DNA of 64,000 nt from Candidatus Dormiibacterota bacterium. GTDB taxonomy: Bacteria; Chloroflexota; Dormibacteria; Dormibacterales; Dormibacteraceae. A program made the position numbers and the translations under genes. The stretch covers positions 1-64,000 of the forward strand of contig JAMXLM010000033.1 of the NCBI GenBank assembly GCA_024280995.1, in the 5' to 3' direction. Under the pieces are notes generated by a model, which saw only the letters and a list, made by a program, of their open reading frames with translations, was not told the origin of the DNA and searched no databases. Position 1 is the stretch's first letter, and each line of letters starts with the position of its first letter. This document shows positions 1-64,000 of this stretch, piece by piece.

Positions 1-1402
1 CGTTGCCGTAGATCCAGTACTCGTACTCCGGCGTGCCCGCGCAGCCCGAGGCGCCGGCCGTGAACGTGACCGCGGCGCCGAACGCCTGTGGCGACGCCAC
101 GTTGGCGCTCACCGATCCGGAGACGCACGGAGGCACCGCGATCGATTGGTAGTACTGGCCGACGAAGACACGGAGGTATCCGCCGTCGTCGTCTGCCCAT
201 GAGGAGACGTTCGTGTTGCAGAGGCTGCATTCAAACGTCGAGACCGGGGCGGGATTGGTGATCCCGTCCGCCTTCAGGTCGGTGTACGTGGTCTGCCCGG
301 CGTTGCCTGCGCCGAAAAGCACGGCCACGATGCCAGCCCCCTGCAGTGCAGAAACGTGACTGAGGAAGTATTCGGCGCGATTGTCCTGGTAATGACCGTC
401 GGTCTGGTTCATCGTCCGGTAGTACTGGTTGCCGACCGGCACCTGCCACACGACGAGCTGACGACCCGTCTTCGCGTGTAGCTCCGTCATCCACGTCAGC
501 CACTGTTTGAAATCCGGCAGCGTCGTGTCGAATCGATCCCACCAGCGCCCGGTGTAGCCCGCGTCGTGATCGGCGACGTCGTTGAACACCAGGTCGAAGG
601 TGCTCGCGAATGCGTTCGGCGCGAGCCCGGCCGAACCCAGGAAGGCCGCGACCTTGTCGGCGTCGGCGGCCATGTTGTAAGTCGGGTCGGTGTTCAGGCC
701 AATGTCCACGCCGCTCGCCCAGGTCGAAGCGTGTAACGCCAGCGCGACGTTGGGAGCGATCGTGTCGCGGAGCTTGAGCAGCGCCCACGCGAAACCCTGG
801 AAGGTGTTCGGGAACGCGGACAGGCCCGGATAGCCGGAGCTCGCGACCGAGGCGCTCACCGTCGACGCGTCACCGCCGCCCGCTTTGTGCTCCATGTAGG
901 CGAAGAGGTCCGGCTCGACGTGGACGACGACAAGCTGTCCGAACGCGGCCGCCTTCTGCATCAGAAGCGCGAAGTTGGCGTAGTAGGCGTTCATCGTCGT
1001 CGCGTTGTTCAGGTTGTTGTAGTCGCGGTCCAGCTCGGTCGCGCCGATCGAAGGATTCGACTGCAGGAGCTCGTAGTAGCTGAACACCGGGATGTAGCCG
1101 TTGGCCTGGGAAGCGTCCATGTAGTAGGTCGCGTACTGACCTGCCGGGCTGTTCCAGGTCTCCCAGCCATGAGTCGTGTTCACGCCGGCCGACAGGTACG
1201 TGTAGCGGTAACCCCATGGAATCTTGCTGCCTGTCATCCAGGCGAGATCGCCCGGCTGATTTCCCAGCCCGAACTGAAGCGGGCCGCCCGGAAGCGTCGC
1301 GGCCACCCTGTGATAGGCGAGCGGGGCGTGAGCTGCCTGCCCTGACCACAGCAGGCTCGAGGCACAGAGCAAAGTCACGGCGCGACGAAGCCATCGCGAC
1401 AT
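1..1402 (-). CDS. Secreted TIM-barrel-like protein with C-terminal repeat; 3' end outside window
   Basis: An uninterrupted frame runs from an ATG at 1402 to the window edge (467 codons seen, no stop). Residues 1-26 look like a signal peptide (basic start, hydrophobic core, possible cleavage after AHA), so the product is probably exported. Residues ~35-400 show alternating strands and helices with motifs such as VVVHVEPDLFAYME and VVWQVPVGNQYY, which resembles a (beta/alpha)8 fold of the glycoside-hydrolase kind; I cannot name a family or catalytic residues. From about residue 427 a repeat starts (GCAGTPEYEYWIYG) that matches the C-terminal repeats of the gene just upstream (1435-4218). The gap to that gene is 32 bases, same strand, so the two are probably co-transcribed and may act together at the cell surface. 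Confidence 0.7.
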   Translation of the reverse strand, partial: MSRWLRRAVTLLCASSLLWSGQAAHAPLAYHRVAATLPGGPLQFGLGNQPGDLAWMTGSKIPWGYRYTYLSAGVNTTHGWETWNSPAGQYATYYMDASQANGYIPVFSYYELLQSNPSIGATELDRDYNNLNNATTMNAYYANFALLMQKAAAFGQLVVVHVEPDLFAYMEHKAGGGDASTVSASVASSGYPGLSAFPNTFQGFAWALLKLRDTIAPNVALALHASTWASGVDIGLNTDPTYNMAADADKVAAFLGSAGLAPNAFASTFDLVFNDVADHDAGYTGRWWDRFDTTLPDFKQWLTWMTELHAKTGRQLVVWQVPVGNQYYRTMNQTDGHYQDNRAEYFLSHVSALQGAGIVAVLFGAGNAGQTTYTDLKADGITNPAPVSTFECSLCNTNVSSWADDDGGYLRVFVGQYYQSIAVPPCVSGSVSANVASPQAFGAAVTFTAGASGCAGTPEYEYWIYGN

Positions 1403-1434
1403 GGTCTGAGGGTGCGAACGGCGAGAGGGCCCGA

Positions 1435-4218
1435 TTATTGCGTCGAAGAGAAGCTCAACATGGCGTTGGTCTCGTAGGCGTTCGCGGGCGTGCCACCACC
1501 TTTCTGCCTCACCCAGACCACCACCGCGAACGTGCCAATGCTTGGCGGGGTCCACATAGCAGTGTTCGCCGTGCTGTAAGGCTGGACGTTGACCCAGGTC
1601 GCCGAGCTGCCCGGCCCGAGCACCCAGAACGAATACTCCGGGGTCGAGGCGCCCATCGAAGTCGCGGTGAGAGTGATCGCGCCGGCGCTCTGCCGCTGCG
1701 GGCTGGGCAGGTTGGTGGCCAGCGTCGCCGACGTGGCGCCGTTGAACTCATAGGAGTAGAGGGCGTAGCTGTCGTAGTCCGGCGTGGTCGAGCCCGCCTG
1801 CTTGGCCCACACCACGATGCTGTAGTTGCCGGCCGCCTGGGCGGCGGTCTGCCAGCTATAGGAGCCGGCCCCCCAGCCGCGCAGCAATTGATACCCACCA
1901 TGCGCACCGGGATACAGGTAGTACTCGTACTGCGCCGAAGCGCCACATCCCGCGGCCGTGAAGTCCACCGAGGCAAGCCCTGTCGAGTGCGGTGAGGCCT
2001 GCGCCGCCACAAGGCTCACCTGGCTGGTGGAACAGGCCGTGGTGCCCTTGACAAATGTCGAGAGGCCCCAGGTCTCGAGGTAGGTCGGATCGGTCGAGAC
2101 TCCCTTTTCGCGCACCCAGACGTCGATCGAATACGTCCCCGGCGCCAGCCCGCTGACCGTGCTTGCATCGAACGTCGGGGACGATGTCCAGCCGCCGTTG
2201 GCGGTGCCACTCTCCACCGTCCAGGGCAGGCCCTTGCCCACCATCCACACTTTGAATTCCGGGGTTGCGCAGGCCACGCCCCCGGCCGCGGTGGTGTAGG
2301 TGGTGCCCGAGGTATTTGTCGTGGTGGCGAAGTTGCAGCCGCCGATCACCCAGGACATCAATCCGAAGGTCTCGTACTGGAGGGCCGATCCTACGTTGCG
2401 CATCCAGACGTCGATCGAGTAGGTGCCGTAGCTGAGTCCCGGGTAGTTCAACTGATACGTGTTCGACGCGCTGTACGGCTGGACGTTTACCCACTGCGCG
2501 GTCCCGTTGACCTTGCCGTAGAGCCAGAACGAATACTCCGGCGCCTGCGAGCAGCCGCCCACCGTGGCCGTGAAAGTCGGATGCGCGGTCAGCGGCTGCG
2601 GCGACGCCATGTCCGCAACCACCGAGCCGGAATCGCAGGGCGCGCGCAGGGTCGCCTCGGCGGCGGCCGTTCCCCAGTCGGTGCCGGTGGTTGGGACGTA
2701 TTCGCCGGCCAGCCAGACCTCCGTCGGATCCACCGGGTCCGGCGTGCCCTCGCCGTAGTCACCCCAACGGTGGGTATGCGTGCCCGGGTTGGGGACGGAG
2801 TCGGTGTAGAAGCCCTGACCCGCGGCGATCATCTGGATGCCGTCCACGGTGCCGGCGGCCTCGCCCACGAATTGGCTTGTGTATTCGAGGGACGGGAACT
2901 GGGTCGTGCCCGACACCGTGAACGACACGAACATGTCGTTGTAGCCGTCCGTGGTCACGCCGGGATACATCAGGTGGAGACCGTTGACGCCGAGGTCGAA
3001 ATCCTGCTGGACGGTCATCGTCCCCGTGTTGACCGCGACCAGGCGCAGGCACGATCGCAGCACGGTGTCGCCGCTCGGCTTGCATCCGTCGTCGCCGCCC
3101 GTCCACAGGATTCCGTTTCGCCATGTCGCGACCTGGAAACGGTTGTCTGCGGAGTCGATCTGTTCTGGCGTGCCGGGTTGGTCGGCGGCCGGTGGCAATG
3201 TGCTCTGCTGGATCGGCAGGTCGAATTCGCTGGCGCTGCTACCCGAAGCGCTGTCGGGCCGTCCCGAGATCGCGATGCCGCCGGCGAAGTTTGGCGTCGC
3301 ATGCGCGTTGAAGACCACGTACTGGGTTCCGGTCTTGCCGTAACTCTGGGCCGGGCTGAGCGAATCGCCGCTGGCGAGGAGATCCTGGTAGACGACCGCG
3401 TGGCCGGGGTTCAGGAGGTCGAGCTTGTCGATCACGCGGGTCAGCGCCCCCGTGAAGTTCTGCGGTGGGGTGAAGTTGTTGCAGGAGATCGTGATGATCA
3501 GCCCCGAAAACCCCAGCTGCGGCTGGTCGCAGATCTGCGAGTCCGCAACCGACTGCTCGGCGGGGATGGCGGGGTTGGGCCAGATCTTGGCGTAGGTCCA
3601 TGAGCCGGTGATCGAAGGATTGGGGTTGTACGAGGTCGCCATGTAGATGCGGCTCGCGAAGTGCGGGGTCGTCATGAACTCGAGGATGGTGATGTACCAG
3701 GTGCCACCACCACCGATCGGATCGAACGCGACCCGAGGATCCGTGTAGAAGAAGCCATTCTCGAGAGGGAAGAAGCTCTGGAGCGCGAGGGTCGGTCCGA
3801 CCTGAACCCCGGCGTCCGTGAAGACCGCGGCTTCGTCGTTGACCGCCTCGAGGAGATAGCCGGGGCCGGCCGCGACCTGGGTGTCGGGTGGGGTGTATGG
3901 GTTGCCGACCGACTGCCCAAGGAAGTTGAACGGTCCGGCGGTCTCCTTCGGGGGCTGGGGCGACGCCGAAGCCGTCGTGACTCGGACGCCGCCGTTCGCC
4001 GACGTCGCCGGGTGCTGAATGGAAAGCCACGGCTTGCTCTGATGAGTGACGCCCCTCGCAGCAAAGCCGCCTCGGGGCACCGGGCGGGCGCCCGGCATCA
4101 CGCCTTTGGCGGACACTCCGACCTCGGACCGTTTGCCCGCGGCCAGGGCCACTGTCGACGGGGCGACAGCCGTAACGGTCAGGAAGGACACAACCAGTGC
4201 GCCGAGGAGACGGGCCAT
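1435..4218 (-). CDS. Large secreted repeat protein, function unknown
   Basis: 927 residues starting at ATG 4218. Residues 1-27 form a signal peptide (hydrophobic core LLGALVVSFLTVTAV). Residues ~90-525 are a strand-rich globular region that opens with a PPDT...AGPGYLLEAVN motif, seen in many secreted bacterial proteins of unknown function and suggestive of a beta-propeller. Four degenerate repeats of about 100 residues follow, from about residues 528, 628, 729 and 826. Each has a core like PEYSFWLYG, an aromatic middle (WVNVQPYS) and a YSIDVWVR-like strand, so they are probably Ig-like beta-sandwiches. The first three begin near a cysteine. The same repeat occurs in the next gene (1-1402). 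Substrate or ligand unknown; a surface carbohydrate-binding or adhesion role is only an inference. Confidence 0.75.
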   Translation of the reverse strand: MARLLGALVVSFLTVTAVAPSTVALAAGKRSEVGVSAKGVMPGARPVPRGGFAARGVTHQSKPWLSIQHPATSANGGVRVTTASASPQPPKETAGPFNFLGQSVGNPYTPPDTQVAAGPGYLLEAVNDEAAVFTDAGVQVGPTLALQSFFPLENGFFYTDPRVAFDPIGGGGTWYITILEFMTTPHFASRIYMATSYNPNPSITGSWTYAKIWPNPAIPAEQSVADSQICDQPQLGFSGLIITISCNNFTPPQNFTGALTRVIDKLDLLNPGHAVVYQDLLASGDSLSPAQSYGKTGTQYVVFNAHATPNFAGGIAISGRPDSASGSSASEFDLPIQQSTLPPAADQPGTPEQIDSADNRFQVATWRNGILWTGGDDGCKPSGDTVLRSCLRLVAVNTGTMTVQQDFDLGVNGLHLMYPGVTTDGYNDMFVSFTVSGTTQFPSLEYTSQFVGEAAGTVDGIQMIAAGQGFYTDSVPNPGTHTHRWGDYGEGTPDPVDPTEVWLAGEYVPTTGTDWGTAAAEATLRAPCDSGSVVADMASPQPLTAHPTFTATVGGCSQAPEYSFWLYGKVNGTAQWVNVQPYSASNTYQLNYPGLSYGTYSIDVWMRNVGSALQYETFGLMSWVIGGCNFATTTNTSGTTYTTAAGGVACATPEFKVWMVGKGLPWTVESGTANGGWTSSPTFDASTVSGLAPGTYSIDVWVREKGVSTDPTYLETWGLSTFVKGTTACSTSQVSLVAAQASPHSTGLASVDFTAAGCGASAQYEYYLYPGAHGGYQLLRGWGAGSYSWQTAAQAAGNYSIVVWAKQAGSTTPDYDSYALYSYEFNGATSATLATNLPSPQRQSAGAITLTATSMGASTPEYSFWVLGPGSSATWVNVQPYSTANTAMWTPPSIGTFAVVVWVRQKGGGTPANAYETNAMLSFSSTQ

Positions 4219-4230
4219 CGGGGGCTAGCC

Positions 4231-4236
4231 ACTATA
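4231..4236 (-). promoter_or_regulatory. Candidate -10 box for the secreted-protein operon
   Basis: Minus-strand TATAGT lies 12 bases before ATG 4218. No convincing -35 is visible. A start 6-7 bases downstream would leave a leader of only a few bases, as at several other genes here. Confidence 0.4.
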
Positions 4237-4288
4237 AAGCGGGCCTTACCCGAGCCGGAGGTTTTGAGTTGGAGTGGCCCCTACGTGA

Positions 4289-5047
4289 TCACTTGACACC
4301 CGCGACGGCGATCAGGAGGTCTCCGCGCCGGCTCGAGTTGAGGAAGTAGGTCAGGTACATCGCCTCGGCGGCCAGGCGCGCACCGGTGCCGAATTTGCCC
4401 GCCGCGACCTGGGAGCGGTTCTGCAGCAGTCTCGCCACCGGGCTGAAAAACGGAAATCCCCAGTAGAGCGCCCGTTTCAGCTCGAACCCCGCCCTCGCCA
4501 GCTTGGTCTCGAGCTCGCCAACCTTGTAGTTCCGAACGTGGCCGACGCGCTCGTCCCACGCCTTGTATCGATCGAAATCGCCGGCGATGGTGGTCACCAC
4601 GAGGTGCCGGCCGGTCATGGCGCGCATGTTGGCAAGAGCGGACTCGTCGTCAGGAAGATGCTCCAGCAGGAGGGAGCTGAAGACCAGGTCCCACGTGCCG
4701 GGCAGCCGGGCGACCTGCACGTCCAGCTGCTGGAAGTCGCCCGCGACGGATGCCCGCGCTTGCTCGAGCGCGCGGTTGGAGACATCGACCCCGGTGACCT
4801 TCTTCAGTCGATGCCCCGCCGACAGCAGGCCGATGTTGTCTCCGCGTCCGCAGCCGACGTCAAGCAGGGATTCGTATTGGAGGCCGGCCAGGATGGGCTT
4901 CAACAGACGACGCATGTGCCGGTGCACCGGTCCAACCGACTGCATGCCCCCGTAGACGGTGTCCCAAATCTCGTCGTACTGCGCAGAGACGGATGACACG
5001 CGCTTAGAAGACCACGAACCGGGACTCCCGCGTCCCCACATCTCCAT
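4289..5047 (-). CDS. Class I SAM-dependent methyltransferase
   Basis: 252 residues. The SAM-binding signature LLDVGCGRGDNIG lies at about residues 61-73, followed by an acidic strand end (VTGVDVSNRALEQA) and a motif IV/post-I region (WDLVFSSLLLEHLPDD), a typical Rossmann-like methyltransferase. The C-terminal part (GFPFFSPVARLLQN) resembles ubiE/Coq5-like enzymes of glycan loci. ATG 5047 is preceded by GGAGG with 6-base spacing but overlaps the upstream gene by 44 bases; GTG 4999, just after that gene's stop, is the alternative and would remove 16 residues of low complexity. It is the third gene of a minus-strand operon with a GT2 transferase and an ATP-grasp enzyme, so the target is probably a sugar or lipid-linked glycan. 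The exact substrate cannot be read from sequence. Confidence 0.82.
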   Translation of the reverse strand: MEMWGRGSPGSWSSKRVSSVSAQYDEIWDTVYGGMQSVGPVHRHMRRLLKPILAGLQYESLLDVGCGRGDNIGLLSAGHRLKKVTGVDVSNRALEQARASVAGDFQQLDVQVARLPGTWDLVFSSLLLEHLPDDESALANMRAMTGRHLVVTTIAGDFDRYKAWDERVGHVRNYKVGELETKLARAGFELKRALYWGFPFFSPVARLLQNRSQVAAGKFGTGARLAAEAMYLTYFLNSSRRGDLLIAVAGVK

Positions 5048-5960
5048 CGCCCGCCTCCGGATATATGACGTCGACCAGCATCCGTTCCGCGCGTCCGCGG
5101 GTCAGGATCGGCGGGCTGGGCGCCGATCCGAGCAAGTGCTCCTGCACCGCCCACTCGACATCTCTGAAACCGAAGTTGTGGCGTATCGAGGTCGTGCCTG
5201 AAAAGCGGCAGTTGACCTCGAACGGAACCAATCTGCCTCCTGGTTCGAGGATCGCCTGGACGTTGCACGGCCCGGAGATGTCGAAGTTCTCGTGCATCCG
5301 CTCGACGAGGTCTCGGACCACCGCCTGGTGCTCGAAAGCCGTGCGGGCTGAAACCGTGGTGCCATGCGCGAGCGTGCGCTCGAGCACGATCGTCGCGTGA
5401 ACGTCTTTCGCCTGGGTCACGTAGAACGCCGCCGTCAGCTCGATGCCGTTAAGACGCTCCTGGACGACGAAGTCATCGGCGAATGCCGAAGGCTCTTCGG
5501 GATCGAAGTGGACGTCACGCGATCCCCATCCACGCCTCGGCTTGACGACCGTGTTATGGAACTCGCCGTGGTAGCCGCCCGGGGTTGACGACCGGGCGAA
5601 GGCGATGCCGGCCGCATCGAATGCTTGCGCCGTCAGGAGCTTGTCGAGGAACAGCTCTTCTGTGGCGCTCGGCGACGAGACCAGCCGGGGCAGCACCTCC
5701 GCCGCTCGAGAAAGGTGAAACGCCTCGAAGTCGGTGGCCGGGATGATCAGCTGCACCCCGTCCTCGGCACAGATCTTCTGCATCGCCGGGATGTAACCCT
5801 CGTCCCACGCGATGGGGACCTCGTGCACGCGGTCGCACAGGTGGTTTCCCGCGGACATCAGGTGCGTGTTGGTGCCGACGATTCGAAGCTCGTGCGGCAG
5901 CGAACGCAAGACTCGAAGAACTCCCTGGCCGACGTTTCCGCCGATGCCGGTCACGAGCAC
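5004..5960 (-). CDS. ATP-grasp carboxylate-amine ligase-like protein
   Basis: 318 residues, GTG start 8 bases after the upstream stop. The N-terminal pre-ATP-grasp Rossmann region begins VTGIGGNVGQGVLR; the ATP-grasp core follows, with the lysine strand VVKPRRGWGSRDV (~residues 139-151), the hinge FVVQERLNGIELTA, and metal-ligand segments NVQAILEPGG and FEVNCRFSGTT (Glu and Asn ligands of this fold). It resembles carbamoyl-phosphate-synthase-like ATP-grasp proteins found in polysaccharide loci, which join a carboxylate to an amine or thiol through an acyl phosphate. Position between a GT2 transferase and a methyltransferase suggests decoration of a sugar, for example with an amino acid. That substrate is inference; the fold assignment is firm. 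Confidence 0.8.
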   Translation of the reverse strand: MLVTGIGGNVGQGVLRVLRSLPHELRIVGTNTHLMSAGNHLCDRVHEVPIAWDEGYIPAMQKICAEDGVQLIIPATDFEAFHLSRAAEVLPRLVSSPSATEELFLDKLLTAQAFDAAGIAFARSSTPGGYHGEFHNTVVKPRRGWGSRDVHFDPEEPSAFADDFVVQERLNGIELTAAFYVTQAKDVHATIVLERTLAHGTTVSARTAFEHQAVVRDLVERMHENFDISGPCNVQAILEPGGRLVPFEVNCRFSGTTSIRHNFGFRDVEWAVQEHLLGSAPSPPILTRGRAERMLVDVIYPEAGDGDVGTRESRFVVF

Positions 5961-5968
5961 GACGGAGG

Positions 5969-6967
5969 TCAGGGCTTGGTCGCCTCCCTGCCCGCGGGCT
6001 GCAGCTCGCTCGCGACCTGCTTGCTACGGCCGCGCTGCTCCGCCACCTCGCGGACCGCGTACGTCGGATGCTGCATCGACCTTGCGTGCATCCGGGCCAG
6101 GTACTCGCCGATGATTCCGAGCGAGAACAGCTGCGCCCCCGCGAAGATCGCGATGATCGAAGCGAGGAACGAGAAGCCGGGCACGCTGCCGCCCTGGATC
6201 AGGAATCGGATCACGACAAACAGCAGCGCGGCGATGCCGAACACCGTGAATACGAACCCGATCAGGCTCGCCAGCTGCAGCGGCCACGTGCTGAACCCGG
6301 TGAGCATGTTGAGCGCGTGCACCACCAGCTTCCGAAAGGTGTAGTTCGACACGCCGAGCCGCCGCGGCTCGTGACGCACCGCTACGGCGTCGAAACGAGT
6401 CGTGGCCCAGGTGAGCAGCACGTCAACGCTGACGTACGGCCCGTCGTAGGCGGCGAAGGCGTCGCGCAGCTGGGTGCGAAAGATCCTGAAGGCGCCCGCC
6501 TTGCGCGCGATCTTCGCCCCCATCGCCGACTGCAGCGCGAACTTCGTCACCTGCGTCGCGACGTCGCGCCACAGTCCGTGCTGCTCCTGCGCCGGGGTCC
6601 CGTAGACGACGTCGACGTTCGGCTGAAGGCGTTCGATCAGCTTCGGGATCTCCTCCGGCAGATGCTGGAGGTCGTCGTCCATCGTCACCGTCACGTCGTA
6701 TCGCGCGAGGCGGATGCCGCACAGCACCGCGTTGTGCTGACCGTAGTTCCGCATCAGGTGCACGCCGCGGATCCAGTCGTTGCTTTCGACCAGGCCGCAA
6801 ATGACGTCCCAGGTGTGGTCGCGGCTGCCGTCATCGACGAGGATCAGCTCGTACTTCTGGGCAGCCTCGCGCAGCACGACCTGAAGACGTCGCGCGAGCT
6901 CCGGCAACGAGAGCTCGCTGTTGTATGCGGGGACGACTACCGAGATGCCGGACAACGACGGCGCCAT
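5969..6967 (-). CDS. GT2 family glycosyltransferase, polyprenyl-phosphate type with C-terminal membrane anchor
   Basis: 332 residues, ATG 6967. N-terminal GT-A domain: start strand SVVVPAYNSE, nucleotide-binding ILVDDGSRDHT, and the metal-binding DDDLQHLPEE at about residues 96-105. Two strongly hydrophobic segments (about 228-253 and 262-290) give the DPM1/ArnC/GtrB-like layout of enzymes that move a sugar from a nucleotide donor to undecaprenyl phosphate at the inner membrane face. It is the first gene of the 6967 to 4289 operon, and diverges from the nonulosonic acid locus that starts near 7035. The donor sugar is not predictable. Confidence 0.87.
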   Translation of the reverse strand: MAPSLSGISVVVPAYNSELSLPELARRLQVVLREAAQKYELILVDDGSRDHTWDVICGLVESNDWIRGVHLMRNYGQHNAVLCGIRLARYDVTVTMDDDLQHLPEEIPKLIERLQPNVDVVYGTPAQEQHGLWRDVATQVTKFALQSAMGAKIARKAGAFRIFRTQLRDAFAAYDGPYVSVDVLLTWATTRFDAVAVRHEPRRLGVSNYTFRKLVVHALNMLTGFSTWPLQLASLIGFVFTVFGIAALLFVVIRFLIQGGSVPGFSFLASIIAIFAGAQLFSLGIIGEYLARMHARSMQHPTYAVREVAEQRGRSKQVASELQPAGREATKP

Positions 6968-7015
6968 CGGAGGTTAGCTTAAGCACGCGCGCCAGGGCGT
7001 GAAGGGACCGCAAGG

Positions 7016-7021
7016 TAGAAT
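7016..7021 (+). promoter_or_regulatory. Candidate -10 box of the nonulosonic acid operon
   Basis: TAGAAT 13 bases before GTG 7035. It supports 7035 over the in-frame GTG at 6999, which lies upstream of this box. The same hexamer occurs before the LegC-type gene at 16331. Confidence 0.5.
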
Positions 7022-7034
7022 CCGTTCGACCCAG

Positions 7035-7748
7035 GTGAACGCGCGCAGCGCCACGACTCTGACTCTGGTGCCTGCCCGGGGCGGCTCGAAGTCCATCCCT
7101 CGAAAGAACATCGTGCCCCTCGCAGGAAAGCCTCTCATCGCCTGGACGATCGAAGCGGCCTTGAGCAGTTCGCGGGCAGGTCGTGTGGTCGTCTCCACGG
7201 ACGACGAAGAGATCGCGGCCACCGCGCGACGCTATGGGGCCGAAACACCGTTCGTCCGGCCGAGCGAGCTCGCGCGCGATGACACGCCCTCGATGCCGGT
7301 CGTGATCCACGCGCTTGGCTGGCTCCGAGACAACGACGGCTACACGCCTGAGGTCGTCCTTCTTCTCCAGCCGACGTCGCCGCTGCGCACGGCCGAGGAC
7401 ATCGAGGGCGCGCTCGACATCGCCCGCGACCGTAGTGCGGACAGCGTCGTCAGCGTCACCGAATCACCTGCCCATCCATTTCTCGCCAAGCGGATTGGAA
7501 AAGACGGCGAGCTCGAAGACTTCGTCCCCCATCCCCCGATCGAAAGGCGCCAGGACCTCGAGCCCGCCTACGCGTTGAACGGCGCCATCTACGTCACGAC
7601 CGTGCGCCACCTGCTCGCGCACGAGAGCTTTTACGCCGAACCGACCTACGCATACGTCATGCCGCGCGAGAGGTCGATCGACGTCGACGACCCGTGGGAC
7701 CTGCACCTGTGCGAGCTGATTCTTGGAGAACGCCGTGGACCCGATTGA
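7035..7748 (+). CDS. legF: CMP-nonulosonate cytidylyltransferase (CMP-legionaminate synthase type)
   Basis: 237 residues from GTG 7035 (GTG 6999 would add 12 residues). The CTP-binding signature PARGGSKSIPRKN is near the N-terminus, followed by VVVSTDDEEIA and LLQPTSPLRTAEDI, all typical of NeuA/LegF/PseF enzymes that activate a nine-carbon acidic sugar with CTP. The late motif SIDVDDPWDLHLCE is characteristic of the same family. It is the first gene of a long plus-strand operon and overlaps the synthase gene by 14 bases. Legionaminate is favoured over sialate or pseudaminate because the downstream set includes LegC-, LegG- and PtmE-like genes. Sequence alone does not prove the stereochemistry. 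Confidence 0.88.
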   Translation: MNARSATTLTLVPARGGSKSIPRKNIVPLAGKPLIAWTIEAALSSSRAGRVVVSTDDEEIAATARRYGAETPFVRPSELARDDTPSMPVVIHALGWLRDNDGYTPEVVLLLQPTSPLRTAEDIEGALDIARDRSADSVVSVTESPAHPFLAKRIGKDGELEDFVPHPPIERRQDLEPAYALNGAIYVTTVRHLLAHESFYAEPTYAYVMPRERSIDVDDPWDLHLCELILGERRGPD

Positions 7749-8781
7749 CCTCGGCGGCAAGACCGTCGGCCCGGGTCATTCGTGCTTCGTGATCGCGGAG
7801 GCGGGTGTCAATCACAACGGCGACATGCGCCTCGCGCGCGACCTGGTTCGTCTGGCCGCCGAAGCCGGCGCGGACGCGATCAAGTTTCAAACCTTCGCGG
7901 CCGACGACCTGGCCACGGAGTCGGCGCCGAAGGCCGCGTATCAGAAGCTCCTCACCGACCCGGGTGAGACCCAGCTCGCGATGCTTCGCCGCCTCGAGCT
8001 CACCAAGGACGATCACCTCGAGCTCGTCGAGGAGTGCCGCCGCCGCGGCATCCTTTTTCTATCGTCGGCGTTCGACGAGGCCTCGGCCGACCTGCTCGAG
8101 GAGCTCGAAGTCCCCGCCTACAAGGTGCCCTCCGGCGAGATCACGAACCTTCCCTTCCTCCGACACCTGGCGGGCAAGGGACGCCCGCTGATCGTGTCGA
8201 CGGGTATGAGCGACATCGAGGAGGTCGCGACCGCGCTCGACGCGATCGAAGACACTGCTGCCGTCCCGGTTGTGCTCCTGCACTGCGTGTCGCTGTACCC
8301 GTCGCCCGCGGAAGGCGTGAACCTGCGCGCGATGGAGACGATGCGGCGGCGCTTCGACGTGCCCGTCGGCTACTCCGACCACACCGAAGGCATCGCCGTC
8401 GCGCTCGCCGCGGTCGCGCTCGGCGCGGACATGATCGAGAAGCACTTCACCAGCGACCGCGCCCTCCCAGGCCCCGACCACGCGGCCTCGCTCGAGCCAG
8501 ACGAGCTGAAGGCGCTCATCTCTGGAATTCGCTCGGTCGAGTCCGCGCTGGGTGACGGCCTGAAGCGGCCACTTCCGGCCGAGGCCGAAACGGCGGCGGT
8601 GGCGCGCAAGAGCCTGGTCGCCGCCACCGACATCCTCGCCGGATCGGTGATCCAGAGGGACATGCTCGCGATCAAGCGTCCCGGAACGGGGCTTCCGCCC
8701 GGACAGCTCGACCAGGTGGTCGGGCAGCGGGCTCGCACCGACATCAAGAGCGGATCGGTGATCACCAGGGAGATGGTGTGA
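7735..8781 (+). CDS. legI: N-acetylneuraminate/legionaminate synthase (NeuB/LegI family)
   Basis: 348 residues from GTG 7735, preceded by TTGGAGA at a good distance. It condenses phosphoenolpyruvate with a six-carbon amino sugar. The N-terminal TIM barrel carries FVIAEAGVNHNGD and ADAIKFQTF, the segments KVPSGEITNLPFLRHLA and STGMSDIEEV, and GYSDHTEGI with metal/substrate ligands. A C-terminal SAF (antifreeze-like) domain starts around residue 285 (ARKSLVAATDI). Full length for the family. Its neighbours supply the substrate (hydrolysing 2-epimerase, 4-base overlap) and the CMP activation step (upstream). Confidence 0.92.
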   Translation: MDPIDLGGKTVGPGHSCFVIAEAGVNHNGDMRLARDLVRLAAEAGADAIKFQTFAADDLATESAPKAAYQKLLTDPGETQLAMLRRLELTKDDHLELVEECRRRGILFLSSAFDEASADLLEELEVPAYKVPSGEITNLPFLRHLAGKGRPLIVSTGMSDIEEVATALDAIEDTAAVPVVLLHCVSLYPSPAEGVNLRAMETMRRRFDVPVGYSDHTEGIAVALAAVALGADMIEKHFTSDRALPGPDHAASLEPDELKALISGIRSVESALGDGLKRPLPAEAETAAVARKSLVAATDILAGSVIQRDMLAIKRPGTGLPPGQLDQVVGQRARTDIKSGSVITREMV

Positions 8782-9929
8782 AGCGCCGCGTCGCCTACGT
8801 CACCGGCACGCGCGCGGACTACGGGTTGTTCTCAGAGGCTTTGAAACGGATTCGCGAGAGGCCCGAGATCGAGCTGTCGCTGATCGTCACCGCCATGCAT
8901 CTCGAGTCGCAGTTCGGACTGACGGTGCGCGACATCGAGTCGGACGGCATGCCGATCGACGCGAGGGTGCCGACGCTTTCCTCGGGTGACACCGGCGGCG
9001 ACCAGGCGCGGGCCATCGGCAAAGCGATCCTCGGCATCACCGACGCTCTCGAACGCATCCGGCCCGAAGTCGTGATCGTCCTCGGCGATCGAGGGGAGAT
9101 GCTGGCCGGCGCGATCGCCGCCGCTCACCTCAACATCCCCGTCGCCCACGTCCACGGCGGCGAGGTGTCGGGGACGGTCGACGACCTCGTCCGCCACGCG
9201 ATCTCGAAGCTCAGCCACCTCCATTTCCCGGCGACGGACGAGGCCGCCGACCGCCTGCGCAAGCTGGGCGAGCAACCTGACCGGATCTGGGTGGTCGGCG
9301 CGACAGGGCTCGACTACCTGCGCCGGTTCGAGCCCATCCCGGATGCCGAGCTCGCCGCGGAGCTGAACCTGGATCCGGGCAAGCCCTTCGTCCTTTTCAC
9401 CCAGCACCCGGTGACGGTCGAGATGGCCGGCGCCGCGGCCCAGATGGAGACCTCGCTCGGCGCGCTTGCGGACGCGGGCGTCCAGGTCGTCGCCACCTAT
9501 CCCAACGCCGATGCGGGCGGCAAGGCGATGATCGAGGTCCTGGACCGCTGGGCCGCCGGCAGCCGCTGGCTGCACGTCTTTCCGAGCCTGGGGCAGCGCC
9601 GGTATGCCAGCGTGCTGCGCCGCGCGGCGGCCGTCGCCGGCAACTCGTCCAGCGGCATCATCGAGGCCCCGTTCTTCGGCGTCCCGGTGATCAACATCGG
9701 TTCGCGCCAGGCCGGCAGGCTCCGCGCCGAGAACGTCGTCGACGTCGGCTACGACCGCCAGGAGATCCGCGCCGCGGTCGCTGCCGCCCTCAGCGACGAG
9801 GTGCTGATCGCCCGCGCACGCGCGTGCCACAACCCCTATGGCGACGGCCACGCAGGCGAGAAGATCGCCGAAGTGCTGGCGAACATCGAGCTCGGTCCAG
9901 CTTTGCTGACGAAGCGGATGTCCTACTGA
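8778..9929 (+). CDS. legG: Hydrolysing UDP/GDP-sugar 2-epimerase (NeuC/LegG family)
   Basis: 383 residues, GTG start within a GTGA overlap with the preceding stop. It begins RRVAYVTGTRADYGLF, the NeuC hallmark, and contains VVIVLGDRGEMLAG, AHVHGGEVSGTVDD and GNSSSGIIEAPFFG with catalytic-type Asp, Glu and His positions of the GT-B epimerase fold. This subgroup hydrolyses the nucleotide while inverting C2, giving the free sugar used by the synthase. The non-hydrolysing relative in this window is the separate gene at 26633-27703. Context with LegI, LegF and a LegC-type aminotransferase favours LegG. Confidence 0.9.
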   Translation: MKRRVAYVTGTRADYGLFSEALKRIRERPEIELSLIVTAMHLESQFGLTVRDIESDGMPIDARVPTLSSGDTGGDQARAIGKAILGITDALERIRPEVVIVLGDRGEMLAGAIAAAHLNIPVAHVHGGEVSGTVDDLVRHAISKLSHLHFPATDEAADRLRKLGEQPDRIWVVGATGLDYLRRFEPIPDAELAAELNLDPGKPFVLFTQHPVTVEMAGAAAQMETSLGALADAGVQVVATYPNADAGGKAMIEVLDRWAAGSRWLHVFPSLGQRRYASVLRRAAAVAGNSSSGIIEAPFFGVPVINIGSRQAGRLRAENVVDVGYDRQEIRAAVAAALSDEVLIARARACHNPYGDGHAGEKIAEVLANIELGPALLTKRMSY

Positions 9930-10729
9930 TGCCGGCGGACGGTCGCGGGCCGATCCGCATCATCCCCAAGCTAGAGGTGAAGGGTCCGCACCTGATCAAG
10001 GGCATCCACCTCGAGGGCCTGCGCGTGGTCGGCACGCCGGAAGAGGCGGCGCTCCGCTACTACCGCGACGGCGCCGACGAGCTGATCTACATGGACGTCG
10101 TCGCGAGCCTGTACCAGCGCGACAACCTGCTCGAGGTCGTCCGCCGGACTGCCGAGCAGGCGTTCATCCCGCTGACCGTCGGCGGCGGCGTCCGCTCGCT
10201 CGACGACTTCAAGACGTTTCTGCGCGTCGGCGCGGACAAGGTGGCGATGAACACCGCGGTGATCGCAACCCCGGAGTTGATCACCCAGGCGGCCGAAGCC
10301 TTCGGCTCGCAGTGCGTCGTGGTCTCGATCGAGGCCATCCGGAAGGGACCGGGGCGCTGGGAGCCGTACACCGACAGCGGCCGGACGCCGACCGGCCTCG
10401 ACGCCGTCGAGTGGGCCGTGCGAGCGGCGTCGCTCGGCGCGGGCGAGATCCTCCTGACCTCCATCGATCGCGACGGCACGGGCCAGGGCTACGACCTCGA
10501 GCTCGTGGAAACGGTGACCCGAGCGGTGCCGATCCCGGTGATCGCCAGCGGCGGCGCGGGGCGGCCAGGCCACGTGGGGGATGTCATAATCAGCGGCCAC
10601 GCCGACGCCGTCGCCATCGCTCACGTCCTCCACTTCAACAAGTTCACGATGAACGACATCAAGAGTCACCTCCTGTCGTCTGGCATCCCGGTCCGCCAGG
10701 CGCCCCAGCCCCTCGAGCGCGCATCGTGA
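9929..10729 (+). CDS. HisF-like cyclase/ammonia-channel subunit of a sugar amidation system (WbuZ/HisF2 type)
   Basis: 266 residues; ATG 9929 overlaps the preceding TGA by one base. TIM barrel with HisF-type phosphate and active-site motifs: RIIPKLEVKGPHLIKG near the start, LTVGGGVRSLDDF, DKVAMNTAVI, LLTSIDRDGTGQGYDLEL and VIASGGAGRPGHVGD. The first strand has LEVKG where HisF normally has a catalytic Asp segment (CLDV). Together with its HisH partner and amidotransferase neighbour this indicates the WbpG-HisH2-HisF2 type, where HisH/HisF homologues supply ammonia for making an acetamidino sugar rather than histidine. No other his gene is in the window. Confidence 0.85.
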   Translation: MPADGRGPIRIIPKLEVKGPHLIKGIHLEGLRVVGTPEEAALRYYRDGADELIYMDVVASLYQRDNLLEVVRRTAEQAFIPLTVGGGVRSLDDFKTFLRVGADKVAMNTAVIATPELITQAAEAFGSQCVVVSIEAIRKGPGRWEPYTDSGRTPTGLDAVEWAVRAASLGAGEILLTSIDRDGTGQGYDLELVETVTRAVPIPVIASGGAGRPGHVGDVIISGHADAVAIAHVLHFNKFTMNDIKSHLLSSGIPVRQAPQPLERAS

Positions 10730-11400
10730 CCACCGTCACGGTCGTCGACTACCTCGGCAACCTCGGCAGCGTGTCGCGCGCCCTCGAGTGGCTCGGCGTC
10801 GAGCCGGACGTCACCGACTCGCCGCAGCGCGTCCTCGACGCGACGCACGTGATCCTGCCGGGCGACGGCGCCTTCGGCTATGGGATGGAACAGCTCCGCG
10901 AAAAGGAGCTGATCGATCCGCTGCGCGAGTTCATCGCGTCGGGAAGGCCGTTCCTCGGCATCTGCGTCGGCATGCAGCTGCTCCTGTCCGAGTCCGTCGA
11001 GTTCGGGCTGCACCAGGGGCTCGACGTGATTCCCGGTCGCGTCGTCCCGTTCACCGAGGCGGCGAACCAGGACCGTGACTTCAAGATCCCGCACATCGGC
11101 TGGTCGTTCCTCGGCGAGGCCGGCGGTGACGGCGACGGCGCGGGCGACCGTCCCGACGCCTGGCAGGGGACGATCCTCGAGGACCTGACGGTCGGCGACA
11201 GCGTCTACTTCGTCCATTCCTTCCTGGCGCAGCCCACGGACGCGCGGCACACGCTGGCCGAAACCCGGTACGGTGGTGAGCCCGTTTGCGCTGTCGTCGC
11301 CAGCGACAACGTCACCGGATGCCAGTTCCATCCGGAGAAGAGCGGCCCGGTCGGGCTGCGCATCCTGAAACGCTTTGTGGAGTTGGAATCGATCGCATGA
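10726..11400 (+). CDS. HisH-like glutamine amidotransferase of the sugar amidation system
   Basis: 224 residues, GTG 10726 in a GTGA overlap with the HisF-like gene. Class I glutaminase: nucleophile region GICVGMQLL with the conserved Cys near residue 83, and the catalytic His and Glu in CQFHPEKSG. The oxyanion region ILPGDGAFGYGM is present. It contains an insert (GEAGGDGDGAGDRPDA) after the HIGWSFL segment. It should release ammonia from glutamine and pass it through the HisF-like barrel to the amidotransferase encoded next. Confidence 0.88.
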   Translation: MTTVTVVDYLGNLGSVSRALEWLGVEPDVTDSPQRVLDATHVILPGDGAFGYGMEQLREKELIDPLREFIASGRPFLGICVGMQLLLSESVEFGLHQGLDVIPGRVVPFTEAANQDRDFKIPHIGWSFLGEAGGDGDGAGDRPDAWQGTILEDLTVGDSVYFVHSFLAQPTDARHTLAETRYGGEPVCAVVASDNVTGCQFHPEKSGPVGLRILKRFVELESIA

Positions 11401-12665
11401 TCAAGCCTGAAGACCAGGTCAAGAAGACGACGATCGGGCCTTACGGCGTGCCCGAAGGCGTGACCGTCACGTTCGGCCGGTACGGCCTTCCCGAGCAGGT
11501 CGCCTACTGCACGCGGTGCGTGATGTCGAACCAGCGGCCTTCGTCGGTGAAGGAGACCGCGAACTTCAAGGAGTCGCCCAAGCCGACGATCCAGTTCGAC
11601 TCGGAAGGTGTATGCGACGCGTGCCGCTACGCCGAGATGAAGCAGACCTCCATCGACTGGGAGCAGCGTGAGGCGGAGCTCGAAGACCTCCTCAGCCAGT
11701 ACCGGAGCAAGACCGGCGTGTACGACTGCCTGGTCCCGGGGTCAGGAGGCAAGGATTCGATCTACGCCGCCCACCTGTTGAAGTTCAAGTACGGCATGCA
11801 CCCGCTCACCGTGACCTGGGCGCCGCACATCTACACCGAGGTGGGATGGCGCAACCACCAGCACTGGATCCACGCCGGCTTCGACAACTACCTCTTCCAT
11901 CCGAACGGCCGGGTACACCGGACGCTCACAAGGCTGGCGGTGCTGAATCTGCTGCACCCGTTCCAGCCCTTCATCATCGGCCAGAAGAACTTCGCGCCCA
12001 ACATGGCGGTGAAGTTCGGCATCCCGCTGGTGATCTACGGCGAGAACGAGGCCGAGTACGGCAACCCGATCGCCGACAACAAGCAGTCGCGCCGCAACCC
12101 CGCGATGTACAGCCGCGACGAAAAGGAGGCCCTGTACTTCGGCGGCGTCCACGTCGACGACCTGCCCGAGTTCGGGGTCACCGAGCGCGACATCGAGCCC
12201 TACTTGCCGGCGTCGCAGACCGACCTCGACAGGGTCGGCGTCGACGTCCGCTACCTCGGCTACTACCTGAAGTGGATCCCGCAGGAGGCTTACTACTACG
12301 CGGCCGAGAACGCCGCCTTCGAGGCCAACCCCGACGGCCGGACCGAAGGCACCTACTCGAAGTACAACTCGCTCGACGACCGCATCGACGGGTTCCACTA
12401 CTACACGACCTTCGTCAAGTTCGGCATCGGGCGGGCGACCTACGACTCGGCCCAGGAGATCCGGAGCGGGCACCTCACCCGAGACGAAGGCGTGGCGCTG
12501 GTGAAGCGCTATGACGGCGAGTTCCCGAAGAAGTACTTCAAGGAGATCCTCGAGTATCTCGAGCTGACCGAGCCCGAGTGGTGGCAGACGGTGGACAGCT
12601 TCCGCCCCGCTCATCTGTGGGACCGGCGCGATGGTGAGTGGCACCTGAAGCACCACGTAAGCTGA
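11397..12665 (+). CDS. N-acetyl sugar amidotransferase (WbpG/PseA/WbuX family)
   Basis: 422 residues, ATG 11397 in an ATGA overlap with the HisH-like gene. The PP-loop ATP pyrophosphatase motif VPGSGGKDSIYAAHLL marks adenylation of the acetamido oxygen; two cysteine pairs, CTRCVMS and CDACRY, form the zinc-knuckle-like N-terminal element seen in this family. Conserved downstream blocks include FIIGQKNFAPNMAV, GENEAEYG and YNSLDDRIDGFHYYTTF. With HisH- and HisF-like partners it should convert an N-acetyl group of a nonulosonic acid or its precursor to an acetimidoyl (amidine) group. Length is normal. Confidence 0.92.
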   Translation: MIKPEDQVKKTTIGPYGVPEGVTVTFGRYGLPEQVAYCTRCVMSNQRPSSVKETANFKESPKPTIQFDSEGVCDACRYAEMKQTSIDWEQREAELEDLLSQYRSKTGVYDCLVPGSGGKDSIYAAHLLKFKYGMHPLTVTWAPHIYTEVGWRNHQHWIHAGFDNYLFHPNGRVHRTLTRLAVLNLLHPFQPFIIGQKNFAPNMAVKFGIPLVIYGENEAEYGNPIADNKQSRRNPAMYSRDEKEALYFGGVHVDDLPEFGVTERDIEPYLPASQTDLDRVGVDVRYLGYYLKWIPQEAYYYAAENAAFEANPDGRTEGTYSKYNSLDDRIDGFHYYTTFVKFGIGRATYDSAQEIRSGHLTRDEGVALVKRYDGEFPKKYFKEILEYLELTEPEWWQTVDSFRPAHLWDRRDGEWHLKHHVS

Positions 12666-12673
12666 CCTCCGCC

Positions 12674-13321
12674 GTGCGGGTCGTCGGCATCGGCGCCGGG
12701 GGCCATGCAAGGATGCTCGTGGAGATGATCCAGGCCCAGGGCGGCGAGATCGTCGGCCTCGTCGACGCCGACCCGGCGAGGAAGGGCACGACGGTGCTGG
12801 GGATCCCGGTGCTCGGAGGCGACGAGCAGCTCGATGCCGTGGCGCGAGCAGGCGTGAAGCTTGCGTTTCTCGGCGTGGGAGCCGTCGGCGACAACTCCCG
12901 CCGTCGCAAGGTCTGGGACGCCGTGCGCGATCGCGGTTTCGAGTTCATGACCGTGATCGCGAGCTCGGCCTACGTTTCCCCGAGCGCGGTGATCGGCGAG
13001 GGGACGTGCGTGTTTCCCGGCGCGATCATCGGCGCCGGCGCAAGGCTCGGCCGCAACGTCATCGTCAATACCGGCGCGATCGTCGAGCACGACTGCGAGC
13101 TCGGTGACCACGTGCACGTCGCCAGCGGCGCGGTCCTGGCCGGCGGAGTCCACGCCGGCGAGGGAGCACATGTCGGCGCCGGGGCGAGCGTGAAGCAGGG
13201 CGTACGTCTCGGGCGCGAATGCGTCGTCGGGCTGGGCGCGGCCGTCATCGACGACGTCGCCGACGGGATCACGGTGGGCGGCGTACCGGCAAGACCGCTC
13301 CAGACCAGGGTGACCCGATGA
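12674..13321 (+). CDS. Sugar O/N-acetyltransferase, PglD/NeuD family
   Basis: 215 residues from GTG 12674 (8 bases after the previous stop). The N-terminal small Rossmann-like domain (VVGIGAGGHARMLVEMI) is followed by a left-handed beta-helix of hexapeptide repeats from about residue 95 (VSPSAVIGEGTCVFPGAIIG) with the PglD/NeuD catalytic His in IVEHDCELGDH. In a legionaminate pathway such an enzyme would acetylate the 4-amino group (the LegH/PglD step); O-acetylation of the finished sugar, as by NeuD, is the alternative. The stop overlaps the next start (ATGA). Confidence 0.85.
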   Translation: MRVVGIGAGGHARMLVEMIQAQGGEIVGLVDADPARKGTTVLGIPVLGGDEQLDAVARAGVKLAFLGVGAVGDNSRRRKVWDAVRDRGFEFMTVIASSAYVSPSAVIGEGTCVFPGAIIGAGARLGRNVIVNTGAIVEHDCELGDHVHVASGAVLAGGVHAGEGAHVGAGASVKQGVRLGRECVVGLGAAVIDDVADGITVGGVPARPLQTRVTR

Positions 13322-14388
13322 AAGACCTCGACCGGTTGTCGATCGGTCCGGGCGGGTCCTTGCGCGATGCGCTCAAGTGCATCGACGCCAACGGCGAGGG
13401 CATCGCGCTGGTGCTCGGCGAGGATCGCAAGCTGCTGGGCACCGTGACCGACGGAGACCTGCGGCGGGCGATCCTCGCGGGACGCGACATGGACGTCGAG
13501 ACGGTCGGTGCGCTGGTCGGCGGGCGCAAGCAGAAGCGTCCGGTCACCGCGCGCGTGGGCAGCAGCCCCGCGGCGCTGATGAAGCTCATGAAGGAGTCGA
13601 GCCTCAGGCACATACCGCTCGTGGACGCGCAGGGCCGGGTGAAAGAGCTTGCCCTGCTGCGCGAGCTGGCGCTGGAGGAGGACCTGCCCCTCACCGCGGT
13701 GGTGATGGCGGGCGGGTTCGGCACACGCCTGCGGCCGCTGACGGAAAAGCTCCCCAAGCCGATGCTTCCCGTCGGCGACCGGCCGGTCATGGAGCACGTG
13801 ATCGAGCAGCTGCAGAAGGTCGGCATCTCGCGGGTGAGCATCACCACCCACTACAAGCCGGAGGCGATCATCGAGCACTTCGGCGACGGCCACCGGTTCG
13901 GCCTCGAGATCGACTACGTCAACGAGGCTGAGCCCCTGGGCACGGCAGGCGCGCTCGGCCTGCTCAACCCTCCGCAGAGCCCCGTGCTCGTCATCAACGG
14001 CGACGTGTTGACCCAGGTCAACTTCCGGGCCATGTTCGACTACCACCTCGACAACCGTGCGCAGATGACGGTCGGGGTGCGGCGGTTCGAGCTGCAGGTG
14101 CCCTACGGCGTCGTCGACATGGACGAATCGAGCGTGAGGCGGCTCGACGAAAAGCCGACCTACCGCTTCTTCATCAACGCAGGCGTGTACCTCATCGAGC
14201 CGGGCGTGTTCTCGCTGATCAAGAGCAGCGAGCGGCTGGACGCAAACGACCTGATCGAGCGGCTAATCGCCGCGGGAAAGAAGGTCGTGGGCTTCCCCAT
14301 CCACGAGTACTGGCTCGACGTCGGACGTCCCGACGACTACCGGCAGGCGAACCAGGATTTTCCGGCCGAACGGGTGGAGCGGCCGTGA
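13318..14388 (+). CDS. ptmE: CBS-domain sugar-1-phosphate nucleotidyltransferase (PtmE-like)
   Basis: 356 residues, ATG 13318. Residues ~8-115 form a CBS pair (TVTDGDLRRAIL and LRHIPLVDAQGRVKEL). Residues ~123-350 are a nucleotidyltransferase with the signature VVMAGGFGTRLRPLTEKLPK, LVINGDVLT (metal Asp) and YWLDVGRPDDY. The same CBS-NTP transferase fusion is found in Campylobacter PtmE, which makes GDP-glucosamine at the start of the GDP-route to legionaminic acid. Location between a LegH-type acetyltransferase and an SDR supports that role. UDP specificity cannot be excluded. Confidence 0.83.
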   Translation: MKDLDRLSIGPGGSLRDALKCIDANGEGIALVLGEDRKLLGTVTDGDLRRAILAGRDMDVETVGALVGGRKQKRPVTARVGSSPAALMKLMKESSLRHIPLVDAQGRVKELALLRELALEEDLPLTAVVMAGGFGTRLRPLTEKLPKPMLPVGDRPVMEHVIEQLQKVGISRVSITTHYKPEAIIEHFGDGHRFGLEIDYVNEAEPLGTAGALGLLNPPQSPVLVINGDVLTQVNFRAMFDYHLDNRAQMTVGVRRFELQVPYGVVDMDESSVRRLDEKPTYRFFINAGVYLIEPGVFSLIKSSERLDANDLIERLIAAGKKVVGFPIHEYWLDVGRPDDYRQANQDFPAERVERP

Positions 14389-15353
14389 AGGTCCTTGTCA
14401 CCGGAGGAGCCGGCTACCTCGGATCGGTGCTGGTGCCGCAGCTCCTCGAGGAAGGGCACGAGGTCCGCGTGCTCGACAGCCTGATGTACATGGGCGACTC
14501 GCTGCTTTCGGTGTGGGCGGACCCAGGCTTCGAGTTCGTGCGGGGCGACGTGAGGAGCTCCGACGACACGCGGCCCGCGCTCGCCGGCGTCGAGGCGGTG
14601 GTCCACCTCGCGGCGATCGTGGGCGACCCCGCGTGCGCGCGAGGGCCGGAAGCGGCGCGCGCGATCAATGCAGACGCGAGCCTCCGCCTCCTCGACGAGG
14701 CATCGCGCGCCGGAGCGCAGCGATTCGTGTTCGCGTCCACGTGCAGCAACTACGGGCGGATGGCGGATCCCGAAGGGTACGTCGACGAGACCGCGGAGCT
14801 GAGGCCGGTGTCCCTTTACGCGGAGACGAAGGTCGCGGTGGAGCGGGCGATCCTGGACCAGGACGCAGGCGATGGCGTCTGCGCCACGAGCCTGCGCTTT
14901 GCGACGCTGTTCGGCGTCTCGCCGCGGATGCGCTTCGACCTCACGGTCAACGAGTTCACGATGGAGATGCTCACCAAGAAGGCGCTGGTCGTCTTCGGCG
15001 AGCAGTTCTGGCGGCCTTACGTGCACATCCGCGACGCGGCCTCAGCCATCGCCAGGGTGCTCGCCGCTCCTACCTCGACCGTGAACCGCGAGGTCTTCAA
15101 CGTCGGCTCGACGGACATGAACTACCAGAAGCAGCAGCTCGTCGAGCTGATTGCGCCACTGGCACCGGGCGCCGCGGTCGAGTACGTCCACAAGAACGAG
15201 GACCCGCGCGACTACCGCGTCTCCTTCGCCAAGATCGAGGACAGGCTGGGCTTCACCACCACGCACTCGGTGGAGAGCGGCATCCGCGAAGTTGCATCTC
15301 TGGTCGCGGCGGGCGTGATCAGCGACTACACCGACCCGAGGTATCGCAACTGA
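14385..15353 (+). CDS. NAD-dependent sugar epimerase/dehydratase (extended SDR)
   Basis: 322 residues, GTG 14385 in a GTGA overlap. NAD-binding motif VTGGAGYLGSVLV, then VVHLAAIVGDP, a catalytic Ser-containing strand FVFASTCSNYG and the YxxxK pair in LYAETKVAVE. The later block FDLTVNEFTMEM and WRPYVHIRDAA is typical of a subgroup of GDP/CDP-sugar SDRs in surface glycan loci. It lacks the LegB-type N-terminal signature I would expect for the 4,6-dehydratase, so its exact step is open: it may be a 4-epimerase, reductase or dehydratase. Confidence 0.82.
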   Translation: MKVLVTGGAGYLGSVLVPQLLEEGHEVRVLDSLMYMGDSLLSVWADPGFEFVRGDVRSSDDTRPALAGVEAVVHLAAIVGDPACARGPEAARAINADASLRLLDEASRAGAQRFVFASTCSNYGRMADPEGYVDETAELRPVSLYAETKVAVERAILDQDAGDGVCATSLRFATLFGVSPRMRFDLTVNEFTMEMLTKKALVVFGEQFWRPYVHIRDAASAIARVLAAPTSTVNREVFNVGSTDMNYQKQQLVELIAPLAPGAAVEYVHKNEDPRDYRVSFAKIEDRLGFTTTHSVESGIREVASLVAAGVISDYTDPRYRN

Positions 15354-16318
15354 GCTCGAGCAGCCTTTCCGAGGAGCTCGATCGCGAAGGCAAGGCCTTC
15401 GACGACCGGATCCACGAGCGCGTCGCGCACGGCCACGTCCCGGACCTGCGGCGGGTCACCGATTGCGACTGGTTCCAGAACAACGTGTGGCGGCGGCCGT
15501 ATCTCGTCCGGCTGCTGAACATGCGGGTCATCGACTTCTGCCTCGAGCACCTGGAGCCGCGCGGCGGCAGGATCCTCGATGTCGGGTGCGGGCCCGGGTT
15601 CATGTCGCTGGAGCTGGCTCGAAACGGATTCCACGTGACCGGCATCGACGTTGCGGCGGACGCCCTCGAGCTGGGGCGGCAGCTTGCGCGCGAGAACACC
15701 TACACCGAGACCTGGGGCGGAGTCGAGTACCAGCGCGAAGACTTCCTCGCGTGGCCTGGAGGCGGGCACCGATTCGACGGTGTCTGCTTCTTCGGCGCGC
15801 TGCATCATTTCCCGGACCCCGCGGCCGCCCTCGACCATACCGTCGAGCTGCTGCGACCGGGCGGCGTCGCGATCGCGTACGAGCCGGCGCGAGACTGGTG
15901 GACGGAGTCGGACGCGACTTTGATGGCGCTGCTTCGGACGGTCCTGTCCGCAGCCGGCGCGTGGCACCAGGACATCGACCTGCCGTCGGACCGCGACGGC
16001 GTCACGGACCTCGTCGCGCGCACCTTCGCCGAGGTGCGTGAGGCGCGGGTCGCGGGCGAGGACGTGCAGTCGCCGCGCGACAACTCCGCGTACGGCACCG
16101 AGATGCTGGCCGAGCTAAGGTCCAGGTTCGACGAGACCGGATTCGCGTACGACACGCTGCTCTTCGACCGGATGGGCGGCGGGCTGCGGCTCGATTCCGA
16201 GGCGCGGGCCGAGGCGCTGGCGAAGGCGCTGCAGGCGTTCGAGCTCTACGCGCTCGAGGTCGGGCTGCTCCACCCGGGCGGGTTCATGTTCGCGGGCCGG
16301 GTCAAGCCCCGCGGCTAG
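15350..16318 (+). CDS. Class I SAM methyltransferase with apparent CTG start
   Basis: 322 residues if begun at CTG 15350, which overlaps the previous TGA as CTGA. No ATG, GTG or TTG lies in frame near the end of the preceding gene; the first standard start downstream is GTG at about 15484 and would remove a conserved-looking N-terminal segment. GAGGT at 15338-15342 sits 7 bases before the CTG, an ideal Shine-Dalgarno position. The methyltransferase signature is ILDVGCGPGFMSLELA, followed by VTGIDVAADALELG and FFGALHHFPDP. The C-terminal extension of about 110 residues is unassigned. Likely methylates the nonulosonic acid or a glycan intermediate. The stop TAG forms part of the next gene's -10 box. 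Confidence 0.8.
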   Translation: MSSSSLSEELDREGKAFDDRIHERVAHGHVPDLRRVTDCDWFQNNVWRRPYLVRLLNMRVIDFCLEHLEPRGGRILDVGCGPGFMSLELARNGFHVTGIDVAADALELGRQLARENTYTETWGGVEYQREDFLAWPGGGHRFDGVCFFGALHHFPDPAAALDHTVELLRPGGVAIAYEPARDWWTESDATLMALLRTVLSAAGAWHQDIDLPSDRDGVTDLVARTFAEVREARVAGEDVQSPRDNSAYGTEMLAELRSRFDETGFAYDTLLFDRMGGGLRLDSEARAEALAKALQAFELYALEVGLLHPGGFMFAGRVKPRG

Positions 16319-16321
16319 AAT
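16316..16321 (+). promoter_or_regulatory. Candidate -10 box for the LegC-type gene
   Basis: TAGAAT, 9 bases before ATG 16331 and overlapping the stop codon of the preceding gene. Spacing fits a leaderless or nearly leaderless transcript, giving an internal promoter within the cluster. Confidence 0.5.
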
Positions 16322-16330
16322 GGCTCCCCT

Positions 16331-17509
16331 ATGACGTCCAAGCCGAGAGCGGCTGCCTCGGCCCAGATCCCACTCTCGGCCCCATCGATGCTCGGAAACG
16401 AGGTCGAGTACGTCACCGAATCGGTGACCACGACCTGGGTCTCGACCGCGGGCTCGTTCACATCGCGATTCGAGCGCGACATCGCGGCCTACGTCGGCGC
16501 GCGCCGCGCGGTGGCGACGAACAGCGGCACCGCCGCTCTGCACGTCGCTCTGCTGCTGGCCGGCGTCGAGCCCGACGACGAGGTGCTCGTCTCGGACATG
16601 ACGTTCATCGCCCCGGTCAACGCCGTCCGCTACATCGGCGCGTGGCCGGTGTTCGTCGACGCCGAGGACGATTACTGGCAGCTCGACGTCGAGCGCATGG
16701 CCGAGTTCTTGAAGCGCGACTGCGCGCCACAGAACGGCGGCCTCGTCAACCGCTCCACGGGACGGCGCGTTCGCGCGGTCATCCCGGTCCATCTGCTCGG
16801 GCATCCGTGCGACATCGACCCGATCCGGGAGCTGGCGGCCAGGTACGGGCTGGTGGTCGTCGAGGATTCGACCGAAAGCCTCGGCGCCCTCTACAAAGGA
16901 CGGCGCATCGGGTCGGGCGGGATCTCGTGCCTCAGCTTCAACGGCAACAAGCTCGTCACCACCGGTGGTGGGGGCGCGATCGTCACCGACGACGAAGAGC
17001 TCGCCGACCGGGCCGTCTACCTGACCACGCAGGCCAAGGACGATCCCCTCGAGTACATCCACACCACGATCGGATTCAACTACCGCATGCCCAGCATCAA
17101 CGCCGCCCTCGGCGCGGCGCAGTTCGAGAAGATCGACGAGCGCCTGGCGTCCAAGCGCGAGACCGCGGAGCGCTACGCGCAGGGGCTGGGCGGCATTCCG
17201 GGGATCTCGGTCATGCCGCAGGCCCCCTGGGCAAAGCCGGCATGGTGGCTCTACACGATCCGCGTCGACCCGTCGCGGTACGGACGCGACAGCCGGGCGC
17301 TCATGCGCGGCCTGGCGAGCGAAGGCATCATGAGCAGGCCGATCTTCGAGCCGATGCACAAGAGCAAGGCGCACGAGGGCATGCAGGCGATCGGAGGCGA
17401 GGTCGCTGCGCGCATCGTCGACGAAGCCCTGAGCCTTCCATCGTCGGTCGGCCTGACGGAGGAAGACCAGCAGCGCGTGATCGACTCGATCAAAGAGTTC
17501 GGTCCGTGA
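16331..17509 (+). CDS. legC: PLP-dependent sugar aminotransferase, LegC type
   Basis: 392 residues, ATG 16331. DegT/DnrJ/EryC1 fold: ATNSGTAALHVALLLAGV binds the cofactor phosphate, VVVEDSTESLGA contains the PLP-stacking Asp, and the Schiff-base lysine is in SFNGNKLVTTGGGGAIV. The blocks MTFIAPVNAVRYIGAWPVF and DYWQLDVE are characteristic of the LegC subgroup that aminates the 4-keto sugar during legionaminate synthesis. It has its own likely promoter (TAGAAT 9 bases upstream). Together with the PtmE-, LegG-, LegI- and LegF-like genes it nearly completes the pathway; the 4,6-dehydratase may be the SDR at 14385 or the WbpM-type gene at 32062. Confidence 0.88.
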   Translation: MTSKPRAAASAQIPLSAPSMLGNEVEYVTESVTTTWVSTAGSFTSRFERDIAAYVGARRAVATNSGTAALHVALLLAGVEPDDEVLVSDMTFIAPVNAVRYIGAWPVFVDAEDDYWQLDVERMAEFLKRDCAPQNGGLVNRSTGRRVRAVIPVHLLGHPCDIDPIRELAARYGLVVVEDSTESLGALYKGRRIGSGGISCLSFNGNKLVTTGGGGAIVTDDEELADRAVYLTTQAKDDPLEYIHTTIGFNYRMPSINAALGAAQFEKIDERLASKRETAERYAQGLGGIPGISVMPQAPWAKPAWWLYTIRVDPSRYGRDSRALMRGLASEGIMSRPIFEPMHKSKAHEGMQAIGGEVAARIVDEALSLPSSVGLTEEDQQRVIDSIKEFGP

Positions 17510-17528
17510 AAGGCTGCACAACACAACC

Positions 17529-18938
17529 CTGAGCCAGCTCGAGACCCTCGAAGCGCAACCGGGGGAGAGCAGCGAGCCAGTCGCTGCCGTCGTTTCCGGT
17601 CGCCCCGGATGGCTGACCGTCGGTCACGGGTTCCGGATTCGCAACGCCGCGGTCTACGTCGTCTCGAACGGCCTGCAGCGAGGCGCGACCGTCATCGTCG
17701 CGCCGATCCTGCTGGCCAAGCTATCGGTCGCCGAGTACGGCATCTACGCGCTGCTGCTCACGATCTACACGCTCGGGCCGGCGATGCTCTCGCTCGGCCT
17801 CTATGGCGCGACCGCGAGGTTCTACTTCGACACCAAGGAGACCTCGCAGCGGAACCACATCATGGGCTCCCTCGTCACCGCACACGCCGGCACGGTCGTC
17901 ATCGTCACCGGCGTCATCGACCTGGTCGCCGGCGCGACCGTCCCGTCGATCGCCGGCATTCCTTATATCTATTTCCGGCTGATCCTGTGGGCGGCCGCGG
18001 CCTCGGCGCTGTACGAGGGCTCGGCGGCCTACTGGCGGGCGGCCGAGCGTCCCTTCTATGTCGCGATCGCCGGCATCGCGTCCGTGGTCGCCACCACGGG
18101 GGCGATGACGATCCTCCTGTTCGCCACGCACCTCGGCCTGAAGGGCGTCCTGGTCGGGCTCGGCGCCGGACAGGGCGCGGTGTCGTTGACGATGCTGGTG
18201 CTCGTCCTGCGCGAGACGGGCGTGGGCTGGAGCTCGACGCTCCTGAAGGCCGCCCTGGCGTTCAGCCTTCCCTTGATCCCGCACTTCGTCTCCGGGTGGC
18301 TGTTGCGCGCGTCCGACCGCTGGATCCTCGACATCTCTCACAGCAGCACCGAGGTCGGCGCTTACTTCCTCGCGCTTCAGTTCGCCTCGCTGATCTCTCT
18401 GGTCATGTTCTCCACCAACGACGCCATCGCCCCACGGCTCCTCGCGCGTTATCGCGACGGCGGGGCGGCGGCCGCCCAGGCTTTCCACGCCCGAATCTTT
18501 CCGCTCTATCTGCTGACGGCCGCGGCTCTCGCGGCCGGGACGATCGTCGTCGGGCCGTTCGTCGTCTACATCGCGTCCCATGGCAAGATCACCCACGTCT
18601 CCATCCCGATGTCACTGCTTGCCTGCGGGTTCGTCGCTTCGACGCTGTACGTCCCATTCGCCAACGCCTTCTTCGCCCTGAAGACCACGCAGCGTCTGTT
18701 CCTCTTGACGATGTCGGCCGCCGCCTTGAGCGTCGGCCTCAACCTGCTCCTCATCCCGCGCTTCGGTCCCACCGGAGCCGCCACCTCCCTCCTGCTCGCC
18801 TACTCCGTCCTGCTGAGCCTGGTCATGTTCTTCGCGAACCGCGGCCTCGGCCTGCGCACGTTCATACCGCTGATCGCGGCCGCCGGCGCCGTGCTGGCCG
18901 CACTGACGTGGTCGGCGCAGGCGTGGATCTACAGATGA
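17529..18938 (+). CDS. Polysaccharide flippase (Wzx/MOP superfamily), start codon unusual
   Basis: The frame is open from 17481 to 18938, but the first ATG/GTG/TTG is ATG 17784, which would delete the first transmembrane helix and the conserved start region (RIRNAAVYVVSNGLQRG). CTG 17529 inside CTGA is my preferred start, giving 469 residues, normal for the family. About 12 hydrophobic segments are visible, with the oligosaccharide-flippase pattern in EYGIYALLLTIYTLGP and LPLIPHFVSGWLLRASDRW. It should export a lipid-linked repeat unit across the membrane. It ends with an ATGA overlap into the next gene. An eight-codon frame (GTG 17506 to TGA 17532) bridges LegC and this gene and could couple translation. 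Confidence 0.8.
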   Translation: MSQLETLEAQPGESSEPVAAVVSGRPGWLTVGHGFRIRNAAVYVVSNGLQRGATVIVAPILLAKLSVAEYGIYALLLTIYTLGPAMLSLGLYGATARFYFDTKETSQRNHIMGSLVTAHAGTVVIVTGVIDLVAGATVPSIAGIPYIYFRLILWAAAASALYEGSAAYWRAAERPFYVAIAGIASVVATTGAMTILLFATHLGLKGVLVGLGAGQGAVSLTMLVLVLRETGVGWSSTLLKAALAFSLPLIPHFVSGWLLRASDRWILDISHSSTEVGAYFLALQFASLISLVMFSTNDAIAPRLLARYRDGGAAAAQAFHARIFPLYLLTAAALAAGTIVVGPFVVYIASHGKITHVSIPMSLLACGFVASTLYVPFANAFFALKTTQRLFLLTMSAAALSVGLNLLLIPRFGPTGAATSLLLAYSVLLSLVMFFANRGLGLRTFIPLIAAAGAVLAALTWSAQAWIYR

Positions 18939-20788
18939 GGCTCATCGCGGCCCGGCTCGAGGAAGAGGCGCGGCGTCATCCCGAACCCGGCGACCGAGTG
19001 CTCTGGCTCGGTCCGCAGCCTGTGCCCGAGTCGGTTGCGCCGCGCGCCGTCCCGCTCCCGCCAGACCCCCCGGTGATCGAGGGCTGGCTGGCCGTTCGCC
19101 GTCTTGGGGACGAGTCGATCGGCGGAACGACGGTCAAGGACCTGTTCGCGTACCAGGGCGTGTCCCTGTGGTGGTTCCTGCACTACTGGATCGTGTACGG
19201 ACACGGCTTCACGGGCTGGGACGAGCGATACCGGACGCTCGTGCGAGTGCTCGCAGGCATCGCCGCGAAACCGTCGGAGCTCGTCCTGGTCAGCGATCGC
19301 GCGGAGGACGACGTCGTCGCGCGAACGGTGGCCGCCGCGCACGGGATCCCATACCGGTGGGCGGCTCCGATCACGACTCGCGTGCGCGGGCGCCTTTTCC
19401 TGCGCTGGGGAGCGGAGGTCCTTTTCCGGCTCCGGCTCTTGAAGCTGGTCTTGCGAGGGTTTCTCGCCAGGCGGATGCAGCGAAACAGCCTCGCCGGCCG
19501 GGGCGCCGTCGACATCGTGTTCAACTCCTCATCGTCGACCTGGGACCTGCGGCGCGCGACCGACCGCGTGCTCGGGCCTGTCATCGAGGAGGCCGAGAAG
19601 CGCGGTCTGACGGTCGTGGGACTTCATCTCGACCACCGGAGGAACCTCGGCCTGGACAGCCTGCGCAGGCTCGATCGCCGGATCGTTGCGTGGGAGTCGC
19701 TCGTCACCCCGGCACTCGCGATTCGCGCGGTCATCGAGGGGCGCCGCATCGCCAAAAGGTTCGGCGGGAAGCTGCCCGGGGAGGTTCTCGGGATCTCGGC
19801 GGCCAGCCTGCTCAGCGACCGGCTGCCGGTGCTTTTCGGCGCGCGGCTCGCGGACTCCATCCTCGCGATCGAGACGTGTCGCGAGGCGTTCGTCCGCTTG
19901 CGGCCGAAGTGCGTCTACATCGTCGACGCATACGACCTCTGGGGACGTGCGCTCGTGGTCGCGGCCCGGCAGCAAGGCATCCGCTCTGTCGAGGTGCAGC
20001 ACGGAATCATCGGAGAGAGCCACGACGGCTACCTCCACCTCCCGGGCGAGGTCGATCCGAACCTCGATCAGAAGACCCCGTTCTCGCAGATCCCCGACGC
20101 GGTCGCGGTTCACGGCCAGGCCGCGAAGGACGCGCTGGTCGTCCACGGCCACTACCCTCCCCGGGTGATCGAGGTCACCGGCTCGCCCCAGGTCGAAGCC
20201 ATCCGGAACCGCAACGAGAACCGCCAGCTGGCCCGCGCGAGCATCGGGTTGGACCAGACGGCGACTTACGCCCTCTTCTTCAGCGCCCCGTACCACGTCT
20301 TTCCCGTCGACGAGACCCACCTCCGCGCATTCATCGCCTGCTGCAAGGAGATTCCCGCGATCAAGCCCATCCTCCGGCCGCACCCGGCGGAGTACTCGCA
20401 AGCACGGTTCGTGAACGCGGCCGTCGAGGCCGGCATCGACGCACCGGTGCTCACGGTCGCCGACCCGTTCGAGCTGATCGTCGCGGCTGACATCGTGCTG
20501 TCCTACAACTCGACTACGGCGCTCGACGCGATGGTCCTCGGCCGGCCCGTGATCCACATCAACATGTCAGGCACACCGGACATGTTTCCGTTCGTCGAAG
20601 AAGGTCACGCGGTGCCGGTGACCACGCAGGCAGAGCTTGCCGCAGCGCTCGAGATGCTCACGGATCCCGCGATGCGCGCCGACGTGGCCCGGCGCGAGGA
20701 GCCGTATGCCGGCCACTACTACGCACGCACCTTCGACCCCCCCGCGAGAATTCTCGCCGTCGGTTTGTCTACCTTGGTCCCAACATGA
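18935..20788 (+). CDS. Large surface-glycan biosynthesis protein, GT-B-like; candidate nonulosonic acid transferase
   Basis: 617 residues, ATG 18935. I do not recognise a precise family. The N-terminal half (1-290) has a linker rich in basic helices; the C-terminal half has GT-B-like features: HGIIGESHDGYLHLPG, VTGSPQVEAIRNR, ILRPHPAEYS, and VADPFELIVAADIVLSYNST followed by LDAMVLGRPVI. The His, Pro-His-Pro and Ser-Asn-Ser elements resemble CDP-glycerol and capsule polysialyl/KDO transferases. Position directly after the flippase in the nonulosonic acid operon makes a CMP-sugar-using transferase plausible. No membrane segment is obvious, so it is probably cytoplasmic or peripheral. Confidence 0.65.
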   Translation: MRLIAARLEEEARRHPEPGDRVLWLGPQPVPESVAPRAVPLPPDPPVIEGWLAVRRLGDESIGGTTVKDLFAYQGVSLWWFLHYWIVYGHGFTGWDERYRTLVRVLAGIAAKPSELVLVSDRAEDDVVARTVAAAHGIPYRWAAPITTRVRGRLFLRWGAEVLFRLRLLKLVLRGFLARRMQRNSLAGRGAVDIVFNSSSSTWDLRRATDRVLGPVIEEAEKRGLTVVGLHLDHRRNLGLDSLRRLDRRIVAWESLVTPALAIRAVIEGRRIAKRFGGKLPGEVLGISAASLLSDRLPVLFGARLADSILAIETCREAFVRLRPKCVYIVDAYDLWGRALVVAARQQGIRSVEVQHGIIGESHDGYLHLPGEVDPNLDQKTPFSQIPDAVAVHGQAAKDALVVHGHYPPRVIEVTGSPQVEAIRNRNENRQLARASIGLDQTATYALFFSAPYHVFPVDETHLRAFIACCKEIPAIKPILRPHPAEYSQARFVNAAVEAGIDAPVLTVADPFELIVAADIVLSYNSTTALDAMVLGRPVIHINMSGTPDMFPFVEEGHAVPVTTQAELAAALEMLTDPAMRADVARREEPYAGHYYARTFDPPARILAVGLSTLVPT

Positions 20789-22065
20789 TCAGGCTCACGG
20801 TCCGGCAGTGGCTGCTCGTCGCGCTCGGCGCGGGAATGGCGCTTCCATTCAGCGTCGCCGCCCCTGCGTCGCGCACCGGCACTGTGCCGCTCGACCTGAT
20901 CATCTGGGTGCCCGTTGCGTTTGCCCTGATCGCAATGGGCGATCGCGACTGGCAGGGTCTATGGCGCAACAACATCGCGCGGTTGCTGCTCGCGTTCCTG
21001 GTGGTCAACGCGGTGAGCGTCCCCGTTGGAGTCTTCGTCTACCACACGGTCGACGGCGTCCGGTCGTTCCTTTACATGATCGCCATCGTCGCCAACCTCG
21101 GCGTCGGTTTCCTGGTGCTCCGCAAGCTCGAGGACTTCCGCATCGTGTCGCAGGCCTTCGTCGCGTCGATCGGCATCGTCTCGGTGTTCCTCGACGTCTA
21201 TCTGCTCCAGTCGGGCATCCTCTCGCGGGTCCACAGCTTTCACAACAGCGACGTCATCGGCGCGGTGGTCTACGGCTGGCCCAACGGGTTCTCCATCCTT
21301 CCGGTGGTCGCGTTGGTTCTCTGCATCTACCTCTTCCAGACCGCCGCCACCACCGCCGCGAGGCGCATCAACCTCGGTCTCGGAGCCGCCCTCGCCCTTT
21401 GCCTGCTGCTCACCTTTTCGAAGACCGGATGGGTGGCGATGGCGGTTGCGCTCTGGCTGATGTCGCTGCGCTACTGGAGCTGGCGCGATCAGCTATACGT
21501 CGTTGCCGCCCTGGTCGCGGTCGGGATCGTCCTCCTGTTCGTGACCAACGACAGCTTCCGGACACAGGTGTTCACCGTCGAGACCGTAGGAGAGCGTTTC
21601 TCTCTCATCGGCTACATCTTTCGCCTCGTGAATCCCCTGGTCTTCATCGTCGGGAGCGGTTCGCAGAGCCTGGAGACGCTTCTGGCCAAATCCAACGGGT
21701 TCCTGGTTCCGACGGTGCCACTCGCGAGCCTGAGCGCCCACAACGAATACATGAACGTGCTCATCAAGGGCGGCGTGGTCAGCCTGGTCCTGTTCCTGGC
21801 GGCGCTCGGGGTCGCGATGCTGCAGACGCGGCGGATCGCGCTGACCGCCGGCGGCTTGGCCGGCCAGTTCTTCCACACCTGGTACGCCGCCGCGTGGGCG
21901 GTGATCGTGTCGATGCTGGTGGGCGAGGAGATGCACTACTGGCCGGTGGCGGCGATCTTCTGGCTGATCATCGGCGGGAGCGCGCACTTCGTGCCGAAAC
22001 CCCAGCCGGTCGAGGCTCAAGAAAGGACTCGCGCGACCGCCCGAACCACCTCACCAGTTGGCTGA
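20785..22065 (+). CDS. Polytopic membrane protein, O-antigen polymerase/ligase (Wzy/WaaL) type
   Basis: 426 residues, ATG in an ATGA overlap with the preceding gene. At least ten hydrophobic segments, and a large periplasmic-type loop around residues 255-320 (GERFSLIGYIFRLVN, GSGSQSLETLL, AHNEYMNVLIKGG). The pattern LTFSKTGWVAMAVALW followed by the loop with a conserved His-Asn-x-Tyr is typical of the Wzy_C superfamily. It differs clearly from the two genes that follow, which resemble each other. Role: polymerisation or ligation of the exported glycan on the outer face of the membrane. Confidence 0.75.
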   Translation: MIRLTVRQWLLVALGAGMALPFSVAAPASRTGTVPLDLIIWVPVAFALIAMGDRDWQGLWRNNIARLLLAFLVVNAVSVPVGVFVYHTVDGVRSFLYMIAIVANLGVGFLVLRKLEDFRIVSQAFVASIGIVSVFLDVYLLQSGILSRVHSFHNSDVIGAVVYGWPNGFSILPVVALVLCIYLFQTAATTAARRINLGLGAALALCLLLTFSKTGWVAMAVALWLMSLRYWSWRDQLYVVAALVAVGIVLLFVTNDSFRTQVFTVETVGERFSLIGYIFRLVNPLVFIVGSGSQSLETLLAKSNGFLVPTVPLASLSAHNEYMNVLIKGGVVSLVLFLAALGVAMLQTRRIALTAGGLAGQFFHTWYAAAWAVIVSMLVGEEMHYWPVAAIFWLIIGGSAHFVPKPQPVEAQERTRATARTTSPVG

Positions 22066-23287
22066 CGGCCCGCGGCCGTTCCTGGTCGCGACCCGCGCCG
22101 GCCTGGTCGCGATCGCCGCCGTGATGCCGCTCTACGTGGTCCGCTTCCGTTTCGGCCCGCTCCCCACCACGCTGCTCGAGATCCTGATCCTCCTGACCAT
22201 CGCGGCCTACCTGGTCGCCGTCGTCACACGGCAGGCTCCGCCACCGCGTCGCACGCCCTTCGAGATCCCGATCGCGCTCTTTCTCGTCGCCGGCGTGATC
22301 GGCATCTTTGTCGCGCCCGACCACCGCGCCGCGCTCGGCATCTTTCGCGCCTACCTGGTCGAGCCGATCGCGCTGTTCTACGTCGCGACCGCCGCGCTGG
22401 ATCTCGGTCGGTGGATAAACGCGCTCCTCATCTCCGGCGGCGCCGGCGCCCTGGTTTTCGCGCTCATCGAGATCGACACAGTGCTGACCTCGTTTGAGAG
22501 CGGCACCCTGAACATCGCCCACGCGGCCGCCGCCCTCGGCATCAACCCGAACTCGGTCGCGATCTTCATCGAGCCGCTGATCGGCATCGGCACTGCGTTC
22601 TTCGTATTCGTTCCGGGCGTGCACCGCTTCTTCACCGGCCCACTGCTGGTCGTTCTCGTCGCCGCGGCGGTGGCGTCCTTTTCCCGGGGCGCGCTGCTGG
22701 CGCTTGGCGTGCTGATCGCGATGGTGCTGGTGACGGTGCCGCGGGTCGCGCCGCGAGTCGCGATCGGGACGGCGGCGGTGCTCGGCGCGGCCACCATGTG
22801 GCTCGTGACGCCCGTAAGGCTTCGCCTCATCTATCTGTTCGCGGACCCGACCGGGTCGATCTACACGAGGGAGCACGTGTGGAGCGAGTCGTTGAAGATG
22901 CTGCGCGACCGCCCCATCTTCGGCGCCGGCATAAGCGGCTACCAGACGGTGATGGCGCCCTACCGGAAGGCGGATCCGTACAACGTCCCCGAGCCGTACG
23001 CCCACAACATCTTCTTGAGCACGTGGAGCGAGCTCGGGCTCCTCGGGCTCCTCGCTTTCGTCTGGATCCTCGGCGTGCTGATCATCCAGCCCTGGCGCGC
23101 TCTCAAGCGCGCCGTCGGCATCCAGGTCCCGCTTCTCTGGGGCACGTCGGCGGCGTTCGCGATGATCACGGCCCATGGCATCGTCGACACGCCGTACTGG
23201 AAGAACGACCTCAGCACCGAGTTCTGGTTGATCGCGGCAATGCAGATGGTGGCGCTTCGGGCGGCACAGGCCGTGGCTTCGAGGTGA
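22058..23287 (+). CDS. O-antigen polymerase/ligase family protein, paralogue 1 of a tandem pair
   Basis: 409 residues, TTG 22058 overlapping the previous stop by 8 bases. Multi-span protein with Wzy_C features: ASFSRGALLALGVLI in a helix, then the outer loop with SLKMLRDRPIFGAGISGYQ and AHNIFLSTWSELGLLG. N-terminal block APDHRAALGIFRAYLVE. The next gene shares the same order of motifs throughout, so the two look like products of a tandem duplication. Substrate unknown. Confidence 0.78.
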   Translation: MADGPRPFLVATRAGLVAIAAVMPLYVVRFRFGPLPTTLLEILILLTIAAYLVAVVTRQAPPPRRTPFEIPIALFLVAGVIGIFVAPDHRAALGIFRAYLVEPIALFYVATAALDLGRWINALLISGGAGALVFALIEIDTVLTSFESGTLNIAHAAAALGINPNSVAIFIEPLIGIGTAFFVFVPGVHRFFTGPLLVVLVAAAVASFSRGALLALGVLIAMVLVTVPRVAPRVAIGTAAVLGAATMWLVTPVRLRLIYLFADPTGSIYTREHVWSESLKMLRDRPIFGAGISGYQTVMAPYRKADPYNVPEPYAHNIFLSTWSELGLLGLLAFVWILGVLIIQPWRALKRAVGIQVPLLWGTSAAFAMITAHGIVDTPYWKNDLSTEFWLIAAMQMVALRAAQAVASR

Positions 23288-24531
23288 GCGCCGGCATTCG
23301 TCAGCCCAGGTTCATCGCGGTCTGGGCGCTGGCGGTGACCTCCGCAAGCCTCCCCCTCTACATCCTGCGCTGGCGCGTCGGTCCGGTCCCCACCACGCTG
23401 CTCGAGGTGATGATCCTCGTCACCGCTGCTCTGTGGCTGGTGACGCTGCGCGCGGAAAGGCGATGGCCCGACTGGCGCACCCCCTACACGATCCCGATCG
23501 CGCTGCTGCTGATCGCCGGGATCATCGGGATCGCCGTCGCGCCCGACCATCGAGCCGCGCTCGGCATCTACCGCGCCTACTTCGTCGAAGCGATCCTGAT
23601 GTTCTACATCGCGATCGACCTGCTCCGGACTCGCGACGAGCTCCGAGTCTTCCTGCTGGTCGTCGCGGCCGGAAGCACGGTGATGGCGGTCGGGCAGATC
23701 GTGTCGTTCTTGTGGGCCCTGTCTCACCACACGCTCCAGTTGGGCGACGCCCCGTCGTTCCTCAACACGAGCGCCAACGCGGACGCGATGTATCTCGAAC
23801 CCCCGCTCGCCTTCGCCCTTGCCTTCGCCTTGTGGCCGTCGCAGCCGCGCGAGCGATGGATCGCGGGCGGAGTTCTGGTCCTGGTCCTCGTGGCGATCGT
23901 GATGACGCTGTCGCGAGCGTCCTACCTGGCGATGGCCGTGCTCGCCATCTGGGTGGTGCTGAGCCAGCGGTCAGCCGCCTGGCGTCTGCGATCGGTGGCG
24001 GTGCTCGCGGTGCTGCTGCTGATCGTGCTCGAGATACCGTTGATCAGGCTGCGGTTGCTGTACATCGCCGCCTCGGCGCTGAACCGGGAGAACCTTTATG
24101 GCGAGACGCTCCGCATGCTCTCGCAGCGTCCTCTCGTCGGCGCGGGCATCAGCGGCTTCGCGACGCGGATCGCGCCCTTCCGTCCACCGGATCTTCCGGT
24201 GCACATCTACCCGCACGACATCTGGCTCACGACGTGGAGCGAGCTCGGGCTGCTCGGCCTCATCGCCTTTGCGGTGATCTTCTTCGGCCTCCTGTGGCGG
24301 GGCCTGCGCGCGATGTCGAGCGTCGAGGACATCTACCGCCCGCTGCTGTGGGGCGCCGTCGGCGCCCTCCTCCTGTACACCGTGCACGGCCTGTTCGACT
24401 CGCCGTACTGGAAGAACGACCTCAGCGTCGAGTTCTGGTTGCTGGCCGCCCTCCAGGTGGTTGCGATTCGCCACGCCACTGCGCCTCGAGCTCAGGCCGA
24501 GCGATCACCCTCGCCTCCGCCGCGGACGTGA
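23284..24531 (+). CDS. O-antigen polymerase/ligase family protein, paralogue 2 of a tandem pair
   Basis: 415 residues, GTG 23284 in a GTGA overlap. It parallels the preceding gene: LPLYILRWRVGPVPTTLLEV, APDHRAALGIYRAYFVE, VMTLSRASYLAMAVLA, GAGISGFATRI, HDIWLTTWSELGLLG and FDSPYWKNDLS all have counterparts there. The 3' end runs 110 bases into the convergent oxidoreductase gene, an unusually long antisense overlap. Likely role as for its paralogue; divergence between them may reflect different acceptors. Confidence 0.78.
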   Translation: MSAGIRQPRFIAVWALAVTSASLPLYILRWRVGPVPTTLLEVMILVTAALWLVTLRAERRWPDWRTPYTIPIALLLIAGIIGIAVAPDHRAALGIYRAYFVEAILMFYIAIDLLRTRDELRVFLLVVAAGSTVMAVGQIVSFLWALSHHTLQLGDAPSFLNTSANADAMYLEPPLAFALAFALWPSQPRERWIAGGVLVLVLVAIVMTLSRASYLAMAVLAIWVVLSQRSAAWRLRSVAVLAVLLLIVLEIPLIRLRLLYIAASALNRENLYGETLRMLSQRPLVGAGISGFATRIAPFRPPDLPVHIYPHDIWLTTWSELGLLGLIAFAVIFFGLLWRGLRAMSSVEDIYRPLLWGAVGALLLYTVHGLFDSPYWKNDLSVEFWLLAALQVVAIRHATAPRAQAERSPSPPPRT

Positions 24532-25462
24532 CCAGCGCGAGCGCGAGATGAAGGGCGCGTAGCCCGGCCTCGCCGTCGACCTCGATCGGCGCCTCGCCGC
24601 GGATCGCGGCGACGAACGCCTCGAGCTCGAGCTTCAAGGGCTCGGCCTTGGTGATCGGGAGCGCCAGCGATTCGCCCTCGATCACGGCCTCCGCCTTGAT
24701 GTCGGCGTTCTTGAATGAGGTCAGCTCCTGGGTCAGGAAGTTGCACACGAGCATGCCCTTGTCCCCGAGCACGCTCATCTCCCGGATCTTGGTCGGCGTC
24801 AGCCAGTTGACCTGGAGCACGCCGAGCATCTCCGTCTGAAATTTGAGCAGGGCGTTGAGGATGTCCTCGTGCTCGGTGTGGATGCGCTGCTCGGTCTCGG
24901 CGTAAAGGCGCTCCACCTCTGAGCCCGCGAGCTTGTACATGACGTCGAGGTCGTGCGTCGCGAGGTCGATGACGACGCCGACGTCGCGGATGCGCGCGGG
25001 AAAAGGTCCCTGCCGCCGTGCGTGGATCTGGAAGATGCGCCCCACTTCGCCGGCCGCGACCCGCCGGACCAGCTCGCGCACCGCGGGGTTGAACCGTTCG
25101 ACGTGGCCCACCGCGAGAACGAGGTGGCGGTCGTGCGCGGTCTGCACGAGGTGGCGGCCCTCGTCCAGAGTGGGCGCGATCGGTTTCTCGACCAGGACGT
25201 GCAGGCCGCGGCCCAGGGCGGCAAGCCCCGCGGCGACGTGGAATCGCGTCGGCACGGCGACGACGGCGGCATCGAGCTTCTCCTTGTCGAGCATGTCGTC
25301 CCACGACGAGTAGCCCGCGACTCCGTGCTTCGCGATCGCGGATGCGACGGCGACCTGCGACTGGTCGCAGACCGCGACCAGCTCCACGCCTTCGAGGTCG
25401 CTCAGCAGGCGGAGGTGGTTGCGGCCCATGGCGCCGAGCCCGATGAGGGCGACGCGCGTCAC
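24422..25462 (-). CDS. Gfo/Idh/MocA oxidoreductase, WlbA/WbpB-like
   Basis: 346 residues, GTG start. N-terminal Rossmann domain ALIGLGAMGRNHLRLL; the EKP motif is in LVEKPIAPTLDEG with the catalytic Lys, and the second-domain block GHVERFNPAVRELV and DLATHDLDVMYKL carries the usual His and Asp. WlbA/WbpB oxidise C3 of UDP-GlcNAcA using 2-oxoglutarate-linked NAD recycling. Here the gene is last in a minus-strand operon with a DegT-type aminotransferase and a UDP-GlcNAc 2-epimerase, the set that makes UDP-2,3-diacetamido-dideoxy uronic acids. The C-terminal ~36 residues are antisense to the membrane protein gene ending at 24531. Confidence 0.85.
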   Translation of the reverse strand: MTRVALIGLGAMGRNHLRLLSDLEGVELVAVCDQSQVAVASAIAKHGVAGYSSWDDMLDKEKLDAAVVAVPTRFHVAAGLAALGRGLHVLVEKPIAPTLDEGRHLVQTAHDRHLVLAVGHVERFNPAVRELVRRVAAGEVGRIFQIHARRQGPFPARIRDVGVVIDLATHDLDVMYKLAGSEVERLYAETEQRIHTEHEDILNALLKFQTEMLGVLQVNWLTPTKIREMSVLGDKGMLVCNFLTQELTSFKNADIKAEAVIEGESLALPITKAEPLKLELEAFVAAIRGEAPIEVDGEAGLRALHLALALVTSAAEARVIARPELEAQWRGESQPPGGRPATRTRR

Positions 25463-25472
25463 CCCCTTATGT

Positions 25473-25520
25473 GAGGGGCCCCCGCGAAATCACGCCGAAG
25501 GCTCCGATTTCGTGGGGATT
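25473..25520. repeat. Palindromic repeat element, copy 1
   Basis: Arms 25480-25491 and 25506-25517 pair over 12 positions (one G.U pair). The loop contains a further GCC-GAA-GGC stem. A second copy is at 44521-44572 with an inverted but still pairing middle base pair (GGC-GAA-GCC). This copy covers the last codons of the aminotransferase (PTKSEPSA) and its stop, and sits 10 bases from the start of the downstream oxidoreductase. GGGGCCCC precedes the left arm in both copies. Confidence 0.85.
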
Positions 25521-26626
25521 ATGGCTGCGACCTTTCGCACCGCGTCGACGATCCGATCGAGGTCCGAGTCGCTCAGGCCCGGGTGCACGGGGAGCGAGAG
25601 GACGTGAGCCGCGGCGTGCTCCGAGACGGGCATCGAGACATCGCCGTAGCCCAAACCCACGTACAGCGGCTGCCGGTGCACCGGGATCGGGTAATGAACC
25701 GCCGTTCCGACGCCACGCTCTCGCAGCCCCGCCTGGAACCGGTCGCGGTCTCCCTCGATCAGGACCGTGTACTGGTGGTACACATGGTGGAAGCCGGGCC
25801 GCTCACGCGGCGTCGTGACGCCGGGAGTGCCGGCCAGGCCTTCGTCGAGCAGCGAGGCGTTCCGGCGACGGATCTCGTTCCAGCGATCGAGCTTCTTCAG
25901 CTGCGCGCGGCCGATCGCCCCGGCGATGTCCGTCATCCGGAAGTTGAAGCCGAGGATGTCGTGGTGGTATCGCTCGGACGCGCCATGCTGGCGAAGCTTG
26001 GTCACCATGTCCGCGACGTGGCCGTCGTCGGTCGTCACCATCCCGCCCTCGCCCGTGGTGATGTTCTTGGTGGGATAGAACGAGAAGGTCGCGCTCACGC
26101 CCATGGCGCCGGCCCGGTGGGCGCCGATGGCGGCGCCGTGCGCCTGGCACGCGTCTTCGATGAGGACGACCCCATGCTTGTCGGCGATCTGGCGCAGCTC
26201 GGGGATCGCGGCCGGTTGTCCGTAAAGGTCGACGGGCATGAGGACCTTCGTCCGCGGCGTGATGGCGGCCTCGACCTTCGCCGGGTCGACGCAGTACGTG
26301 TCCTCCTCGATGTCCACGAACACCGGCCGCGCGCCGGCGAACAGCGCTGCGTTCGCGGACGCCACGAACGTGAACGGGCTGGTGATGACCTCGTCGCCTT
26401 CTTTGACTCCGTGGGCGAGCATCAGCAGGTGCAAAGCGGCGGTGCCGGAGTTCACCGCGACGGCGTGCTTCACGCCACACCAGGCCGCGAACTCTCGCTC
26501 GAAAGACTCGACGATCGGACCCTGCGCCAGCTGTCCGCTGTCGAGGACCGCCATCACGGCTTGCTTCTCCTCCTCGCCGATCTGGGGCGCCGCGATGGGA
26601 ATCGTCTTCAGAGCGTCCAAAGCCAC
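25490..26626 (-). CDS. DegT/DnrJ/EryC1 sugar aminotransferase, WbpE/WlbC-like
   Basis: 378 residues, GTG 26626, 6 bases after the upstream stop. PLP enzyme: AVNSGTAALHLLMLAHGV, VLIEDACQAHGAAIG, Schiff-base Lys in SFYPTKNITTGEGGMV, and the hairpin FRMTDIAGAIGRAQL. In the WbpB/WlbA context it would transfer an amino group to the 3-keto sugar. The last ~8 residues are encoded by the palindromic repeat at 25473-25520, so the natural C-terminus may have been altered by the repeat's insertion. Confidence 0.87.
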   Translation of the reverse strand: MALDALKTIPIAAPQIGEEEKQAVMAVLDSGQLAQGPIVESFEREFAAWCGVKHAVAVNSGTAALHLLMLAHGVKEGDEVITSPFTFVASANAALFAGARPVFVDIEEDTYCVDPAKVEAAITPRTKVLMPVDLYGQPAAIPELRQIADKHGVVLIEDACQAHGAAIGAHRAGAMGVSATFSFYPTKNITTGEGGMVTTDDGHVADMVTKLRQHGASERYHHDILGFNFRMTDIAGAIGRAQLKKLDRWNEIRRRNASLLDEGLAGTPGVTTPRERPGFHHVYHQYTVLIEGDRDRFQAGLRERGVGTAVHYPIPVHRQPLYVGLGYGDVSMPVSEHAAAHVLSLPVHPGLSDSDLDRIVDAVRKVAAIIPTKSEPSA

Positions 26627-26632
26627 CTCATG

Positions 26633-27703
26633 TTATGGATTGACATCCCTCCAGGAAGACAACGCATCGACGATGCGTTCGGCCGCGTGACCATCACCGA
26701 AGAGATCGCGCGAGGGATCCGCGGCACGAGCATTCCGGATCGCGGCGGCGATGCGATCGCTGTCTGTGCCGACGAGCTGGTTCCAGCCCGCGGCGACGGT
26801 CTCGGTCCACTCGGTGGTGTCGCGCAGGGTGACGCACGGGACACCGCCGAAGTAAGCCTCCTTCTGGACGCCACCGGAGTCCGTGGCGATGACGGCGGCG
26901 CAATCCTCGAGCGCGAGCATCTCCAGGTAGCCGACAGGGTCGATCAATCTGACGTTTGGGCCGGGCGAGACGCCATTCGAGCTGAGGGCTGCCGCTGTCC
27001 GGGGATGGACGGGAAACACGACCTCGCGCCCGGCTTCGCCGGCGCCTTTTAGAATCGCGCGGAGGCGGGCCGGATCGTCGACGTTCTCGGCCCGATGGAC
27101 GGTCATCAGGACGTAGCCCTTCGGCTCCAGGCCCAGCTCAGCCACGATGCCCGAGGACTTCGCGGCGACGTCGCGGTTCTGGAGGAAGGCGTCGAACATC
27201 ACATCGCCTACCATCCGCACGCCTTTCGTCACGCCCTCGCGCGCAAGGTTGGCGACCGCGGTATCCGTGGGGCACAGCAGCAGGTCGCTCACGTGGTCGG
27301 CGACGACCCGGTTGATCTCCTCCGGCATCCGGCGGTCGTAACTGCGGAGGCCGGCCTCGACGTGCGCGACGGGGATGTGCAGCTTCGCGCCGGCGAGCGC
27401 ACCGGCCAGGGTCGAGTTGGTGTCGCCGTAGACGAGAATCCAGTCCGGCTTCTGCTCGATTGCGACTTCCTCGATGCCGGGCAGCATCGCGCCGGTCTGG
27501 GCGCCGTGCCGGCCGGAGCCGACCTCGAGGTTGAGATCGGGCGCGGGGAGGTTGAGCTGGCGAAAGAACAGGTCGGACATGGCATCGTCGTAGTGCTGTC
27601 CGGTATGAAGTAGGAACTCTTGATGCTGAAGGCGCAGGACACGCGAAACCGGTGCGGCTTTGATGAACTGCGGACGCGCACCGACGATCGTGAGCACCTT
27701 CAT
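26633..27703 (-). CDS. wecB: Non-hydrolysing UDP-N-acetylglucosamine 2-epimerase (WecB/WbpI family)
   Basis: 356 residues from ATG 27703; an in-frame ATG at 27718 lies inside the likely -10 box, so 27703 is preferred. Signature VGARPQFIKAAPVSR, HTGQHYDDAMSDLFF, VYGDTNSTLAGAL, HVEAGLRSYDRRMPEEINR and TDSGGVQKEAYFGGVPCV are all present, with the catalytic Asp, Glu and His positions of the family. It interconverts UDP-GlcNAc and UDP-ManNAc, or the 2,3-diacetamido uronate analogue when acting as WbpI. First gene of the operon 27703 to 24422. Confidence 0.92.
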   Translation of the reverse strand: MKVLTIVGARPQFIKAAPVSRVLRLQHQEFLLHTGQHYDDAMSDLFFRQLNLPAPDLNLEVGSGRHGAQTGAMLPGIEEVAIEQKPDWILVYGDTNSTLAGALAGAKLHIPVAHVEAGLRSYDRRMPEEINRVVADHVSDLLLCPTDTAVANLAREGVTKGVRMVGDVMFDAFLQNRDVAAKSSGIVAELGLEPKGYVLMTVHRAENVDDPARLRAILKGAGEAGREVVFPVHPRTAAALSSNGVSPGPNVRLIDPVGYLEMLALEDCAAVIATDSGGVQKEAYFGGVPCVTLRDTTEWTETVAAGWNQLVGTDSDRIAAAIRNARAADPSRDLFGDGHAAERIVDALSSWRDVNP

Positions 27704-27710
27704 GGCGGCA

Positions 27711-27718
27711 ACTATCAT
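27711..27718. promoter_or_regulatory. Overlapping divergent -10 boxes between the wecB-like and GT4 genes
   Basis: Plus strand TATCAT (27713-27718) lies 11 bases before ATG 27730. Minus strand GATAGT (27716-27711) lies 7 bases before ATG 27703. The two hexamers share four positions, so one AT-rich patch can serve both directions. Both mRNAs would be almost leaderless. No good -35 on either side. Confidence 0.5.
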
Positions 27719-27729
27719 GGCGGCACTGC

Positions 27730-28971
27730 ATGACTGACCGCGGCTTGCGGATCATGTTTCTGACGCACTACTTCCCACCCGAGATCGGCGCTCCGCAAGC
27801 CCGAATGTTCGAGCTCGCGCGAAGACTCGACGAGCTCGGCGACACCGTCACGGTGGTCACCGCGTTTCCGAACTACCCCACGGGGATCGTCCACGAGGGC
27901 TACCGCGGACGCTTCGCCATGGAAGAGCGGATGGACGGCGTCCGCGTGCTCCGGCGCTGGGTGTTCGCAACCCCCAACTCCGGCTTTTTCAAACGGATCC
28001 TGAACTGGCTGTCGTTCGTGGCCTCGTCGCTGACGGCCGCGCGAAAGGTGGGTCCGGTCGACGTGATGTTCGTCCAGTCGCCGCCCCTCCCCATCGGCCT
28101 CGCGACGCTCGCCTACGCGCGCATCAAGCGCGCGCCGTTCGTCTTCAACGTGAGCGACATCTGGCCGCAATCGGCGGTCGAGCTTGGGGTGCTCCGCAGC
28201 AAGCTCGCGATCAAGCTCGCCGAGATGCTCGAGATGCACATCTACCGGCGCGCGGCTCGGGTGACCGTCCCGACGCCGGGCATGCTCGAGCGCCTCGCGG
28301 CGCGAGGAGTGCCTCGCGAGAAGCTGGTGCTGCTCACCAACGGCGTCGACACCGCGCTTTACCAGCCACAACCGCCCGACGCGGACCTGGCCTCGCGGCT
28401 TGGTTTCGACGGCCACAAGGTGTTCCTTTACGCAGGCACGCACGGTCTTTCCCAGGGCCTGGACGTGATCCTCGAGGCCGCGAAGATCACGAAGAACCCA
28501 GACGTGCTCTACGTCCTGGCCGGCGAGGGAGCGGACAAGGCCGCGCTGGTCGCCAAGGCAAAGTCCGAAGGCATCGCGAACGTCCGGTTTCTTCCCAACC
28601 AACCGAAGGCGTCGATGCCCGCGCTGCTCAACTCGACCTACGCCGGCATCATCTCGCTGCGTCCGCTGGACCTCTTTCGCTCCGCGTTTCCATCAAAGAT
28701 GTTCGAGTCGATGGCCGTCGGCCAACCGCTCGTGGCGGCGCTCTGGGGCGAAGCCGCGGAGATGGTCCGGACCGCGGAATGCGGCGTGGTCACCGAGCCG
28801 GGCGACGCGAGCGAGCTGCGTGACGCGGTGGAGTCGCTGGCCGGCGACCCGCAGCTGGCGCGCGAGATGGGAATGCACGGGCGCGAGTACGTCGCCGAGC
28901 ATTACAACCGCGCCAAGATCGCGGTACGGCTGCACGAGCTGCTGCGGGAAGTGGTGCGCTCGCGAAGATGA
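27730..28971 (+). CDS. GT4 family glycosyltransferase (WbuB-like)
   Basis: 413 residues, ATG 27730. N-terminal THYFPPEIGAPQARMFELAR is the hallmark of WbuB/WcaI-type GT4 enzymes. Other features: FPNYPTGIVHEGYRGRF, FNVSDIWPQSAVELG, NGVDTALYQP, FLYAGTHGLSQGLDVILEAA, and the nucleotide-binding C-terminal region with a Glu-rich loop. It likely adds the second sugar to the lipid-linked primer made by the phosphoglycosyl transferase encoded next (4-base overlap). Donor unknown; an FucNAc- or QuiNAc-type sugar would fit the family. Confidence 0.87.
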   Translation: MTDRGLRIMFLTHYFPPEIGAPQARMFELARRLDELGDTVTVVTAFPNYPTGIVHEGYRGRFAMEERMDGVRVLRRWVFATPNSGFFKRILNWLSFVASSLTAARKVGPVDVMFVQSPPLPIGLATLAYARIKRAPFVFNVSDIWPQSAVELGVLRSKLAIKLAEMLEMHIYRRAARVTVPTPGMLERLAARGVPREKLVLLTNGVDTALYQPQPPDADLASRLGFDGHKVFLYAGTHGLSQGLDVILEAAKITKNPDVLYVLAGEGADKAALVAKAKSEGIANVRFLPNQPKASMPALLNSTYAGIISLRPLDLFRSAFPSKMFESMAVGQPLVAALWGEAAEMVRTAECGVVTEPGDASELRDAVESLAGDPQLAREMGMHGREYVAEHYNRAKIAVRLHELLREVVRSRR

Positions 28972-29570
28972 AGCGCGCCTTCGACGTCGTCGTCTCGTCG
29001 CTCGGTCTCGCGCTGACCTCCCCGATCATCCTGGTCGCGGCGATCGCGGTGAAGTCCGGCTCGCGGGGGCCGGTCTTCTTCAACGGTCCGCGCGTCGGGC
29101 GCGACGGCGTCGTGTTCCGTATGCACAAGCTGCGCACGATGAGCGCCGGCGCCGACAAGGCAGGTCCCGCGGTGACGGCGGGCGATGACACGCGCGTGAC
29201 GCCGGTCGGACGTTTCCTCCGCCGTACCAAGATCGACGAGCTGCCGCAGCTCTTGAACGTGGTGAAGGGCGAGATGAGCCTGGTAGGGCCGCGGCCAGAG
29301 CATCCGGACTACGTCGCCCACTACACCGAGGAGCAGCGACGTCTGCTGGCGGTGCGACCCGGCATCACGGGGCCGGCGACCCTTGCCTACATCGACGAGG
29401 AGAGGCTGCTCAGCGGCGGTGGCGGGGAGGCGCGCTACATCGAAGACGTGATGCCACAGAAGCTCGCCCTCGAGCTGCAGTACGTCAAGCGCGCGGGATT
29501 CGTGAGCGACCTGTCGATCCTCGCGCGGACTGCGGCGCGCGTCGTGCGAAGGTCCTTCGTCCGCTACTAG
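28968..29570 (+). CDS. Small phosphoglycosyl transferase (PglC-like, monotopic)
   Basis: 200 residues, ATG in an ATGA overlap. The bacterial sugar transferase fold: an N-terminal re-entrant hydrophobic helix (VVSSLGLALTSPIILVAAIAV), the catalytic Asp-Glu in RRTKIDELPQLLNVVKGEMS and LVGPRPEHPDY. Its short length lacks the four N-terminal helices of WbaP, matching PglC, which places a phospho-bacillosamine-type sugar on undecaprenyl phosphate. The WbpM/PglF-type dehydratase and aminotransferase genes nearby (29567-33981) could make its substrate. The 3' end overlaps the convergent aminotransferase by 4 bases. Confidence 0.9.
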   Translation: MKRAFDVVVSSLGLALTSPIILVAAIAVKSGSRGPVFFNGPRVGRDGVVFRMHKLRTMSAGADKAGPAVTAGDDTRVTPVGRFLRRTKIDELPQLLNVVKGEMSLVGPRPEHPDYVAHYTEEQRRLLAVRPGITGPATLAYIDEERLLSGGGGEARYIEDVMPQKLALELQYVKRAGFVSDLSILARTAARVVRRSFVRY

Positions 29571-30751
29571 AGCTGGTTCGCCTTGACGATGTCGGTGACC
29601 GCTTCGATGACGTCGGCGACGTCATCGTCTGAATGCGCGGGACTCAACGGAAGCGAGAGCATGCGCTCGAAAGCCCCCTGCGCGACCGGGAACTGTTCGG
29701 GTCGCAGCTGATATCTGTCCCGGTAATAGATGTGCTCGTGGATCGGGATGAAGTGCACGCTCGCGCCGACGTTGCGCTTGCGCATCTCATCGATGAATTC
29801 GTCGCGGCCGATTCGCAACCGATCGGGACGCAGGCGGAGCAGGTAGATGTGCCAGGCGCTGTCGACCTCGGGCCGCACGCTCGGAGTCTCGAGCGCGTCG
29901 AGCCGGCCGAGGGTCTCGTCGTACTGGGCGACGATCGCGCGCCGGCGCGCCTGCATCGCGTCGAGGTGCTCGAGCTGATGAAGCCCGATCGCCGCCTGCA
30001 GGTCGGGCATGTTGTATTTGAATCCGGGCAGCACGACGTCGTAGCGCCACGAGCCCTCCGACGTGTAACGCTTGAACGCGTCGCGGCTCATCCCGTGGAG
30101 GCTCCAGACGCGGGCCTGGTCGACCAGGTCTGGCGGGCCGGTGAGCATGCCCCCCTCGCCGGTCGTCAGGTTCTTGGTCGCGTAGAAGGAGAAGGCGACG
30201 AGGTTGGGCACGCCGTCCGCGCCTTCGGCGGGTGCACCGATCATCCGACCGTGCAGGCGCGCGGGCAGCGCGTGCGCCGCGTCCTCGATCACCGCGAGCC
30301 CATGCCGGCGCGCGATGTCGTAGATCGCATCCATGTCCGCGGGGTGTCCGTAGAGGTGCACCGGCAGGATCGCTTTCACGCCCGGCGTTCGGTGCACGGC
30401 CGCCTCGACCTGCTCGGGGTCGATGTTGAGCGTGTCCGGCTCGACGTCGACGAGCACTGGTCGCGCGCGCTGGTGCTCGATGACGTGGATCGTGGAGACG
30501 AAGGTCATCGTGGTGCTGATCACGGCGTCGCCCTCGCCGATGCCCAGTGCGGCGAGCGCGATGTGCATCGCGGAGGTCGCGGAGTTCACGGCGAGCGCAG
30601 CGGGCGCGCCCGTGTAGGCCCGGAACTCCTCCTCGAAACGCCGCGTCCGATCGCCTGTCGTCAGCCAGCCACTGCGCAGGGTCTGCACGACCTCGTCGAC
30701 CTCGTCATCACCGATGAGCGGCGGAGCGAAATGGAGAAACGTCGAGCGCAT
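29567..30751 (-). CDS. DegT/DnrJ/EryC1 sugar aminotransferase, ArnB/PglE-like
   Basis: 394 residues, ATG 30751 sharing one base with the upstream stop (TGATG). FAPPLIGDDEVDEVVQTL at the start, NSATSAMHIALAALGIG, VIEDAAHALPARL, and the Schiff-base Lys in SFYATKNLTTGEGGML. The C-terminal HFIPIHEHIYYRDRY is typical of 4-keto-sugar aminotransferases such as ArnB and PglE. It is the last gene of an operon with a WbpM/PglF-type dehydratase, an acetyltransferase and a methyltransferase, so conversion of a UDP-4-keto-6-deoxy sugar to a 4-amino sugar is likely. Confidence 0.87.
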   Translation of the reverse strand: MRSTFLHFAPPLIGDDEVDEVVQTLRSGWLTTGDRTRRFEEEFRAYTGAPAALAVNSATSAMHIALAALGIGEGDAVISTTMTFVSTIHVIEHQRARPVLVDVEPDTLNIDPEQVEAAVHRTPGVKAILPVHLYGHPADMDAIYDIARRHGLAVIEDAAHALPARLHGRMIGAPAEGADGVPNLVAFSFYATKNLTTGEGGMLTGPPDLVDQARVWSLHGMSRDAFKRYTSEGSWRYDVVLPGFKYNMPDLQAAIGLHQLEHLDAMQARRRAIVAQYDETLGRLDALETPSVRPEVDSAWHIYLLRLRPDRLRIGRDEFIDEMRKRNVGASVHFIPIHEHIYYRDRYQLRPEQFPVAQGAFERMLSLPLSPAHSDDDVADVIEAVTDIVKANQL

Positions 30752-31443
30752 CAGCCCGCCGGCTTGCGGAGAAGGCCGACCAGGTGGCTGCGGAGCGGGG
30801 GAACGGCCGCCAGCACCGGGTACGCAGCGGGCGTCGCCACGCCGAGACGCCGGGCAAGCGGAGGCGCCAGCGTGACGGTGCTCAGCGAGCCGCGGAGACC
30901 TGGAAACAGCTCGGCGACGCGCTCGCGCGGCACCGCCTTCACGTTCGGGTTGGAGACGCTGTCGTAACGCACGTCGTACCAGAGCAACCCCCCGCCCGGC
31001 TTCAGCACGCGGGTGATCTCGGCGGCGACGTTGGCCGCCATCGTGCGGTCCAGGATCGAGCTGAAGATCGTGATCGCCATGACGAGGTCGAAGCTGCGGT
31101 CCTCGAAATCGAGCTTCTCGGCGTTGCCAAGACGAAAGTCGATACCGGGATAGGCCTTTCGCGCCGCCTCGACCCGGTGGGCCAGCAGGTCGACCCCGGC
31201 CAGGAACGAAGGCTTCGCCCCCACCTCGGTCAGCCAGGCCAGCTCCACCCCGGCGCCCGAGCCGACCTCGAGTGCGCGCCTCTCCCCCAGCGGGACCCAA
31301 CCCGCTCGCTCCAGGAGGCGCCGGAACGCCCGGCGGCGCTCGGCGAGGACGTAGCGATTGCCGGCGTTGGCGAGGCTCCAGCGCTCGCCGGCGCGCGCCT
31401 CCATCTCCTCGTAGGCGCGCGCGATGCGGTCCGTTTCGGTCAA
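30751..31443 (-). CDS. Class I SAM-dependent methyltransferase
   Basis: 230 residues from TTG 31443, in a TTGA overlap with the upstream stop; a longer upstream open frame would run antisense-free through the acetyltransferase gene and is not credible. SAM motif ALEVGSGAGVELAWLTEVG near residues 57-75, acidic strand LAGVDLLAHRVEAAR, NAEKLDFEDRSFDLVMAI, and VLKPGGGLLWYDVRYDS. It resembles UbiE-type enzymes of O-antigen loci; the target is probably the sugar or lipid-linked glycan made by neighbouring genes. Confidence 0.82.
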   Translation of the reverse strand: MTETDRIARAYEEMEARAGERWSLANAGNRYVLAERRRAFRRLLERAGWVPLGERRALEVGSGAGVELAWLTEVGAKPSFLAGVDLLAHRVEAARKAYPGIDFRLGNAEKLDFEDRSFDLVMAITIFSSILDRTMAANVAAEITRVLKPGGGLLWYDVRYDSVSNPNVKAVPRERVAELFPGLRGSLSTVTLAPPLARRLGVATPAAYPVLAAVPPLRSHLVGLLRKPAG

Positions 31444-32042
31444 GGCCGCGCCGCCGCCTCCGTGGGCTCGGCGATCTCGAACGACCTCCCGTCGTGCGGG
31501 CACGTGTAGGCCGATCCGCGTCTGCGCAGGGGCCGGCCGCAGTCGCATGCAAAGCCGCGCAGCCGGGCCGGGTTGCCGGTGACGATCCCGCGTTCCGGCA
31601 CGTCGCGGGTCACCACCGCACCGGCGCCGACGAGCGCCATCCGGCCCACCGTCACGCCGGGAAGGACGATCGCGCCGCCGCCGATCGCGGCGCCGTATCG
31701 GATCGAGCCCTCGCCGGCCTCCCAATCGGCGTCGGACTTGGGAGAGCCGTCCGGATTGATCGCGCGGGGATGCAGGTCATTCAGCAGCATCGCCCCGGGG
31801 CCGATGAAGACGCCGTCCTCGAGGTTGAAGCCGTGAAAGACGAACGCGCCGTTCTGGATCTTGCAGAAGTCCCCGACGGTCACCCCCTTGTCGACATATG
31901 AGCCCTTGCCGAGGATGCATTCCCGCCCGACGCGCGCGCCTTCGCGCACCTGGGCCTGGTGCCACACCTTCGTGCCCATCCCCAAAGTCGCCTCGGCGGA
32001 GACGTCCGCCGACGGATGGACGAACGCGGAGTGTTCTGTCAC
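31440..32042 (-). CDS. Hexapeptide-repeat acetyltransferase (WbpD/WlbB-like) with cysteine-rich tail
   Basis: 200 residues, ATG 32042. Left-handed beta-helix with VHPSADVSAEATLGMGTKVW, CILGKGSYVDKGVTVG and FCKIQNGAFVFHGFNLEDGV, the pattern of WbpD/WlbB/QdtC-type N-acetyltransferases acting on UDP-amino sugars. The C-terminal ~30 residues are unusual: CDCGRPLRRRGSAYTCPHDG looks like a small zinc ribbon (C-x-C...C-x-x-H/D). It begins 20 bases after the dehydratase gene. It could serve either the 3-acetamido uronate pathway or the 4-amino sugar pathway of its own operon. Confidence 0.85.
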   Translation of the reverse strand: MTEHSAFVHPSADVSAEATLGMGTKVWHQAQVREGARVGRECILGKGSYVDKGVTVGDFCKIQNGAFVFHGFNLEDGVFIGPGAMLLNDLHPRAINPDGSPKSDADWEAGEGSIRYGAAIGGGAIVLPGVTVGRMALVGAGAVVTRDVPERGIVTGNPARLRGFACDCGRPLRRRGSAYTCPHDGRSFEIAEPTEAAARP

Positions 32043-32061
32043 TCCGTCCTATCTTGGCGCT

Positions 32062-33981
32062 TCAGGCGTCGGCGGAGTCCGGCTGCGGGTGCTCCGCCGT
32101 GCGGCCGGCGTCGAGCACGTCCGGCTCTTCGATCACGTCGCCAGGACCCTGCGCCGCCGACTTCAGGACCTTGACCAGCTCGTCGGGCTTTCCCTCGTGG
32201 GCGAGAACCTCCAGCCTCTGCACGATCCACCCCAGGTCGTCGGCGTGATGCGTCATCGGCGACACCACCTCGCGGATCGAGGCGTTGGCCGTAGGACGCC
32301 AGCCCTCGTCCGGGGCAAGCAGATCCTCGGTGAGCCGATCGCCCGGCCTCAGACCCGTGATGACGATCTCGATGTCCTGCTCCGGCCGCAAACCGCGGGA
32401 GCGGATCAGGTCGTTGGCCAGGTCGAAGATCCGGATGGGCTCGCCCATGTCGAGCATGTAGAGGTGGCTCGCCTTGCTGATCGTCAACGAGCTGAGGACG
32501 AGGGACGCGGCCTCGTGGATCGTCATCATGTAGCGCGTCACGTCGCGATGCGTGATGGTCACGGGCCCGCCGTGCTCGATCTGACGTTCGAACAGGGGCA
32601 CGACGCTGCCGCGGCTGCCGACGACGTTGCCGAACCTCACCGCCCAGCACGTCATCTGCCCGCGATACGCCAGCAGCATCTGCTCGCAAAGACGCTTGGT
32701 GCAGCCCATCACCGAGTGACGAGTCGCGGCCTTGTCGGTCGAGATGAGGATGAACTTGCCAACGCCGGCCGCGTCGGCGCACCGCAGCGTGTTCCACGTG
32801 CCCACGACGTTGGTCACGACTGCCTGGATGGGGTGGGCTTCGAGCATCGGCACGTGCTTGTACGCCGCGGCGTGAAAGACGATGTCCGGCCGCTCGTCGG
32901 CGAAGACACCGACGAGCTGGTCGTTGTCGGCGATCGACACGAGAGCTTCGCGCAGCTCGACGGTGCCCGCGACGCGAAGCTCTTCGGCGAGGTCGTACAG
33001 GCCGCTCTCGTTGTTGTCGAGGAGGACGAGCCGGCGCGGGCCCATCTTGGCGACGATCCGGCACAGCTCGGAGCCGATGGAGCCGGCGGCGCCCGTGACC
33101 AATACCGTCTTGTCGCGGATCTCCTCCGCCGCCATGGCGACCTCGATGTCGCGCTCGTCGCGCCCGACGAGATCGTCGGCGGACAGCTGGCGAAGGCGCG
33201 ACGCGGACGGTTGTGGGAACCACTCGCCCGCCTGGGGAAGGATGAAAACCGGCAGACGCTCGGCGAGGGCCTCGGTGTACAGGCGCCTGGCCCGGACCCG
33301 ATCGATCGATCTGCCCTGGACGAAAGCCACGCCCTGGGCCTCCGAATCCCGGATGTGCCGGCGCAGGTTGTCGGCGCTGCCGAGAACCGGAACGCCCATG
33401 AGCGTCCTGCCCACGTCCGCGAGACCGGTGGAGACCACCGCGACCGGCGTCCAGTCCGGGTTTGGATGCTGGACGAGGGCCTTGACCGTCGAGTAACCGG
33501 TCGCGTCGGGTACGACGACCAGCAACCTGTTGCCGGTGGGCTTGGAGTTCGTGAGCAGCCGCGGGAGCAGCCGGACCAGGCCGATCCCGATCACCACCGC
33601 CGGCGCGGCCAGCACGGGGGCAAGGATGCGGAGCGGCCGGTAGCCGTCGGGGAAGAGCAGGTTGATGATCGTCACCAGCAGCGACGCTTCGACCACTGCG
33701 AGGCCGACCGCGAAGGCGTCGTTCAGGCTGGCGACCGTCCAGACGCGGCGGTAGAGGTGGAACCGCGCCTCGCCGGCGCCCATGGCGAGCGCGACGATGG
33801 CGAGGGAGACGGGCACGGACCATGGCGGCGGCGTGAAGGAGTTGCCCGGGCCGTAGCCGCTCTGATCGACCGCGATCAGGATGCCCCAGAACACCGCCAC
33901 CTCGGCGAGGAACACGGGACCGTATCGCAACGAGCCGTTGACGAGATGTGTAAATCTCGATCGGAGGCCCGAGGACTTCAT
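32062..33981 (-). CDS. Membrane-bound nucleotide-sugar 4,6-dehydratase (WbpM/PglF/CapD family)
   Basis: 639 residues, ATG 33981. Four N-terminal hydrophobic segments (residues ~20-120), a CoA-binding-like Rossmann domain (~130-250), then the extended SDR with VLVTGAAGSIGSELCRIV (~290). The long-form family uses Met in place of the SDR Tyr; here STDKAATRHSVMGCTKR gives Ser, Met and Lys. C-terminal FDLANDLIRSRG and DRLTEDLLAPDE are family blocks. It converts UDP-GlcNAc to the 4-keto-6-deoxy sugar. First gene of the 33981 to 29567 operon, and a candidate for the dehydration step that is otherwise hard to find in the legionaminate locus. Confidence 0.9.
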   Translation of the reverse strand: MKSSGLRSRFTHLVNGSLRYGPVFLAEVAVFWGILIAVDQSGYGPGNSFTPPPWSVPVSLAIVALAMGAGEARFHLYRRVWTVASLNDAFAVGLAVVEASLLVTIINLLFPDGYRPLRILAPVLAAPAVVIGIGLVRLLPRLLTNSKPTGNRLLVVVPDATGYSTVKALVQHPNPDWTPVAVVSTGLADVGRTLMGVPVLGSADNLRRHIRDSEAQGVAFVQGRSIDRVRARRLYTEALAERLPVFILPQAGEWFPQPSASRLRQLSADDLVGRDERDIEVAMAAEEIRDKTVLVTGAAGSIGSELCRIVAKMGPRRLVLLDNNESGLYDLAEELRVAGTVELREALVSIADNDQLVGVFADERPDIVFHAAAYKHVPMLEAHPIQAVVTNVVGTWNTLRCADAAGVGKFILISTDKAATRHSVMGCTKRLCEQMLLAYRGQMTCWAVRFGNVVGSRGSVVPLFERQIEHGGPVTITHRDVTRYMMTIHEAASLVLSSLTISKASHLYMLDMGEPIRIFDLANDLIRSRGLRPEQDIEIVITGLRPGDRLTEDLLAPDEGWRPTANASIREVVSPMTHHADDLGWIVQRLEVLAHEGKPDELVKVLKSAAQGPGDVIEEPDVLDAGRTAEHPQPDSADA

Positions 33982-33993
33982 GGGCAGTCGTCC

Positions 33994-34022
33994 AGACTAA
34001 GGCAAGGGCGCATAGTTCTCAA
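33994..34022 (-). promoter_or_regulatory. Candidate sigma70-type promoter of the dehydratase operon
   Basis: Minus strand TTGAGA (34022-34017), 17-base spacer, TAGTCT (33999-33994). The -10 ends 12 bases before ATG 33981. Confidence 0.5.
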
Positions 34023-34051
34023 ATATGGGAACGTGTAGGTGGCCTGCGCGT

Positions 34052-34080
34052 TTGACGGTCGAATGGACCGCGGATAACAT
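34052..34080 (+). promoter_or_regulatory. Sigma70-type promoter for the WbaP-like gene
   Basis: TTGACG (34052-34057), 17-base spacer, TAACAT (34075-34080). The predicted start near 34087 leaves a leader of about 50 bases before ATG 34140. Diverges from the dehydratase promoter. Confidence 0.55.
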
Positions 34081-34139
34081 GCGCGTGCAGGCGGCCTGAC
34101 CAAATTTTGGCACGTCGACAGGCGGCTGCGAAGGCGCCC

Positions 34140-35531
34140 ATGAACGCTCTCCACGTCACTGATCAAGAACACGGCGCGTCGGTGATCCCCCTCAGTCCCG
34201 CGGCCGGCCGCAGGGTCGCGCTCAGCACGCGCGAGCGCAGAGTGGTGATCGCGGTCGCGGATTTCATCATCGGGGCGCTGGCCTGCTACATCGCATTTGT
34301 CGCGCTCCGTCACCCGCACCTCCACCAGCTAGAGCTGTACGAGCCCCTCGTGATCGGATTGTTCTGGGTGGTGTCGCTGCTGGCCGCCGACGGCTACGCG
34401 TCGCAGATACCGAGTGACCGCAACTCGAGCGGCTTCGCCGTCGTCAAAGCCGCGCCCATCGCGACCCTGCTCACGGTCCTGGTCTTCTTCATCCACCCCT
34501 ACGTGCTGACGAGACCCGTGATCGCGGCCGCGCTGCTGCTCGGCCTGGTGATGCTGATCGCCTTCCGCGTCACGCTGGCCCGTCTCCTGCTGCACGAATC
34601 GCTGGCGACCCAGGTCATCCTCGTCGCCGACGTCGATGCGCCGGTGGACCTGGTCAGGGCGCTTAAGGCCGCACGGTTCGAGTACCGCGTGGTCGACACG
34701 CTCGTCGACGGTTCAGTAGACCTGGCGAAGCGCGTCAAGGAGATGATCGCCAAGACCGGCGCCGAGGAGGTCGTGGTCACCAACAACGAGCTTCGTCTGA
34801 CCCCAGGGCTCGTCGAGGAATGCCTGACGCACGGCGTCCGCCTCGTATCCGGGAACGACATCATCGAGCGCTATACAGGTCGGGTGCCGCTCGATTCCGT
34901 CGACGTCCACTGGTATCTGAGCCTTCCCGACAGCGACGTCTGGCGCCGGCCGTACGCGGCGGCGCGGCGGCTCGCCGACCTGCTCCTCGCGCTGGTGTTC
35001 GGCGTTCCGTTCCTCGTGCTGCTGCCGTTCCTCGTGCTGGCCATCGAGCTCGACTCGCGCGGACCCGTCTGGCTCAAGCAGAAAAGATTGGGCGAGGGCG
35101 GCCAGGAGTTCGACCTGCTCAAGCTCCGGACGATGTCGGTCGACGCGGAGGCAGGGGGCGCCCGCTTCGCGGAGGAGGGCGATCGGCGCGTGACCAGGGT
35201 GGGGCGCGTCCTCCGCGCGACCCGCATCGACGAGCTGCCCCAGCTCATGAACATCCTCCGCGGCGAGATGAGCTTCATCGGCCCGAGGCCTGAGCGGCCC
35301 GTGTTCGAGGCCGACCTCGAGGCGAAGATCCCCCACTTCCGCTCGCGACTGCTGGTCAAGCCAGGCCTCACCGGCTGGGCCCAGGTCAGGGCGGGCTACG
35401 CGACCACCATCGAAGAAACCACTCGCAAGCTCGAGTACGACCTGTACTACGTCAAGAATCGCTCGCTGCAGCTCGATCTTCAGATCCTGGTGCGCACGTT
35501 CGGCACGGTCGTCGGATGGAGGGGGCGCTAG
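34140..35531 (+). CDS. Polyprenyl glycosylphosphotransferase (WbaP/WcaJ-like)
   Basis: 463 residues from ATG 34140 (an in-frame TTG at 34107 is less likely). N-terminal hydrophobic segments (~40-150) and a CoA-binding-like middle domain, then a C-terminal bacterial sugar-transferase domain: re-entrant helix LLLALVFGVPFLVLLPFLVL, KLRTMSVDAEAG, catalytic Asp-Glu in RATRIDELPQLMNILRGEMS, and FIGPRPERPVFEADL. It starts synthesis of a lipid-linked glycan by placing a sugar-1-phosphate on undecaprenyl phosphate. Second initiating enzyme of the window besides the PglC-like one. Ends with a 4-base convergent overlap. Confidence 0.9.
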   Translation: MNALHVTDQEHGASVIPLSPAAGRRVALSTRERRVVIAVADFIIGALACYIAFVALRHPHLHQLELYEPLVIGLFWVVSLLAADGYASQIPSDRNSSGFAVVKAAPIATLLTVLVFFIHPYVLTRPVIAAALLLGLVMLIAFRVTLARLLLHESLATQVILVADVDAPVDLVRALKAARFEYRVVDTLVDGSVDLAKRVKEMIAKTGAEEVVVTNNELRLTPGLVEECLTHGVRLVSGNDIIERYTGRVPLDSVDVHWYLSLPDSDVWRRPYAAARRLADLLLALVFGVPFLVLLPFLVLAIELDSRGPVWLKQKRLGEGGQEFDLLKLRTMSVDAEAGGARFAEEGDRRVTRVGRVLRATRIDELPQLMNILRGEMSFIGPRPERPVFEADLEAKIPHFRSRLLVKPGLTGWAQVRAGYATTIEETTRKLEYDLYYVKNRSLQLDLQILVRTFGTVVGWRGR

Positions 35532-36871
35532 CGCCGGATCGCGGCCAGGCCGCCTGACCGGACCTCGCTCGCCCGGTGGAGCATCGTGCGCAGGTCACCG
35601 GCCCGGACCAGCAGCAGCCCGGACAGGGTGATCGTCGAGGTCCTGGTGACCCACACGATGTCGACGAGCATCGCGCTCGTGTAGGCGATGGACGAGGCGA
35701 CCGCCGCACCGCGAAATCCGAAGCGAGGGATGAGCAGCAGGTCGAGCGCCAGCGTGATGACCAGGCCCACGAAAGACGCGATGAGGTCGATCCGCAGCTG
35801 GTTGCGCCCGAGCAGATACATCGAGAGCACCCGCGCGACCGAGAACGTGACGATGCCTGGCAGCAGCAGCCACACCGCCCACACGCTTTCGGCGAAGGCC
35901 TGCCCGAAGAAGAAGACGACGGCGTATGGCGCGACCAGCGCGAGAAGAACCGCGGCGACGAGCGCCAGGAACGCGACGACGCGAGTCACCGCTTCGGTCA
36001 GCCGGTCGGCGGCTTCGGCGCTCTCGGCCGCGACCCGCGGCGCGAGCACAATCCCCGCCGCGTTGGCGAGGTACCAGACGATCTCGGCGAGCCCGGTGCC
36101 CACGGAGTAGAGACCCACCTGACGCGCGCCGGCGAAGATGTTGACGATCAGCACGTCGAAGCGGTAGTTGACGAAGGAGCTGAGGCTGCTGAGGTAGCTG
36201 AACAACCCGAAGCGCAGCAGACGCCGGAGAGTTGCGCGTCGAAGGCGAAACGAGAAGCGGCCGAGCATCGAGACGCAGACGGCCGCCACAGCCGCCGTGA
36301 CGATCGTGCTGACGGTCCACGCCGCGACGGCGGCCGTGGTCGAACCGCGGTCGAGCACCAGCGCACCCGTGAGCAGGACGGCCGGCGACGCGTACTGCGT
36401 GAGCAGCACCAGGTTGAAGAAGCCGAACCGCTGGGCGCCCTGGAGGATGCCCTGCATGAAGATCGCAAGCAACGAGAACGGAATCGAGACGCAGCTGATC
36501 AGCACGAAGTGCGAAGCGACGCCCGCGAACGTGTCGTTGTGCAGGAGCTTCGTGTAGGCGAGGACCGCCATGTAGCCGATGACTCCAAGCAATAGCGCTA
36601 GCGCGGTCGCGTGCCCGATCAGCTCGTCGGCGTCGATGAGGCCGGTGCTGAAGTGATAGACGTTCGCGGGACCGATGCCCAGCTGCGCGACCAGCGCGAT
36701 CAGCGCGGGAACGAGCACGGCGACCGCGTAAACACCCCTTCCCTCGGGGCCGAGCGTGCGGGCCAGGATGACGTTGGTCGCGAGAGAAAACCCGAAGGCT
36801 CCAAACCGCGCGGCGAGAGTCAAGGTCGCCGAGGTGATGAGGCCGCCGGATCGCGGCTGCGCCGGCGCCAT
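35528..36871 (-). CDS. Polysaccharide flippase (Wzx/MOP superfamily)
   Basis: 447 residues from ATG 36871; GTG 36892 would add 7 residues. About 12 to 14 hydrophobic segments. Family features are the N-terminal TLTLAARFGAFGFSLATNVI and RTLGPEGRGVYAVAVLVP, and LSSLSSFVNYRFDVLIVNIF in the middle. Probable second lipid-linked glycan exporter, pairing with the WbaP-like transferase and the Wzy-like protein on either side. Not closely similar to the flippase at 17529. Confidence 0.85.
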   Translation of the reverse strand: MAPAQPRSGGLITSATLTLAARFGAFGFSLATNVILARTLGPEGRGVYAVAVLVPALIALVAQLGIGPANVYHFSTGLIDADELIGHATALALLLGVIGYMAVLAYTKLLHNDTFAGVASHFVLISCVSIPFSLLAIFMQGILQGAQRFGFFNLVLLTQYASPAVLLTGALVLDRGSTTAAVAAWTVSTIVTAAVAAVCVSMLGRFSFRLRRATLRRLLRFGLFSYLSSLSSFVNYRFDVLIVNIFAGARQVGLYSVGTGLAEIVWYLANAAGIVLAPRVAAESAEAADRLTEAVTRVVAFLALVAAVLLALVAPYAVVFFFGQAFAESVWAVWLLLPGIVTFSVARVLSMYLLGRNQLRIDLIASFVGLVITLALDLLLIPRFGFRGAAVASSIAYTSAMLVDIVWVTRTSTITLSGLLLVRAGDLRTMLHRASEVRSGGLAAIRR

Positions 36872-36914
36872 CACACTTTCAGCTTGCCACACGTTCTCTT
36901 AGGGGAGCGAACAG

Positions 36915-38252
36915 GTGGTGATGACGCGCGCGAACCTGGCCGATCGGACAGCGGAAGCCGTCGCCGACTATGGCGTCGCGGCCATCGTGCTGACGCTGCC
37001 GCTCGAGTTCACGACGAAGCTGCTGCACCAGCAGCTCAGCCGGTTCGTGATCGTCGCCGTCGCGGCCGCCTTCGCCTACCTGGTCGTGCGGCGCCTGCGC
37101 ACGGTGGCGATTCCCAGATCGGCGTCCGTGTGGCTGCTGCTCGCGCTGATCGCCGTCTCGCTCGCCAGCTGGCTTCTCACGCGCGCCCCGGGAAGCGGCA
37201 GCTCGGTCAGCGACATCGTTCTGTACCCGGTGGTCGGGATCCTGATCGCGAACCTGGTCGTGACCCGCGAGGATCACCGCAGGGCGTGGATCGCGTTCGT
37301 CATCTCCGCGCTTGGCGTGTCAGCGCTTGGGCTCGGCCTCGACCTTGCTCACGCGCAGATCTGGGCGCCGAATCCCCTGGTCGCACACCGGCTCAACATC
37401 ACCTTCGCCGACCCGAACATCACGGCCCGCTTCCTCACGCTGGGCGCTTGCGCCGCCGTGCTCCTCTTCGCGGCCCGTCAGGCTCCGGCTTGGCTGACTG
37501 TGGCCACCGCCGCGGCATGCGGAATCGTGCTCCCGCTCACCTACTCCCGGTCCGGTCTGGCGCTGTTCGTGCTGATGGTTGCGCTGATGGTGTTCATCGC
37601 GTTCAACCACCGGCGCGCCGCCGCCATCGCAGTGGTCGGTCTGCTTGCGTTCGGGCTCTCCACCACCATCAACCCCGACACCCGAGCGCGAGCGGCCGAC
37701 GCCTCGTCAACGGTCATCGACCTCGTGACCAGAAACCATCACGCCGCCTCGTCGTCGCCCGCGATCCAGAGCGGAGTAGCGATCGAGGACAACCGCGTCT
37801 ACCTCGTGGCGGCCGGCGTGAAGATGTTCGTCGACCACCCGGTCTTCGGCGTCGGATTCGGTGGCTACCAGCACGCCCTCCTCACGACTTACGACCGTTT
37901 CCTTCCCTCCGGCTACACCGACAGCGTCTCCCACACCGCCGTTGTCACCACGCTCGCCGAGCAGGGGGTGTTTGGCGCGCTGCTCCTGTTCGCGTTCTTG
38001 CTCCAGCTGGCCCGCGAGGCGTGGGCGGCGCGGGCGCGCCGCGACGATTGGGCGGTGTGGGCCGCACTGGCCGCCGCGATGGTCGTGCCGATCTTCCTGT
38101 ACAGCCAGTTCGAGGGACGGTTCTTCTCGGAGCCGTACCTGTGGCTGGCGCTCGGGATGTTTTACGGTGCGCAGATGGTCGCGGTCCGCGCCGGCGTCGT
38201 GCTCGAACGCAAAGCGGTCGCGAGCCGTCGAGGCTCCGTCGAAGTCGCCTGA
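36915..38252 (+). CDS. O-antigen polymerase/ligase (Wzy/WaaL) family membrane protein
   Basis: 445 residues; GTG 36915 is preceded by GGGGAG at 7 bases; GTG 36918 and ATG 36921 are near alternatives. About ten hydrophobic segments, LTYSRSGLALFVLMVALM, and a long outer loop (~255-340) with MFVDHPVFGVGFGGYQ and VSHTAVVTTLAEQGVFGAL. These are Wzy_C hallmarks. Fourth protein of this kind in the window; this one sits among the genes of the second glycan set. Confidence 0.82.
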   Translation: MVMTRANLADRTAEAVADYGVAAIVLTLPLEFTTKLLHQQLSRFVIVAVAAAFAYLVVRRLRTVAIPRSASVWLLLALIAVSLASWLLTRAPGSGSSVSDIVLYPVVGILIANLVVTREDHRRAWIAFVISALGVSALGLGLDLAHAQIWAPNPLVAHRLNITFADPNITARFLTLGACAAVLLFAARQAPAWLTVATAAACGIVLPLTYSRSGLALFVLMVALMVFIAFNHRRAAAIAVVGLLAFGLSTTINPDTRARAADASSTVIDLVTRNHHAASSSPAIQSGVAIEDNRVYLVAAGVKMFVDHPVFGVGFGGYQHALLTTYDRFLPSGYTDSVSHTAVVTTLAEQGVFGALLLFAFLLQLAREAWAARARRDDWAVWAALAAAMVVPIFLYSQFEGRFFSEPYLWLALGMFYGAQMVAVRAGVVLERKAVASRRGSVEVA

Positions 38253-38258
38253 CCCCGG

Positions 38259-38264
38259 TATCCT
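38259..38264 (+). promoter_or_regulatory. Candidate -10 box of the UDP-sugar dehydrogenase gene
   Basis: TATCCT exactly 7 bases before GTG 38272, predicting a leaderless mRNA. Confidence 0.5.
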
Positions 38265-38271
38265 GCGGGCG

Positions 38272-39585
38272 GTGACAACGATCTCGGTGGTCGGGCTCGG
38301 CAAGATCGGGCTGCCGCTCGCGGCGCAGTTTGCGAGCAAAGGCATGACCGTGATCGGGTGCGACACCCTGCCCGACGTGGTGACGTCGGTCAACGCCGGC
38401 AGATCGCACATCCGCGAGGAGGACGGCCTCGACGAGGCGGTGGCCTCTGCGGTGGCCGCCGGCAGGCTGTCGGCCACGACGGACACGACCGACGCCGTGA
38501 AGAGGTCCGACGTCGTCGTGGTCATCGTGCCGCTGATGGTCGGCCCCGACCGGGCGATGGACTACCGCAACCTCGACGCCGCCACGCGATCCATCGGTCG
38601 CGGTCTGCGGCCGGGAACGCTCGTGATCTACGAGACGACGCTACCGGTCGGCACCACGCGGCGGCGCCTCGGGCCGATGCTGCAAGAGGCGTCGGGCCTG
38701 GAGCCTGGGACCCGGTTCCATCTCGCGTTCAGCCCCGAGCGGCTCTACGCAGGGCGGATCTTCGCGGACCTCCGCAAGTACCCGAAGATAGTGGGCGGGG
38801 TCGATGCGGCCAGCACCGAGGCCGCGGTCGCCTTCTACCGGAGCGTCCTCGACGCCGAGGTGTGGCCCGTCGAGAACACCGAGACGGCCGAGTTCGCCAA
38901 GCTCGCGGAGACCACCTACCGCGACGTCAACATCGCCCTGGCGAATCAGCTTGCGCTGTACGCCTCGAGCCGCGACGTCAACGTGAGCGAGGCCTTCAGG
39001 GCCGCGAACTCGCAGCCGTTCTCGCACATCCACCGGCCGAGCCTGGGCGTGGGCGGCCACTGCATCCCCGTGTATCCACACTTCCTGCTCGGCGACGCGG
39101 CCGACGGCGAGCTCAGCCTGGTGCGCGACGGCCGGACCACAAACGACGCGATGGCCAAAGTCGGCCTCCGCGAGCTCGAGCGCCTGCTCGGCGGCCTTCG
39201 CTCGCGGCGAATCCTCGTCCTGGGCGCCTCGTACCGGGAGAACGTCAAGGAGCTCGCGTTCTCGACCGCCTTCCCGGTGGTCGACATGCTCCACAAGGCG
39301 GGCGCGGAGGTCCTCCTGGCCGACCCTCACTTCGCGGACGGGGAGCTGCAGGCTTTCGAGGCCGAGGTCGTCGACGACCTTGACCGCGTGGCGAGCAAGG
39401 GTGTCGACGCGATCGTCGTCCAGGCCTGGCACGAGGAGTTTCGCGACCTCGACTGGGGACGTTTCGGCGGCTTGAAGGTGGTGCTGGACGGGCGAGGCGC
39501 GGTCGATCCAGAGGCCGTCCGGCAAGCCGGCGCGAGCTACATCGCGATCGGCATCTCGGAGACCCGAGCGGCGTCCCCAAAGTAA
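38272..39585 (+). CDS. UDP-N-acetyl-hexosamine 6-dehydrogenase (WbpA/WecC-type)
   Basis: 437 residues, GTG 38272. NAD-binding VVGLGKIGLPLAAQF, ETTLPVGTTRRRLG, FSPERLYAGRIF, EFAKLAETTYRDVNIALAN with the catalytic Lys region, and the nucleophile Cys in GVGGHCIPVYPHF. C-terminal UDP-binding domain with LGASYRENVKELAFS. The FSPER and EFAKL blocks favour UDP-GlcNAc/UDP-ManNAc dehydrogenases over UDP-glucose dehydrogenase. It would give the UDP-GlcNAcA needed by the WbpB/E/D/I-like enzymes encoded at 24422-32042. The 3' end overlaps the convergent GT4 gene by 49 bases. Confidence 0.88.
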   Translation: MTTISVVGLGKIGLPLAAQFASKGMTVIGCDTLPDVVTSVNAGRSHIREEDGLDEAVASAVAAGRLSATTDTTDAVKRSDVVVVIVPLMVGPDRAMDYRNLDAATRSIGRGLRPGTLVIYETTLPVGTTRRRLGPMLQEASGLEPGTRFHLAFSPERLYAGRIFADLRKYPKIVGGVDAASTEAAVAFYRSVLDAEVWPVENTETAEFAKLAETTYRDVNIALANQLALYASSRDVNVSEAFRAANSQPFSHIHRPSLGVGGHCIPVYPHFLLGDAADGELSLVRDGRTTNDAMAKVGLRELERLLGGLRSRRILVLGASYRENVKELAFSTAFPVVDMLHKAGAEVLLADPHFADGELQAFEAEVVDDLDRVASKGVDAIVVQAWHEEFRDLDWGRFGGLKVVLDGRGAVDPEAVRQAGASYIAIGISETRAASPK

Positions 39586-40544
39586 GCCTGTTCGAGCAGA
39601 CGTAGCTGTCGCTCGAAGCTGTGGTTTCTGCGCACCCACGCTCGTCCTTCGCGGGACAGGTTTTCGAGTCGCCTCGAGTCGTCCTTCAGGCGCTCGATCT
39701 GGGCGATGAGCTCGTCGGCGCTGTAGGAGGACACGACCGGCGGCTTGTCGCCGGGATACAGGTTCCGATCGATGCCGCTGATCAGCGGCCTTCCGGCCGC
39801 CATGGCCTCGAGCTCCGAAAGGCCGAGGGCGCCCTGCTCCATCTGACCCACCACAAGGTCGAACCCTTCGAGGAAGGCGCCGACCTCATCGTGAGGCACC
39901 GGCGGCACGAAGCGCACGACGTCGCCGTACCGCTCCCGCAGGACGCCGGTCAGCGGACCCCACGCCAGCGCCGTCACCTCCATCGTGGCCGCCAGGTGGC
40001 GCACGGCGGGGAACACAAACCGGACGCCCTTCACAGGGTCGAGACGGAGGAAGATCACGATCGATCGCACCTTGGTCGGAGCCGCGCCGGAGCCGGTGCG
40101 GACGCTGATCGGATTGGGTAGATAGACCACCTTGTCCTCGAAGCGGTGGATGAACGTCTCCAGGTTCGGGGTGACGTAGAAGATGCGCTCGGCGCGCTCG
40201 AGGACACGCCGGTTCAGGCGAAACACGCCGGGCGCGTTCACCTGGACATGGAGGTCGGAGCCGTGCGCCTGGATGAAGAACGGCCGCCGCGCGAGCAGGC
40301 CGACGATCCCGCGAGGGACCCAGTGGATGTGGATGACGTCGTACCGGCCCCGGCGCAGCCGGAGCACCACCGGTAGGTAGAGCGCGAGCCGGATCGGGAG
40401 GGTGAGCGCCTTCGCCAGCCAGCTCCACCGCGCCCCGAACGCGGGCATCCGGATGTGGTCCACGTCGTGGCCCGCGGCGCGCAGGATCCTGGCCTGGGTG
40501 GCCCCCACTCCGGCGACGTCGTGGACGATCGCGATTCTCGCCAT
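39537..40544 (-). CDS. GT4-like glycosyltransferase
   Basis: 335 residues, ATG 40544. GT-B fold: N-terminal IAIVHDVAGVGATQARIL, strand DVIHIHWVPRGIVGLLA, HGSDLHVQV, and the C-terminal donor site GALGLSELEAMAAGRPLISG with the conserved Glu. Slightly short for GT4. It probably transfers a sugar to the growing lipid-linked glycan in the cytoplasm. Its end is antisense to the last 16 codons of the dehydrogenase gene. Confidence 0.8.
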   Translation of the reverse strand: MARIAIVHDVAGVGATQARILRAAGHDVDHIRMPAFGARWSWLAKALTLPIRLALYLPVVLRLRRGRYDVIHIHWVPRGIVGLLARRPFFIQAHGSDLHVQVNAPGVFRLNRRVLERAERIFYVTPNLETFIHRFEDKVVYLPNPISVRTGSGAAPTKVRSIVIFLRLDPVKGVRFVFPAVRHLAATMEVTALAWGPLTGVLRERYGDVVRFVPPVPHDEVGAFLEGFDLVVGQMEQGALGLSELEAMAAGRPLISGIDRNLYPGDKPPVVSSYSADELIAQIERLKDDSRRLENLSREGRAWVRRNHSFERQLRLLEQAYFGDAARVSEMPIAM

Positions 40545-40557
40545 CTCAAGCTAGAAC

Positions 40558-40579
40558 GCCTGATCGGGCGCCATCAGGC
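40558..40579. other. Short intergenic hairpin
   Basis: Perfect 7-base arms GCCTGAT and ATCAGGC separated by 8 bases, just upstream of the GT4 start (minus) and of the next plus gene's promoter. No T-tract, so an operator or 5' structure is as likely as a terminator. Confidence 0.45.
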
Positions 40580-40613
40580 AAATCTCGGTCCCATACGACG
40601 CGGTTCCCCGCCG

Positions 40614-40619
40614 CATAAT
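40614..40619 (+). promoter_or_regulatory. Candidate -10 box of the anchored Ig-like protein gene
   Basis: CATAAT, 10 bases before GTG 40630. Confidence 0.45.
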
Positions 40620-40629
40620 CTCCCCCCGA

Positions 40630-41178
40630 GTGAAGAAAGCCTTCCTGTTGGCGCTGGCGGCGTTCATCGCCACGGCGATCGGTGCTCAGGCGAGCACGAC
40701 CCCGACCATCAGCGCCTCACCGGCCAGCGGCACGGTGGGCCAGTCCGTCACGTTCACGGCGACTTTCACATCCTCCTGTCTGACCGGCGTCAGCCATTAC
40801 TTCACGATCGACGGCAAGACATACCGCGACCCGCTGTCGCGGAGCGGACAGACCTTCACCGAAAAGCTCTCCATCGCCTCGCTTGGAGCCGGCACGCACA
40901 CCGTCGGCTACGTCTGGTACGTGACCGGGAGCACGACCTGCAAAGGCAGCGCGGCCATCTCGTACAACGTCGCGGCCGCTCCCACCCCTACGCCGAGCCC
41001 GTCCCCATCTCCGAGCCCGAGCCCTTCGCCCTCACCTTCGGCCAGCCCAACCCCCCTGCAGCTGACGTCGTCCAACACGTCGAGCGGTTCGAGCGGCGCA
41101 CTCGGCTACCTCGGCGGCGCGCTGATCGTGGTGACCATCATCGCCGGCGTCGCGCTCGCGATTTTCGGCCGGCGGTAG
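40630..41178 (+). CDS. Small secreted, membrane-anchored Ig-like protein with Pro/Ser stalk
   Basis: 182 residues, GTG 40630. Layout: signal peptide (KKAFLLALAAFIATAIGAQA), an Ig-like domain (~26-115) with two cysteines (SSCLTG and TTCKGS) able to form a disulfide, a stalk of PSPSPS repeats (~116-142), then a hydrophobic anchor LGGALIVVTIIAGVALAIF and a basic tail FGRR. This is the plan of a surface protein held in the membrane or wall, like sortase substrates but with no LPxTG. Function unknown. Not obviously part of either flanking operon. Confidence 0.75.
   Translation: MKKAFLLALAAFIATAIGAQASTTPTISASPASGTVGQSVTFTATFTSSCLTGVSHYFTIDGKTYRDPLSRSGQTFTEKLSIASLGAGTHTVGYVWYVTGSTTCKGSAAISYNVAAAPTPTPSPSPSPSPSPSPSPSASPTPLQLTSSNTSSGSSGALGYLGGALIVVTIIAGVALAIFGRR
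40981..41059 (+). repeat. Low-complexity CCGAGC/CCGTCC-type repeat coding for the Pro/Ser stalk
   Basis: Imperfect 6-base units encoding Pro-Ser pairs. Such tracts can change length by slippage, which would alter the stalk but keep the frame. Confidence 0.7.
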
Positions 41179-41185
41179 GCGCCTC

Positions 41186-42394
41186 CTAAGAAAGGGCCTG
41201 CTCCAGGTCGGCGATCAGGTCGGCCACGTCCTCGACCCCGACCGACAGCCGGATGAGCCCGTCGCCCACGCCCGACCGCTGCCGTTCCGCCGCGGGAATC
41301 GACGCGTGCGTCATTCGCGCCGGGTGCTCGGCAAGCGACTCGACCGCGCCGAGTGACTCCGCGAGCGCAAAGATCTTCAAGCGCTCAAGCGTGCGAAACG
41401 CCGTCGCCTCGTCGGCGACCTCGAAGCTGACCATTCCGCCGAACATGCGCATCTGCTTCGCGGCCACGCCCCGCTGAGGGTTGGAGTCGAGGCCGGGGTA
41501 GTACACGCGCTTCACAGTCTTGTTGCTCGTGAGCGCCGTCGCCAGCTCCATCGCGTTGTCGCTCTGCCGCTCGACGCGCAGGGCGAGCGTCTTCACGCCG
41601 CGCAGCAGGAGCCAGCAGTCGAACGGTGACGGCACGGCGCCAACCGCGTTCTGGTGGAAGCGCAGCTGTCGCTCGAGGTCGTCGTTGTTCGTCATGATCG
41701 CCCCGCCCACAACGTCGCTGTGGCCGCCGATGTACTTGGTCGCGCTGTGCACGACCACGTCGGCGCCGAGGTGCAGGGGCTGCTGCAGGTAGGGCGTGGC
41801 GAAGGTGTTGTCCACGCAGACCATCGCGCCCCTGCTGTGCGCGATCTCGCTGACCGCGTCGATGTCGACGACCCGCAGCAGCGGATTCGTCGGCGACTCG
41901 AGCCAGAGCATACGCGTGCGGTCGGTGATCGATCGTTCGACGACGTCGAGGTCGGTCGCGTCGATGCCGGTGAACTCGAGGCCGTAGCGCTTCAACACCT
42001 TGTCGAAGAGCCTGAAGGTCCCGCCATACACGTCCTCCATGTAGACGACGTGGTCGCCGGGGTTCAGCAGCAGCATGAGCGTGGTCTCCGCGCCCAGGCC
42101 GGAGGCGAACGCCAGGCAGTGCCTGGCCGCCTCGAGCGCGGCCAGGCACTCTTCGAGGGCGTTGCGCGTCGGGTTGCCGGTGCGGCCGTACTCGAAGCCC
42201 TTGTGGCGGCCGACGCCCTGCTGGGCAAACGTGGTCGCCATGTGGATCGGCTGCACCACAGCCCCGGTCTCCGGGTCGGGTCCCTGTCCGACGTGAAGGG
42301 CTCTTGTCGAGAACCCCCACTCTCCTTCCCCGCCGTGCGGGGAAGGTGGCCCGGTCCGCGACGCGGACGCGGCCGGATGGGGAGTGTCAGCCAC
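41186..42394 (-). CDS. Cystathionine gamma-lyase/gamma-synthase family PLP enzyme
   Basis: 402 residues, GTG 42394 overlapping the preceding gene's stop by 8 bases. Cys/Met-metabolism fold: QPIHMATTFAQQGVG, FEYGRTGNPTRNALE, ASGLGAETTLMLLL, Schiff-base Lys in VVHSATKYIGGHSDVVGG, and ESLGAVESLAEHPARMTH. Following cystathionine beta-synthase in one operon, cleavage of cystathionine to cysteine (lyase) is the more likely direction. The first ~25 residues (TPHPAASASRTGPPSPHGGE) are encoded by a hairpin repeat rather than by conserved sequence, and probably form a disordered extension. Confidence 0.88.
   Translation of the reverse strand: MADTPHPAASASRTGPPSPHGGEGEWGFSTRALHVGQGPDPETGAVVQPIHMATTFAQQGVGRHKGFEYGRTGNPTRNALEECLAALEAARHCLAFASGLGAETTLMLLLNPGDHVVYMEDVYGGTFRLFDKVLKRYGLEFTGIDATDLDVVERSITDRTRMLWLESPTNPLLRVVDIDAVSEIAHSRGAMVCVDNTFATPYLQQPLHLGADVVVHSATKYIGGHSDVVGGAIMTNNDDLERQLRFHQNAVGAVPSPFDCWLLLRGVKTLALRVERQSDNAMELATALTSNKTVKRVYYPGLDSNPQRGVAAKQMRMFGGMVSFEVADEATAFRTLERLKIFALAESLGAVESLAEHPARMTHASIPAAERQRSGVGDGLIRLSVGVEDVADLIADLEQALS
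42324..42368. repeat. REP-like double hairpin inside the start of the gamma-lyase gene
   Basis: Perfect 10-base arms CCTTCCCCGC (42324-42333) and GCGGGGAAGG (42337-42346), then a second hairpin GTCCGCG-a-CGCGGAC (42354-42368). Translated on the minus strand it gives the SPHGGEGEWG-type peptide seen wherever REP-like elements of GC-rich bacteria are translated. Confidence 0.65.
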
Positions 42395-43751
42395 GGCCGC
42401 GGTGAGCGACGAACTCGAGGAGGTCGGCCCGCGTGATCACGGCAACCGGCGTCTCGGCCTCGACCACCAGCACCGCCTGCTCGCCGCGGAGCAGCGGCTC
42501 GAAGGCGTCGTCGAGCGAAGAGTCGACCGCGACCTGGCTGAGCGGCGCGTCCATCGCCGCCGAGACCGCCGTGGTCACGACCGCGGGGTCGCGGTAGACG
42601 CGGTCGAGCAGCGTGCGCTCCTGCAGCGTGCCGACGACGCCCCGGCCGTTCGCCTCCTCGACGACCGGCAGCTGCGAGATGCCGTAGCGCTGCATGAGAT
42701 CGATCGCCTCTCCGACCGACATCCCCGCCTCGACCGTGACGAGCTGCGGCAAGCCTTTCGGATGCGAGTCGAGGACCTCGCGGATGCGCACCGCGCCCAG
42801 GCGGGCAAGGTAGCCGTTCTGCCGCATCCACTCGTCGCTGAAGAACTTGCTCAGGTAGTTGCGGCCCGTGTCGGGGAACAGGACGACGATCACGTCGTCG
42901 GGGCCGCGGTCCGCCGCGACCTCCAGGGCGGCGTGCAGCGCAAGCCCGGACGAACCACCGACCAGGATCCCCTCCTCACGCGCGAGCCGGCGTGCGGCGA
43001 CGAAGGATTCCTTGTCCGTGACCTGGACGATCTGGTCGACCATCTTCAAATCCATGGTCCCGGGTATGAAGTCCTCGCCGACGCCCTCGACCTTGTACGG
43101 CGCGATGGGTCCGGAGTAAAGCGATCCCTCCGGGTCGGCGCCGACGATGTGGACGGAGGGCTTCTGCTCCTTGAGGTATTTGGCGACCCCGCTGATGGTG
43201 CCGCCTGTGCCCATGCCCGCGACGAAGACGTCGATCTTGCCTTCGGTTTGATCCCAGATCTCGGGGCCGGTCGTCTGGTAGTGCGCCTCCGGGTTGCGCG
43301 GGTTGAAGTACTGGTTGGGCTGGAACGCGCCCGTGATCTCGCGAGCCAGGCGATCGGCGACCGAGTAGTACGACTGCGGCGATTCGCGCTCGACGTTGGT
43401 CGGGCAGACGACGACCTCGGCGCCGTACGCCCTCAGGAGGCTGATCTTCTCCGGGGACATCTTGTCCGGCATGACGAAGACCATCTTGTAGCCCTTGATC
43501 GCCGCCACCATGGCGAGGCCGTGGCCCGTGTTGCCGGAGGTCGGCTCGATGATGGTGCCGCCAGGCCGCAGCTTGCCGGTGCGCTCCGCCTCCTCGATCA
43601 TGGTCAGGCCGATCCGATCCTTGACGCTGCCGCCCGGGTTGAGCTCCTCGAGCTTGGCGAGGACGGTGGGCTTGACGCCAGCGGTGACCTTCTGGAGCCG
43701 GACCATGGGGGTGTTCCCGACGAGGTCGAGAATCGAGTTGGAGAACTTCAA
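42387..43751 (-). CDS. Cystathionine beta-synthase
   Basis: 454 residues from TTG 43751, in a TTGA overlap with the upstream stop. PLP fold-type II: SILDLVGNTPMVRLQ, NPGGSVKDRIGL with the Schiff-base Lys, PTSGNTGHGLAMVAA, and GTGGTISGVAKYL. A C-terminal CBS (Bateman) pair from about residue 330 (LPQLVTVEAGMSVGEAIDL; TRADLLEF). No haem-binding N-terminal extension. It condenses serine with homocysteine, or acts as a cysteine synthase-like enzyme; the pairing with the gamma-lyase supports reverse transsulfuration. Confidence 0.9.
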   Translation of the reverse strand: MKFSNSILDLVGNTPMVRLQKVTAGVKPTVLAKLEELNPGGSVKDRIGLTMIEEAERTGKLRPGGTIIEPTSGNTGHGLAMVAAIKGYKMVFVMPDKMSPEKISLLRAYGAEVVVCPTNVERESPQSYYSVADRLAREITGAFQPNQYFNPRNPEAHYQTTGPEIWDQTEGKIDVFVAGMGTGGTISGVAKYLKEQKPSVHIVGADPEGSLYSGPIAPYKVEGVGEDFIPGTMDLKMVDQIVQVTDKESFVAARRLAREEGILVGGSSGLALHAALEVAADRGPDDVIVVLFPDTGRNYLSKFFSDEWMRQNGYLARLGAVRIREVLDSHPKGLPQLVTVEAGMSVGEAIDLMQRYGISQLPVVEEANGRGVVGTLQERTLLDRVYRDPAVVTTAVSAAMDAPLSQVAVDSSLDDAFEPLLRGEQAVLVVEAETPVAVITRADLLEFVAHRGRG

Positions 43752-44581
43752 CGCACCCTCAAGCGCGATTCTATCCCCCGATCCTCGGAGTGCTCCGCTC
43801 CGAACCACCGGAAGAACACAACCCCGGCTGCCACGCCCAGCGTCACCTTGCCGAACACCATCAGCACCGCACCGGCGATCGTCTGGTCGATGACCGCCGT
43901 GAACCCGGCGATGAGCCGCGGCACGTGCTCGTAGTACGTGTAGAAGGTCACGCGCGAGAAGATCAATGCAAGCGCCACCCCGTCCTGCGGCAGGGTGGCG
44001 ATGAGCATGTAGACGAGCTTTGCGCCCGGCGACATCGTCCACCGGTTGTGCACGGACGTCGCATCGATGATCGGCCAGTAGAGAAGGAGCCCACTCGCGA
44101 TGAACATCACGTGCTCCAGCACGTGCACGCCCTCGTTGCGCAGCGTGACGTCATACAGGAAAGGAAGGTGCCAGCCGATCATGATCACGGCCGAGATGAC
44201 CAGCGCGGGGACCGGCTCGGTGATCGCTCGCACTCCGGGAACCCGCGCAAGGCGGCCGGCCATCTCGCGCGACAGGCCGAGCAGCATCAACGGCGGCGCG
44301 ACGAACGCGAGCAGGACGTGCTGGAGCATGTGCACGCTGTCCAGGTAGTAGTCGCTGATCGGATCGATCGGCGTCTCGAGCGCCAGCCAGAGCGTGAACA
44401 GGCCGAGGAAGAAGAAGGCGGTGTGCTTGCGCTCGGCGTCGGGCACGCTCCGGGCGAGCAGCGCGTGGCCGACATAGAGAACGAGGAGGCCGGCGTAGAC
44501 GGTGGGGTCGAACGGCCAGGTTATGAGGGGCCCCCGCGAAATCACGGCGAAGCCTCGGATTTCGCGGGGATAAAAAATCAT
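43748..44581 (-). CDS. CtaG-like cytochrome c oxidase assembly/copper membrane protein
   Basis: 277 residues, ATG 44581 in an ATGA overlap with VKOR. Seven or so hydrophobic segments with histidines placed as in the Caa3_CtaG family: SVHMLQHVLLAFV, MIGWHLPFLYDV, HVLEHVMFIASGLLLYW and DATSVHNRW. In Bacillus, CtaG is needed to build the copper site of caa3 oxidase. No oxidase subunit gene is in the window. The first ~20 residues are encoded by palindromic repeat copy 2, so the native start may lie further in (for example at GTG in VISRGPLI). Confidence 0.85.
   Translation of the reverse strand: MIFYPREIRGFAVISRGPLITWPFDPTVYAGLLVLYVGHALLARSVPDAERKHTAFFFLGLFTLWLALETPIDPISDYYLDSVHMLQHVLLAFVAPPLMLLGLSREMAGRLARVPGVRAITEPVPALVISAVIMIGWHLPFLYDVTLRNEGVHVLEHVMFIASGLLLYWPIIDATSVHNRWTMSPGAKLVYMLIATLPQDGVALALIFSRVTFYTYYEHVPRLIAGFTAVIDQTIAGAVLMVFGKVTLGVAAGVVFFRWFGAEHSEDRGIESRLRVR
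44521..44572. repeat. Palindromic repeat element, copy 2
   Basis: Perfect 12-base arms CCCCGCGAAATC (44532-44543) and GATTTCGCGGGG (44558-44569). The loop has a GGC-GAA-GCC mini-stem where copy 1 has GCC-GAA-GGC. GGGGCCCC precedes the left arm. It lies within the 5' end of the CtaG-like coding sequence, next to the VKOR stop. Confidence 0.85.
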
Positions 44582-44976
44582 CTGGCGCGAGTCGTGATCG
44601 CGATCAGCAGCAGCGCCACGACGAGGACATGGGCTGCCGTACACCACAGACAGATCGCGCCCACGAGGACGATCTCGATGAACACCAGATACAGGACGGT
44701 CAGCAGGCCTACCGCCGACCAGGCGAGCGGGATCCATCCCCGCGGCCTCGTCCATATCGCCGCGCTGAGGGCGAACCAGACGATCCCCAGCGCAGAGGTC
44801 GGCACCGTGGTGCCCGCGATGACCGCGTAACGACTCGCCAGCACGGCCTCGCAGTTGATGGGCCCGGAGCTCACGCACGCGGGCGTCACGCCCGCATAGT
44901 GAAGGACGGTCAGGTAGATCGAGACGGCGACCCCCGCGACGCTGATGGCGATCGCCGCCAGCTGAACGCGCGTCAC
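44578..44976 (-). CDS. Vitamin K epoxide reductase (VKOR) family protein
   Basis: 132 residues, GTG 44976. Four hydrophobic segments; redox cysteines in ACVSSGPINCEAVLAS (loop pair) and CLWC in the last helix (active-site CxxC facing quinone). This is the minimal bacterial VKOR, which oxidises an extracytoplasmic thioredoxin-like partner and passes electrons to quinone. The partner is very probably the CPYC protein encoded 4 bases upstream. It replaces DsbB in many actinobacteria. Confidence 0.92.
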   Translation of the reverse strand: MTRVQLAAIAISVAGVAVSIYLTVLHYAGVTPACVSSGPINCEAVLASRYAVIAGTTVPTSALGIVWFALSAAIWTRPRGWIPLAWSAVGLLTVLYLVFIEIVLVGAICLWCTAAHVLVVALLLIAITTRAR

Positions 44977-44980
44977 CGCG

Positions 44981-45817
44981 CTAGCCGAGTTTCTTTTCCA
45001 GGCCCTGGATCGCCGGAGTTGAGCAGACCGACGCGGGCTTGTCGGAAGTCATCTTGCAGATCGCCGCGGTCATCAGGTTGGCTGAGCCGATGATCGCCTT
45101 CGCCTGCGCCGAGTTCGGGTCTTCGAGCTCGGACGCGATCGCCTGCCAGCTGGCGCCGCTGAGAATGTCCGGCAGGAAAGTAGCTCCAGACATCGCATAT
45201 CTGTTGCCGAAGTTGACGAAGGGGATGCTCCCCGCGGGGTCGAACTTCTGCCACAGCTGCTGCTCGGACGCGGTTGGAGTCTGCAGCGGCTTCTGGTCGC
45301 GGTCGGAGGTCTCCACGGTGCGAAGCTCGACGTAGTCGCCCGAGTAGGTGGCGCTGCGGAACGTGAACGTGGGCGTGTCCGGATAGATGTCGTTGGACGA
45401 AGAGGTCGTCGTCTGCAGGCCCGAGAACTTGCCGAAACGACCGAGAGCGACGATGATCGCCCACCGCTCGGCCGCGCAGTACGGGCAGTACTCCGCACCG
45501 ATGTACAGCACCTGCGGCTTGCCGCCTGGACCTGTGAGAGGGTCCCCCGAGACAGGCTTGATCAGGTTGTTCGCGGTTCCCTGGCCGATCGTGTCGAACT
45601 GCGACGCGGGCAAGCTCGTGATCTGGGCCACGATCAAGGCGGTGGCGTCCTGGCTCGGGGTCTTCGGAGGCGCGGGGGTTATGTACCAGCGGATGACGAG
45701 AAAGGCCGCGACCACCACCGCTATGCCGGCCAGCACCGCCACGGGCGTGACCCACGCCGGCGTGCCGGCAACAGGCTTGCGCACGGGTTTGCGAACGGGC
45801 GGCCTTCTCGCGCTCAT
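44981..45817 (-). CDS. Membrane-anchored thioredoxin-like protein (DUF929 type)
   Basis: 278 residues, ATG 45817 sharing one base with the upstream stop. A basic N-terminus (RKPVRKPV) precedes one transmembrane helix ([17 protein letters not shown]), so the main domain lies outside. The motif [18 protein letters not shown] carries the CPYC redox pair in the DUF929 setting. The late cis-Pro-like segment SIPFVNFGN is also present. Two more Cys (AAICKM, ASVCST) near the C-terminus may form a second disulfide. Probable substrate of VKOR and oxidant of secreted or membrane proteins. Confidence 0.87.
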
Positions 45818-47208
45818 CAGCCGGCCGTGATCGGCTGGGCCAGGATCCAGAGGCTCGTGAACGTGTAGAGGACCATCAGCAAAAGCATGGGGTATTGGCT
45901 GAAAAGCGCATTCTGGGCGGTCTGAAACACGGCGCCGGCGCGCAGGTGTGAGAGCAGCACCGCGACGATGTGCCCCACCACGATCAGCACGATCTGCGCA
46001 TACCAGACGATCGACGCCGTCGCCAGCACGTAGCTCGGGGTGATGCCCGCAACCGCGGGGAGCAGGTGCCAGCCTTTCTGGAGTGGGTCGTTCAGAAGCG
46101 GGATCGCGTACTGCGAGTACACGAGCATGTAGCTCCAGTTGTGTGCCGCGTTGTAAACCAGCGCGATCGGCACCAGCGTCAGCGCGAAGGCGGTGACCGT
46201 GATCTTCATGTCCACGCTGCGCCGGCCGAAGAATACGACCGCCTCCATGAAGGCGACGAAGATCAGGAAGAAGGACACGGTCAGCAGGATCAAGCCGAGC
46301 GTGCGTATGAAAAAGAATCCAAACGATCCCATCGGCAGCCACAGCGGCTCCAGAGCGATCGTGAAGTCCTGCCATGACGGCGTGGCGATGATGCCGTCGA
46401 ACGCCAGCGTGCTGAGCATCAGGATCACGAACGCGACCCGATCCCATCCGCCGTGCATCGGCCGCAGAAGACCGGCGCCCCAGGGCCGGAGGTAGACGGC
46501 CGCGATCCGCCCCTTGTCGTCGCGCTCGGTCTCGACCGGCCCGAAGCGGCCGACGATGCCGAACAGCACGGTGAATGCTTCGCAGTGCTCGAGCCACGCG
46601 TCCCGGCCGAACACAAACATTCCCACGAGGGTGATCGCGGTGTAGCCGACGGCCGCGATGGCGACGAACGAGGGGCGATTCGCCATGCCGCTCGTCAGCT
46701 CCAGGCAGGCGAAGGTGAAGTACAGGAAGGCGGCCGGCCAGACGCCAACCTCGGGCATCCGGCGCGCCCCGCGCACAGGTGTGAGCCGCGCGATCACGTC
46801 GTAGATCGCCGCCCAGGGATTGATCAGGTACCAGATGTTTCCGAGCAGCCCGGAGAGAATCACCGTCACCGCCCAGAAGTAGATCCAGACCACGTACTCG
46901 GCAGGGTTGTAGAAGGAGTTGGACGAACCGAAGAAGCCGGCGATGATGACCGTCAGAAGACCGATCACGCCGATCGCGCCGCCGATCGCGCGCGGCCAGG
47001 GCGACCGGCCGATCGCCGACAACAAGGGGACGGCGCGGCGCGGATAGGAAAGCGCCTTCGTCCCAACCTGGTCGCCCGCGAACAGGACCACCAGCACGAA
47101 GGACAGAAAGACGACGCCGCTGGCGGCGAACAGATAGAGATAGAGCGGGACCTGGAGGTCGAACCGCTGGCCGAAGCCGTGCAGGTAGATGTGCGTCGCG
47201 GCGATCAT
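45817..47208 (-). CDS. Polytopic membrane protein of unknown function (about 12 TM)
   Basis: 463 residues, ATG 47208 in an ATGA overlap with the cupredoxin-like gene. About 12 hydrophobic segments. Recognisable spots: [13 protein letters not shown] at the N-terminus, [33 protein letters not shown], a charged cytoplasmic loop ETERDDKGR, and [15 protein letters not shown]. Several His residues (5, 9, and in LEHCE, MHGGWD, AHNWS) could bind metal or haem. I do not recognise a named family. Its tight linkage with cupredoxin-like, CPYC and CtaG-like proteins suggests a role in copper or redox handling at the membrane. Confidence 0.75.
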
Positions 47209-47567
47209 GGGCTGACGACCAGGTGCCCGAGCTCGGCGCTGGTCGACTCCCACTCGATCAGGCAGTTGCAGGTCTTGTCCGCCTTGAACGTGTGGGTCAC
47301 GGTCTCTCCCGCCTTCGTGTCGAAGGGGATGTCGTATTCGTGGAGGTGGACCTCACCGTCCTGGTCGCTCTTGATGTTGATCTTGATGTTGTCGTTCAGG
47401 TGCGCCTGGAGCGGCTTGTCCGAGGTCATGGACTTCGCCCCAGTGACCGTCAGGTTGAAGGTCAGGTCGGCCCCGCCCCTATGGCCGTTGGCGTAGATGA
47501 GCACGCCGCCCACGATGACGAAGACGACCACGAGCGCGACAACGACCAGAGCGCGAGTTCTGCTCAC
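47205..47567 (-). CDS. Membrane-anchored cupredoxin-like protein
   Basis: 120 residues, GTG 47567. One N-terminal transmembrane helix ([19 protein letters not shown]) then a ~95-residue beta-sandwich. The end resembles a cupredoxin: [16 protein letters not shown] with two His, [10 protein letters not shown] with CxC, and a final HLVV strand. Compared with plastocyanin-like domains the axial Met is not evident, so copper binding is probable rather than certain. It has the strongest Shine-Dalgarno of the region and is first in the seven-gene operon running to 41186. Confidence 0.82.
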
Positions 47568-47572
47568 GCGAT

Positions 47573-47580
47573 ACCTCCTT
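47573..47580 (-). promoter_or_regulatory. Strong Shine-Dalgarno of the cupredoxin-like gene
   Basis: Full AAGGAGGT on the minus strand, 5 bases before GTG 47567; this fixes the start and contrasts with the leaderless genes nearby. An AT-rich CATAAA just upstream may be the -10. Confidence 0.7.
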
Positions 47581-47611
47581 CTCTATTTATGCGGACGCGG
47601 ACAAAAGACGC

Positions 47612-48211
47612 CTAGAAAGAAGGAGGTCCTCTGACGACCGAGCTGTCGACCGCTTCGACTGCCGCCGCAGCGGCGCCGGCCGGCGGCCAGAACTGGACGA
47701 CGATTGGGGCAGCGACCAGCCGAGGCACAGCCGGCCTGAAGCGCAGCAGCGTGAGCGCGGGACGTACGCGGATCAGCAGCCAGCGGACGGCAAGGGTGGC
47801 CGCCACCGCCACCGGGAGCTGGCCCACGGCGCCGGTCAGGAGGAGCAGAGGCGCCGAACCGCCGGGCGAGCCGCCGAGCAGCGCCTCGACCGTCTCCTGG
47901 ATGGCGAAGAGCGCGAGCTGCAGCGTGTAGATCGCCGCCAGCAACCGGAGGAACGGCGGCGCCCCGAGGTCCGCTACGGACCGGCCTCCGACAACCCGCG
48001 CCATGCCCGCAACCAGCAGGCCGGCCAGCAGCGCCAGCGAGGCCAGCCCGAGTCCTGTCCTGGCCACGGCCGGGAAGTACGCGTGAGCGCCCGTGCTCTG
48101 GAGCTGCCCGGCCGCCGACCCGAACCGGAGCTCGTAGGTCAGCAGGTGGCCGGCCTGGGACCCCAGCACACCGGCGCCGAGGACGATCAATCCCAGCCGT
48201 CCGCGGCTCAT
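47612..48211 (-). CDS. Small polytopic membrane protein, unknown
   Basis: 199 residues, ATG 48211, with TATTAT 9 bases upstream. Four or five hydrophobic segments (LGLIVLGAGVLGSQAGHLL, LGLASLALLAGLLVAGM, LAAIYTLQLALFAIQETVEA, LPVAVAATLAVRWLL). The block LQLALFAIQETVEALLGG with conserved-looking Glu residues may be functional. No recognised family. Same strand as, and 44 bases upstream of, the cupredoxin-like gene, so it could belong to the same transcription unit. Confidence 0.65.
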   Translation of the reverse strand: MSRGRLGLIVLGAGVLGSQAGHLLTYELRFGSAAGQLQSTGAHAYFPAVARTGLGLASLALLAGLLVAGMARVVGGRSVADLGAPPFLRLLAAIYTLQLALFAIQETVEALLGGSPGGSAPLLLLTGAVGQLPVAVAATLAVRWLLIRVRPALTLLRFRPAVPRLVAAPIVVQFWPPAGAAAAAVEAVDSSVVRGPPSF

Positions 48212-48219
48212 CTGTTCCC

Positions 48220-48226
48220 GATAATA
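48220..48226. promoter_or_regulatory. Bidirectional -10 patch
   Basis: Plus strand GATAAT (48220-48225) serves the amino-acid ABC operon; minus strand TATTAT (48226-48221) lies 9 bases before ATG 48211. One symmetric AT-rich patch between divergent genes. Confidence 0.5.
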
Positions 48227-48275
48227 GGCGGTGATTCACGGGAGAACACCCCGCGCGCCCGCGGGAGGAGGACGG

Positions 48276-49265
48276 ATGAAGACAGCGGTTTCGGCCCTAA
48301 TCGCGATGCTCGCGGTGGTCGCGTGCGGCGGCGGATCGGGAACCAACAACACCAGCGCAAGCGGGCCCGGCAAGGTGGCCGCGATCGCCGGCGAGGTGCC
48401 GAGCGACATGAAGGCCCTGGTGCCGTTCCAGATCGCGACCGACGCCACCTACGCGCCGAACGAGTTCGTCGACCCGAACTCAGGCGCCATCAGCGGCTGG
48501 GACATCGACCTCGGCCTCGCGGCCTGCAAGGTCATGGGTGTCACGTGCACCTTCAACAACGTGACGTTCGACGACATCATCGCCCAGCTCAAGGCGAGCA
48601 CCCCGTCAGAGGTCGCGGGCGGTGACAAGCCTCGCTACGTCTTCAGCATCTCGAGCTGGAGCCCGACCCAGGCGCGTGAGAGCAGCGGCATCGACTTCAT
48701 CACCTACTACAAGGCGGGTGAGTCGTGGCTCGTCAAGTCGTCAGGCGGAGTCAGCATCAGCACCGCCGCCGACATGTGCGGCCACACCGTCGCGGTCGAG
48801 GCCGGCACCACCGAGGAGTCCGACGCCTGGGGCTTCATGGGCCAGCAGGTCGGAGGCACGCCCATCAGCGGCGACACCGACAACTGCAAGAAGGCTGGCA
48901 AGTCGGACATCAAGGTCACGAGCTTCCAGACCCAGACCGACGCCGACTCGGCGCTGATCTCGGGCCGGGCGGACATCGGTTGGCTCGATCAGCCCGTCGC
49001 GGACTACCAGGTCAAGCAGACCGGCGGCAAGCTCAAGATCGGCGGTCAGCCCTGCAGCATCGCGCCGTATGGGATCGCGCTGGTCAAGGGCAGCGAGCTC
49101 GAGAAGCCTCTCACCGACGCGATCAAATACTTGATGGACAACAACAACTACTACAAGGACATCCTCAACCGATGGGGCGTCGGCGACGGCGCGTTCACCA
49201 GCTCCGACGTCGGCATGAACGTCAACAGCCTGCCGAGCCAGCCGTCGTGCGTACCCGCCTACTGA
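48276..49265 (+). CDS. Amino-acid ABC transporter substrate-binding lipoprotein
   Basis: 329 residues. ATG 48276 is preceded by GGAGGAGG at good distance, so the in-frame GTG 48231 (right after the -10 box) is rejected. Lipoprotein signal with lipobox LAVVACGGG. The SBP family 3 fold is shown by ATDATYAPNEFVDPN, GWDIDLGLAACKVMG, FDDIIAQLKAS and a DSALISGRADIGWLD block. Two internal Cys (MCGHTV, DNCKKAG) may be disulfide-bonded. It captures a polar amino acid outside the cell; cystine or methionine is tempting given the transsulfuration genes nearby, but unproven. Confidence 0.88.
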   Translation: MKTAVSALIAMLAVVACGGGSGTNNTSASGPGKVAAIAGEVPSDMKALVPFQIATDATYAPNEFVDPNSGAISGWDIDLGLAACKVMGVTCTFNNVTFDDIIAQLKASTPSEVAGGDKPRYVFSISSWSPTQARESSGIDFITYYKAGESWLVKSSGGVSISTAADMCGHTVAVEAGTTEESDAWGFMGQQVGGTPISGDTDNCKKAGKSDIKVTSFQTQTDADSALISGRADIGWLDQPVADYQVKQTGGKLKIGGQPCSIAPYGIALVKGSELEKPLTDAIKYLMDNNNYYKDILNRWGVGDGAFTSSDVGMNVNSLPSQPSCVPAY

Positions 49266-49290
49266 TGAGGGAGAGCTTCAGGCCTTAGAA

Positions 49291-50289
49291 GTGGCTGACA
49301 TCGCTTCGGGTCCGCCACGCGCCGGCGCGGGCGTGCGGCCCGAGGCGATCAAGGCCGTACCCGTCCGGCACCCGGGCCGCTGGGTCGCCGGTGCTCTGAT
49401 CCTGCTTGTCGCCGTCTACGTCGTCTACACGGTCGCCGCAAACGTTCAGAACGACACGAGCGAGGGAGGCAAGCACGGCTGGGCGGTGGTCGCGGAGTGG
49501 CTCACCGGCCCGCTGATCCTCAAGGGCGTCATCGTTACCGTTGAGCTGACCGTCCTCGCGATGGTGATCGGCATCGGGCTTGGCATCGTCCTGGCGGTCA
49601 TGCGGCTGTCGCTCAACCCGGTGACCTCCTCGGTCAGCTGGCTCTACATCTGGTTCTTCCGCGGCACGCCTGTGCTGGTGCAGATCTTCTTCTGGTTCAA
49701 CCTCAACACGGTCCTGAAGACGATCGGCATCGGCATCCCGCCCGACGGCCCGTGGCTGTGGCACATCGGCACCAACGAGCTGATCAACCCGTTCGTCGCC
49801 GTGACGCTGGGGCTGGGCCTGAACGAAGGCGCCTACATGGCCGAGATAGTCCGGGCCGGCATCATCTCGGTGGAGCACGGGCAGACGGAAGCCGCCCAGG
49901 CGCTCGGAATGACGCGCCTGCAGGTGATTCGCCGGATCGTGCTCCCGCAGGCGATGCGGGTGATCATCCCGCCCACCGGCAACGAGACGATCTCGATGCT
50001 CAAGACGAGCTCGCTCGCCTCCACGGCGGCGGTCGACGAGCTCTTCCTGCGCACGCAACAGGTGTCGAACTTCAACTTTGCGATCATCGAGCTCGCGATC
50101 GTGGCCAGCATCTGGTATCTCGTGCTGACGACGATCCTGACGATCGGGCAGTACTACATCGAGCGCTACTTCGCCCGCGGCGCGCAGCGGGAGCTGCCGC
50201 CGACGCCGTTCCAGCGGTTCCGGCGGATGCTGTTCACCTTCCACGAGTCTCCGCCGCTGCCGGCCGATGCCGCCGTCGGGCAGCGCTGA
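49291..50289 (+). CDS. Amino-acid ABC transporter permease (HisM/GlnP type)
   Basis: 332 residues, GTG 49291. N-terminal extension of ~45 residues then six hydrophobic segments. The family block [20 protein letters not shown] and the EAA loop [20 protein letters not shown] are clear. Loop [18 protein letters not shown] is typical of the polar amino-acid subgroup. Probably acts as a homodimer, since no second permease gene is present. Confidence 0.92.
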
Positions 50290-50290
50290 C

Positions 50291-51058
50291 ATGGCCCAGG
50301 GACCGATGGTCAAGGCGGAGGCGGTGCACAAGAGCTTCGGCCGGCTCGAGGTGCTCCGCGGCGTAAGCCTGCAGGTACAGCCGAAAGAGGTGATGTGCAT
50401 CATCGGGCCGTCCGGCTCGGGCAAGAGCACGTTCCTTCGCTGCATCAACCACCTGGAGAAGATCGACGCGGGCCGCCTGTACGTCGACGGAGAGCTGGTC
50501 GGCTACACGCAGCGCGCCGACAAGCTGTACGAGCTGCCCGACCGCGAGGTGTGCCGCAAGCGCTCCGAGATCGGGATGGTCTTCCAGCGCTTCAACCTCT
50601 TCCCGCACATGACCGCGATCGAGAACGTGATGGAGGCGCCGGTGCACGTGCGGCGCGAGAGCCGCAGTTCGGCGGACGCGCGCGCGCGCAAGCTGCTGCA
50701 GCGCGTGGGTCTCGCCGACAAGGTCGACACGTACCCCAACCAGCTGTCCGGCGGTCAGCAGCAGCGCGTCGCCATCGCCCGCGCGCTGGCGATGCAGCCG
50801 AAGTTGATGCTCTTCGACGAGCCGACCTCAGCCCTCGACCCCGAGCTGGTCGGCGACGTGCTGGACGTGATGCGCGGCCTGGCCGAGGACGGCATGACCA
50901 TGATCGTGGTCACTCATGAGATGGGCTTCGCGCGCGAGGTCGGCGACACGCTCGTTTTCATGGACGGCGGCGTGATCGTCGAGTCGGGCACTCCTCGCGA
51001 CGTGCTCGCGAACCCCCGGCACGAGCGGACGCGTCTATTTCTATCGAAGGTTCTGTGA
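50291..51058 (+). CDS. Amino-acid ABC transporter ATP-binding protein (GlnQ/HisP type)
   Basis: 255 residues, ATG 50291 one base after the permease stop. Walker [15 protein letters not shown]-loop [12 protein letters not shown], signature [15 protein letters not shown], Walker [16 protein letters not shown]-loop [14 protein letters not shown]. It energises uptake with the two preceding gene products. The 3' end overlaps the convergent ROK gene by 18 bases. Confidence 0.95.
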
Positions 51059-52234
51059 CGCGCTGACGCTCAGGAGCGGAAGGGCGACGGCGCCCAGCAG
51101 CTCCGCCCGCTCGACGAACACCGCGGCCCGGACGTCCACGCACTCGGCCGCCGCCTGGACCGCGTGCCGGCGGATCGATTCGCGCATCGCGCGCAGCAGC
51201 ACGTCGCCCGCGCGACTCAGCAGCCCGCCGACGATCACCCGGTTCGGGTTGATGAGGTTGCACAGGCCCGCCACCGCGACGCCGATCTCCCGCCCCGCGT
51301 CTGCGATCGCCCGGCGGCAGCGGACGTCGCCGGCGGCGGCGCGTTCGACGATCTGGTCGAGGCTGAGCAGCGTGCCATCCACCGGCCCGACGAGCCTGAC
51401 GATCGCCGGTCCCGAGGCGACCGTCTCCAGGCACCCGCGGTTGCCGCAGTAGCACAGAAGGCCGCGCTCGTCGAGCGTGGTGTGGCCGATCTCCCCGGCG
51501 GTCCCGGTAGCGCCGCGGAGCAGATGGCCGTCGATCACGATCCCGGCGCCGATGCCGGTCGCGGCCTTGATGTAGGCGAAGTTCGAGCAGTCCCTTCCCG
51601 CACCCCAGGTGAGCTCGGCGGCGGCGCCGAGGTTGGCGTCGTTCTCGATCTCCACGGGCACGCCGAGCCGCGCCTCCATCTCCTTGGCGATGCGAAGCCC
51701 GACCCAGCCGGGGAGGATCGTCGCCGAACCCGCGGTGCCGCGCGCGCGGTCGACGGGGCCCGGGATGCCGATGCCAGCGCCGACGACCTTCTTCCGGTCG
51801 ACGCCCGCCGTCTCCAGCACCTCGGCGAACATTCGGGCCGCGGCGTCCAGGGCCTGCGCGGCCTGGCGGTTGACGTCGAGCTCCTGGCGGCGCTCGGCCA
51901 GCACCTTGTGGCCCAGGTCGGCGACGGCGACCCCGACGTGGCTGTGCCCGAAGTCGATGCCGGCGACCACATGGCCGGGGTCGCGAAGCGAGAGCTGGAC
52001 GGCAGGGCGGCCGCCTCGCCTCCGGCTCGACCGCGGCTCGGTGTCGACGACGAAGCCCGCGTCCTTGAGCTCCATGACGAGCGTCGAGACCGTCGTCCGG
52101 GACAGCCCCGTCGCCCGGGCGATGTCAGCCTGGCTGACCTGTCCCTGGGTGCGCAGGATCTCCACCACGCGCTGCCGGTTACGACCCCGGAGCCAGGTCA
52201 GGGTCCCGTCAGCGTTCTTCGCCGTCGCCACCAT
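51041..52234 (-). CDS. ROK family transcriptional repressor (XylR/NagC-like)
   Basis: 397 residues, ATG 52234. N-terminal winged helix-turn-helix ([20 protein letters not shown] and [15 protein letters not shown]), then the ROK sugar-kinase-like domain with [42 protein letters not shown] and the zinc motif [10 protein letters not shown]. It likely represses the divergent sugar ABC transporter genes (52440-55834) and itself through the inverted repeats at 52259-52314, with release on sugar binding. Xylose or another pentose/hexose fits the neighbours. Confidence 0.9.
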
Positions 52235-52258
52235 TCGTCATCTTGATCGGCCCCGCGG

Positions 52259-52314
52259 GTTTGTCAAGACTGCAAACAAAGTATTGTTAGCCACTTGACA
52301 CAGCCTTGACAAAC
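52259..52314. promoter_or_regulatory. Operator/promoter region between the ROK repressor and the sugar transporter
   Basis: Perfect inverted repeat GTTTGTCAAG (52259-52268) and CTTGACAAAC (52305-52314), with AACAA-agta-TTGTT nested between. TTGACA occurs at 52295-52300 and 52306-52311 on the plus strand and inside the left arm on the minus strand, so repressor binding would cover the -35 elements of both directions. No strong -10 is visible. Confidence 0.6.
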
Positions 52315-52439
52315 TCCCGGGCCTGAGCAATGCTTCGGGCGCGGAAACCGTCTGAGTAGACCTGCTGTCGGCGCGCTCTCGCCCCGCCATGGACCGGGAA
52401 GAAGGCAGCAGGAACCCGGCATGTTGAGAGGTAGTGCGC

Positions 52440-53669
52440 ATGAAGCTGTCCCGGTTATTGCCCGCTTTCGCGGCGGTCGGTGTGACGATCCTCACCGCGT
52501 GCGGCGGCAACAGCAACACCGGCTCGTCGACGCCGGCCACCGTTCCGTCCGACCTGAGCATCAGCTCCTTCACCGCCGACTTCAGCTACATGCCGAAGTT
52601 GAAGGACCTCGTAGGCGCCGGTAAGGGCAAGGTCGGAGTCATCCTCCCCGACACCACGTCGTCGGTCCGTTACGTCCAGTTCGACCAGCCGTACCTGCAG
52701 AAGGCGTTCGAGCAGGCCGGGTACAAGTCCTCTGACTTCACGATCGGCAACGCTCAGGGCCAGGAGGCCCAGGAGCTCGCCCTCGCGCAGGCAGACATCA
52801 CCAACGGTGCGACGGTCCTGATCATGGACCCGCTGAACAGCACGGTTGGTTCGCAGATCCAGCAGCTGGCGCAGTCGAAGGGCGTCAAGGTCATCAGCTA
52901 CGACCGCGCGACCTTCACCGGCACCAACACCTACTACGTGAGCTTCGACAACGTGCAGGTGGGCGAGCTGATCGGCAAGGGCTTCGTCCAGTGCGTCTCC
53001 GACTGGGGCGTGAAGACCCCGCAGGTCTTCGTCCTCCACGGCGGCCAGAACTCCGACCCGAACGCGGTCTCCTTCGCCCAGGGCTACAACGACGCCGTCT
53101 GGGGCCAGAAGCAGGCCAACGTCGACGCGGGAGCGACCAACAGCCAGGGCATGAAGCTCGTCGGCGAGCAGGTCGCGACGGACTGGAAGAACGACGTCGG
53201 CGCGACGATCTTCCAGCAGCAGTTCACGGCGCACCCGAACATCAACGCGACGATCGAAGCCAACGATGGCCTCGCCAACGCGGTGATCACCGTCCTCAAG
53301 AGCCGCAACGTCAAGGCCAAGTCCGTGCCGACCACCGGCCAGGACGCGACTCCTGACGGCATGGCCAACGTGCTGACCGACTACCAGTGCGGATCGGTCT
53401 ACAAGGCCGTCTACCTCGAGGCGCAGGCCGCGGTCGCGCTCGCGACCGTGCTGCGCGCCAGCGCTACTCCGCCGAGCGCGCTGCTCAACGGAACCACCTC
53501 TCCTCCATCCGGCGTGACCGGCAACCAGCAGCCGGCCGTCCTTCTCGTCCCGATCTGGGTCACCAAGTCCAACATGAAGGACACCGTGATCAAGGACAAC
53601 TTCGTCGACAAGAACGCTCTCTGCCAGAAGGTCACCGCCGCCGTTTGCTCGGCCGCGGGGATCTCGTAA
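52440..53669 (+). CDS. Sugar ABC transporter substrate-binding lipoprotein (XylF/RbsB-like)
   Basis: 409 residues; ATG 52440 has GAGAGGT 7 bases upstream, GTG 52434 is the alternative. Lipobox TILTACGGN. Periplasmic-binding fold type I: GKVGVILPDTTSSVRYVQFD, ALAQADITNGATVLIMDPLN, VKVISYDRATFTGTNTYYVS, and IEANDGLANAVITVLK. The YDR and DGLANA blocks resemble xylose-binding proteins. It is followed by an intrinsic terminator, so it may be made in excess over the membrane components. Confidence 0.9.
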   Translation: MKLSRLLPAFAAVGVTILTACGGNSNTGSSTPATVPSDLSISSFTADFSYMPKLKDLVGAGKGKVGVILPDTTSSVRYVQFDQPYLQKAFEQAGYKSSDFTIGNAQGQEAQELALAQADITNGATVLIMDPLNSTVGSQIQQLAQSKGVKVISYDRATFTGTNTYYVSFDNVQVGELIGKGFVQCVSDWGVKTPQVFVLHGGQNSDPNAVSFAQGYNDAVWGQKQANVDAGATNSQGMKLVGEQVATDWKNDVGATIFQQQFTAHPNINATIEANDGLANAVITVLKSRNVKAKSVPTTGQDATPDGMANVLTDYQCGSVYKAVYLEAQAAVALATVLRASATPPSALLNGTTSPPSGVTGNQQPAVLLVPIWVTKSNMKDTVIKDNFVDKNALCQKVTAAVCSAAGIS

Positions 53670-53683
53670 CCGAACAGCCAGGG

Positions 53684-53718
53684 ACGCCGCCGCACCTCGC
53701 GGCGGCGTTCATTTTTTC
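53684..53718 (+). terminator. Intrinsic terminator after the sugar-binding protein gene
   Basis: Perfect 10-base stem ACGCCGCCGC (53684-53693) and GCGGCGGCGT (53699-53708) with a 5-base loop, then TCATTTTTT. Confidence 0.85.
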
Positions 53719-53726
53719 TAAGGGAA

Positions 53727-53732
53727 GATAAT
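53727..53732 (+). promoter_or_regulatory. Candidate -10 box of the sugar ABC ATPase gene
   Basis: GATAAT exactly 7 bases before ATG 53740 and directly after the terminator, so the ATPase and permease can be made from a separate leaderless mRNA. Confidence 0.55.
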
Positions 53733-53739
53733 CTCGGGC

Positions 53740-54519
53740 ATGGCGGTCGCCGTGACGCAAGAGCCGCTGCTGAGAGTCCGCGAGGTGGACAAGCACTTCG
53801 GCCCTGTTCAGGCTCTTTATCACGTCGATCTCGACCTTCCGGCCGGCAAGGTGACGGCGCTGGCCGGCGACAACGGCGCCGGCAAGTCTGTGCTCACCAA
53901 GTGCATCTCGGGCGTCTACCAGATCGACCACGGACAGGTGTTCTGGGACGGCCAGCCGGTGCATATCCACAACACGCGCGACGCCTCGCGCCTCGGTATC
54001 GAGACCGTCTACCAGGACCTCGCGCTGTGCGACAACCTGGACATCGTCCAGAACATGTTCCTGGGCCGGGAGCGTCTGCGCACCGGACTTCTCGACGAGG
54101 ACGACATGGAGCGCGCCGCCGCCGACACGCTCAAAGGTCTGCGGGTCACAACGGTGAAGTCGATCCGCCAGCCGGTCTCATCGCTGTCCGGCGGCCAGCG
54201 CCAGTCGATCGCCGTCGCCAAGGCCGTGATGTGGAACTCGAAGCTGGTGATCATGGACGAGCCCACCGCCGCGCTCGGCGTGGTCCAGACGCGCAACGTT
54301 CTCGACCTGATCAAGACGCTGCGCGACAAAGGCCTGGCCGTGATGGTCATCTCGCACAACCTCAACGACGTCTTCGAGGTCGCGGACCGCATCGCGGTGA
54401 TGTACCTCGGGCGGCTCGTGGTGCAGGACGACGCTTCGAAGTTCGACCGTCAGTCCGTCGTCGACTACATGACCACGGGAGGCTCTACCCGAAGTGGTGG
54501 AAGAGACAAAGACAGCTGA
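53740..54519 (+). CDS. Sugar ABC transporter ATP-binding protein, single domain (FrcA/XylG type)
   Basis: 259 residues, ATG 53740. Walker A GDNGAGKSVLTKC, Q-loop ETVYQDLALCDNLD, signature SLSGGQRQSIAVAKAV, Walker B KLVIMDEPTAALG, H-loop VISHNLNDVFEVADR. It has one nucleotide-binding domain, unlike the double-domain XylG/RbsA, so it would work as a homodimer as FrcA does. Overlaps the permease gene by 26 bases. Confidence 0.92.
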   Translation: MAVAVTQEPLLRVREVDKHFGPVQALYHVDLDLPAGKVTALAGDNGAGKSVLTKCISGVYQIDHGQVFWDGQPVHIHNTRDASRLGIETVYQDLALCDNLDIVQNMFLGRERLRTGLLDEDDMERAAADTLKGLRVTTVKSIRQPVSSLSGGQRQSIAVAKAVMWNSKLVIMDEPTAALGVVQTRNVLDLIKTLRDKGLAVMVISHNLNDVFEVADRIAVMYLGRLVVQDDASKFDRQSVVDYMTTGGSTRSGGRDKDS

Positions 54520-55834
54520 CGTAGGGGGCATCGGGCCCGAGCAGGACCTCACCGCGGTGCGGGACGTCGTCGCCGAGGTCCCGCCCGGCGTCGTCGCCCA
54601 GACCCTCGGCCAGTACGTCCGCGGCTACGTGGCGCGGATCCGCGCCGGCGAGAGCGGCGTCCTCCCCGTGGTCGTGGCAATGATCGCGATCGTCGTCGTG
54701 TTCTCGGTGCTCAGCCCGGTGTACCTGTCCGCCGGCAACCTGGTCAACCTCTTCCAGCAGAGCGCGGTGATCATGGTCCTGGCGATGGCGGAGGCTTTCG
54801 CCCTGATCCTCGGCGAGATCGACCTTTCCGTCGGGTTCGTGGGTGCCTGCGGCGCCGCGATCACCGTGCAGCTGATCCAGCCGGCGACGACGAACTGGGC
54901 GTGGCCGCTGGCGATCGTCGCAGGCCTTTTCTTCTGCCTCGTGTTCGGGATGATCCAGGGCCTCCTGATCACCCAACTGCGCCTCCCGTCATTCATCGTC
55001 ACCCTGGCGGGGTACCTGGTCGCCAACGGCGTCTTCCTGAGAATCCTCTTGTTCGGTCCGTTCTCCGGCTATCCGAACCTGCTCGGGCAGAGCAACAACC
55101 TTCACCTCATCTACCAGCTCATGTGGGGCAACATCGACCCGACCGCCTCGTGGATCGGCGCCGCGGTCGTGGTCGCCGGCCTGGGTGCGGTCATCTTTCT
55201 GGGCGATTCGCGACGTCGCAGCAGCGGGCTCGTGGCGCCGCCCACCAGCGTGACGCTGATCAAGATCGCCGCGATCGCGGTGATCGCGATCGTCGTGGTC
55301 GGGATCTGCAACGTCAACCGCGCCAACCTGGGCACCCTCGAGGGCGTGCCGTGGGTGATCCCGATCGTGCTGGCCGTGCTGGGGGCATGGACGGTGCTGC
55401 TCCAGCGGACCAGGTACGGCCGCTACGTGTTCGCGATCGGCGGCAACCCGGAGGCTGCGCGCCGCGCCGGCATCAACCTGTCGCTGATCCGGACCACGGG
55501 GTTCATGCTCTGCTCCTTCACCGCGGGTATCGGCATGCTGCTGTACGCGTCGTACCTGAACGGCATGTCCAACAACATCCAGGGCGGGCAGTACGTCCTT
55601 TATGCGGTGGCGGCCGCGGTCATCGGCGGCACGAGCCTGATGGGCGGCCGCGGCAAGGCGATGCACGGCGTCCTCGGCGGCCTGGTCATCGGCGCCATCT
55701 ACAACGGCATGTACCTGCTCGGGCTGTCGTTCGAGTGGCAGTACATCGTGACTGGGCTCGTGCTGCTTGCCGCGATCATCATCGACGCGGTGTCGCGCCG
55801 AGGCTCGGCGTCTGGGAGCGTGACCAGGGTCTAG
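54494..55834 (+). CDS. Sugar ABC transporter permease (XylH/RbsC type)
   Basis: 446 residues, GTG 54494 inside the ATPase gene's end. About ten hydrophobic segments; LILGEIDLSVGFVGACGA and the cytoplasmic EAA-like stretch GGNPEAARRAGINLSLIRTT are family marks, as is VIGGTSLMGGRGKAMHGVLG. A loop insert with basic residues (GDSRRRSSG) sits mid-protein, as in XylH. Completes the importer. Confidence 0.92.
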   Translation: MVEETKTADVGGIGPEQDLTAVRDVVAEVPPGVVAQTLGQYVRGYVARIRAGESGVLPVVVAMIAIVVVFSVLSPVYLSAGNLVNLFQQSAVIMVLAMAEAFALILGEIDLSVGFVGACGAAITVQLIQPATTNWAWPLAIVAGLFFCLVFGMIQGLLITQLRLPSFIVTLAGYLVANGVFLRILLFGPFSGYPNLLGQSNNLHLIYQLMWGNIDPTASWIGAAVVVAGLGAVIFLGDSRRRSSGLVAPPTSVTLIKIAAIAVIAIVVVGICNVNRANLGTLEGVPWVIPIVLAVLGAWTVLLQRTRYGRYVFAIGGNPEAARRAGINLSLIRTTGFMLCSFTAGIGMLLYASYLNGMSNNIQGGQYVLYAVAAAVIGGTSLMGGRGKAMHGVLGGLVIGAIYNGMYLLGLSFEWQYIVTGLVLLAAIIIDAVSRRGSASGSVTRV

Positions 55835-55854
55835 GCGCCTCCGACGGGGCGAGT

Positions 55855-55880
55855 CCGGGCCAGGATTGGGAATGGCCCGG
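55855..55880. other. Hairpin between the sugar permease and lon
   Basis: CCGGGCCA (55855-55862) and TGGCCCGG (55873-55880) pair perfectly around a 10-base loop. No T-tract follows, so it may end the ABC operon poorly or shape the lon leader. No clear -10 for lon was found between here and ATG 55908. Confidence 0.5.
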
Positions 55881-55907
55881 GGTGGGTAAACGTTCTTTCG
55901 AGAAAAG

Positions 55908-58262
55908 ATGGCTACCACCCCACGATCCGAGCTCCTGCCCGTCCTCCCGATGGACGACGTCGTCGTCCTCCCCCACATGTCAGTCACCCTCGCCGTCGAA
56001 GGCGACGACCAGAAGGCTGCCATCGAGGCTGCCCGACAGGGCAACCGGATGATCCTCCTCGTCCCCCGGATCGACGGCAAGTTCGGCGCCATCGGCACGG
56101 CCGCCCGCCTGGGCGAGTCCGCCGAGCTGCCGACCGGTGCCGAGGCGTTCATGATCCGCGGCGAGTACCGCGCCCGCCTGGGCGGCGGTCAGGCCGACAT
56201 GGGCGGCGCGTTGTTCGTCAAGGCCGACCCGATCCTGGACCCGGAACCGCCCACCGAGCGGTCGCAGGAGCTGGCGCGCGAGTACCGCGCCCTGCTCGAG
56301 AACCTGGTCGAATCCCGCGGCGTCCCGCAGGTCGTGCAGTTCCTGCGCGCGGCCCGCACCCCATCCCACCTCGCCGACCTGGCCGGATACTCCCCCGACC
56401 TCTCGACCGAGCAGAAGCTCCAGATCCTCGAGGAAGTCGACCTCGAGAAGCGCCTGAGCACGCTGGTCGAGTGGACCAAGGGGATCCTGGCCGACGCCTC
56501 GCTGAAGGAGAAGATCCGCAGCGACGTCGCCGAGGGCATGGAGAAGACTCAGCGCGAGTTCCTGCTCCGCCAGCAGATGGAGGCGATCAAGAAGCAGCTC
56601 AACGAGGGCCAGACCGACGTGGTCTCGACCTACCGCGAGCGGATCGCGAAAGCTTCGATGCCCGAGAACGTGCTCACGGAGGTCAACCGCGAGCTCGACC
56701 GCCTGGAGCGGACGAGTGAGCAGAACCCGGAGTACGGCTGGATCCGCACGTACCTCGACTGGATGCTCGACATCCCGTGGAACGTGCGCTCCGAGGACAA
56801 CTACGACCTGGTCAAGGCGCGGCAGATCCTCGACGAGGACCACACCGGCCTTGGCGACGTGAAGGACCGCATCATCGAGTTCCTCGCCGTGCGCAAGCTG
56901 CGCCAGGAGCGCGGGCTCGAGGTTCTGAGCGGCCGCGGCTCCGGCGCGATCATCACCCTGGTCGGGCCTCCCGGCGTCGGCAAGACGTCGCTGGGCGAGT
57001 CGGTCGCGCGCGCGCTGGGTCGCAAGTTCACGCGTGTGTCGCTGGGCGGCATCCGTGACGAGGCCGACATCAGAGGCCACCGGCGCACCTACGTCGGCGC
57101 GCTGCCCGGACGCATCGTGCGCGCGTTGAAGGACGCCGGCACGAAGAACCCGGTGATCATGCTCGACGAGATCGACAAGGTCGGCAGCGACTGGCGGGGC
57201 GACCCGTCGGCGGCCCTGCTGGAGGTGCTGGACCCCGCGCAGAACCACACGTTCCGCGACCACTATCTCGAGGTCGACCTCGACCTTTCAGAGGTGCTGT
57301 TCATCCCGACGGCGAACGTCTCGGAGACGATTCCGGCGCCGCTGCTCGACCGCATGGAGCTGATCCGCCTCGACGGCTACACCGAAGAGGAGAAGGTCGC
57401 GATCGCGCGCGACCACCTCCTTCCGCGGCAGGTCAAGCAGGCGGGCCTCACGCCCGAGGAAGTGACCATCGACGACCGGGCGATCATGAAGGTGATCACC
57501 GACCACACTCGGGAGGCGGGCGTCCGCAACCTGGAGCGGGAGCTTGGGAAGATCACCCGCAAGGTCGCCACCAAGATCGCGACCGCGCAGCTCACGCCGC
57601 CGGTGGCGATCACGCCCGAGCGCGTGCGCGAGTTCCTCGGCAAGGCGAGGTTCGACAACGAGGTCGCGGCTCGCACCGCGGTGCCAGGCGTGGCGACGGG
57701 TCTGGCGGTGACCGGCATCGGCGGAGACGTGCTCTTCGTCGAGGCGACCGGGACCGATGTGACGAACGGCCACGGCGGTGGCTCGCTGACCCTGACGGGC
57801 CAGCTGGGCGACGTGATGAAGGAGTCGGCGCAGATCGCGCTGTCCTACGTCCGCTCGCACGCCGCCGAGCTGGGCATCCCGCGCGACGAGATCAACAAGT
57901 CGTTCCACATCCACGTCCCGGAGGGCGCCGTGCCGAAGGACGGACCGTCGGCCGGCGTGACGATGACGACGGCGATCGTGTCCCTGCTGACTGGCCGGCC
58001 TGTGCGGAACACCGTGGGCATGACCGGGGAGGTCACGCTGCAGGGATTGGTGCTGCCGATCGGCGGCGTCAAGCAGAAGGTGCTCGCGGCTCACCGCATG
58101 GGGCTGAAGGAAGTGATCCTGCCGCAGAGGAACGAGAAGGACATCGACGACGTGCCGAAGACGGTGCGGGACGCGATGACGTTCCACCTGGCGAGTCGGG
58201 TGGACGACGTTCTGAAGTTCGCGCTCGAGCCGGTGGCGAAGCCAAAGTTCGAGGTCGCCTAA
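55908..58262 (+). CDS. lon: ATP-dependent Lon protease (LonA)
   Basis: 784 residues, ATG 55908. N-terminal LON substrate-binding domain ([16 protein letters not shown]; to ~200), coiled middle region ([20 protein letters not shown]), AAA+ module with Walker [13 protein letters not shown] at ~356 and Walker [10 protein letters not shown] at ~417, sensor-type region [18 protein letters not shown], and the protease domain with catalytic Ser681 in [10 protein letters not shown] and Lys722 in [10 protein letters not shown]. Full length. Degrades misfolded and regulatory proteins in the cytoplasm. Single gene, followed by tandem hairpins. Confidence 0.98.
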
Positions 58263-58273
58263 GCAAGATCCGG

Positions 58274-58326
58274 TTCCGCCACTTTTGGCGGAAAAGTGCG
58301 GAATCCCCGATCGGATTCCGCACTTT
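58274..58326 (+). terminator. Two adjacent strong hairpins after lon
   Basis: First: TTCCGCC (58274-58280) and GGCGGAA (58287-58293), 6-base loop. Second: a perfect 14-base stem, 58293-58306 with 58313-58326, 6-base loop CCGATC, then TTTCTGT. A long stem and weak T-run suggest a terminator that could also work in reverse; a structured small RNA or repeat is an alternative. Confidence 0.65.
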
Positions 58327-58390
58327 CTGTCGGAAAGAGGCCTTAACAGGCTGGGTAGGAATCCGAACGCGCCGCTGACACGCTTAGTGC

Positions 58391-59191
58391 GTGGGGCGCA
58401 CACCTCGAATCCCTCCTGAGCTCAGGCGCGGACCCTTCTTGCTCGATGTGGCGCGGGCCCATGGAATCACGCTGAGCGCTCTACGCGGGAAGTCGTGGCG
58501 AAGGATCGGATCGTCGATCTACTGCTGGGCAGGCAGTCGCGAAGACACCTTGCAGGTCCTGCAGGCGTGGCATGACCGTCTCCCAAACGCCACCTTCACA
58601 GGCCTCACAGCCGCGTGGCTGCACCGCCTCGACGTCGATCCCTGCCACCCAATAGAGATGGCATTACCGGGAGGATCTGAAGTCCGCTCCCGCACCGAGC
58701 TCGTTATGCGGCAGCGCTCCGACCTTCGTGTCGTGGTTGCAAAGGGTTTGCCCGCAGCGTCACTGGATCAGACTTTTGCGGAGTTGCGGCGGCGACTGCC
58801 ACCGGTCGAGTTGCTCGTCCTTGCTGATCAAGCCTTGCGCTTGGGTCTCGGTCGCTTCGACGAGCTCGCCCGACCCGCCGAGTCGCCGATGGAGACTCGG
58901 CTCCGCTCGCTCCTGACTTCCGCAGGACTGCCTGCGCCGCAGGTTCAGACAGACCTGTACGACGATACAGGCAACTTCCTGGCCCGAGCCGACCTCTACT
59001 ACCCCTCAGCCCACCTGGTGATCGAGTTCGATGGCGGGAACCATCGGGACCGTCTGGTGAGCGACGATCGCAGGCAGAACCTGCTTCTCACCGCGGGTTA
59101 TCGTCTGCTGCGGTTCACCGCCGCTGACGTGTTCGGCCGAGCCGACGCGGTCGTCGCGCAGGTCAGAGCGCTCCTTGCGGAGGGAGAATAG
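58391..59191 (+). CDS. AbiEi-like/DUF559 (Vsr-like nuclease fold) protein
   Basis: 266 residues, GTG 58391. The N-terminal ~80 residues resemble the AbiEi-type winged-helix antitoxin domain (LLDVARAHGITLSALRGK; GLTAAWLHRLDV). The C-terminal ~110 residues match the DUF559/very-short-patch-repair-like fold: SPMETRLRSLLTSAGLPAPQVQ, ARADLYYPSAHLVIEFDGGNHR, and NLLLTAGYRLLRFTAADV with conserved Asp, Glu and His. Common in actinobacteria as an orphan; no AbiEii toxin gene is adjacent. Biochemical role unknown, possibly nucleic-acid cleavage. Confidence 0.78.
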   Translation: MGRTPRIPPELRRGPFLLDVARAHGITLSALRGKSWRRIGSSIYCWAGSREDTLQVLQAWHDRLPNATFTGLTAAWLHRLDVDPCHPIEMALPGGSEVRSRTELVMRQRSDLRVVVAKGLPAASLDQTFAELRRRLPPVELLVLADQALRLGLGRFDELARPAESPMETRLRSLLTSAGLPAPQVQTDLYDDTGNFLARADLYYPSAHLVIEFDGGNHRDRLVSDDRRQNLLLTAGYRLLRFTAADVFGRADAVVAQVRALLAEGE

Positions 59192-59193
59192 CC

Positions 59194-59700
59194 ATGGTCG
59201 CGTATCGGGTTGTTCTCACTGGAGCTCTAGTGGCGTACCTCGCGGCTGTCGTGCTGACCGGTTATGTGGTGCTCTCACCGGCGTTCGACGTTCCTTTCGG
59301 AGTGACCGGCTGGCTTCTCTTTGCCGGTCCTGGCATCTGGGCGGTAGTCGGACGCCGCAAGATCGTCAGCGAAGACTTACTGGCGGACCTGCTGCGCCCC
59401 TGGCCCCTCGCGTTGGCTTTCGTCGGCTTGCTTCTGGTCGCGTCGCACTTTGCGCTCGCCTGGCACCTTCCGACGCAATGCAACGGGATTTCGCTCAACT
59501 GCCTCAAAGGCTATGAGTGGACGGACGCCAACGGCGTCTTCAGCCACACCCCGACCGACGGAGTAAGCTCCCAGATCAGCCGTGCCACCTACATCGAAGA
59601 GGTCGGCGTGCACCTCCGCTCGGCGGCCGCTTTTGGAATCTTCTCTCTGGCGCTCGCGTGGGCGGCCGCGATCGCTTTCAGGAAGGTGGGCCGATCGTAG
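59194..59700 (+). CDS. Small polytopic membrane protein, unknown
   Basis: 168 residues, ATG 59194 right after the preceding stop, with GGAGGGAG upstream. Four hydrophobic segments (VVLTGALVAYLAAVVLTGYVV in the first). An outer loop with two cysteines (PTQCNGISLNCLKGYEW) may carry a disulfide. No recognised family. Ends with a 23-base convergent overlap with the AHSA1 gene. Confidence 0.65.
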   Translation: MVAYRVVLTGALVAYLAAVVLTGYVVLSPAFDVPFGVTGWLLFAGPGIWAVVGRRKIVSEDLLADLLRPWPLALAFVGLLLVASHFALAWHLPTQCNGISLNCLKGYEWTDANGVFSHTPTDGVSSQISRATYIEEVGVHLRSAAAFGIFSLALAWAAAIAFRKVGRS

Positions 59701-60190
59701 ACGCCTCCGGGCCGAACTTCTCGACGTAGTCGCGGTTGACCGCCTTCCACGTGGCCATGTCGGGCGCCGGCGCGCCATCGATCGCCGCCTCCAGCCGATC
59801 CAGGCACACATGCCAACCCTCGGCGTCGCGCGACGCCTTGCCTCGCTCATCGATCGTGTCGGTCAGCGTCAGCACAGAACCGCCCGCCGCCGGCTCGACC
59901 TCGAACCGCACCCGGTCGGTCCCCCAACGGATCTCGAGGACTCGCGGCGGGTCAAACGCGAGAACCTCACCGTCGAACGCGTACAGCCCTTCCTCGTGAC
60001 GGAACTCCAGCCGCGCTCCGACGCGCCACTCGCTCACCACGATGGTGTCGGGGAACCACTTCTTCAACTCTTCGGGTTCGGTCAGCGCTTTCCAGACGCG
60101 TTCCGGCGAGTGCTTCAGGCGCCGCGTAAACCGCAGCTCCCAGCCCTCACCTGCCCTTTCGAGTTCTCCCAGCACTTTTGCCTCCTTCAT
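59678..60190 (-). CDS. AHSA1/SRPBCC domain protein
   Basis: 170 residues, ATG 60190. Typical AHSA1-like START-fold features: RRLKHSPERVWKALTEPEELKKWF near the N-terminus (in parts of up to 20 residues), VLEIRWGTDRVRFEVEP and LTLTDTIDERG, ending with WKAVNRDYVEKFG. The family binds hydrophobic ligands or acts as a stress-related cochaperone-like protein. It overlaps the ArsR-type regulator gene by 44 bases; this regulator-AHSA1 pair is widespread. Confidence 0.85.
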   Translation of the reverse strand: MKEAKVLGELERAGEGWELRFTRRLKHSPERVWKALTEPEELKKWFPDTIVVSEWRVGARLEFRHEEGLYAFDGEVLAFDPPRVLEIRWGTDRVRFEVEPAAGGSVLTLTDTIDERGKASRDAEGWHVCLDRLEAAIDGAPAPDMATWKAVNRDYVEKFGPEASTIGPPS

Positions 60191-60488
60191 CCAGATGCCT
60201 TTCCAGCGCGTCGAGGCTCCGCGTCCACATCACACGGTACGGCGCGAGCCAGGCGTCCACCTCGCGCAGCGGCTGCGGCCGGACGCGGTAGTACCTTCGC
60301 TGCGCCTCGCTCCGCGACTCCACCAGCCCGGCGCCCCGCAGCACTTTCAGGTGCTTGGACACCGCCGGCTGGCTCACCGACAACGCGGAAACGAGGTCGC
60401 CGACCGTCCTCTCTCGCTGCCGAAGCAGGTCGAGGATCAGCCGCCGGTTGGGCTCAGCCATCACCTCGAAAGTCGCCGCCACCGCCAT
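60147..60488 (-). CDS. ArsR/SmtB family transcriptional regulator
   Basis: 113 residues from ATG 60488, placed exactly 7 bases after a TATATT box; a TTG at 60497 overlaps that box and is rejected. Winged helix: MAEPNRRLILDLLRQRER, SVSQPAVSKHLKVLRGAGLV (recognition helix), RRYYRVRPQPLREVDAW. No metal-binding ELCVCDL motif, so it belongs to the non-metal branch that pairs with AHSA1 genes. Likely autoregulates through the inverted repeat at 60505-60532. Confidence 0.9.
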   Translation of the reverse strand: MAVAATFEVMAEPNRRLILDLLRQRERTVGDLVSALSVSQPAVSKHLKVLRGAGLVESRSEAQRRYYRVRPQPLREVDAWLAPYRVMWTRSLDALERHLDEGGKSAGRTRKGR

Positions 60489-60495
60489 GGCGACC

Positions 60496-60532
60496 AATAT
60501 AACTCGATAGCTATATAACTGTCAAGCTATCG
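60496..60532 (-). promoter_or_regulatory. Promoter and likely operator of the ArsR-AHSA1 operon
   Basis: Minus strand TTGACA (60525-60520), 18-base spacer, TATATT (60501-60496), then 7 bases to ATG 60488. Inverted repeat CGATAGCT (60505-60512) and AGCTATCG (60525-60532) spans the spacer and -35, a good place for autorepression. The TGA stop of the next gene (60522) lies inside the -35. Confidence 0.7.
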
Positions 60533-60989
60533 ATGCGAGGTCCTCGAGGAGCTGAGCGCGGTCGTCTTCGTCCTCGATCTCCGGCACGAGACCGCGAGCC
60601 TTCTCTGCCCACTCGACCGACTCCGACCCCTCGCCCGCGACCGCGTATGCGCGGGCCATCGCCTCGTACGCATAGGCCAGGTCGAAATCGCCGATCCCGT
60701 TCGCCTCGCAGATCTCGCGGGAGCGTTTGGCGTGATGCAGGGAAGGCTCGGGTCTGACAGCGACGGCATAGGCCCGCGAGATCTGCCACTCGCCCCGAGC
60801 GTGGTTAACCGGCTCGCCCACCGCCTCCCAGAAGAACCGCGACGCGTGGGCGGCATCGATCATCAGGTCGGTCTCGCGATCGGATCGGTCCTCTTTCTCG
60901 ATGAGGTCCCAGCAGTAGTTGAAGAGGTCGGCCGCAAGCGACCGCTGGACGTCGGCCTCGATGGCCACCGACTCCGGCAGCTCGGACAT
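60522..60989 (-). CDS. TPR-like hypothetical protein
   Basis: 155 residues from ATG 60989 (upstream in-frame starts would enter the divergent gene's 5' region). All-helical sequence with TPR-like pairs: LAADLFNYCWDLIEKEDRSD, MIDAAHASRFFWEAVGEP, RGEWQISRAYAV, and FDLAYAYEAMARAYAVAGE. A widespread uncharacterised family has the same AAHAS...W...G and RGEWQ...SR order. Probably cytoplasmic; function unknown. Confidence 0.72.
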   Translation of the reverse strand: MSELPESVAIEADVQRSLAADLFNYCWDLIEKEDRSDRETDLMIDAAHASRFFWEAVGEPVNHARGEWQISRAYAVAVRPEPSLHHAKRSREICEANGIGDFDLAYAYEAMARAYAVAGEGSESVEWAEKARGLVPEIEDEDDRAQLLEDLASIA

Positions 60990-60993
60990 GCAG

Positions 60994-61001
60994 GAATATT
61001 C
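60994..61001. promoter_or_regulatory. Palindromic GAATATTC between divergent genes
   Basis: Self-complementary AT patch. On the minus strand a GAATAT box would end 6 bases before ATG 60989; on the plus strand it lies 27 bases before ATG 61029. Candidate shared -10. Confidence 0.4.
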
Positions 61002-61028
61002 GCAGCCGAGCCCGGCTTGGAAGACCTG

Positions 61029-61442
61029 ATGGCGAAGAGCCCACACGAGGTCCTGGAAGCCGCGAAGACAATCGCGGTGGTCGGAGCCTCTCGCGATCCG
61101 GACAAACCAGGCGGCTCAGTTCCCGCGAGCCTGAAGCAGCGTGGCTTTCGCATCATCCCGATCAACCCGTATGCGGACGTGCTGTTCGGCGAACGGGTCT
61201 ACCGGTCCCTGCTCGAAGTCCCCGAAAAGATCGACCTCGTCGACGTGTTCCGGCCTGCCGCCGACACTCCGGAGATCGCCCGCCAGGCGGCTGCGATCGG
61301 CGCCAGGGCGCTGTGGCTGCAGCTCGACATCCGCTCGAAGGAGGCGCGGCGAATCGCGGGCGAAGCCGGCATGGACTACGTCGAGGACCAGTGCACCGGC
61401 GTGGTCGCTTCGCTATATCGAATCCGCAAACCGGCGGCTTAG
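61029..61442 (+). CDS. CoA-binding domain protein (YccU-like)
   Basis: 137 residues, ATG 61029 with a GGAAG upstream. Rossmann-type CoA-binding fold: IAVVGASRDPDKPGGSVP at the nucleotide site, GFRIIPINPYADVLFGERVY, and LWLQLDIRSKEARRIAGEAG. Matches small stand-alone CoA-binding proteins such as YccU. Role unclear, perhaps CoA sensing. Ends 17 bases before the next start. Confidence 0.88.
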   Translation: MAKSPHEVLEAAKTIAVVGASRDPDKPGGSVPASLKQRGFRIIPINPYADVLFGERVYRSLLEVPEKIDLVDVFRPAADTPEIARQAAAIGARALWLQLDIRSKEARRIAGEAGMDYVEDQCTGVVASLYRIRKPAA

Positions 61443-61444
61443 CG

Positions 61445-61450
61445 TTTAAT
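61445..61450 (+). promoter_or_regulatory. Candidate -10 box of the CYTH gene
   Basis: TTTAAT, 9 bases before GTG 61460. Confidence 0.4.
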
Positions 61451-61459
61451 TTCCGGGCG

Positions 61460-62068
61460 GTGGCCCGTCCCAAGCGCGACCGCACGATCGAGTCCGAGCT
61501 GAAGTTCCGCCTGACCGGCGAGAAGGACCACGCCAACCTGCGCCGCATGCTGCGCCAGCGCGGCGCACACATGAACGGCCGCTACCGCGAGGAGAACTAC
61601 CGCTTCGCCGGCCCGGGCAAGTCGACGCGCAACACCACCTTGCGGCTGCGCGTCCTCAACGGCGGGCCGCTGGGCGTCCTGACGGCCAAAGGTCCGGCGA
61701 AGTTCGATGGCGGCGTCAAGACGCGCGAAGAGACCGAGATCGAGGTCAAGGACGTGCACGCGACCCTGGACATGCTCGAGCAGCTCGGGTTCAGCGTCGC
61801 CTGGACATACCCCAAGCAGCGAACCTTATGGATGCTCGACGGAGTCGCCGTCACGCTGGACGTGCTCGACTTCGGCTGGTTCGTGGAGCTGGAGGGACCC
61901 GCGACCGCACTGCCTGAGATGGCGAAGAGCTTCGGCCTCGACCCCGTGCATGCACTGAGAGACAGCTACTCGGTGATGGCGCGCAAGCACCTGAAGGCGA
62001 AAAGGCTGACCAAGCAACGACCGGTCCCGGTCACCCACCAGGATCAGGGGGACAGGAAGAGCTCGTAG
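61460..62068 (+). CDS. CYTH domain phosphohydrolase/cyclase-like protein
   Basis: 202 residues, GTG 61460. CYTH signature: the ExExK-type N-terminal strand is ESELKFRL, then NTTLRLRVLNGG, LTAKGPAKFDGGVKTREETE, and FGWFVELEGPATALPEMAK. These charged strands line the tunnel that binds triphosphate and metal ions. Members include class IV adenylate cyclase CyaB and inorganic triphosphatases; which activity applies cannot be told. Overlaps the convergent GNAT gene by 25 bases. Confidence 0.87.
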   Translation: MARPKRDRTIESELKFRLTGEKDHANLRRMLRQRGAHMNGRYREENYRFAGPGKSTRNTTLRLRVLNGGPLGVLTAKGPAKFDGGVKTREETEIEVKDVHATLDMLEQLGFSVAWTYPKQRTLWMLDGVAVTLDVLDFGWFVELEGPATALPEMAKSFGLDPVHALRDSYSVMARKHLKAKRLTKQRPVPVTHQDQGDRKSS

Positions 62069-62598
62069 CTTTCCGCGTCGAAGTCGCCCAGGCCGCCCTC
62101 CGGACGCCAGTCGAGGGGACCGAGATGGACGAACCCGAGCTTTTCGGCCACGCGCCGGCTGGCGAGGTTGTCGCGCCCGGCCCAGAGCGTCAGCCGGCCG
62201 AGGTGCAGCTCGTCCCGCGCCCACCCGACGAGGGTTCGGCCCGCCTCGGTGGTCAGTCCGCGGCCGGCGTGAGACGTGCGGATCCAGTAGTGGAGCTCCG
62301 CGACATCCTCGCCCTCCCGGTTCAGCCCCGCGACTCCAAGCACCTGGTCCGACTCCCTCTCCAGCACGGCGAACCGGTAAACGCGACCTTCGTCCCATGC
62401 TTTCTCGTCGCGGAGCGCCATGGTCAGATTGCCCTCGAGGGTCGGCTCGCGCGCCCACGGCATCCAGGGCAGCAGCTCGGGACGCGAGCTGACCACCGCG
62501 TCGTAGAGACCCGGAGCGTGGGAGACGCTCACCGGCTCGAGGAGGAGCCGCTGCGTCTCGAGAGCTACTCGGAGCGTCTCAGCACCCCGGCGAATCAT
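62044..62598 (-). CDS. GNAT family N-acetyltransferase (RimJ/RimL-like)
   Basis: 184 residues from ATG 62598; an in-frame ATG farther upstream would overlap the divergent glgE start. ETQRLLLEPVSVSHAPGLYD at the start, then LGVAGLNREGEDVAELHYWI, the acetyl-CoA motif with SHAGRGLTTEAGRTLVGWA, and NLASRRVAEKLGFVHLG. This is the RimJ/RimL-type layout acting on protein N-termini or small molecules. Confidence 0.88.
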   Translation of the reverse strand: MIRRGAETLRVALETQRLLLEPVSVSHAPGLYDAVVSSRPELLPWMPWAREPTLEGNLTMALRDEKAWDEGRVYRFAVLERESDQVLGVAGLNREGEDVAELHYWIRTSHAGRGLTTEAGRTLVGWARDELHLGRLTLWAGRDNLASRRVAEKLGFVHLGPLDWRPEGGLGDFDAESYELFLSP

Positions 62599-62613
62599 GG
62601 CACGATTGGGTCC

Positions 62614-64000
62614 GTGGCCCGAGCAACGGCCGGACGGCAATCAGGCGAACGTGCGTCCCCCCGGCGAACCAGGGGTCCGGTCCTACCAGTCGACGGGCGC
62701 AAACGCGTCGTCATCGAGGCCGTCAGCCCCGAGATCGATGCCGGACGGTTTCCTGCGCGGCGGGTGACAGGCGAGACGGTGACGGTCGAGGCGGACGTCT
62801 TCGCCGACGGGCACGACGCGATCGCCGCGGCGGTGCTGTTCCGGCACGAACGCGCCCGGCAGTGGACCACGGTGGCCATGACGCCGCTCGTCAACGACCG
62901 ATGGCGGGCCGAGTTCCCGGTGACCGACCTCGGTCGCTACCTCTATACCGTCGAAGGCTGGGTCGATCACTTCGGCACCTGGAGCCGGCAGCTGGCCAAG
63001 CGAGTCGCCGCCGGCCAGGACGTGAAGGTCGAGCTCGAGGTCGGCGCGCGGATGGTCGAGGCCGCCTCGCAGCGCGCCAACGGCGCCGCCAGGGACGTCA
63101 ATCGCCTGGGCGCGCTGGCGACCGCGCTCCGAGCGGGCAAGTCGGAGATCGACGATGGCGCGCTGGCGCTGATGCGCCGCTACGCGGAGCGCGACGTCAC
63201 ACCCTACGGTCGGACGCTCGAGGTGCTGGTCGAGCCGGTCAAGGCGCGCTACAGCACCTGGTACGAGATGTTCCCCCGGAGCGCCGGCAACTTCAAAGAC
63301 GTCCAGAAGCTGCTGCCGAAGATCGCGGAGATGGGATTCGACGTCCTCTACCTTCCGCCGATCCATCCGATCGGGACCACGCACCGCAAGGGCGCGAACA
63401 ACAGGCCGGCGACGCCCGGAGAGCCGGGCAGCCCATGGGCGATCGGCTCGGAGGAGGGCGGCCACAAATCGATCCACCGGGAGCTGGGCACCCTCGACGA
63501 CTTCAAGAACCTGGTGCGGGCGGCGGGCGAGCAGAAGATCGACGTCGCGCTCGACATCGCCCTTCAGTGCTCGCCCGACCACCCGTACACCCGCGAGCAC
63601 CCCGAGTGGTTCAAGCACCGCCCCGACGGCTCGATCCAGTACGCCGAGAACCCGCCGAAGAAGTACGAGGACATCTACCCCTTCGACTTCGAGACGGACC
63701 ACTGGCGCGAGCTCTGGCTGGAGCTGCTGTCGATATTCACGTACTGGGCGGAGCAGGGCGTGCGAGTGTTCCGCGTCGACAACCCGCACACCAAGCCGTT
63801 CGCCTTCTGGGAATGGGCCATCGCCGAGCTTCGGCGCGCCCATCCCGAGGTGCTGCTCCTGTCCGAGGCCTTTACGCGGCCGAAGGTCATGTACCGCCTC
63901 GCCAAGCTCGGCTTCAGCCAGTCCTACACGTACTTCGCCTGGCGGCACACCGCGTTCGAGCTGTACCAGTACTTCACCGAGCTCGGGCAGTCGCCGGTGC
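62614..64000 (+). CDS. glgE: Alpha-1,4-glucan:maltose-1-phosphate maltosyltransferase GlgE, 3' part outside window
   Basis: 462 codons seen, from GTG 62614, 15 bases from the divergent GNAT start. The start block VVIEAVSPEIDAGRFPARRV is the GlgE N-terminal domain mark, followed by VTVEADVFADGHD. A GH13 barrel begins with YSTWYEMFPRSAGN and LYLPPIHPIGTTHRKG. Catalytic regions seen: VFRVDNPHTKPFAFW with the nucleophile Asp, and LLLSEAFTRPKVMY with the acid/base Glu. It extends alpha-glucan with maltose from maltose-1-phosphate, usually linked to trehalose metabolism. Residues 1-28 are a basic extension beyond the family's usual start. Confidence 0.95.
   Translation, partial: MARATAGRQSGERASPRRTRGPVLPVDGRKRVVIEAVSPEIDAGRFPARRVTGETVTVEADVFADGHDAIAAAVLFRHERARQWTTVAMTPLVNDRWRAEFPVTDLGRYLYTVEGWVDHFGTWSRQLAKRVAAGQDVKVELEVGARMVEAASQRANGAARDVNRLGALATALRAGKSEIDDGALALMRRYAERDVTPYGRTLEVLVEPVKARYSTWYEMFPRSAGNFKDVQKLLPKIAEMGFDVLYLPPIHPIGTTHRKGANNRPATPGEPGSPWAIGSEEGGHKSIHRELGTLDDFKNLVRAAGEQKIDVALDIALQCSPDHPYTREHPEWFKHRPDGSIQYAENPPKKYEDIYPFDFETDHWRELWLELLSIFTYWAEQGVRVFRVDNPHTKPFAFWEWAIAELRRAHPEVLLLSEAFTRPKVMYRLAKLGFSQSYTYFAWRHTAFELYQYFTELGQSPV

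Follow-up and report, generated by a model that had tools for sequence, protein, structure and literature searches.

The usual view of mobile palindromes takes them for neutral sequences or for 3′ features of mRNA. Some REPs overlap coding ends or sit at N-termini, the ends of the GTAG type often provide the stop codon, CGTC REPs occur without a dedicated transposase and GTAG REPs have been reported from Chloroflexi, according to the excerpted account used here (PMC3733652). Rickettsia palindromic elements, in the extract of the review drawn on here, are about 150 bp long and add a peptide to the gene that they enter (PMC10969869).

The window analysed here, a 64,000-nt stretch of a Candidatus Dormibacterota genome, carries two copies of a hairpin element of 43 nt plus a few flanking bases, which is dispersed in genomes of uncultured soil bacteria. 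The copies and the genes around them are as follows.

25475 to 25517, sense strand minus: copy 1, GGGGCCCCCGCGAAATCACGCCGAAGGCTCCGATTTCGTGGGG, covariance model score 74.2 bits (E 3.5e-15); sense layout, minus strand, CCCC-A-CGAAATC [GGA] GCC-TTC-GGC [GT] GATTTCG-C-GGGG then G-CCCC
25490 to 25493, minus: apex GTGA of copy 1, with the first stop at +25 of the element
25492 to 25490, minus: stop codon TGA of the aminotransferase gene, in copy 1
25490 to 26626, minus: gene upstream of copy 1, DegT/DnrJ/EryC1 aminotransferase (Pfam), final codons encoded by the element
24422 to 25462, minus: gene downstream of copy 1, Gfo/Idh/MocA oxidoreductase, own GTG start kept
44527 to 44569, sense strand minus: copy 2, GGGGCCCCCGCGAAATCACGGCGAAGCCTCGGATTTCGCGGGG, covariance model score 73.9 bits (E 4.2e-15); sense layout, minus strand, CCCC-G-CGAAATC [CGA] GGC-TTC-GCC [GT] GATTTCG-C-GGGG then G-CCCC
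44542 to 44545, minus: apex GTGA of copy 2, its GTG in frame with ctaG
43748 to 44545, minus: gene downstream of copy 2, Caa3_CtaG family (Pfam), if begun at the GTG of the element
44578 to 44976, minus: gene upstream of copy 2, VKOR family (Pfam), with 8 nt from stop codon to hairpin foot

Both palindromes read as the original prediction had described them, including the mini-stem swap between copies 1 and 2 with pairing kept, and their placement within coding ends was borne out, copy 1 carrying the aminotransferase stop and copy 2 lying at the 5′ end of the Caa3_CtaG gene. Compared with dinucleotide shuffles, single strands of the window copies gave z scores of -1.9 to -3.9 when folded as DNA; folded as RNA, they gave -2.4 to -4.1. 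The apex of the prevailing (sense) strand is GUGA, a start and a stop codon overlapped, while the plus strand has a C-GNA-G triloop at its apex and an unpaired GGGG tag at its foot, the next base being mostly C or T. The 5′ GGGG tag, the triloop and a G.T wobble are the plus-strand features that we tentatively link to mobility.

Covariation of the stem was assessed in 76 copies picked by their arms alone (the arms-only set). The variable inner stem pair is Watson-Crick in 72 of the 76 (AT25 CG25 TA11 GC11), against a mean of 21.8 and a maximum of 35 in shuffled sets, and the mini-stem pair is paired in 61/62 (shuffled mean 40.5, maximum 49); at the miaB-like/mutS site the pair type varies even among orthologous copies. 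Further copies thus exist and their changes keep the stem, in support of the predicted family of structured repeats with a conserved, covarying hairpin. The C/T difference between the outer arms, also predicted, is present but is not ordinary pair drift, since in 58/76 copies that position retains G.T on the plus strand and A.C on the sense strand. Template switching perfects pairing between the arms of quasi-palindromes, and the paired changes could in principle be mutational, arising by such arm-to-arm switching with no selection; one position does show all four pair types while its neighbours hardly change. We hold this to be improbable, as switching should also repair the A.C/G.T position, which is mismatched in those same 58 copies. 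Between orthologous copies, median identity is 91% (40 pairs, 12 sites), compared to 61% at third codon positions of the next gene. The former value is inflated because copies were found by motif; the pairs also lack independence, and copies could have been homogenised by gene conversion.

Within Candidatus Dormibacterota, a phylum represented mostly by uncultured bins, the element family turns up chiefly in one family. This genome, assembled in 46 contigs, has ~15 strong copies: a search with the 17-base left arm, allowing at most 2 mismatches, found 14 genomic places (none with the reversed control), and the covariance model returned 18 rows, of which 15 have E <1e-8, one is weak (E 0.005) and two are opposite-strand echoes. 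Within the genus at least 16 of 17 genomes have the element, as do at least 8 of 20 other genomes of the family, copy totals for relatives being lower bounds. Neither the window nor 20 further loci matched a known structured RNA in Rfam 15 at the gathering score, viral contigs gave no exact match to one 23-base pattern of the element, leaving carriage by phages unsupported, and searches of the open-licence part of PubMed Central, judged by titles and the starts of abstracts, listed no description of the repeat and nothing under Dormibacter terms.

Both window copies and two more sites have empty counterparts in relatives, which shows insertion. The ctaG site is filled in 4 of the 15 loci read and empty in 11, seven of the latter with a recognisable overlapping VKOR stop/ctaG start. 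The site of copy 1 is empty in 5/5 homologous loci among the matches listed (three at 69-70% protein identity, two at 51%), and in the nearest oxidoreductase homologues among these matches (69-70% identical) the GTG lies against the aminotransferase gene's end or overlaps it, with the element absent. The NrfD-mrp site is filled in this genome and empty at the 12 other orthologous junctions read, and the CHAD-gene site is filled in 2 and empty in 11. Three copies (L133, L048 and L077) involve insertion of one copy into another, each time within GAGTTCG of the outer copy. Dispersed and nested copies, together with empty sites, suggest a mobile palindrome.

No consistent target duplication was detected, no register being prominent over all copies, even if single sites look duplicated (CATAA at copy 1; 5-9 bp suggested at the CHAD-gene site) and direct repeats are slightly longer than in shuffles (reached in 28 of 500). 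The full element has no excess of flanking inverted repeats, and the insertion sites share no fixed target sequence. A MITE of a DDE insertion sequence is not supported, duplications not being of constant length. The suggested link to a REP-associated transposase failed: Y1_Tnp was not found by search in this genome or in any element-bearing relative among 61 genomes, many of them incomplete bins. PF01797 occurs in 2/61 genomes (G027 and, weakly, G037; bins 59-99% complete), neither with the element among the matches listed. Identity with REP/RAYT systems was rejected because no Y1_Tnp was found in the element-bearing genomes searched and the GTAG/CGTC tags are lacking. For a Y2 (IS91-type) transposase, 41 genomes yielded a full match only in G024, which has at least one place matching the element motif, and a 30-residue match in G016, with no link seen; 14 control genomes had none. 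Most likely, judging from sequence comparison, this is a REP-like palindrome without a known transposase that is tolerated and, in part, has been taken over as a start-codon donor.

Orientation is strongly biased, with 85 sense and 20 antisense among 144 copies (background 301:309), 60:20 when one copy per downstream gene family is counted, and 46:19 in the arms-only set between co-directional genes (p 0.001). In 30/46 sense copies the stop codon of the upstream gene starts 3-12 nt before the hairpin; in 7/46 the UGA of the hairpin itself provides that stop. A bidirectional intrinsic transcription terminator could be imagined from a hairpin rich in GC that lies close to stop codons and is followed on its right by AT-rich sequence, but is highly improbable: most classified copies sit between co-directional genes, those between convergent genes are not enriched (7 of 123 classified intergenic copies, compared to 88 of 796 background gene pairs), and a consensus scan finds no GC hairpin with a U tract at either window copy.

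The downstream gene is in frame with the hairpin GUG (frame 0) in 21 of 34 gene families of the arms-only set (one third expected; p 0.0008) and in 29 of 57 families of a larger set (p 0.007), a reading that predicts protein N-termini of the form M-[STNI]-SRGP-[LR]. The strand bias, the GUGA apex and this excess in the downstream frame are new observations; along with the operon-junction position and a start-codon role, they had been overlooked in the original prediction. Among 46 sense copies opening into a gene, 32 lack any further in-frame start before an upstream stop and 21 of these also none in the next 15 codons, including the mrp-type gene of this genome. The element appears to have become the start codon of genes that include this mrp-type gene, RNase J, an S4-domain pseudouridine synthase and an ArgZ-like enzyme. 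In the window, the GTG of copy 2 continues as I-S-R-G-P-L-I-T-W-P-F-D into ctaG, for which this genome also has an older in-frame ATG at 44581, while the gene downstream of copy 1 retains its own start.

GTG is retained in 50/76 arms-only copies and GAG in 71/76. Sense junctions keep GTG in 36/46 cases against 14/30 elsewhere (p 0.0065), or 24/34 against 14/30 with one copy per gene family (p 0.075); in a mixed set, frame 0 is open in 43/81 sense copies with GTG and in 2/7 without a start codon there (p 0.26). GAGG as a Shine-Dalgarno sequence linked to frame 0 was rejected (30/41 vs 22/41, p 0.11; median p 0.27 with relatives removed); a first count in 43-nt copies (29 G and 7 C in frame 0, 9 G and 14 C in other frames) faded with all copies.

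Taken together, we regard the element as probably a non-autonomous mobile REP-like palindrome that is tolerated at stop/start junctions and often adopted as a start-codon donor. It would insert at a tight, often overlapping, stop/start junction, where its sense strand may be tolerated because the apex carries both UGA and GUG, which would let the upstream gene terminate inside the hairpin or shortly ahead of it and the downstream gene start in it. At many junctions the hairpin GUG would then have become the working start codon, adding the M-[STNI]-SRGP-[LR] tag. More tentatively, the fold may have been retained because an enzyme, not found here, mobilises the plus strand as a folded single strand, and at operon junctions the terminating ribosome might need to open the hairpin, coupling the two genes.

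Precise targeting of stop/start overlaps could by itself bias strand and frame, with no function adopted. A purely selfish REP-like repeat, whose enzyme recognises such overlaps (RTGA) and thereby sets strand, spacing and frame with no later selection, would fit the many empty sites that are stop/start overlaps, the three nested insertions and the 14/144 copies inside called genes. Against it, old orthologous copies stay 91% identical with pairing kept through double changes, sense junctions keep GTG more than other positions do (non-significant once relatives are removed), and neither a fixed target nor a duplication is seen; we consider it a serious yet rather unlikely alternative. Unlikely, too, is a hairpin retained as a regulator of translational coupling, in which GUG is hidden until the upstream ribosome melts the fold. 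In its favour, the sense strand of the window copies is predicted to fold over GUG at about -22 to -27 kcal/mol, in 37/46 sense copies the upstream stop either lies close to the foot or coincides with the UGA of the hairpin, and RNA unfolding is one of two coupling models in the published work, as excerpted (PMC12548453). However, only about half of the sense copies use the GUG frame, predicted structure just past the stop is reported in the same excerpt to go with weaker coupling (PMC12548453), and A.C on the sense strand, with a G.T wobble on the plus strand, in 58/76 copies argues for the plus strand or for DNA.

Beyond adoption as a start-codon donor, a bolder version is possible, although we advance it with reserve: a mobile translation-start cassette that lands on stop/start overlaps, re-supplies UGA and GUG, adds M-[STNI]-SRGP to housekeeping proteins and makes downstream translation dependent on the ribosome leaving the upstream gene, such that one selfish element would have rebuilt many operon junctions of one bacterial family. 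If the adoption of the element as a start codon is true, its junctions would form a natural before/after series for measuring how a hairpin affects translation of the gene that follows, and annotated starts and N-termini in these genomes would need care. The family is also one of palindromes that show clear traces of mobility while no transposase for them is recognised.

Compared with described systems, the element resembles GTAG/CGTC REPs, as far as the excerpted account goes, in being a small dispersed, mostly intergenic palindrome, one foot of which bears an unpaired tetranucleotide, and in lying often near the 3′ end of the upstream gene (PMC3733652). It differs in its GGGG foot tag; in the Y1 transposase (RAYT) associated with GTAG REPs, none being found in element-bearing genomes; in having a UGA/GUG overlap at its apex rather than, as in the REPs so described, TAG at the foot; and in being strand-biased, often in the downstream frame and unenriched between convergent genes. 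Rickettsia palindromic elements are likewise palindromes in frame in unrelated protein genes but, going by the review's description as extracted, contrast with an element of 43 nt that apparently gives a start or stop at a gene junction (PMC10969869). Operon coupling hairpins, in the published excerpt, similarly lie over the downstream start beside the upstream stop, but belong to single gene pairs, whereas the element is an inserting dispersed repeat (PMC12548453).

Both hairpins in the window, read directly, matched their original description as a two-copy palindrome, and each lies at a junction between two genes:

25475-25517, copy 1: 43-base palindromic hairpin, DegT-type aminotransferase/Gfo/Idh/MocA oxidoreductase junction
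44527-44569, copy 2 (the ctaG site): 43-base palindromic hairpin, VKOR/Caa3_CtaG junction

Further copies in the genome (3.02 Mb in 46 contigs, with the window in contig C33) were sought as the original prediction proposed, and a search with a covariance model of 37 copies gave 18 rows: 15 scored E < 1e-8, a further row was weak (E 0.005), and the last two were opposite-strand echoes stemming from palindromic copies. The 17-base left arm, with up to two mismatches, matched 14 places (reversed control, 0). Among the matches listed, a 20-base motif of the element occurred in 24 of 61 genomes, namely 16 of 17 in the genus, 8 of 20 in the rest of the family and none of 24 from other families in the class. 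A named-genome scan with the motif gave at least 112 stretches, all by title from Candidatus Dormibacterota/Dormibacteraeota or 'Chloroflexi' bins, and the model matched 10 of 201 genomes phylum-wide. No Rfam family matches the element, and viral contigs held no exact match to one 23-base pattern of it.

In the sense orientation, the one mostly shared with the flanking genes, the consensus is CCCC-A/G-CGAANTC, N-GAG-S-C-UNC-G-S-C-GUG-A-NUUCG-C-GGGG, then R-CCCC, usually U, with a stem of 12 positions and a 3-pair mini-stem at the apex. Pairing is kept through compensatory changes, as had been predicted: covariation in the 37 copies was stronger than in any of 500 shuffles or any slid version. 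Only two stem pairs vary on both sides, and conservation of most of the stem therefore reflects sequence and not pairing alone. To lessen search-motif bias, 41 genomes were searched by stem arms only, with no constraint on the loop or on either variable stem position, giving an arms-only set of 76 exact matches (among the matches listed, plus fetched further genus copies; four more, too close to an end, were left out). In this set the inner variable pair was Watson-Crick in 72 of 76 copies (shuffled mean 21.8, maximum 35) and of all four types (AT 25, CG 25, TA 11, GC 11). The middle pair of the mini-stem was Watson-Crick in 61 of the 62 copies whose loop has the common length (shuffles averaged 40.5, with a maximum of 49). 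Sense positions 5 and 34 form A.C in 58 of 76, equivalent to G.T or G.U on the opposite strand; the plus-strand apical loop is usually C-GNA-G, a type that forms unusually stable DNA mini-hairpins. Long-apex variants (loci L004, L010, L025, L037, L054, L073 and L124) have 12 to 36 bases added between NGAGGACC and CGCC, with constant apex ends.

From weaker phylum-wide matches 20 stretches were fetched; 18 of them, G210, a genome of a distant family, included, contain a relative whose loop is only 3 to 4 bases long. This relative, e.g. GGGGTCCCC..GATTTYGTGGGGTG, was seen at loci L243-L247 (G210), L149, L148, L065, L080 and L248-L260; in the five copies read in the distant genome a second hairpin, CCCAGCCGAATC-NNN-GATTCGNCTGGG, directly precedes it. 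Flanking inverted repeats in ten copies from a first set exceed the length in any of 500 shuffles. Two such copies in L149 (about 915-950 and 1005-1040), 90 bp apart with nearly identical flanks, adjoin what looks like a ribosomal-protein region.

Our codon-score gene caller recovered all four genes flanking the window copies (it was wrong near 23971-24531), and called genes sum to 95% of the window length. Among 144 distinct copies, 85 lay sense and 20 antisense between co-directional gene pairs (background 301:309), the rest being divergent (11), convergent (7), within genes (14) or unclassified (7). With one copy per downstream gene family the count was 60 sense to 20 antisense, and with codon scores on both sides the arms-only set gave 46 sense, 19 antisense (p 0.001) and 11 mixed. 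The upstream stop codon starts 3-12 nt ahead of the hairpin in 30 of those 46 sense copies, and is the hairpin's own UGA in 7.

Comparison of filled and empty sites indicates that the element inserts. The ctaG site holds it in 4 of 15 loci read and lacks it in 11 (one further locus was unreadable), with the VKOR stop/ctaG start overlap visible in 7 of the 11. Among the matches listed, the copy 1 site was empty at all five homologous loci, three at 69-70% protein identity and two at only 51%. The NrfD-mrp junction is filled in this genome and empty in 12 of 12 other orthologous junctions read, leaving out one unreadable locus and genome G016; a more distant homologue in G015 also lacks the element. 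The CHAD-gene junction was filled in 2 and empty in 11 loci read, one more being unreadable. Some other insertion sites are old, e.g. the miaB-like/mutS junction, where six genomes carry the element, its spacing constant and its pair type one of three (gene names at these junctions are from Pfam; mrp and miaB-like were inferred from domains). Comparison of copies yielded no target duplication of fixed length. Nested copies occur at L133 (about 3538), L048 (about 7412) and L077, all landing in the outer copy's GAGTTCG.

Downstream frame was read from codon scores 60-300 nt beyond the element, and is thus independent of start calling. Agreement with the frame of the hairpin GUG held for 29 out of 57 gene families (p 0.007); in the arms-only set it held for 21 out of 34 (p 0.0008). 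Across all loci fetched, 46 sense copies have an apex codon (44 GTG, 1 TTG, 1 ATG) that opens into the gene, and the predicted N-terminus is almost always M-[STNI]-SRGP. In 32 of the 46, the frame upstream of this codon reaches a stop without offering another start; in 21 of those 32 the next 15 codons offer none either. The downstream genes are real: all ten tested matched Pfam, including ribosomal protein L21, RNase J, the inositol monophosphatase family, S4/pseudouridine synthase, Sua5 and an ArgZ-like enzyme. For L21, upstream starts are also present and the hairpin GUG is a candidate start. In mrp of this genome the old start reads into a UGA within the element, a stop closes the frame 12 nt upstream of the GUG, and no further start occurs until 33 codons on; in ctaG the upstream frame is closed in the copy of genome G011, and the old ATG remains in frame in this genome. 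GTG is kept in 36 of 46 arms-only sense junctions against 14 of 30 elsewhere (p 0.0065), more weakly at one copy per gene family (p 0.075); a mixed-set start-codon test was not significant. GAGG as a ribosome site did not hold on testing.

Orthologous copies, leaving aside nested or long ones and a pair whose genes are 95% identical, have a median identity of 91% (40 pairs, 12 sites); the figure at third codon positions in the gene that follows is 61%. Since copies were motif-found, pairs are non-independent and gene conversion is possible, this supports, without proving, selection on the element.

REP-associated transposases, whose presence nearby was the remaining proposed check, did not appear: Y1 was not found in the element-bearing genomes, and Y2 only in G024 and as a fragment in G016, many bins being incomplete. 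G027 also belongs to the family but lacks the element, and it has 11 Y1_Tnp matches, opposite to the expectation from a REP/RAYT link. Most likely, judging from sequence, the element is a REP-like mobile palindrome, its enzyme having been lost or gone unrecognised; the GGGG foot tag, G.T pair and GNA loop of the plus strand suggest single-strand recognition. In DNA as gene-dense as the window, insertions would fall at stop/start junctions, the strand with UGA/GUG would be the one the host survives, and some copies would have turned into the downstream gene's start codon. The hairpin could plausibly also couple translation of the upstream and downstream genes by unfolding, RNA unfolding being a published model of translational coupling (PMC12548453).

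Among known elements, REPs share with this one their size, possession of a foot tag and position, and some provide stop codons or sit at N-termini (PMC3733652). Its foot is GGGG and the associated transposase was not found in the element-bearing genomes, so we do not place it among the GTAG/CGTC REPs. The Rickettsia palindromic elements described in PMC10969869 are longer and, like the element here, insert in frame.
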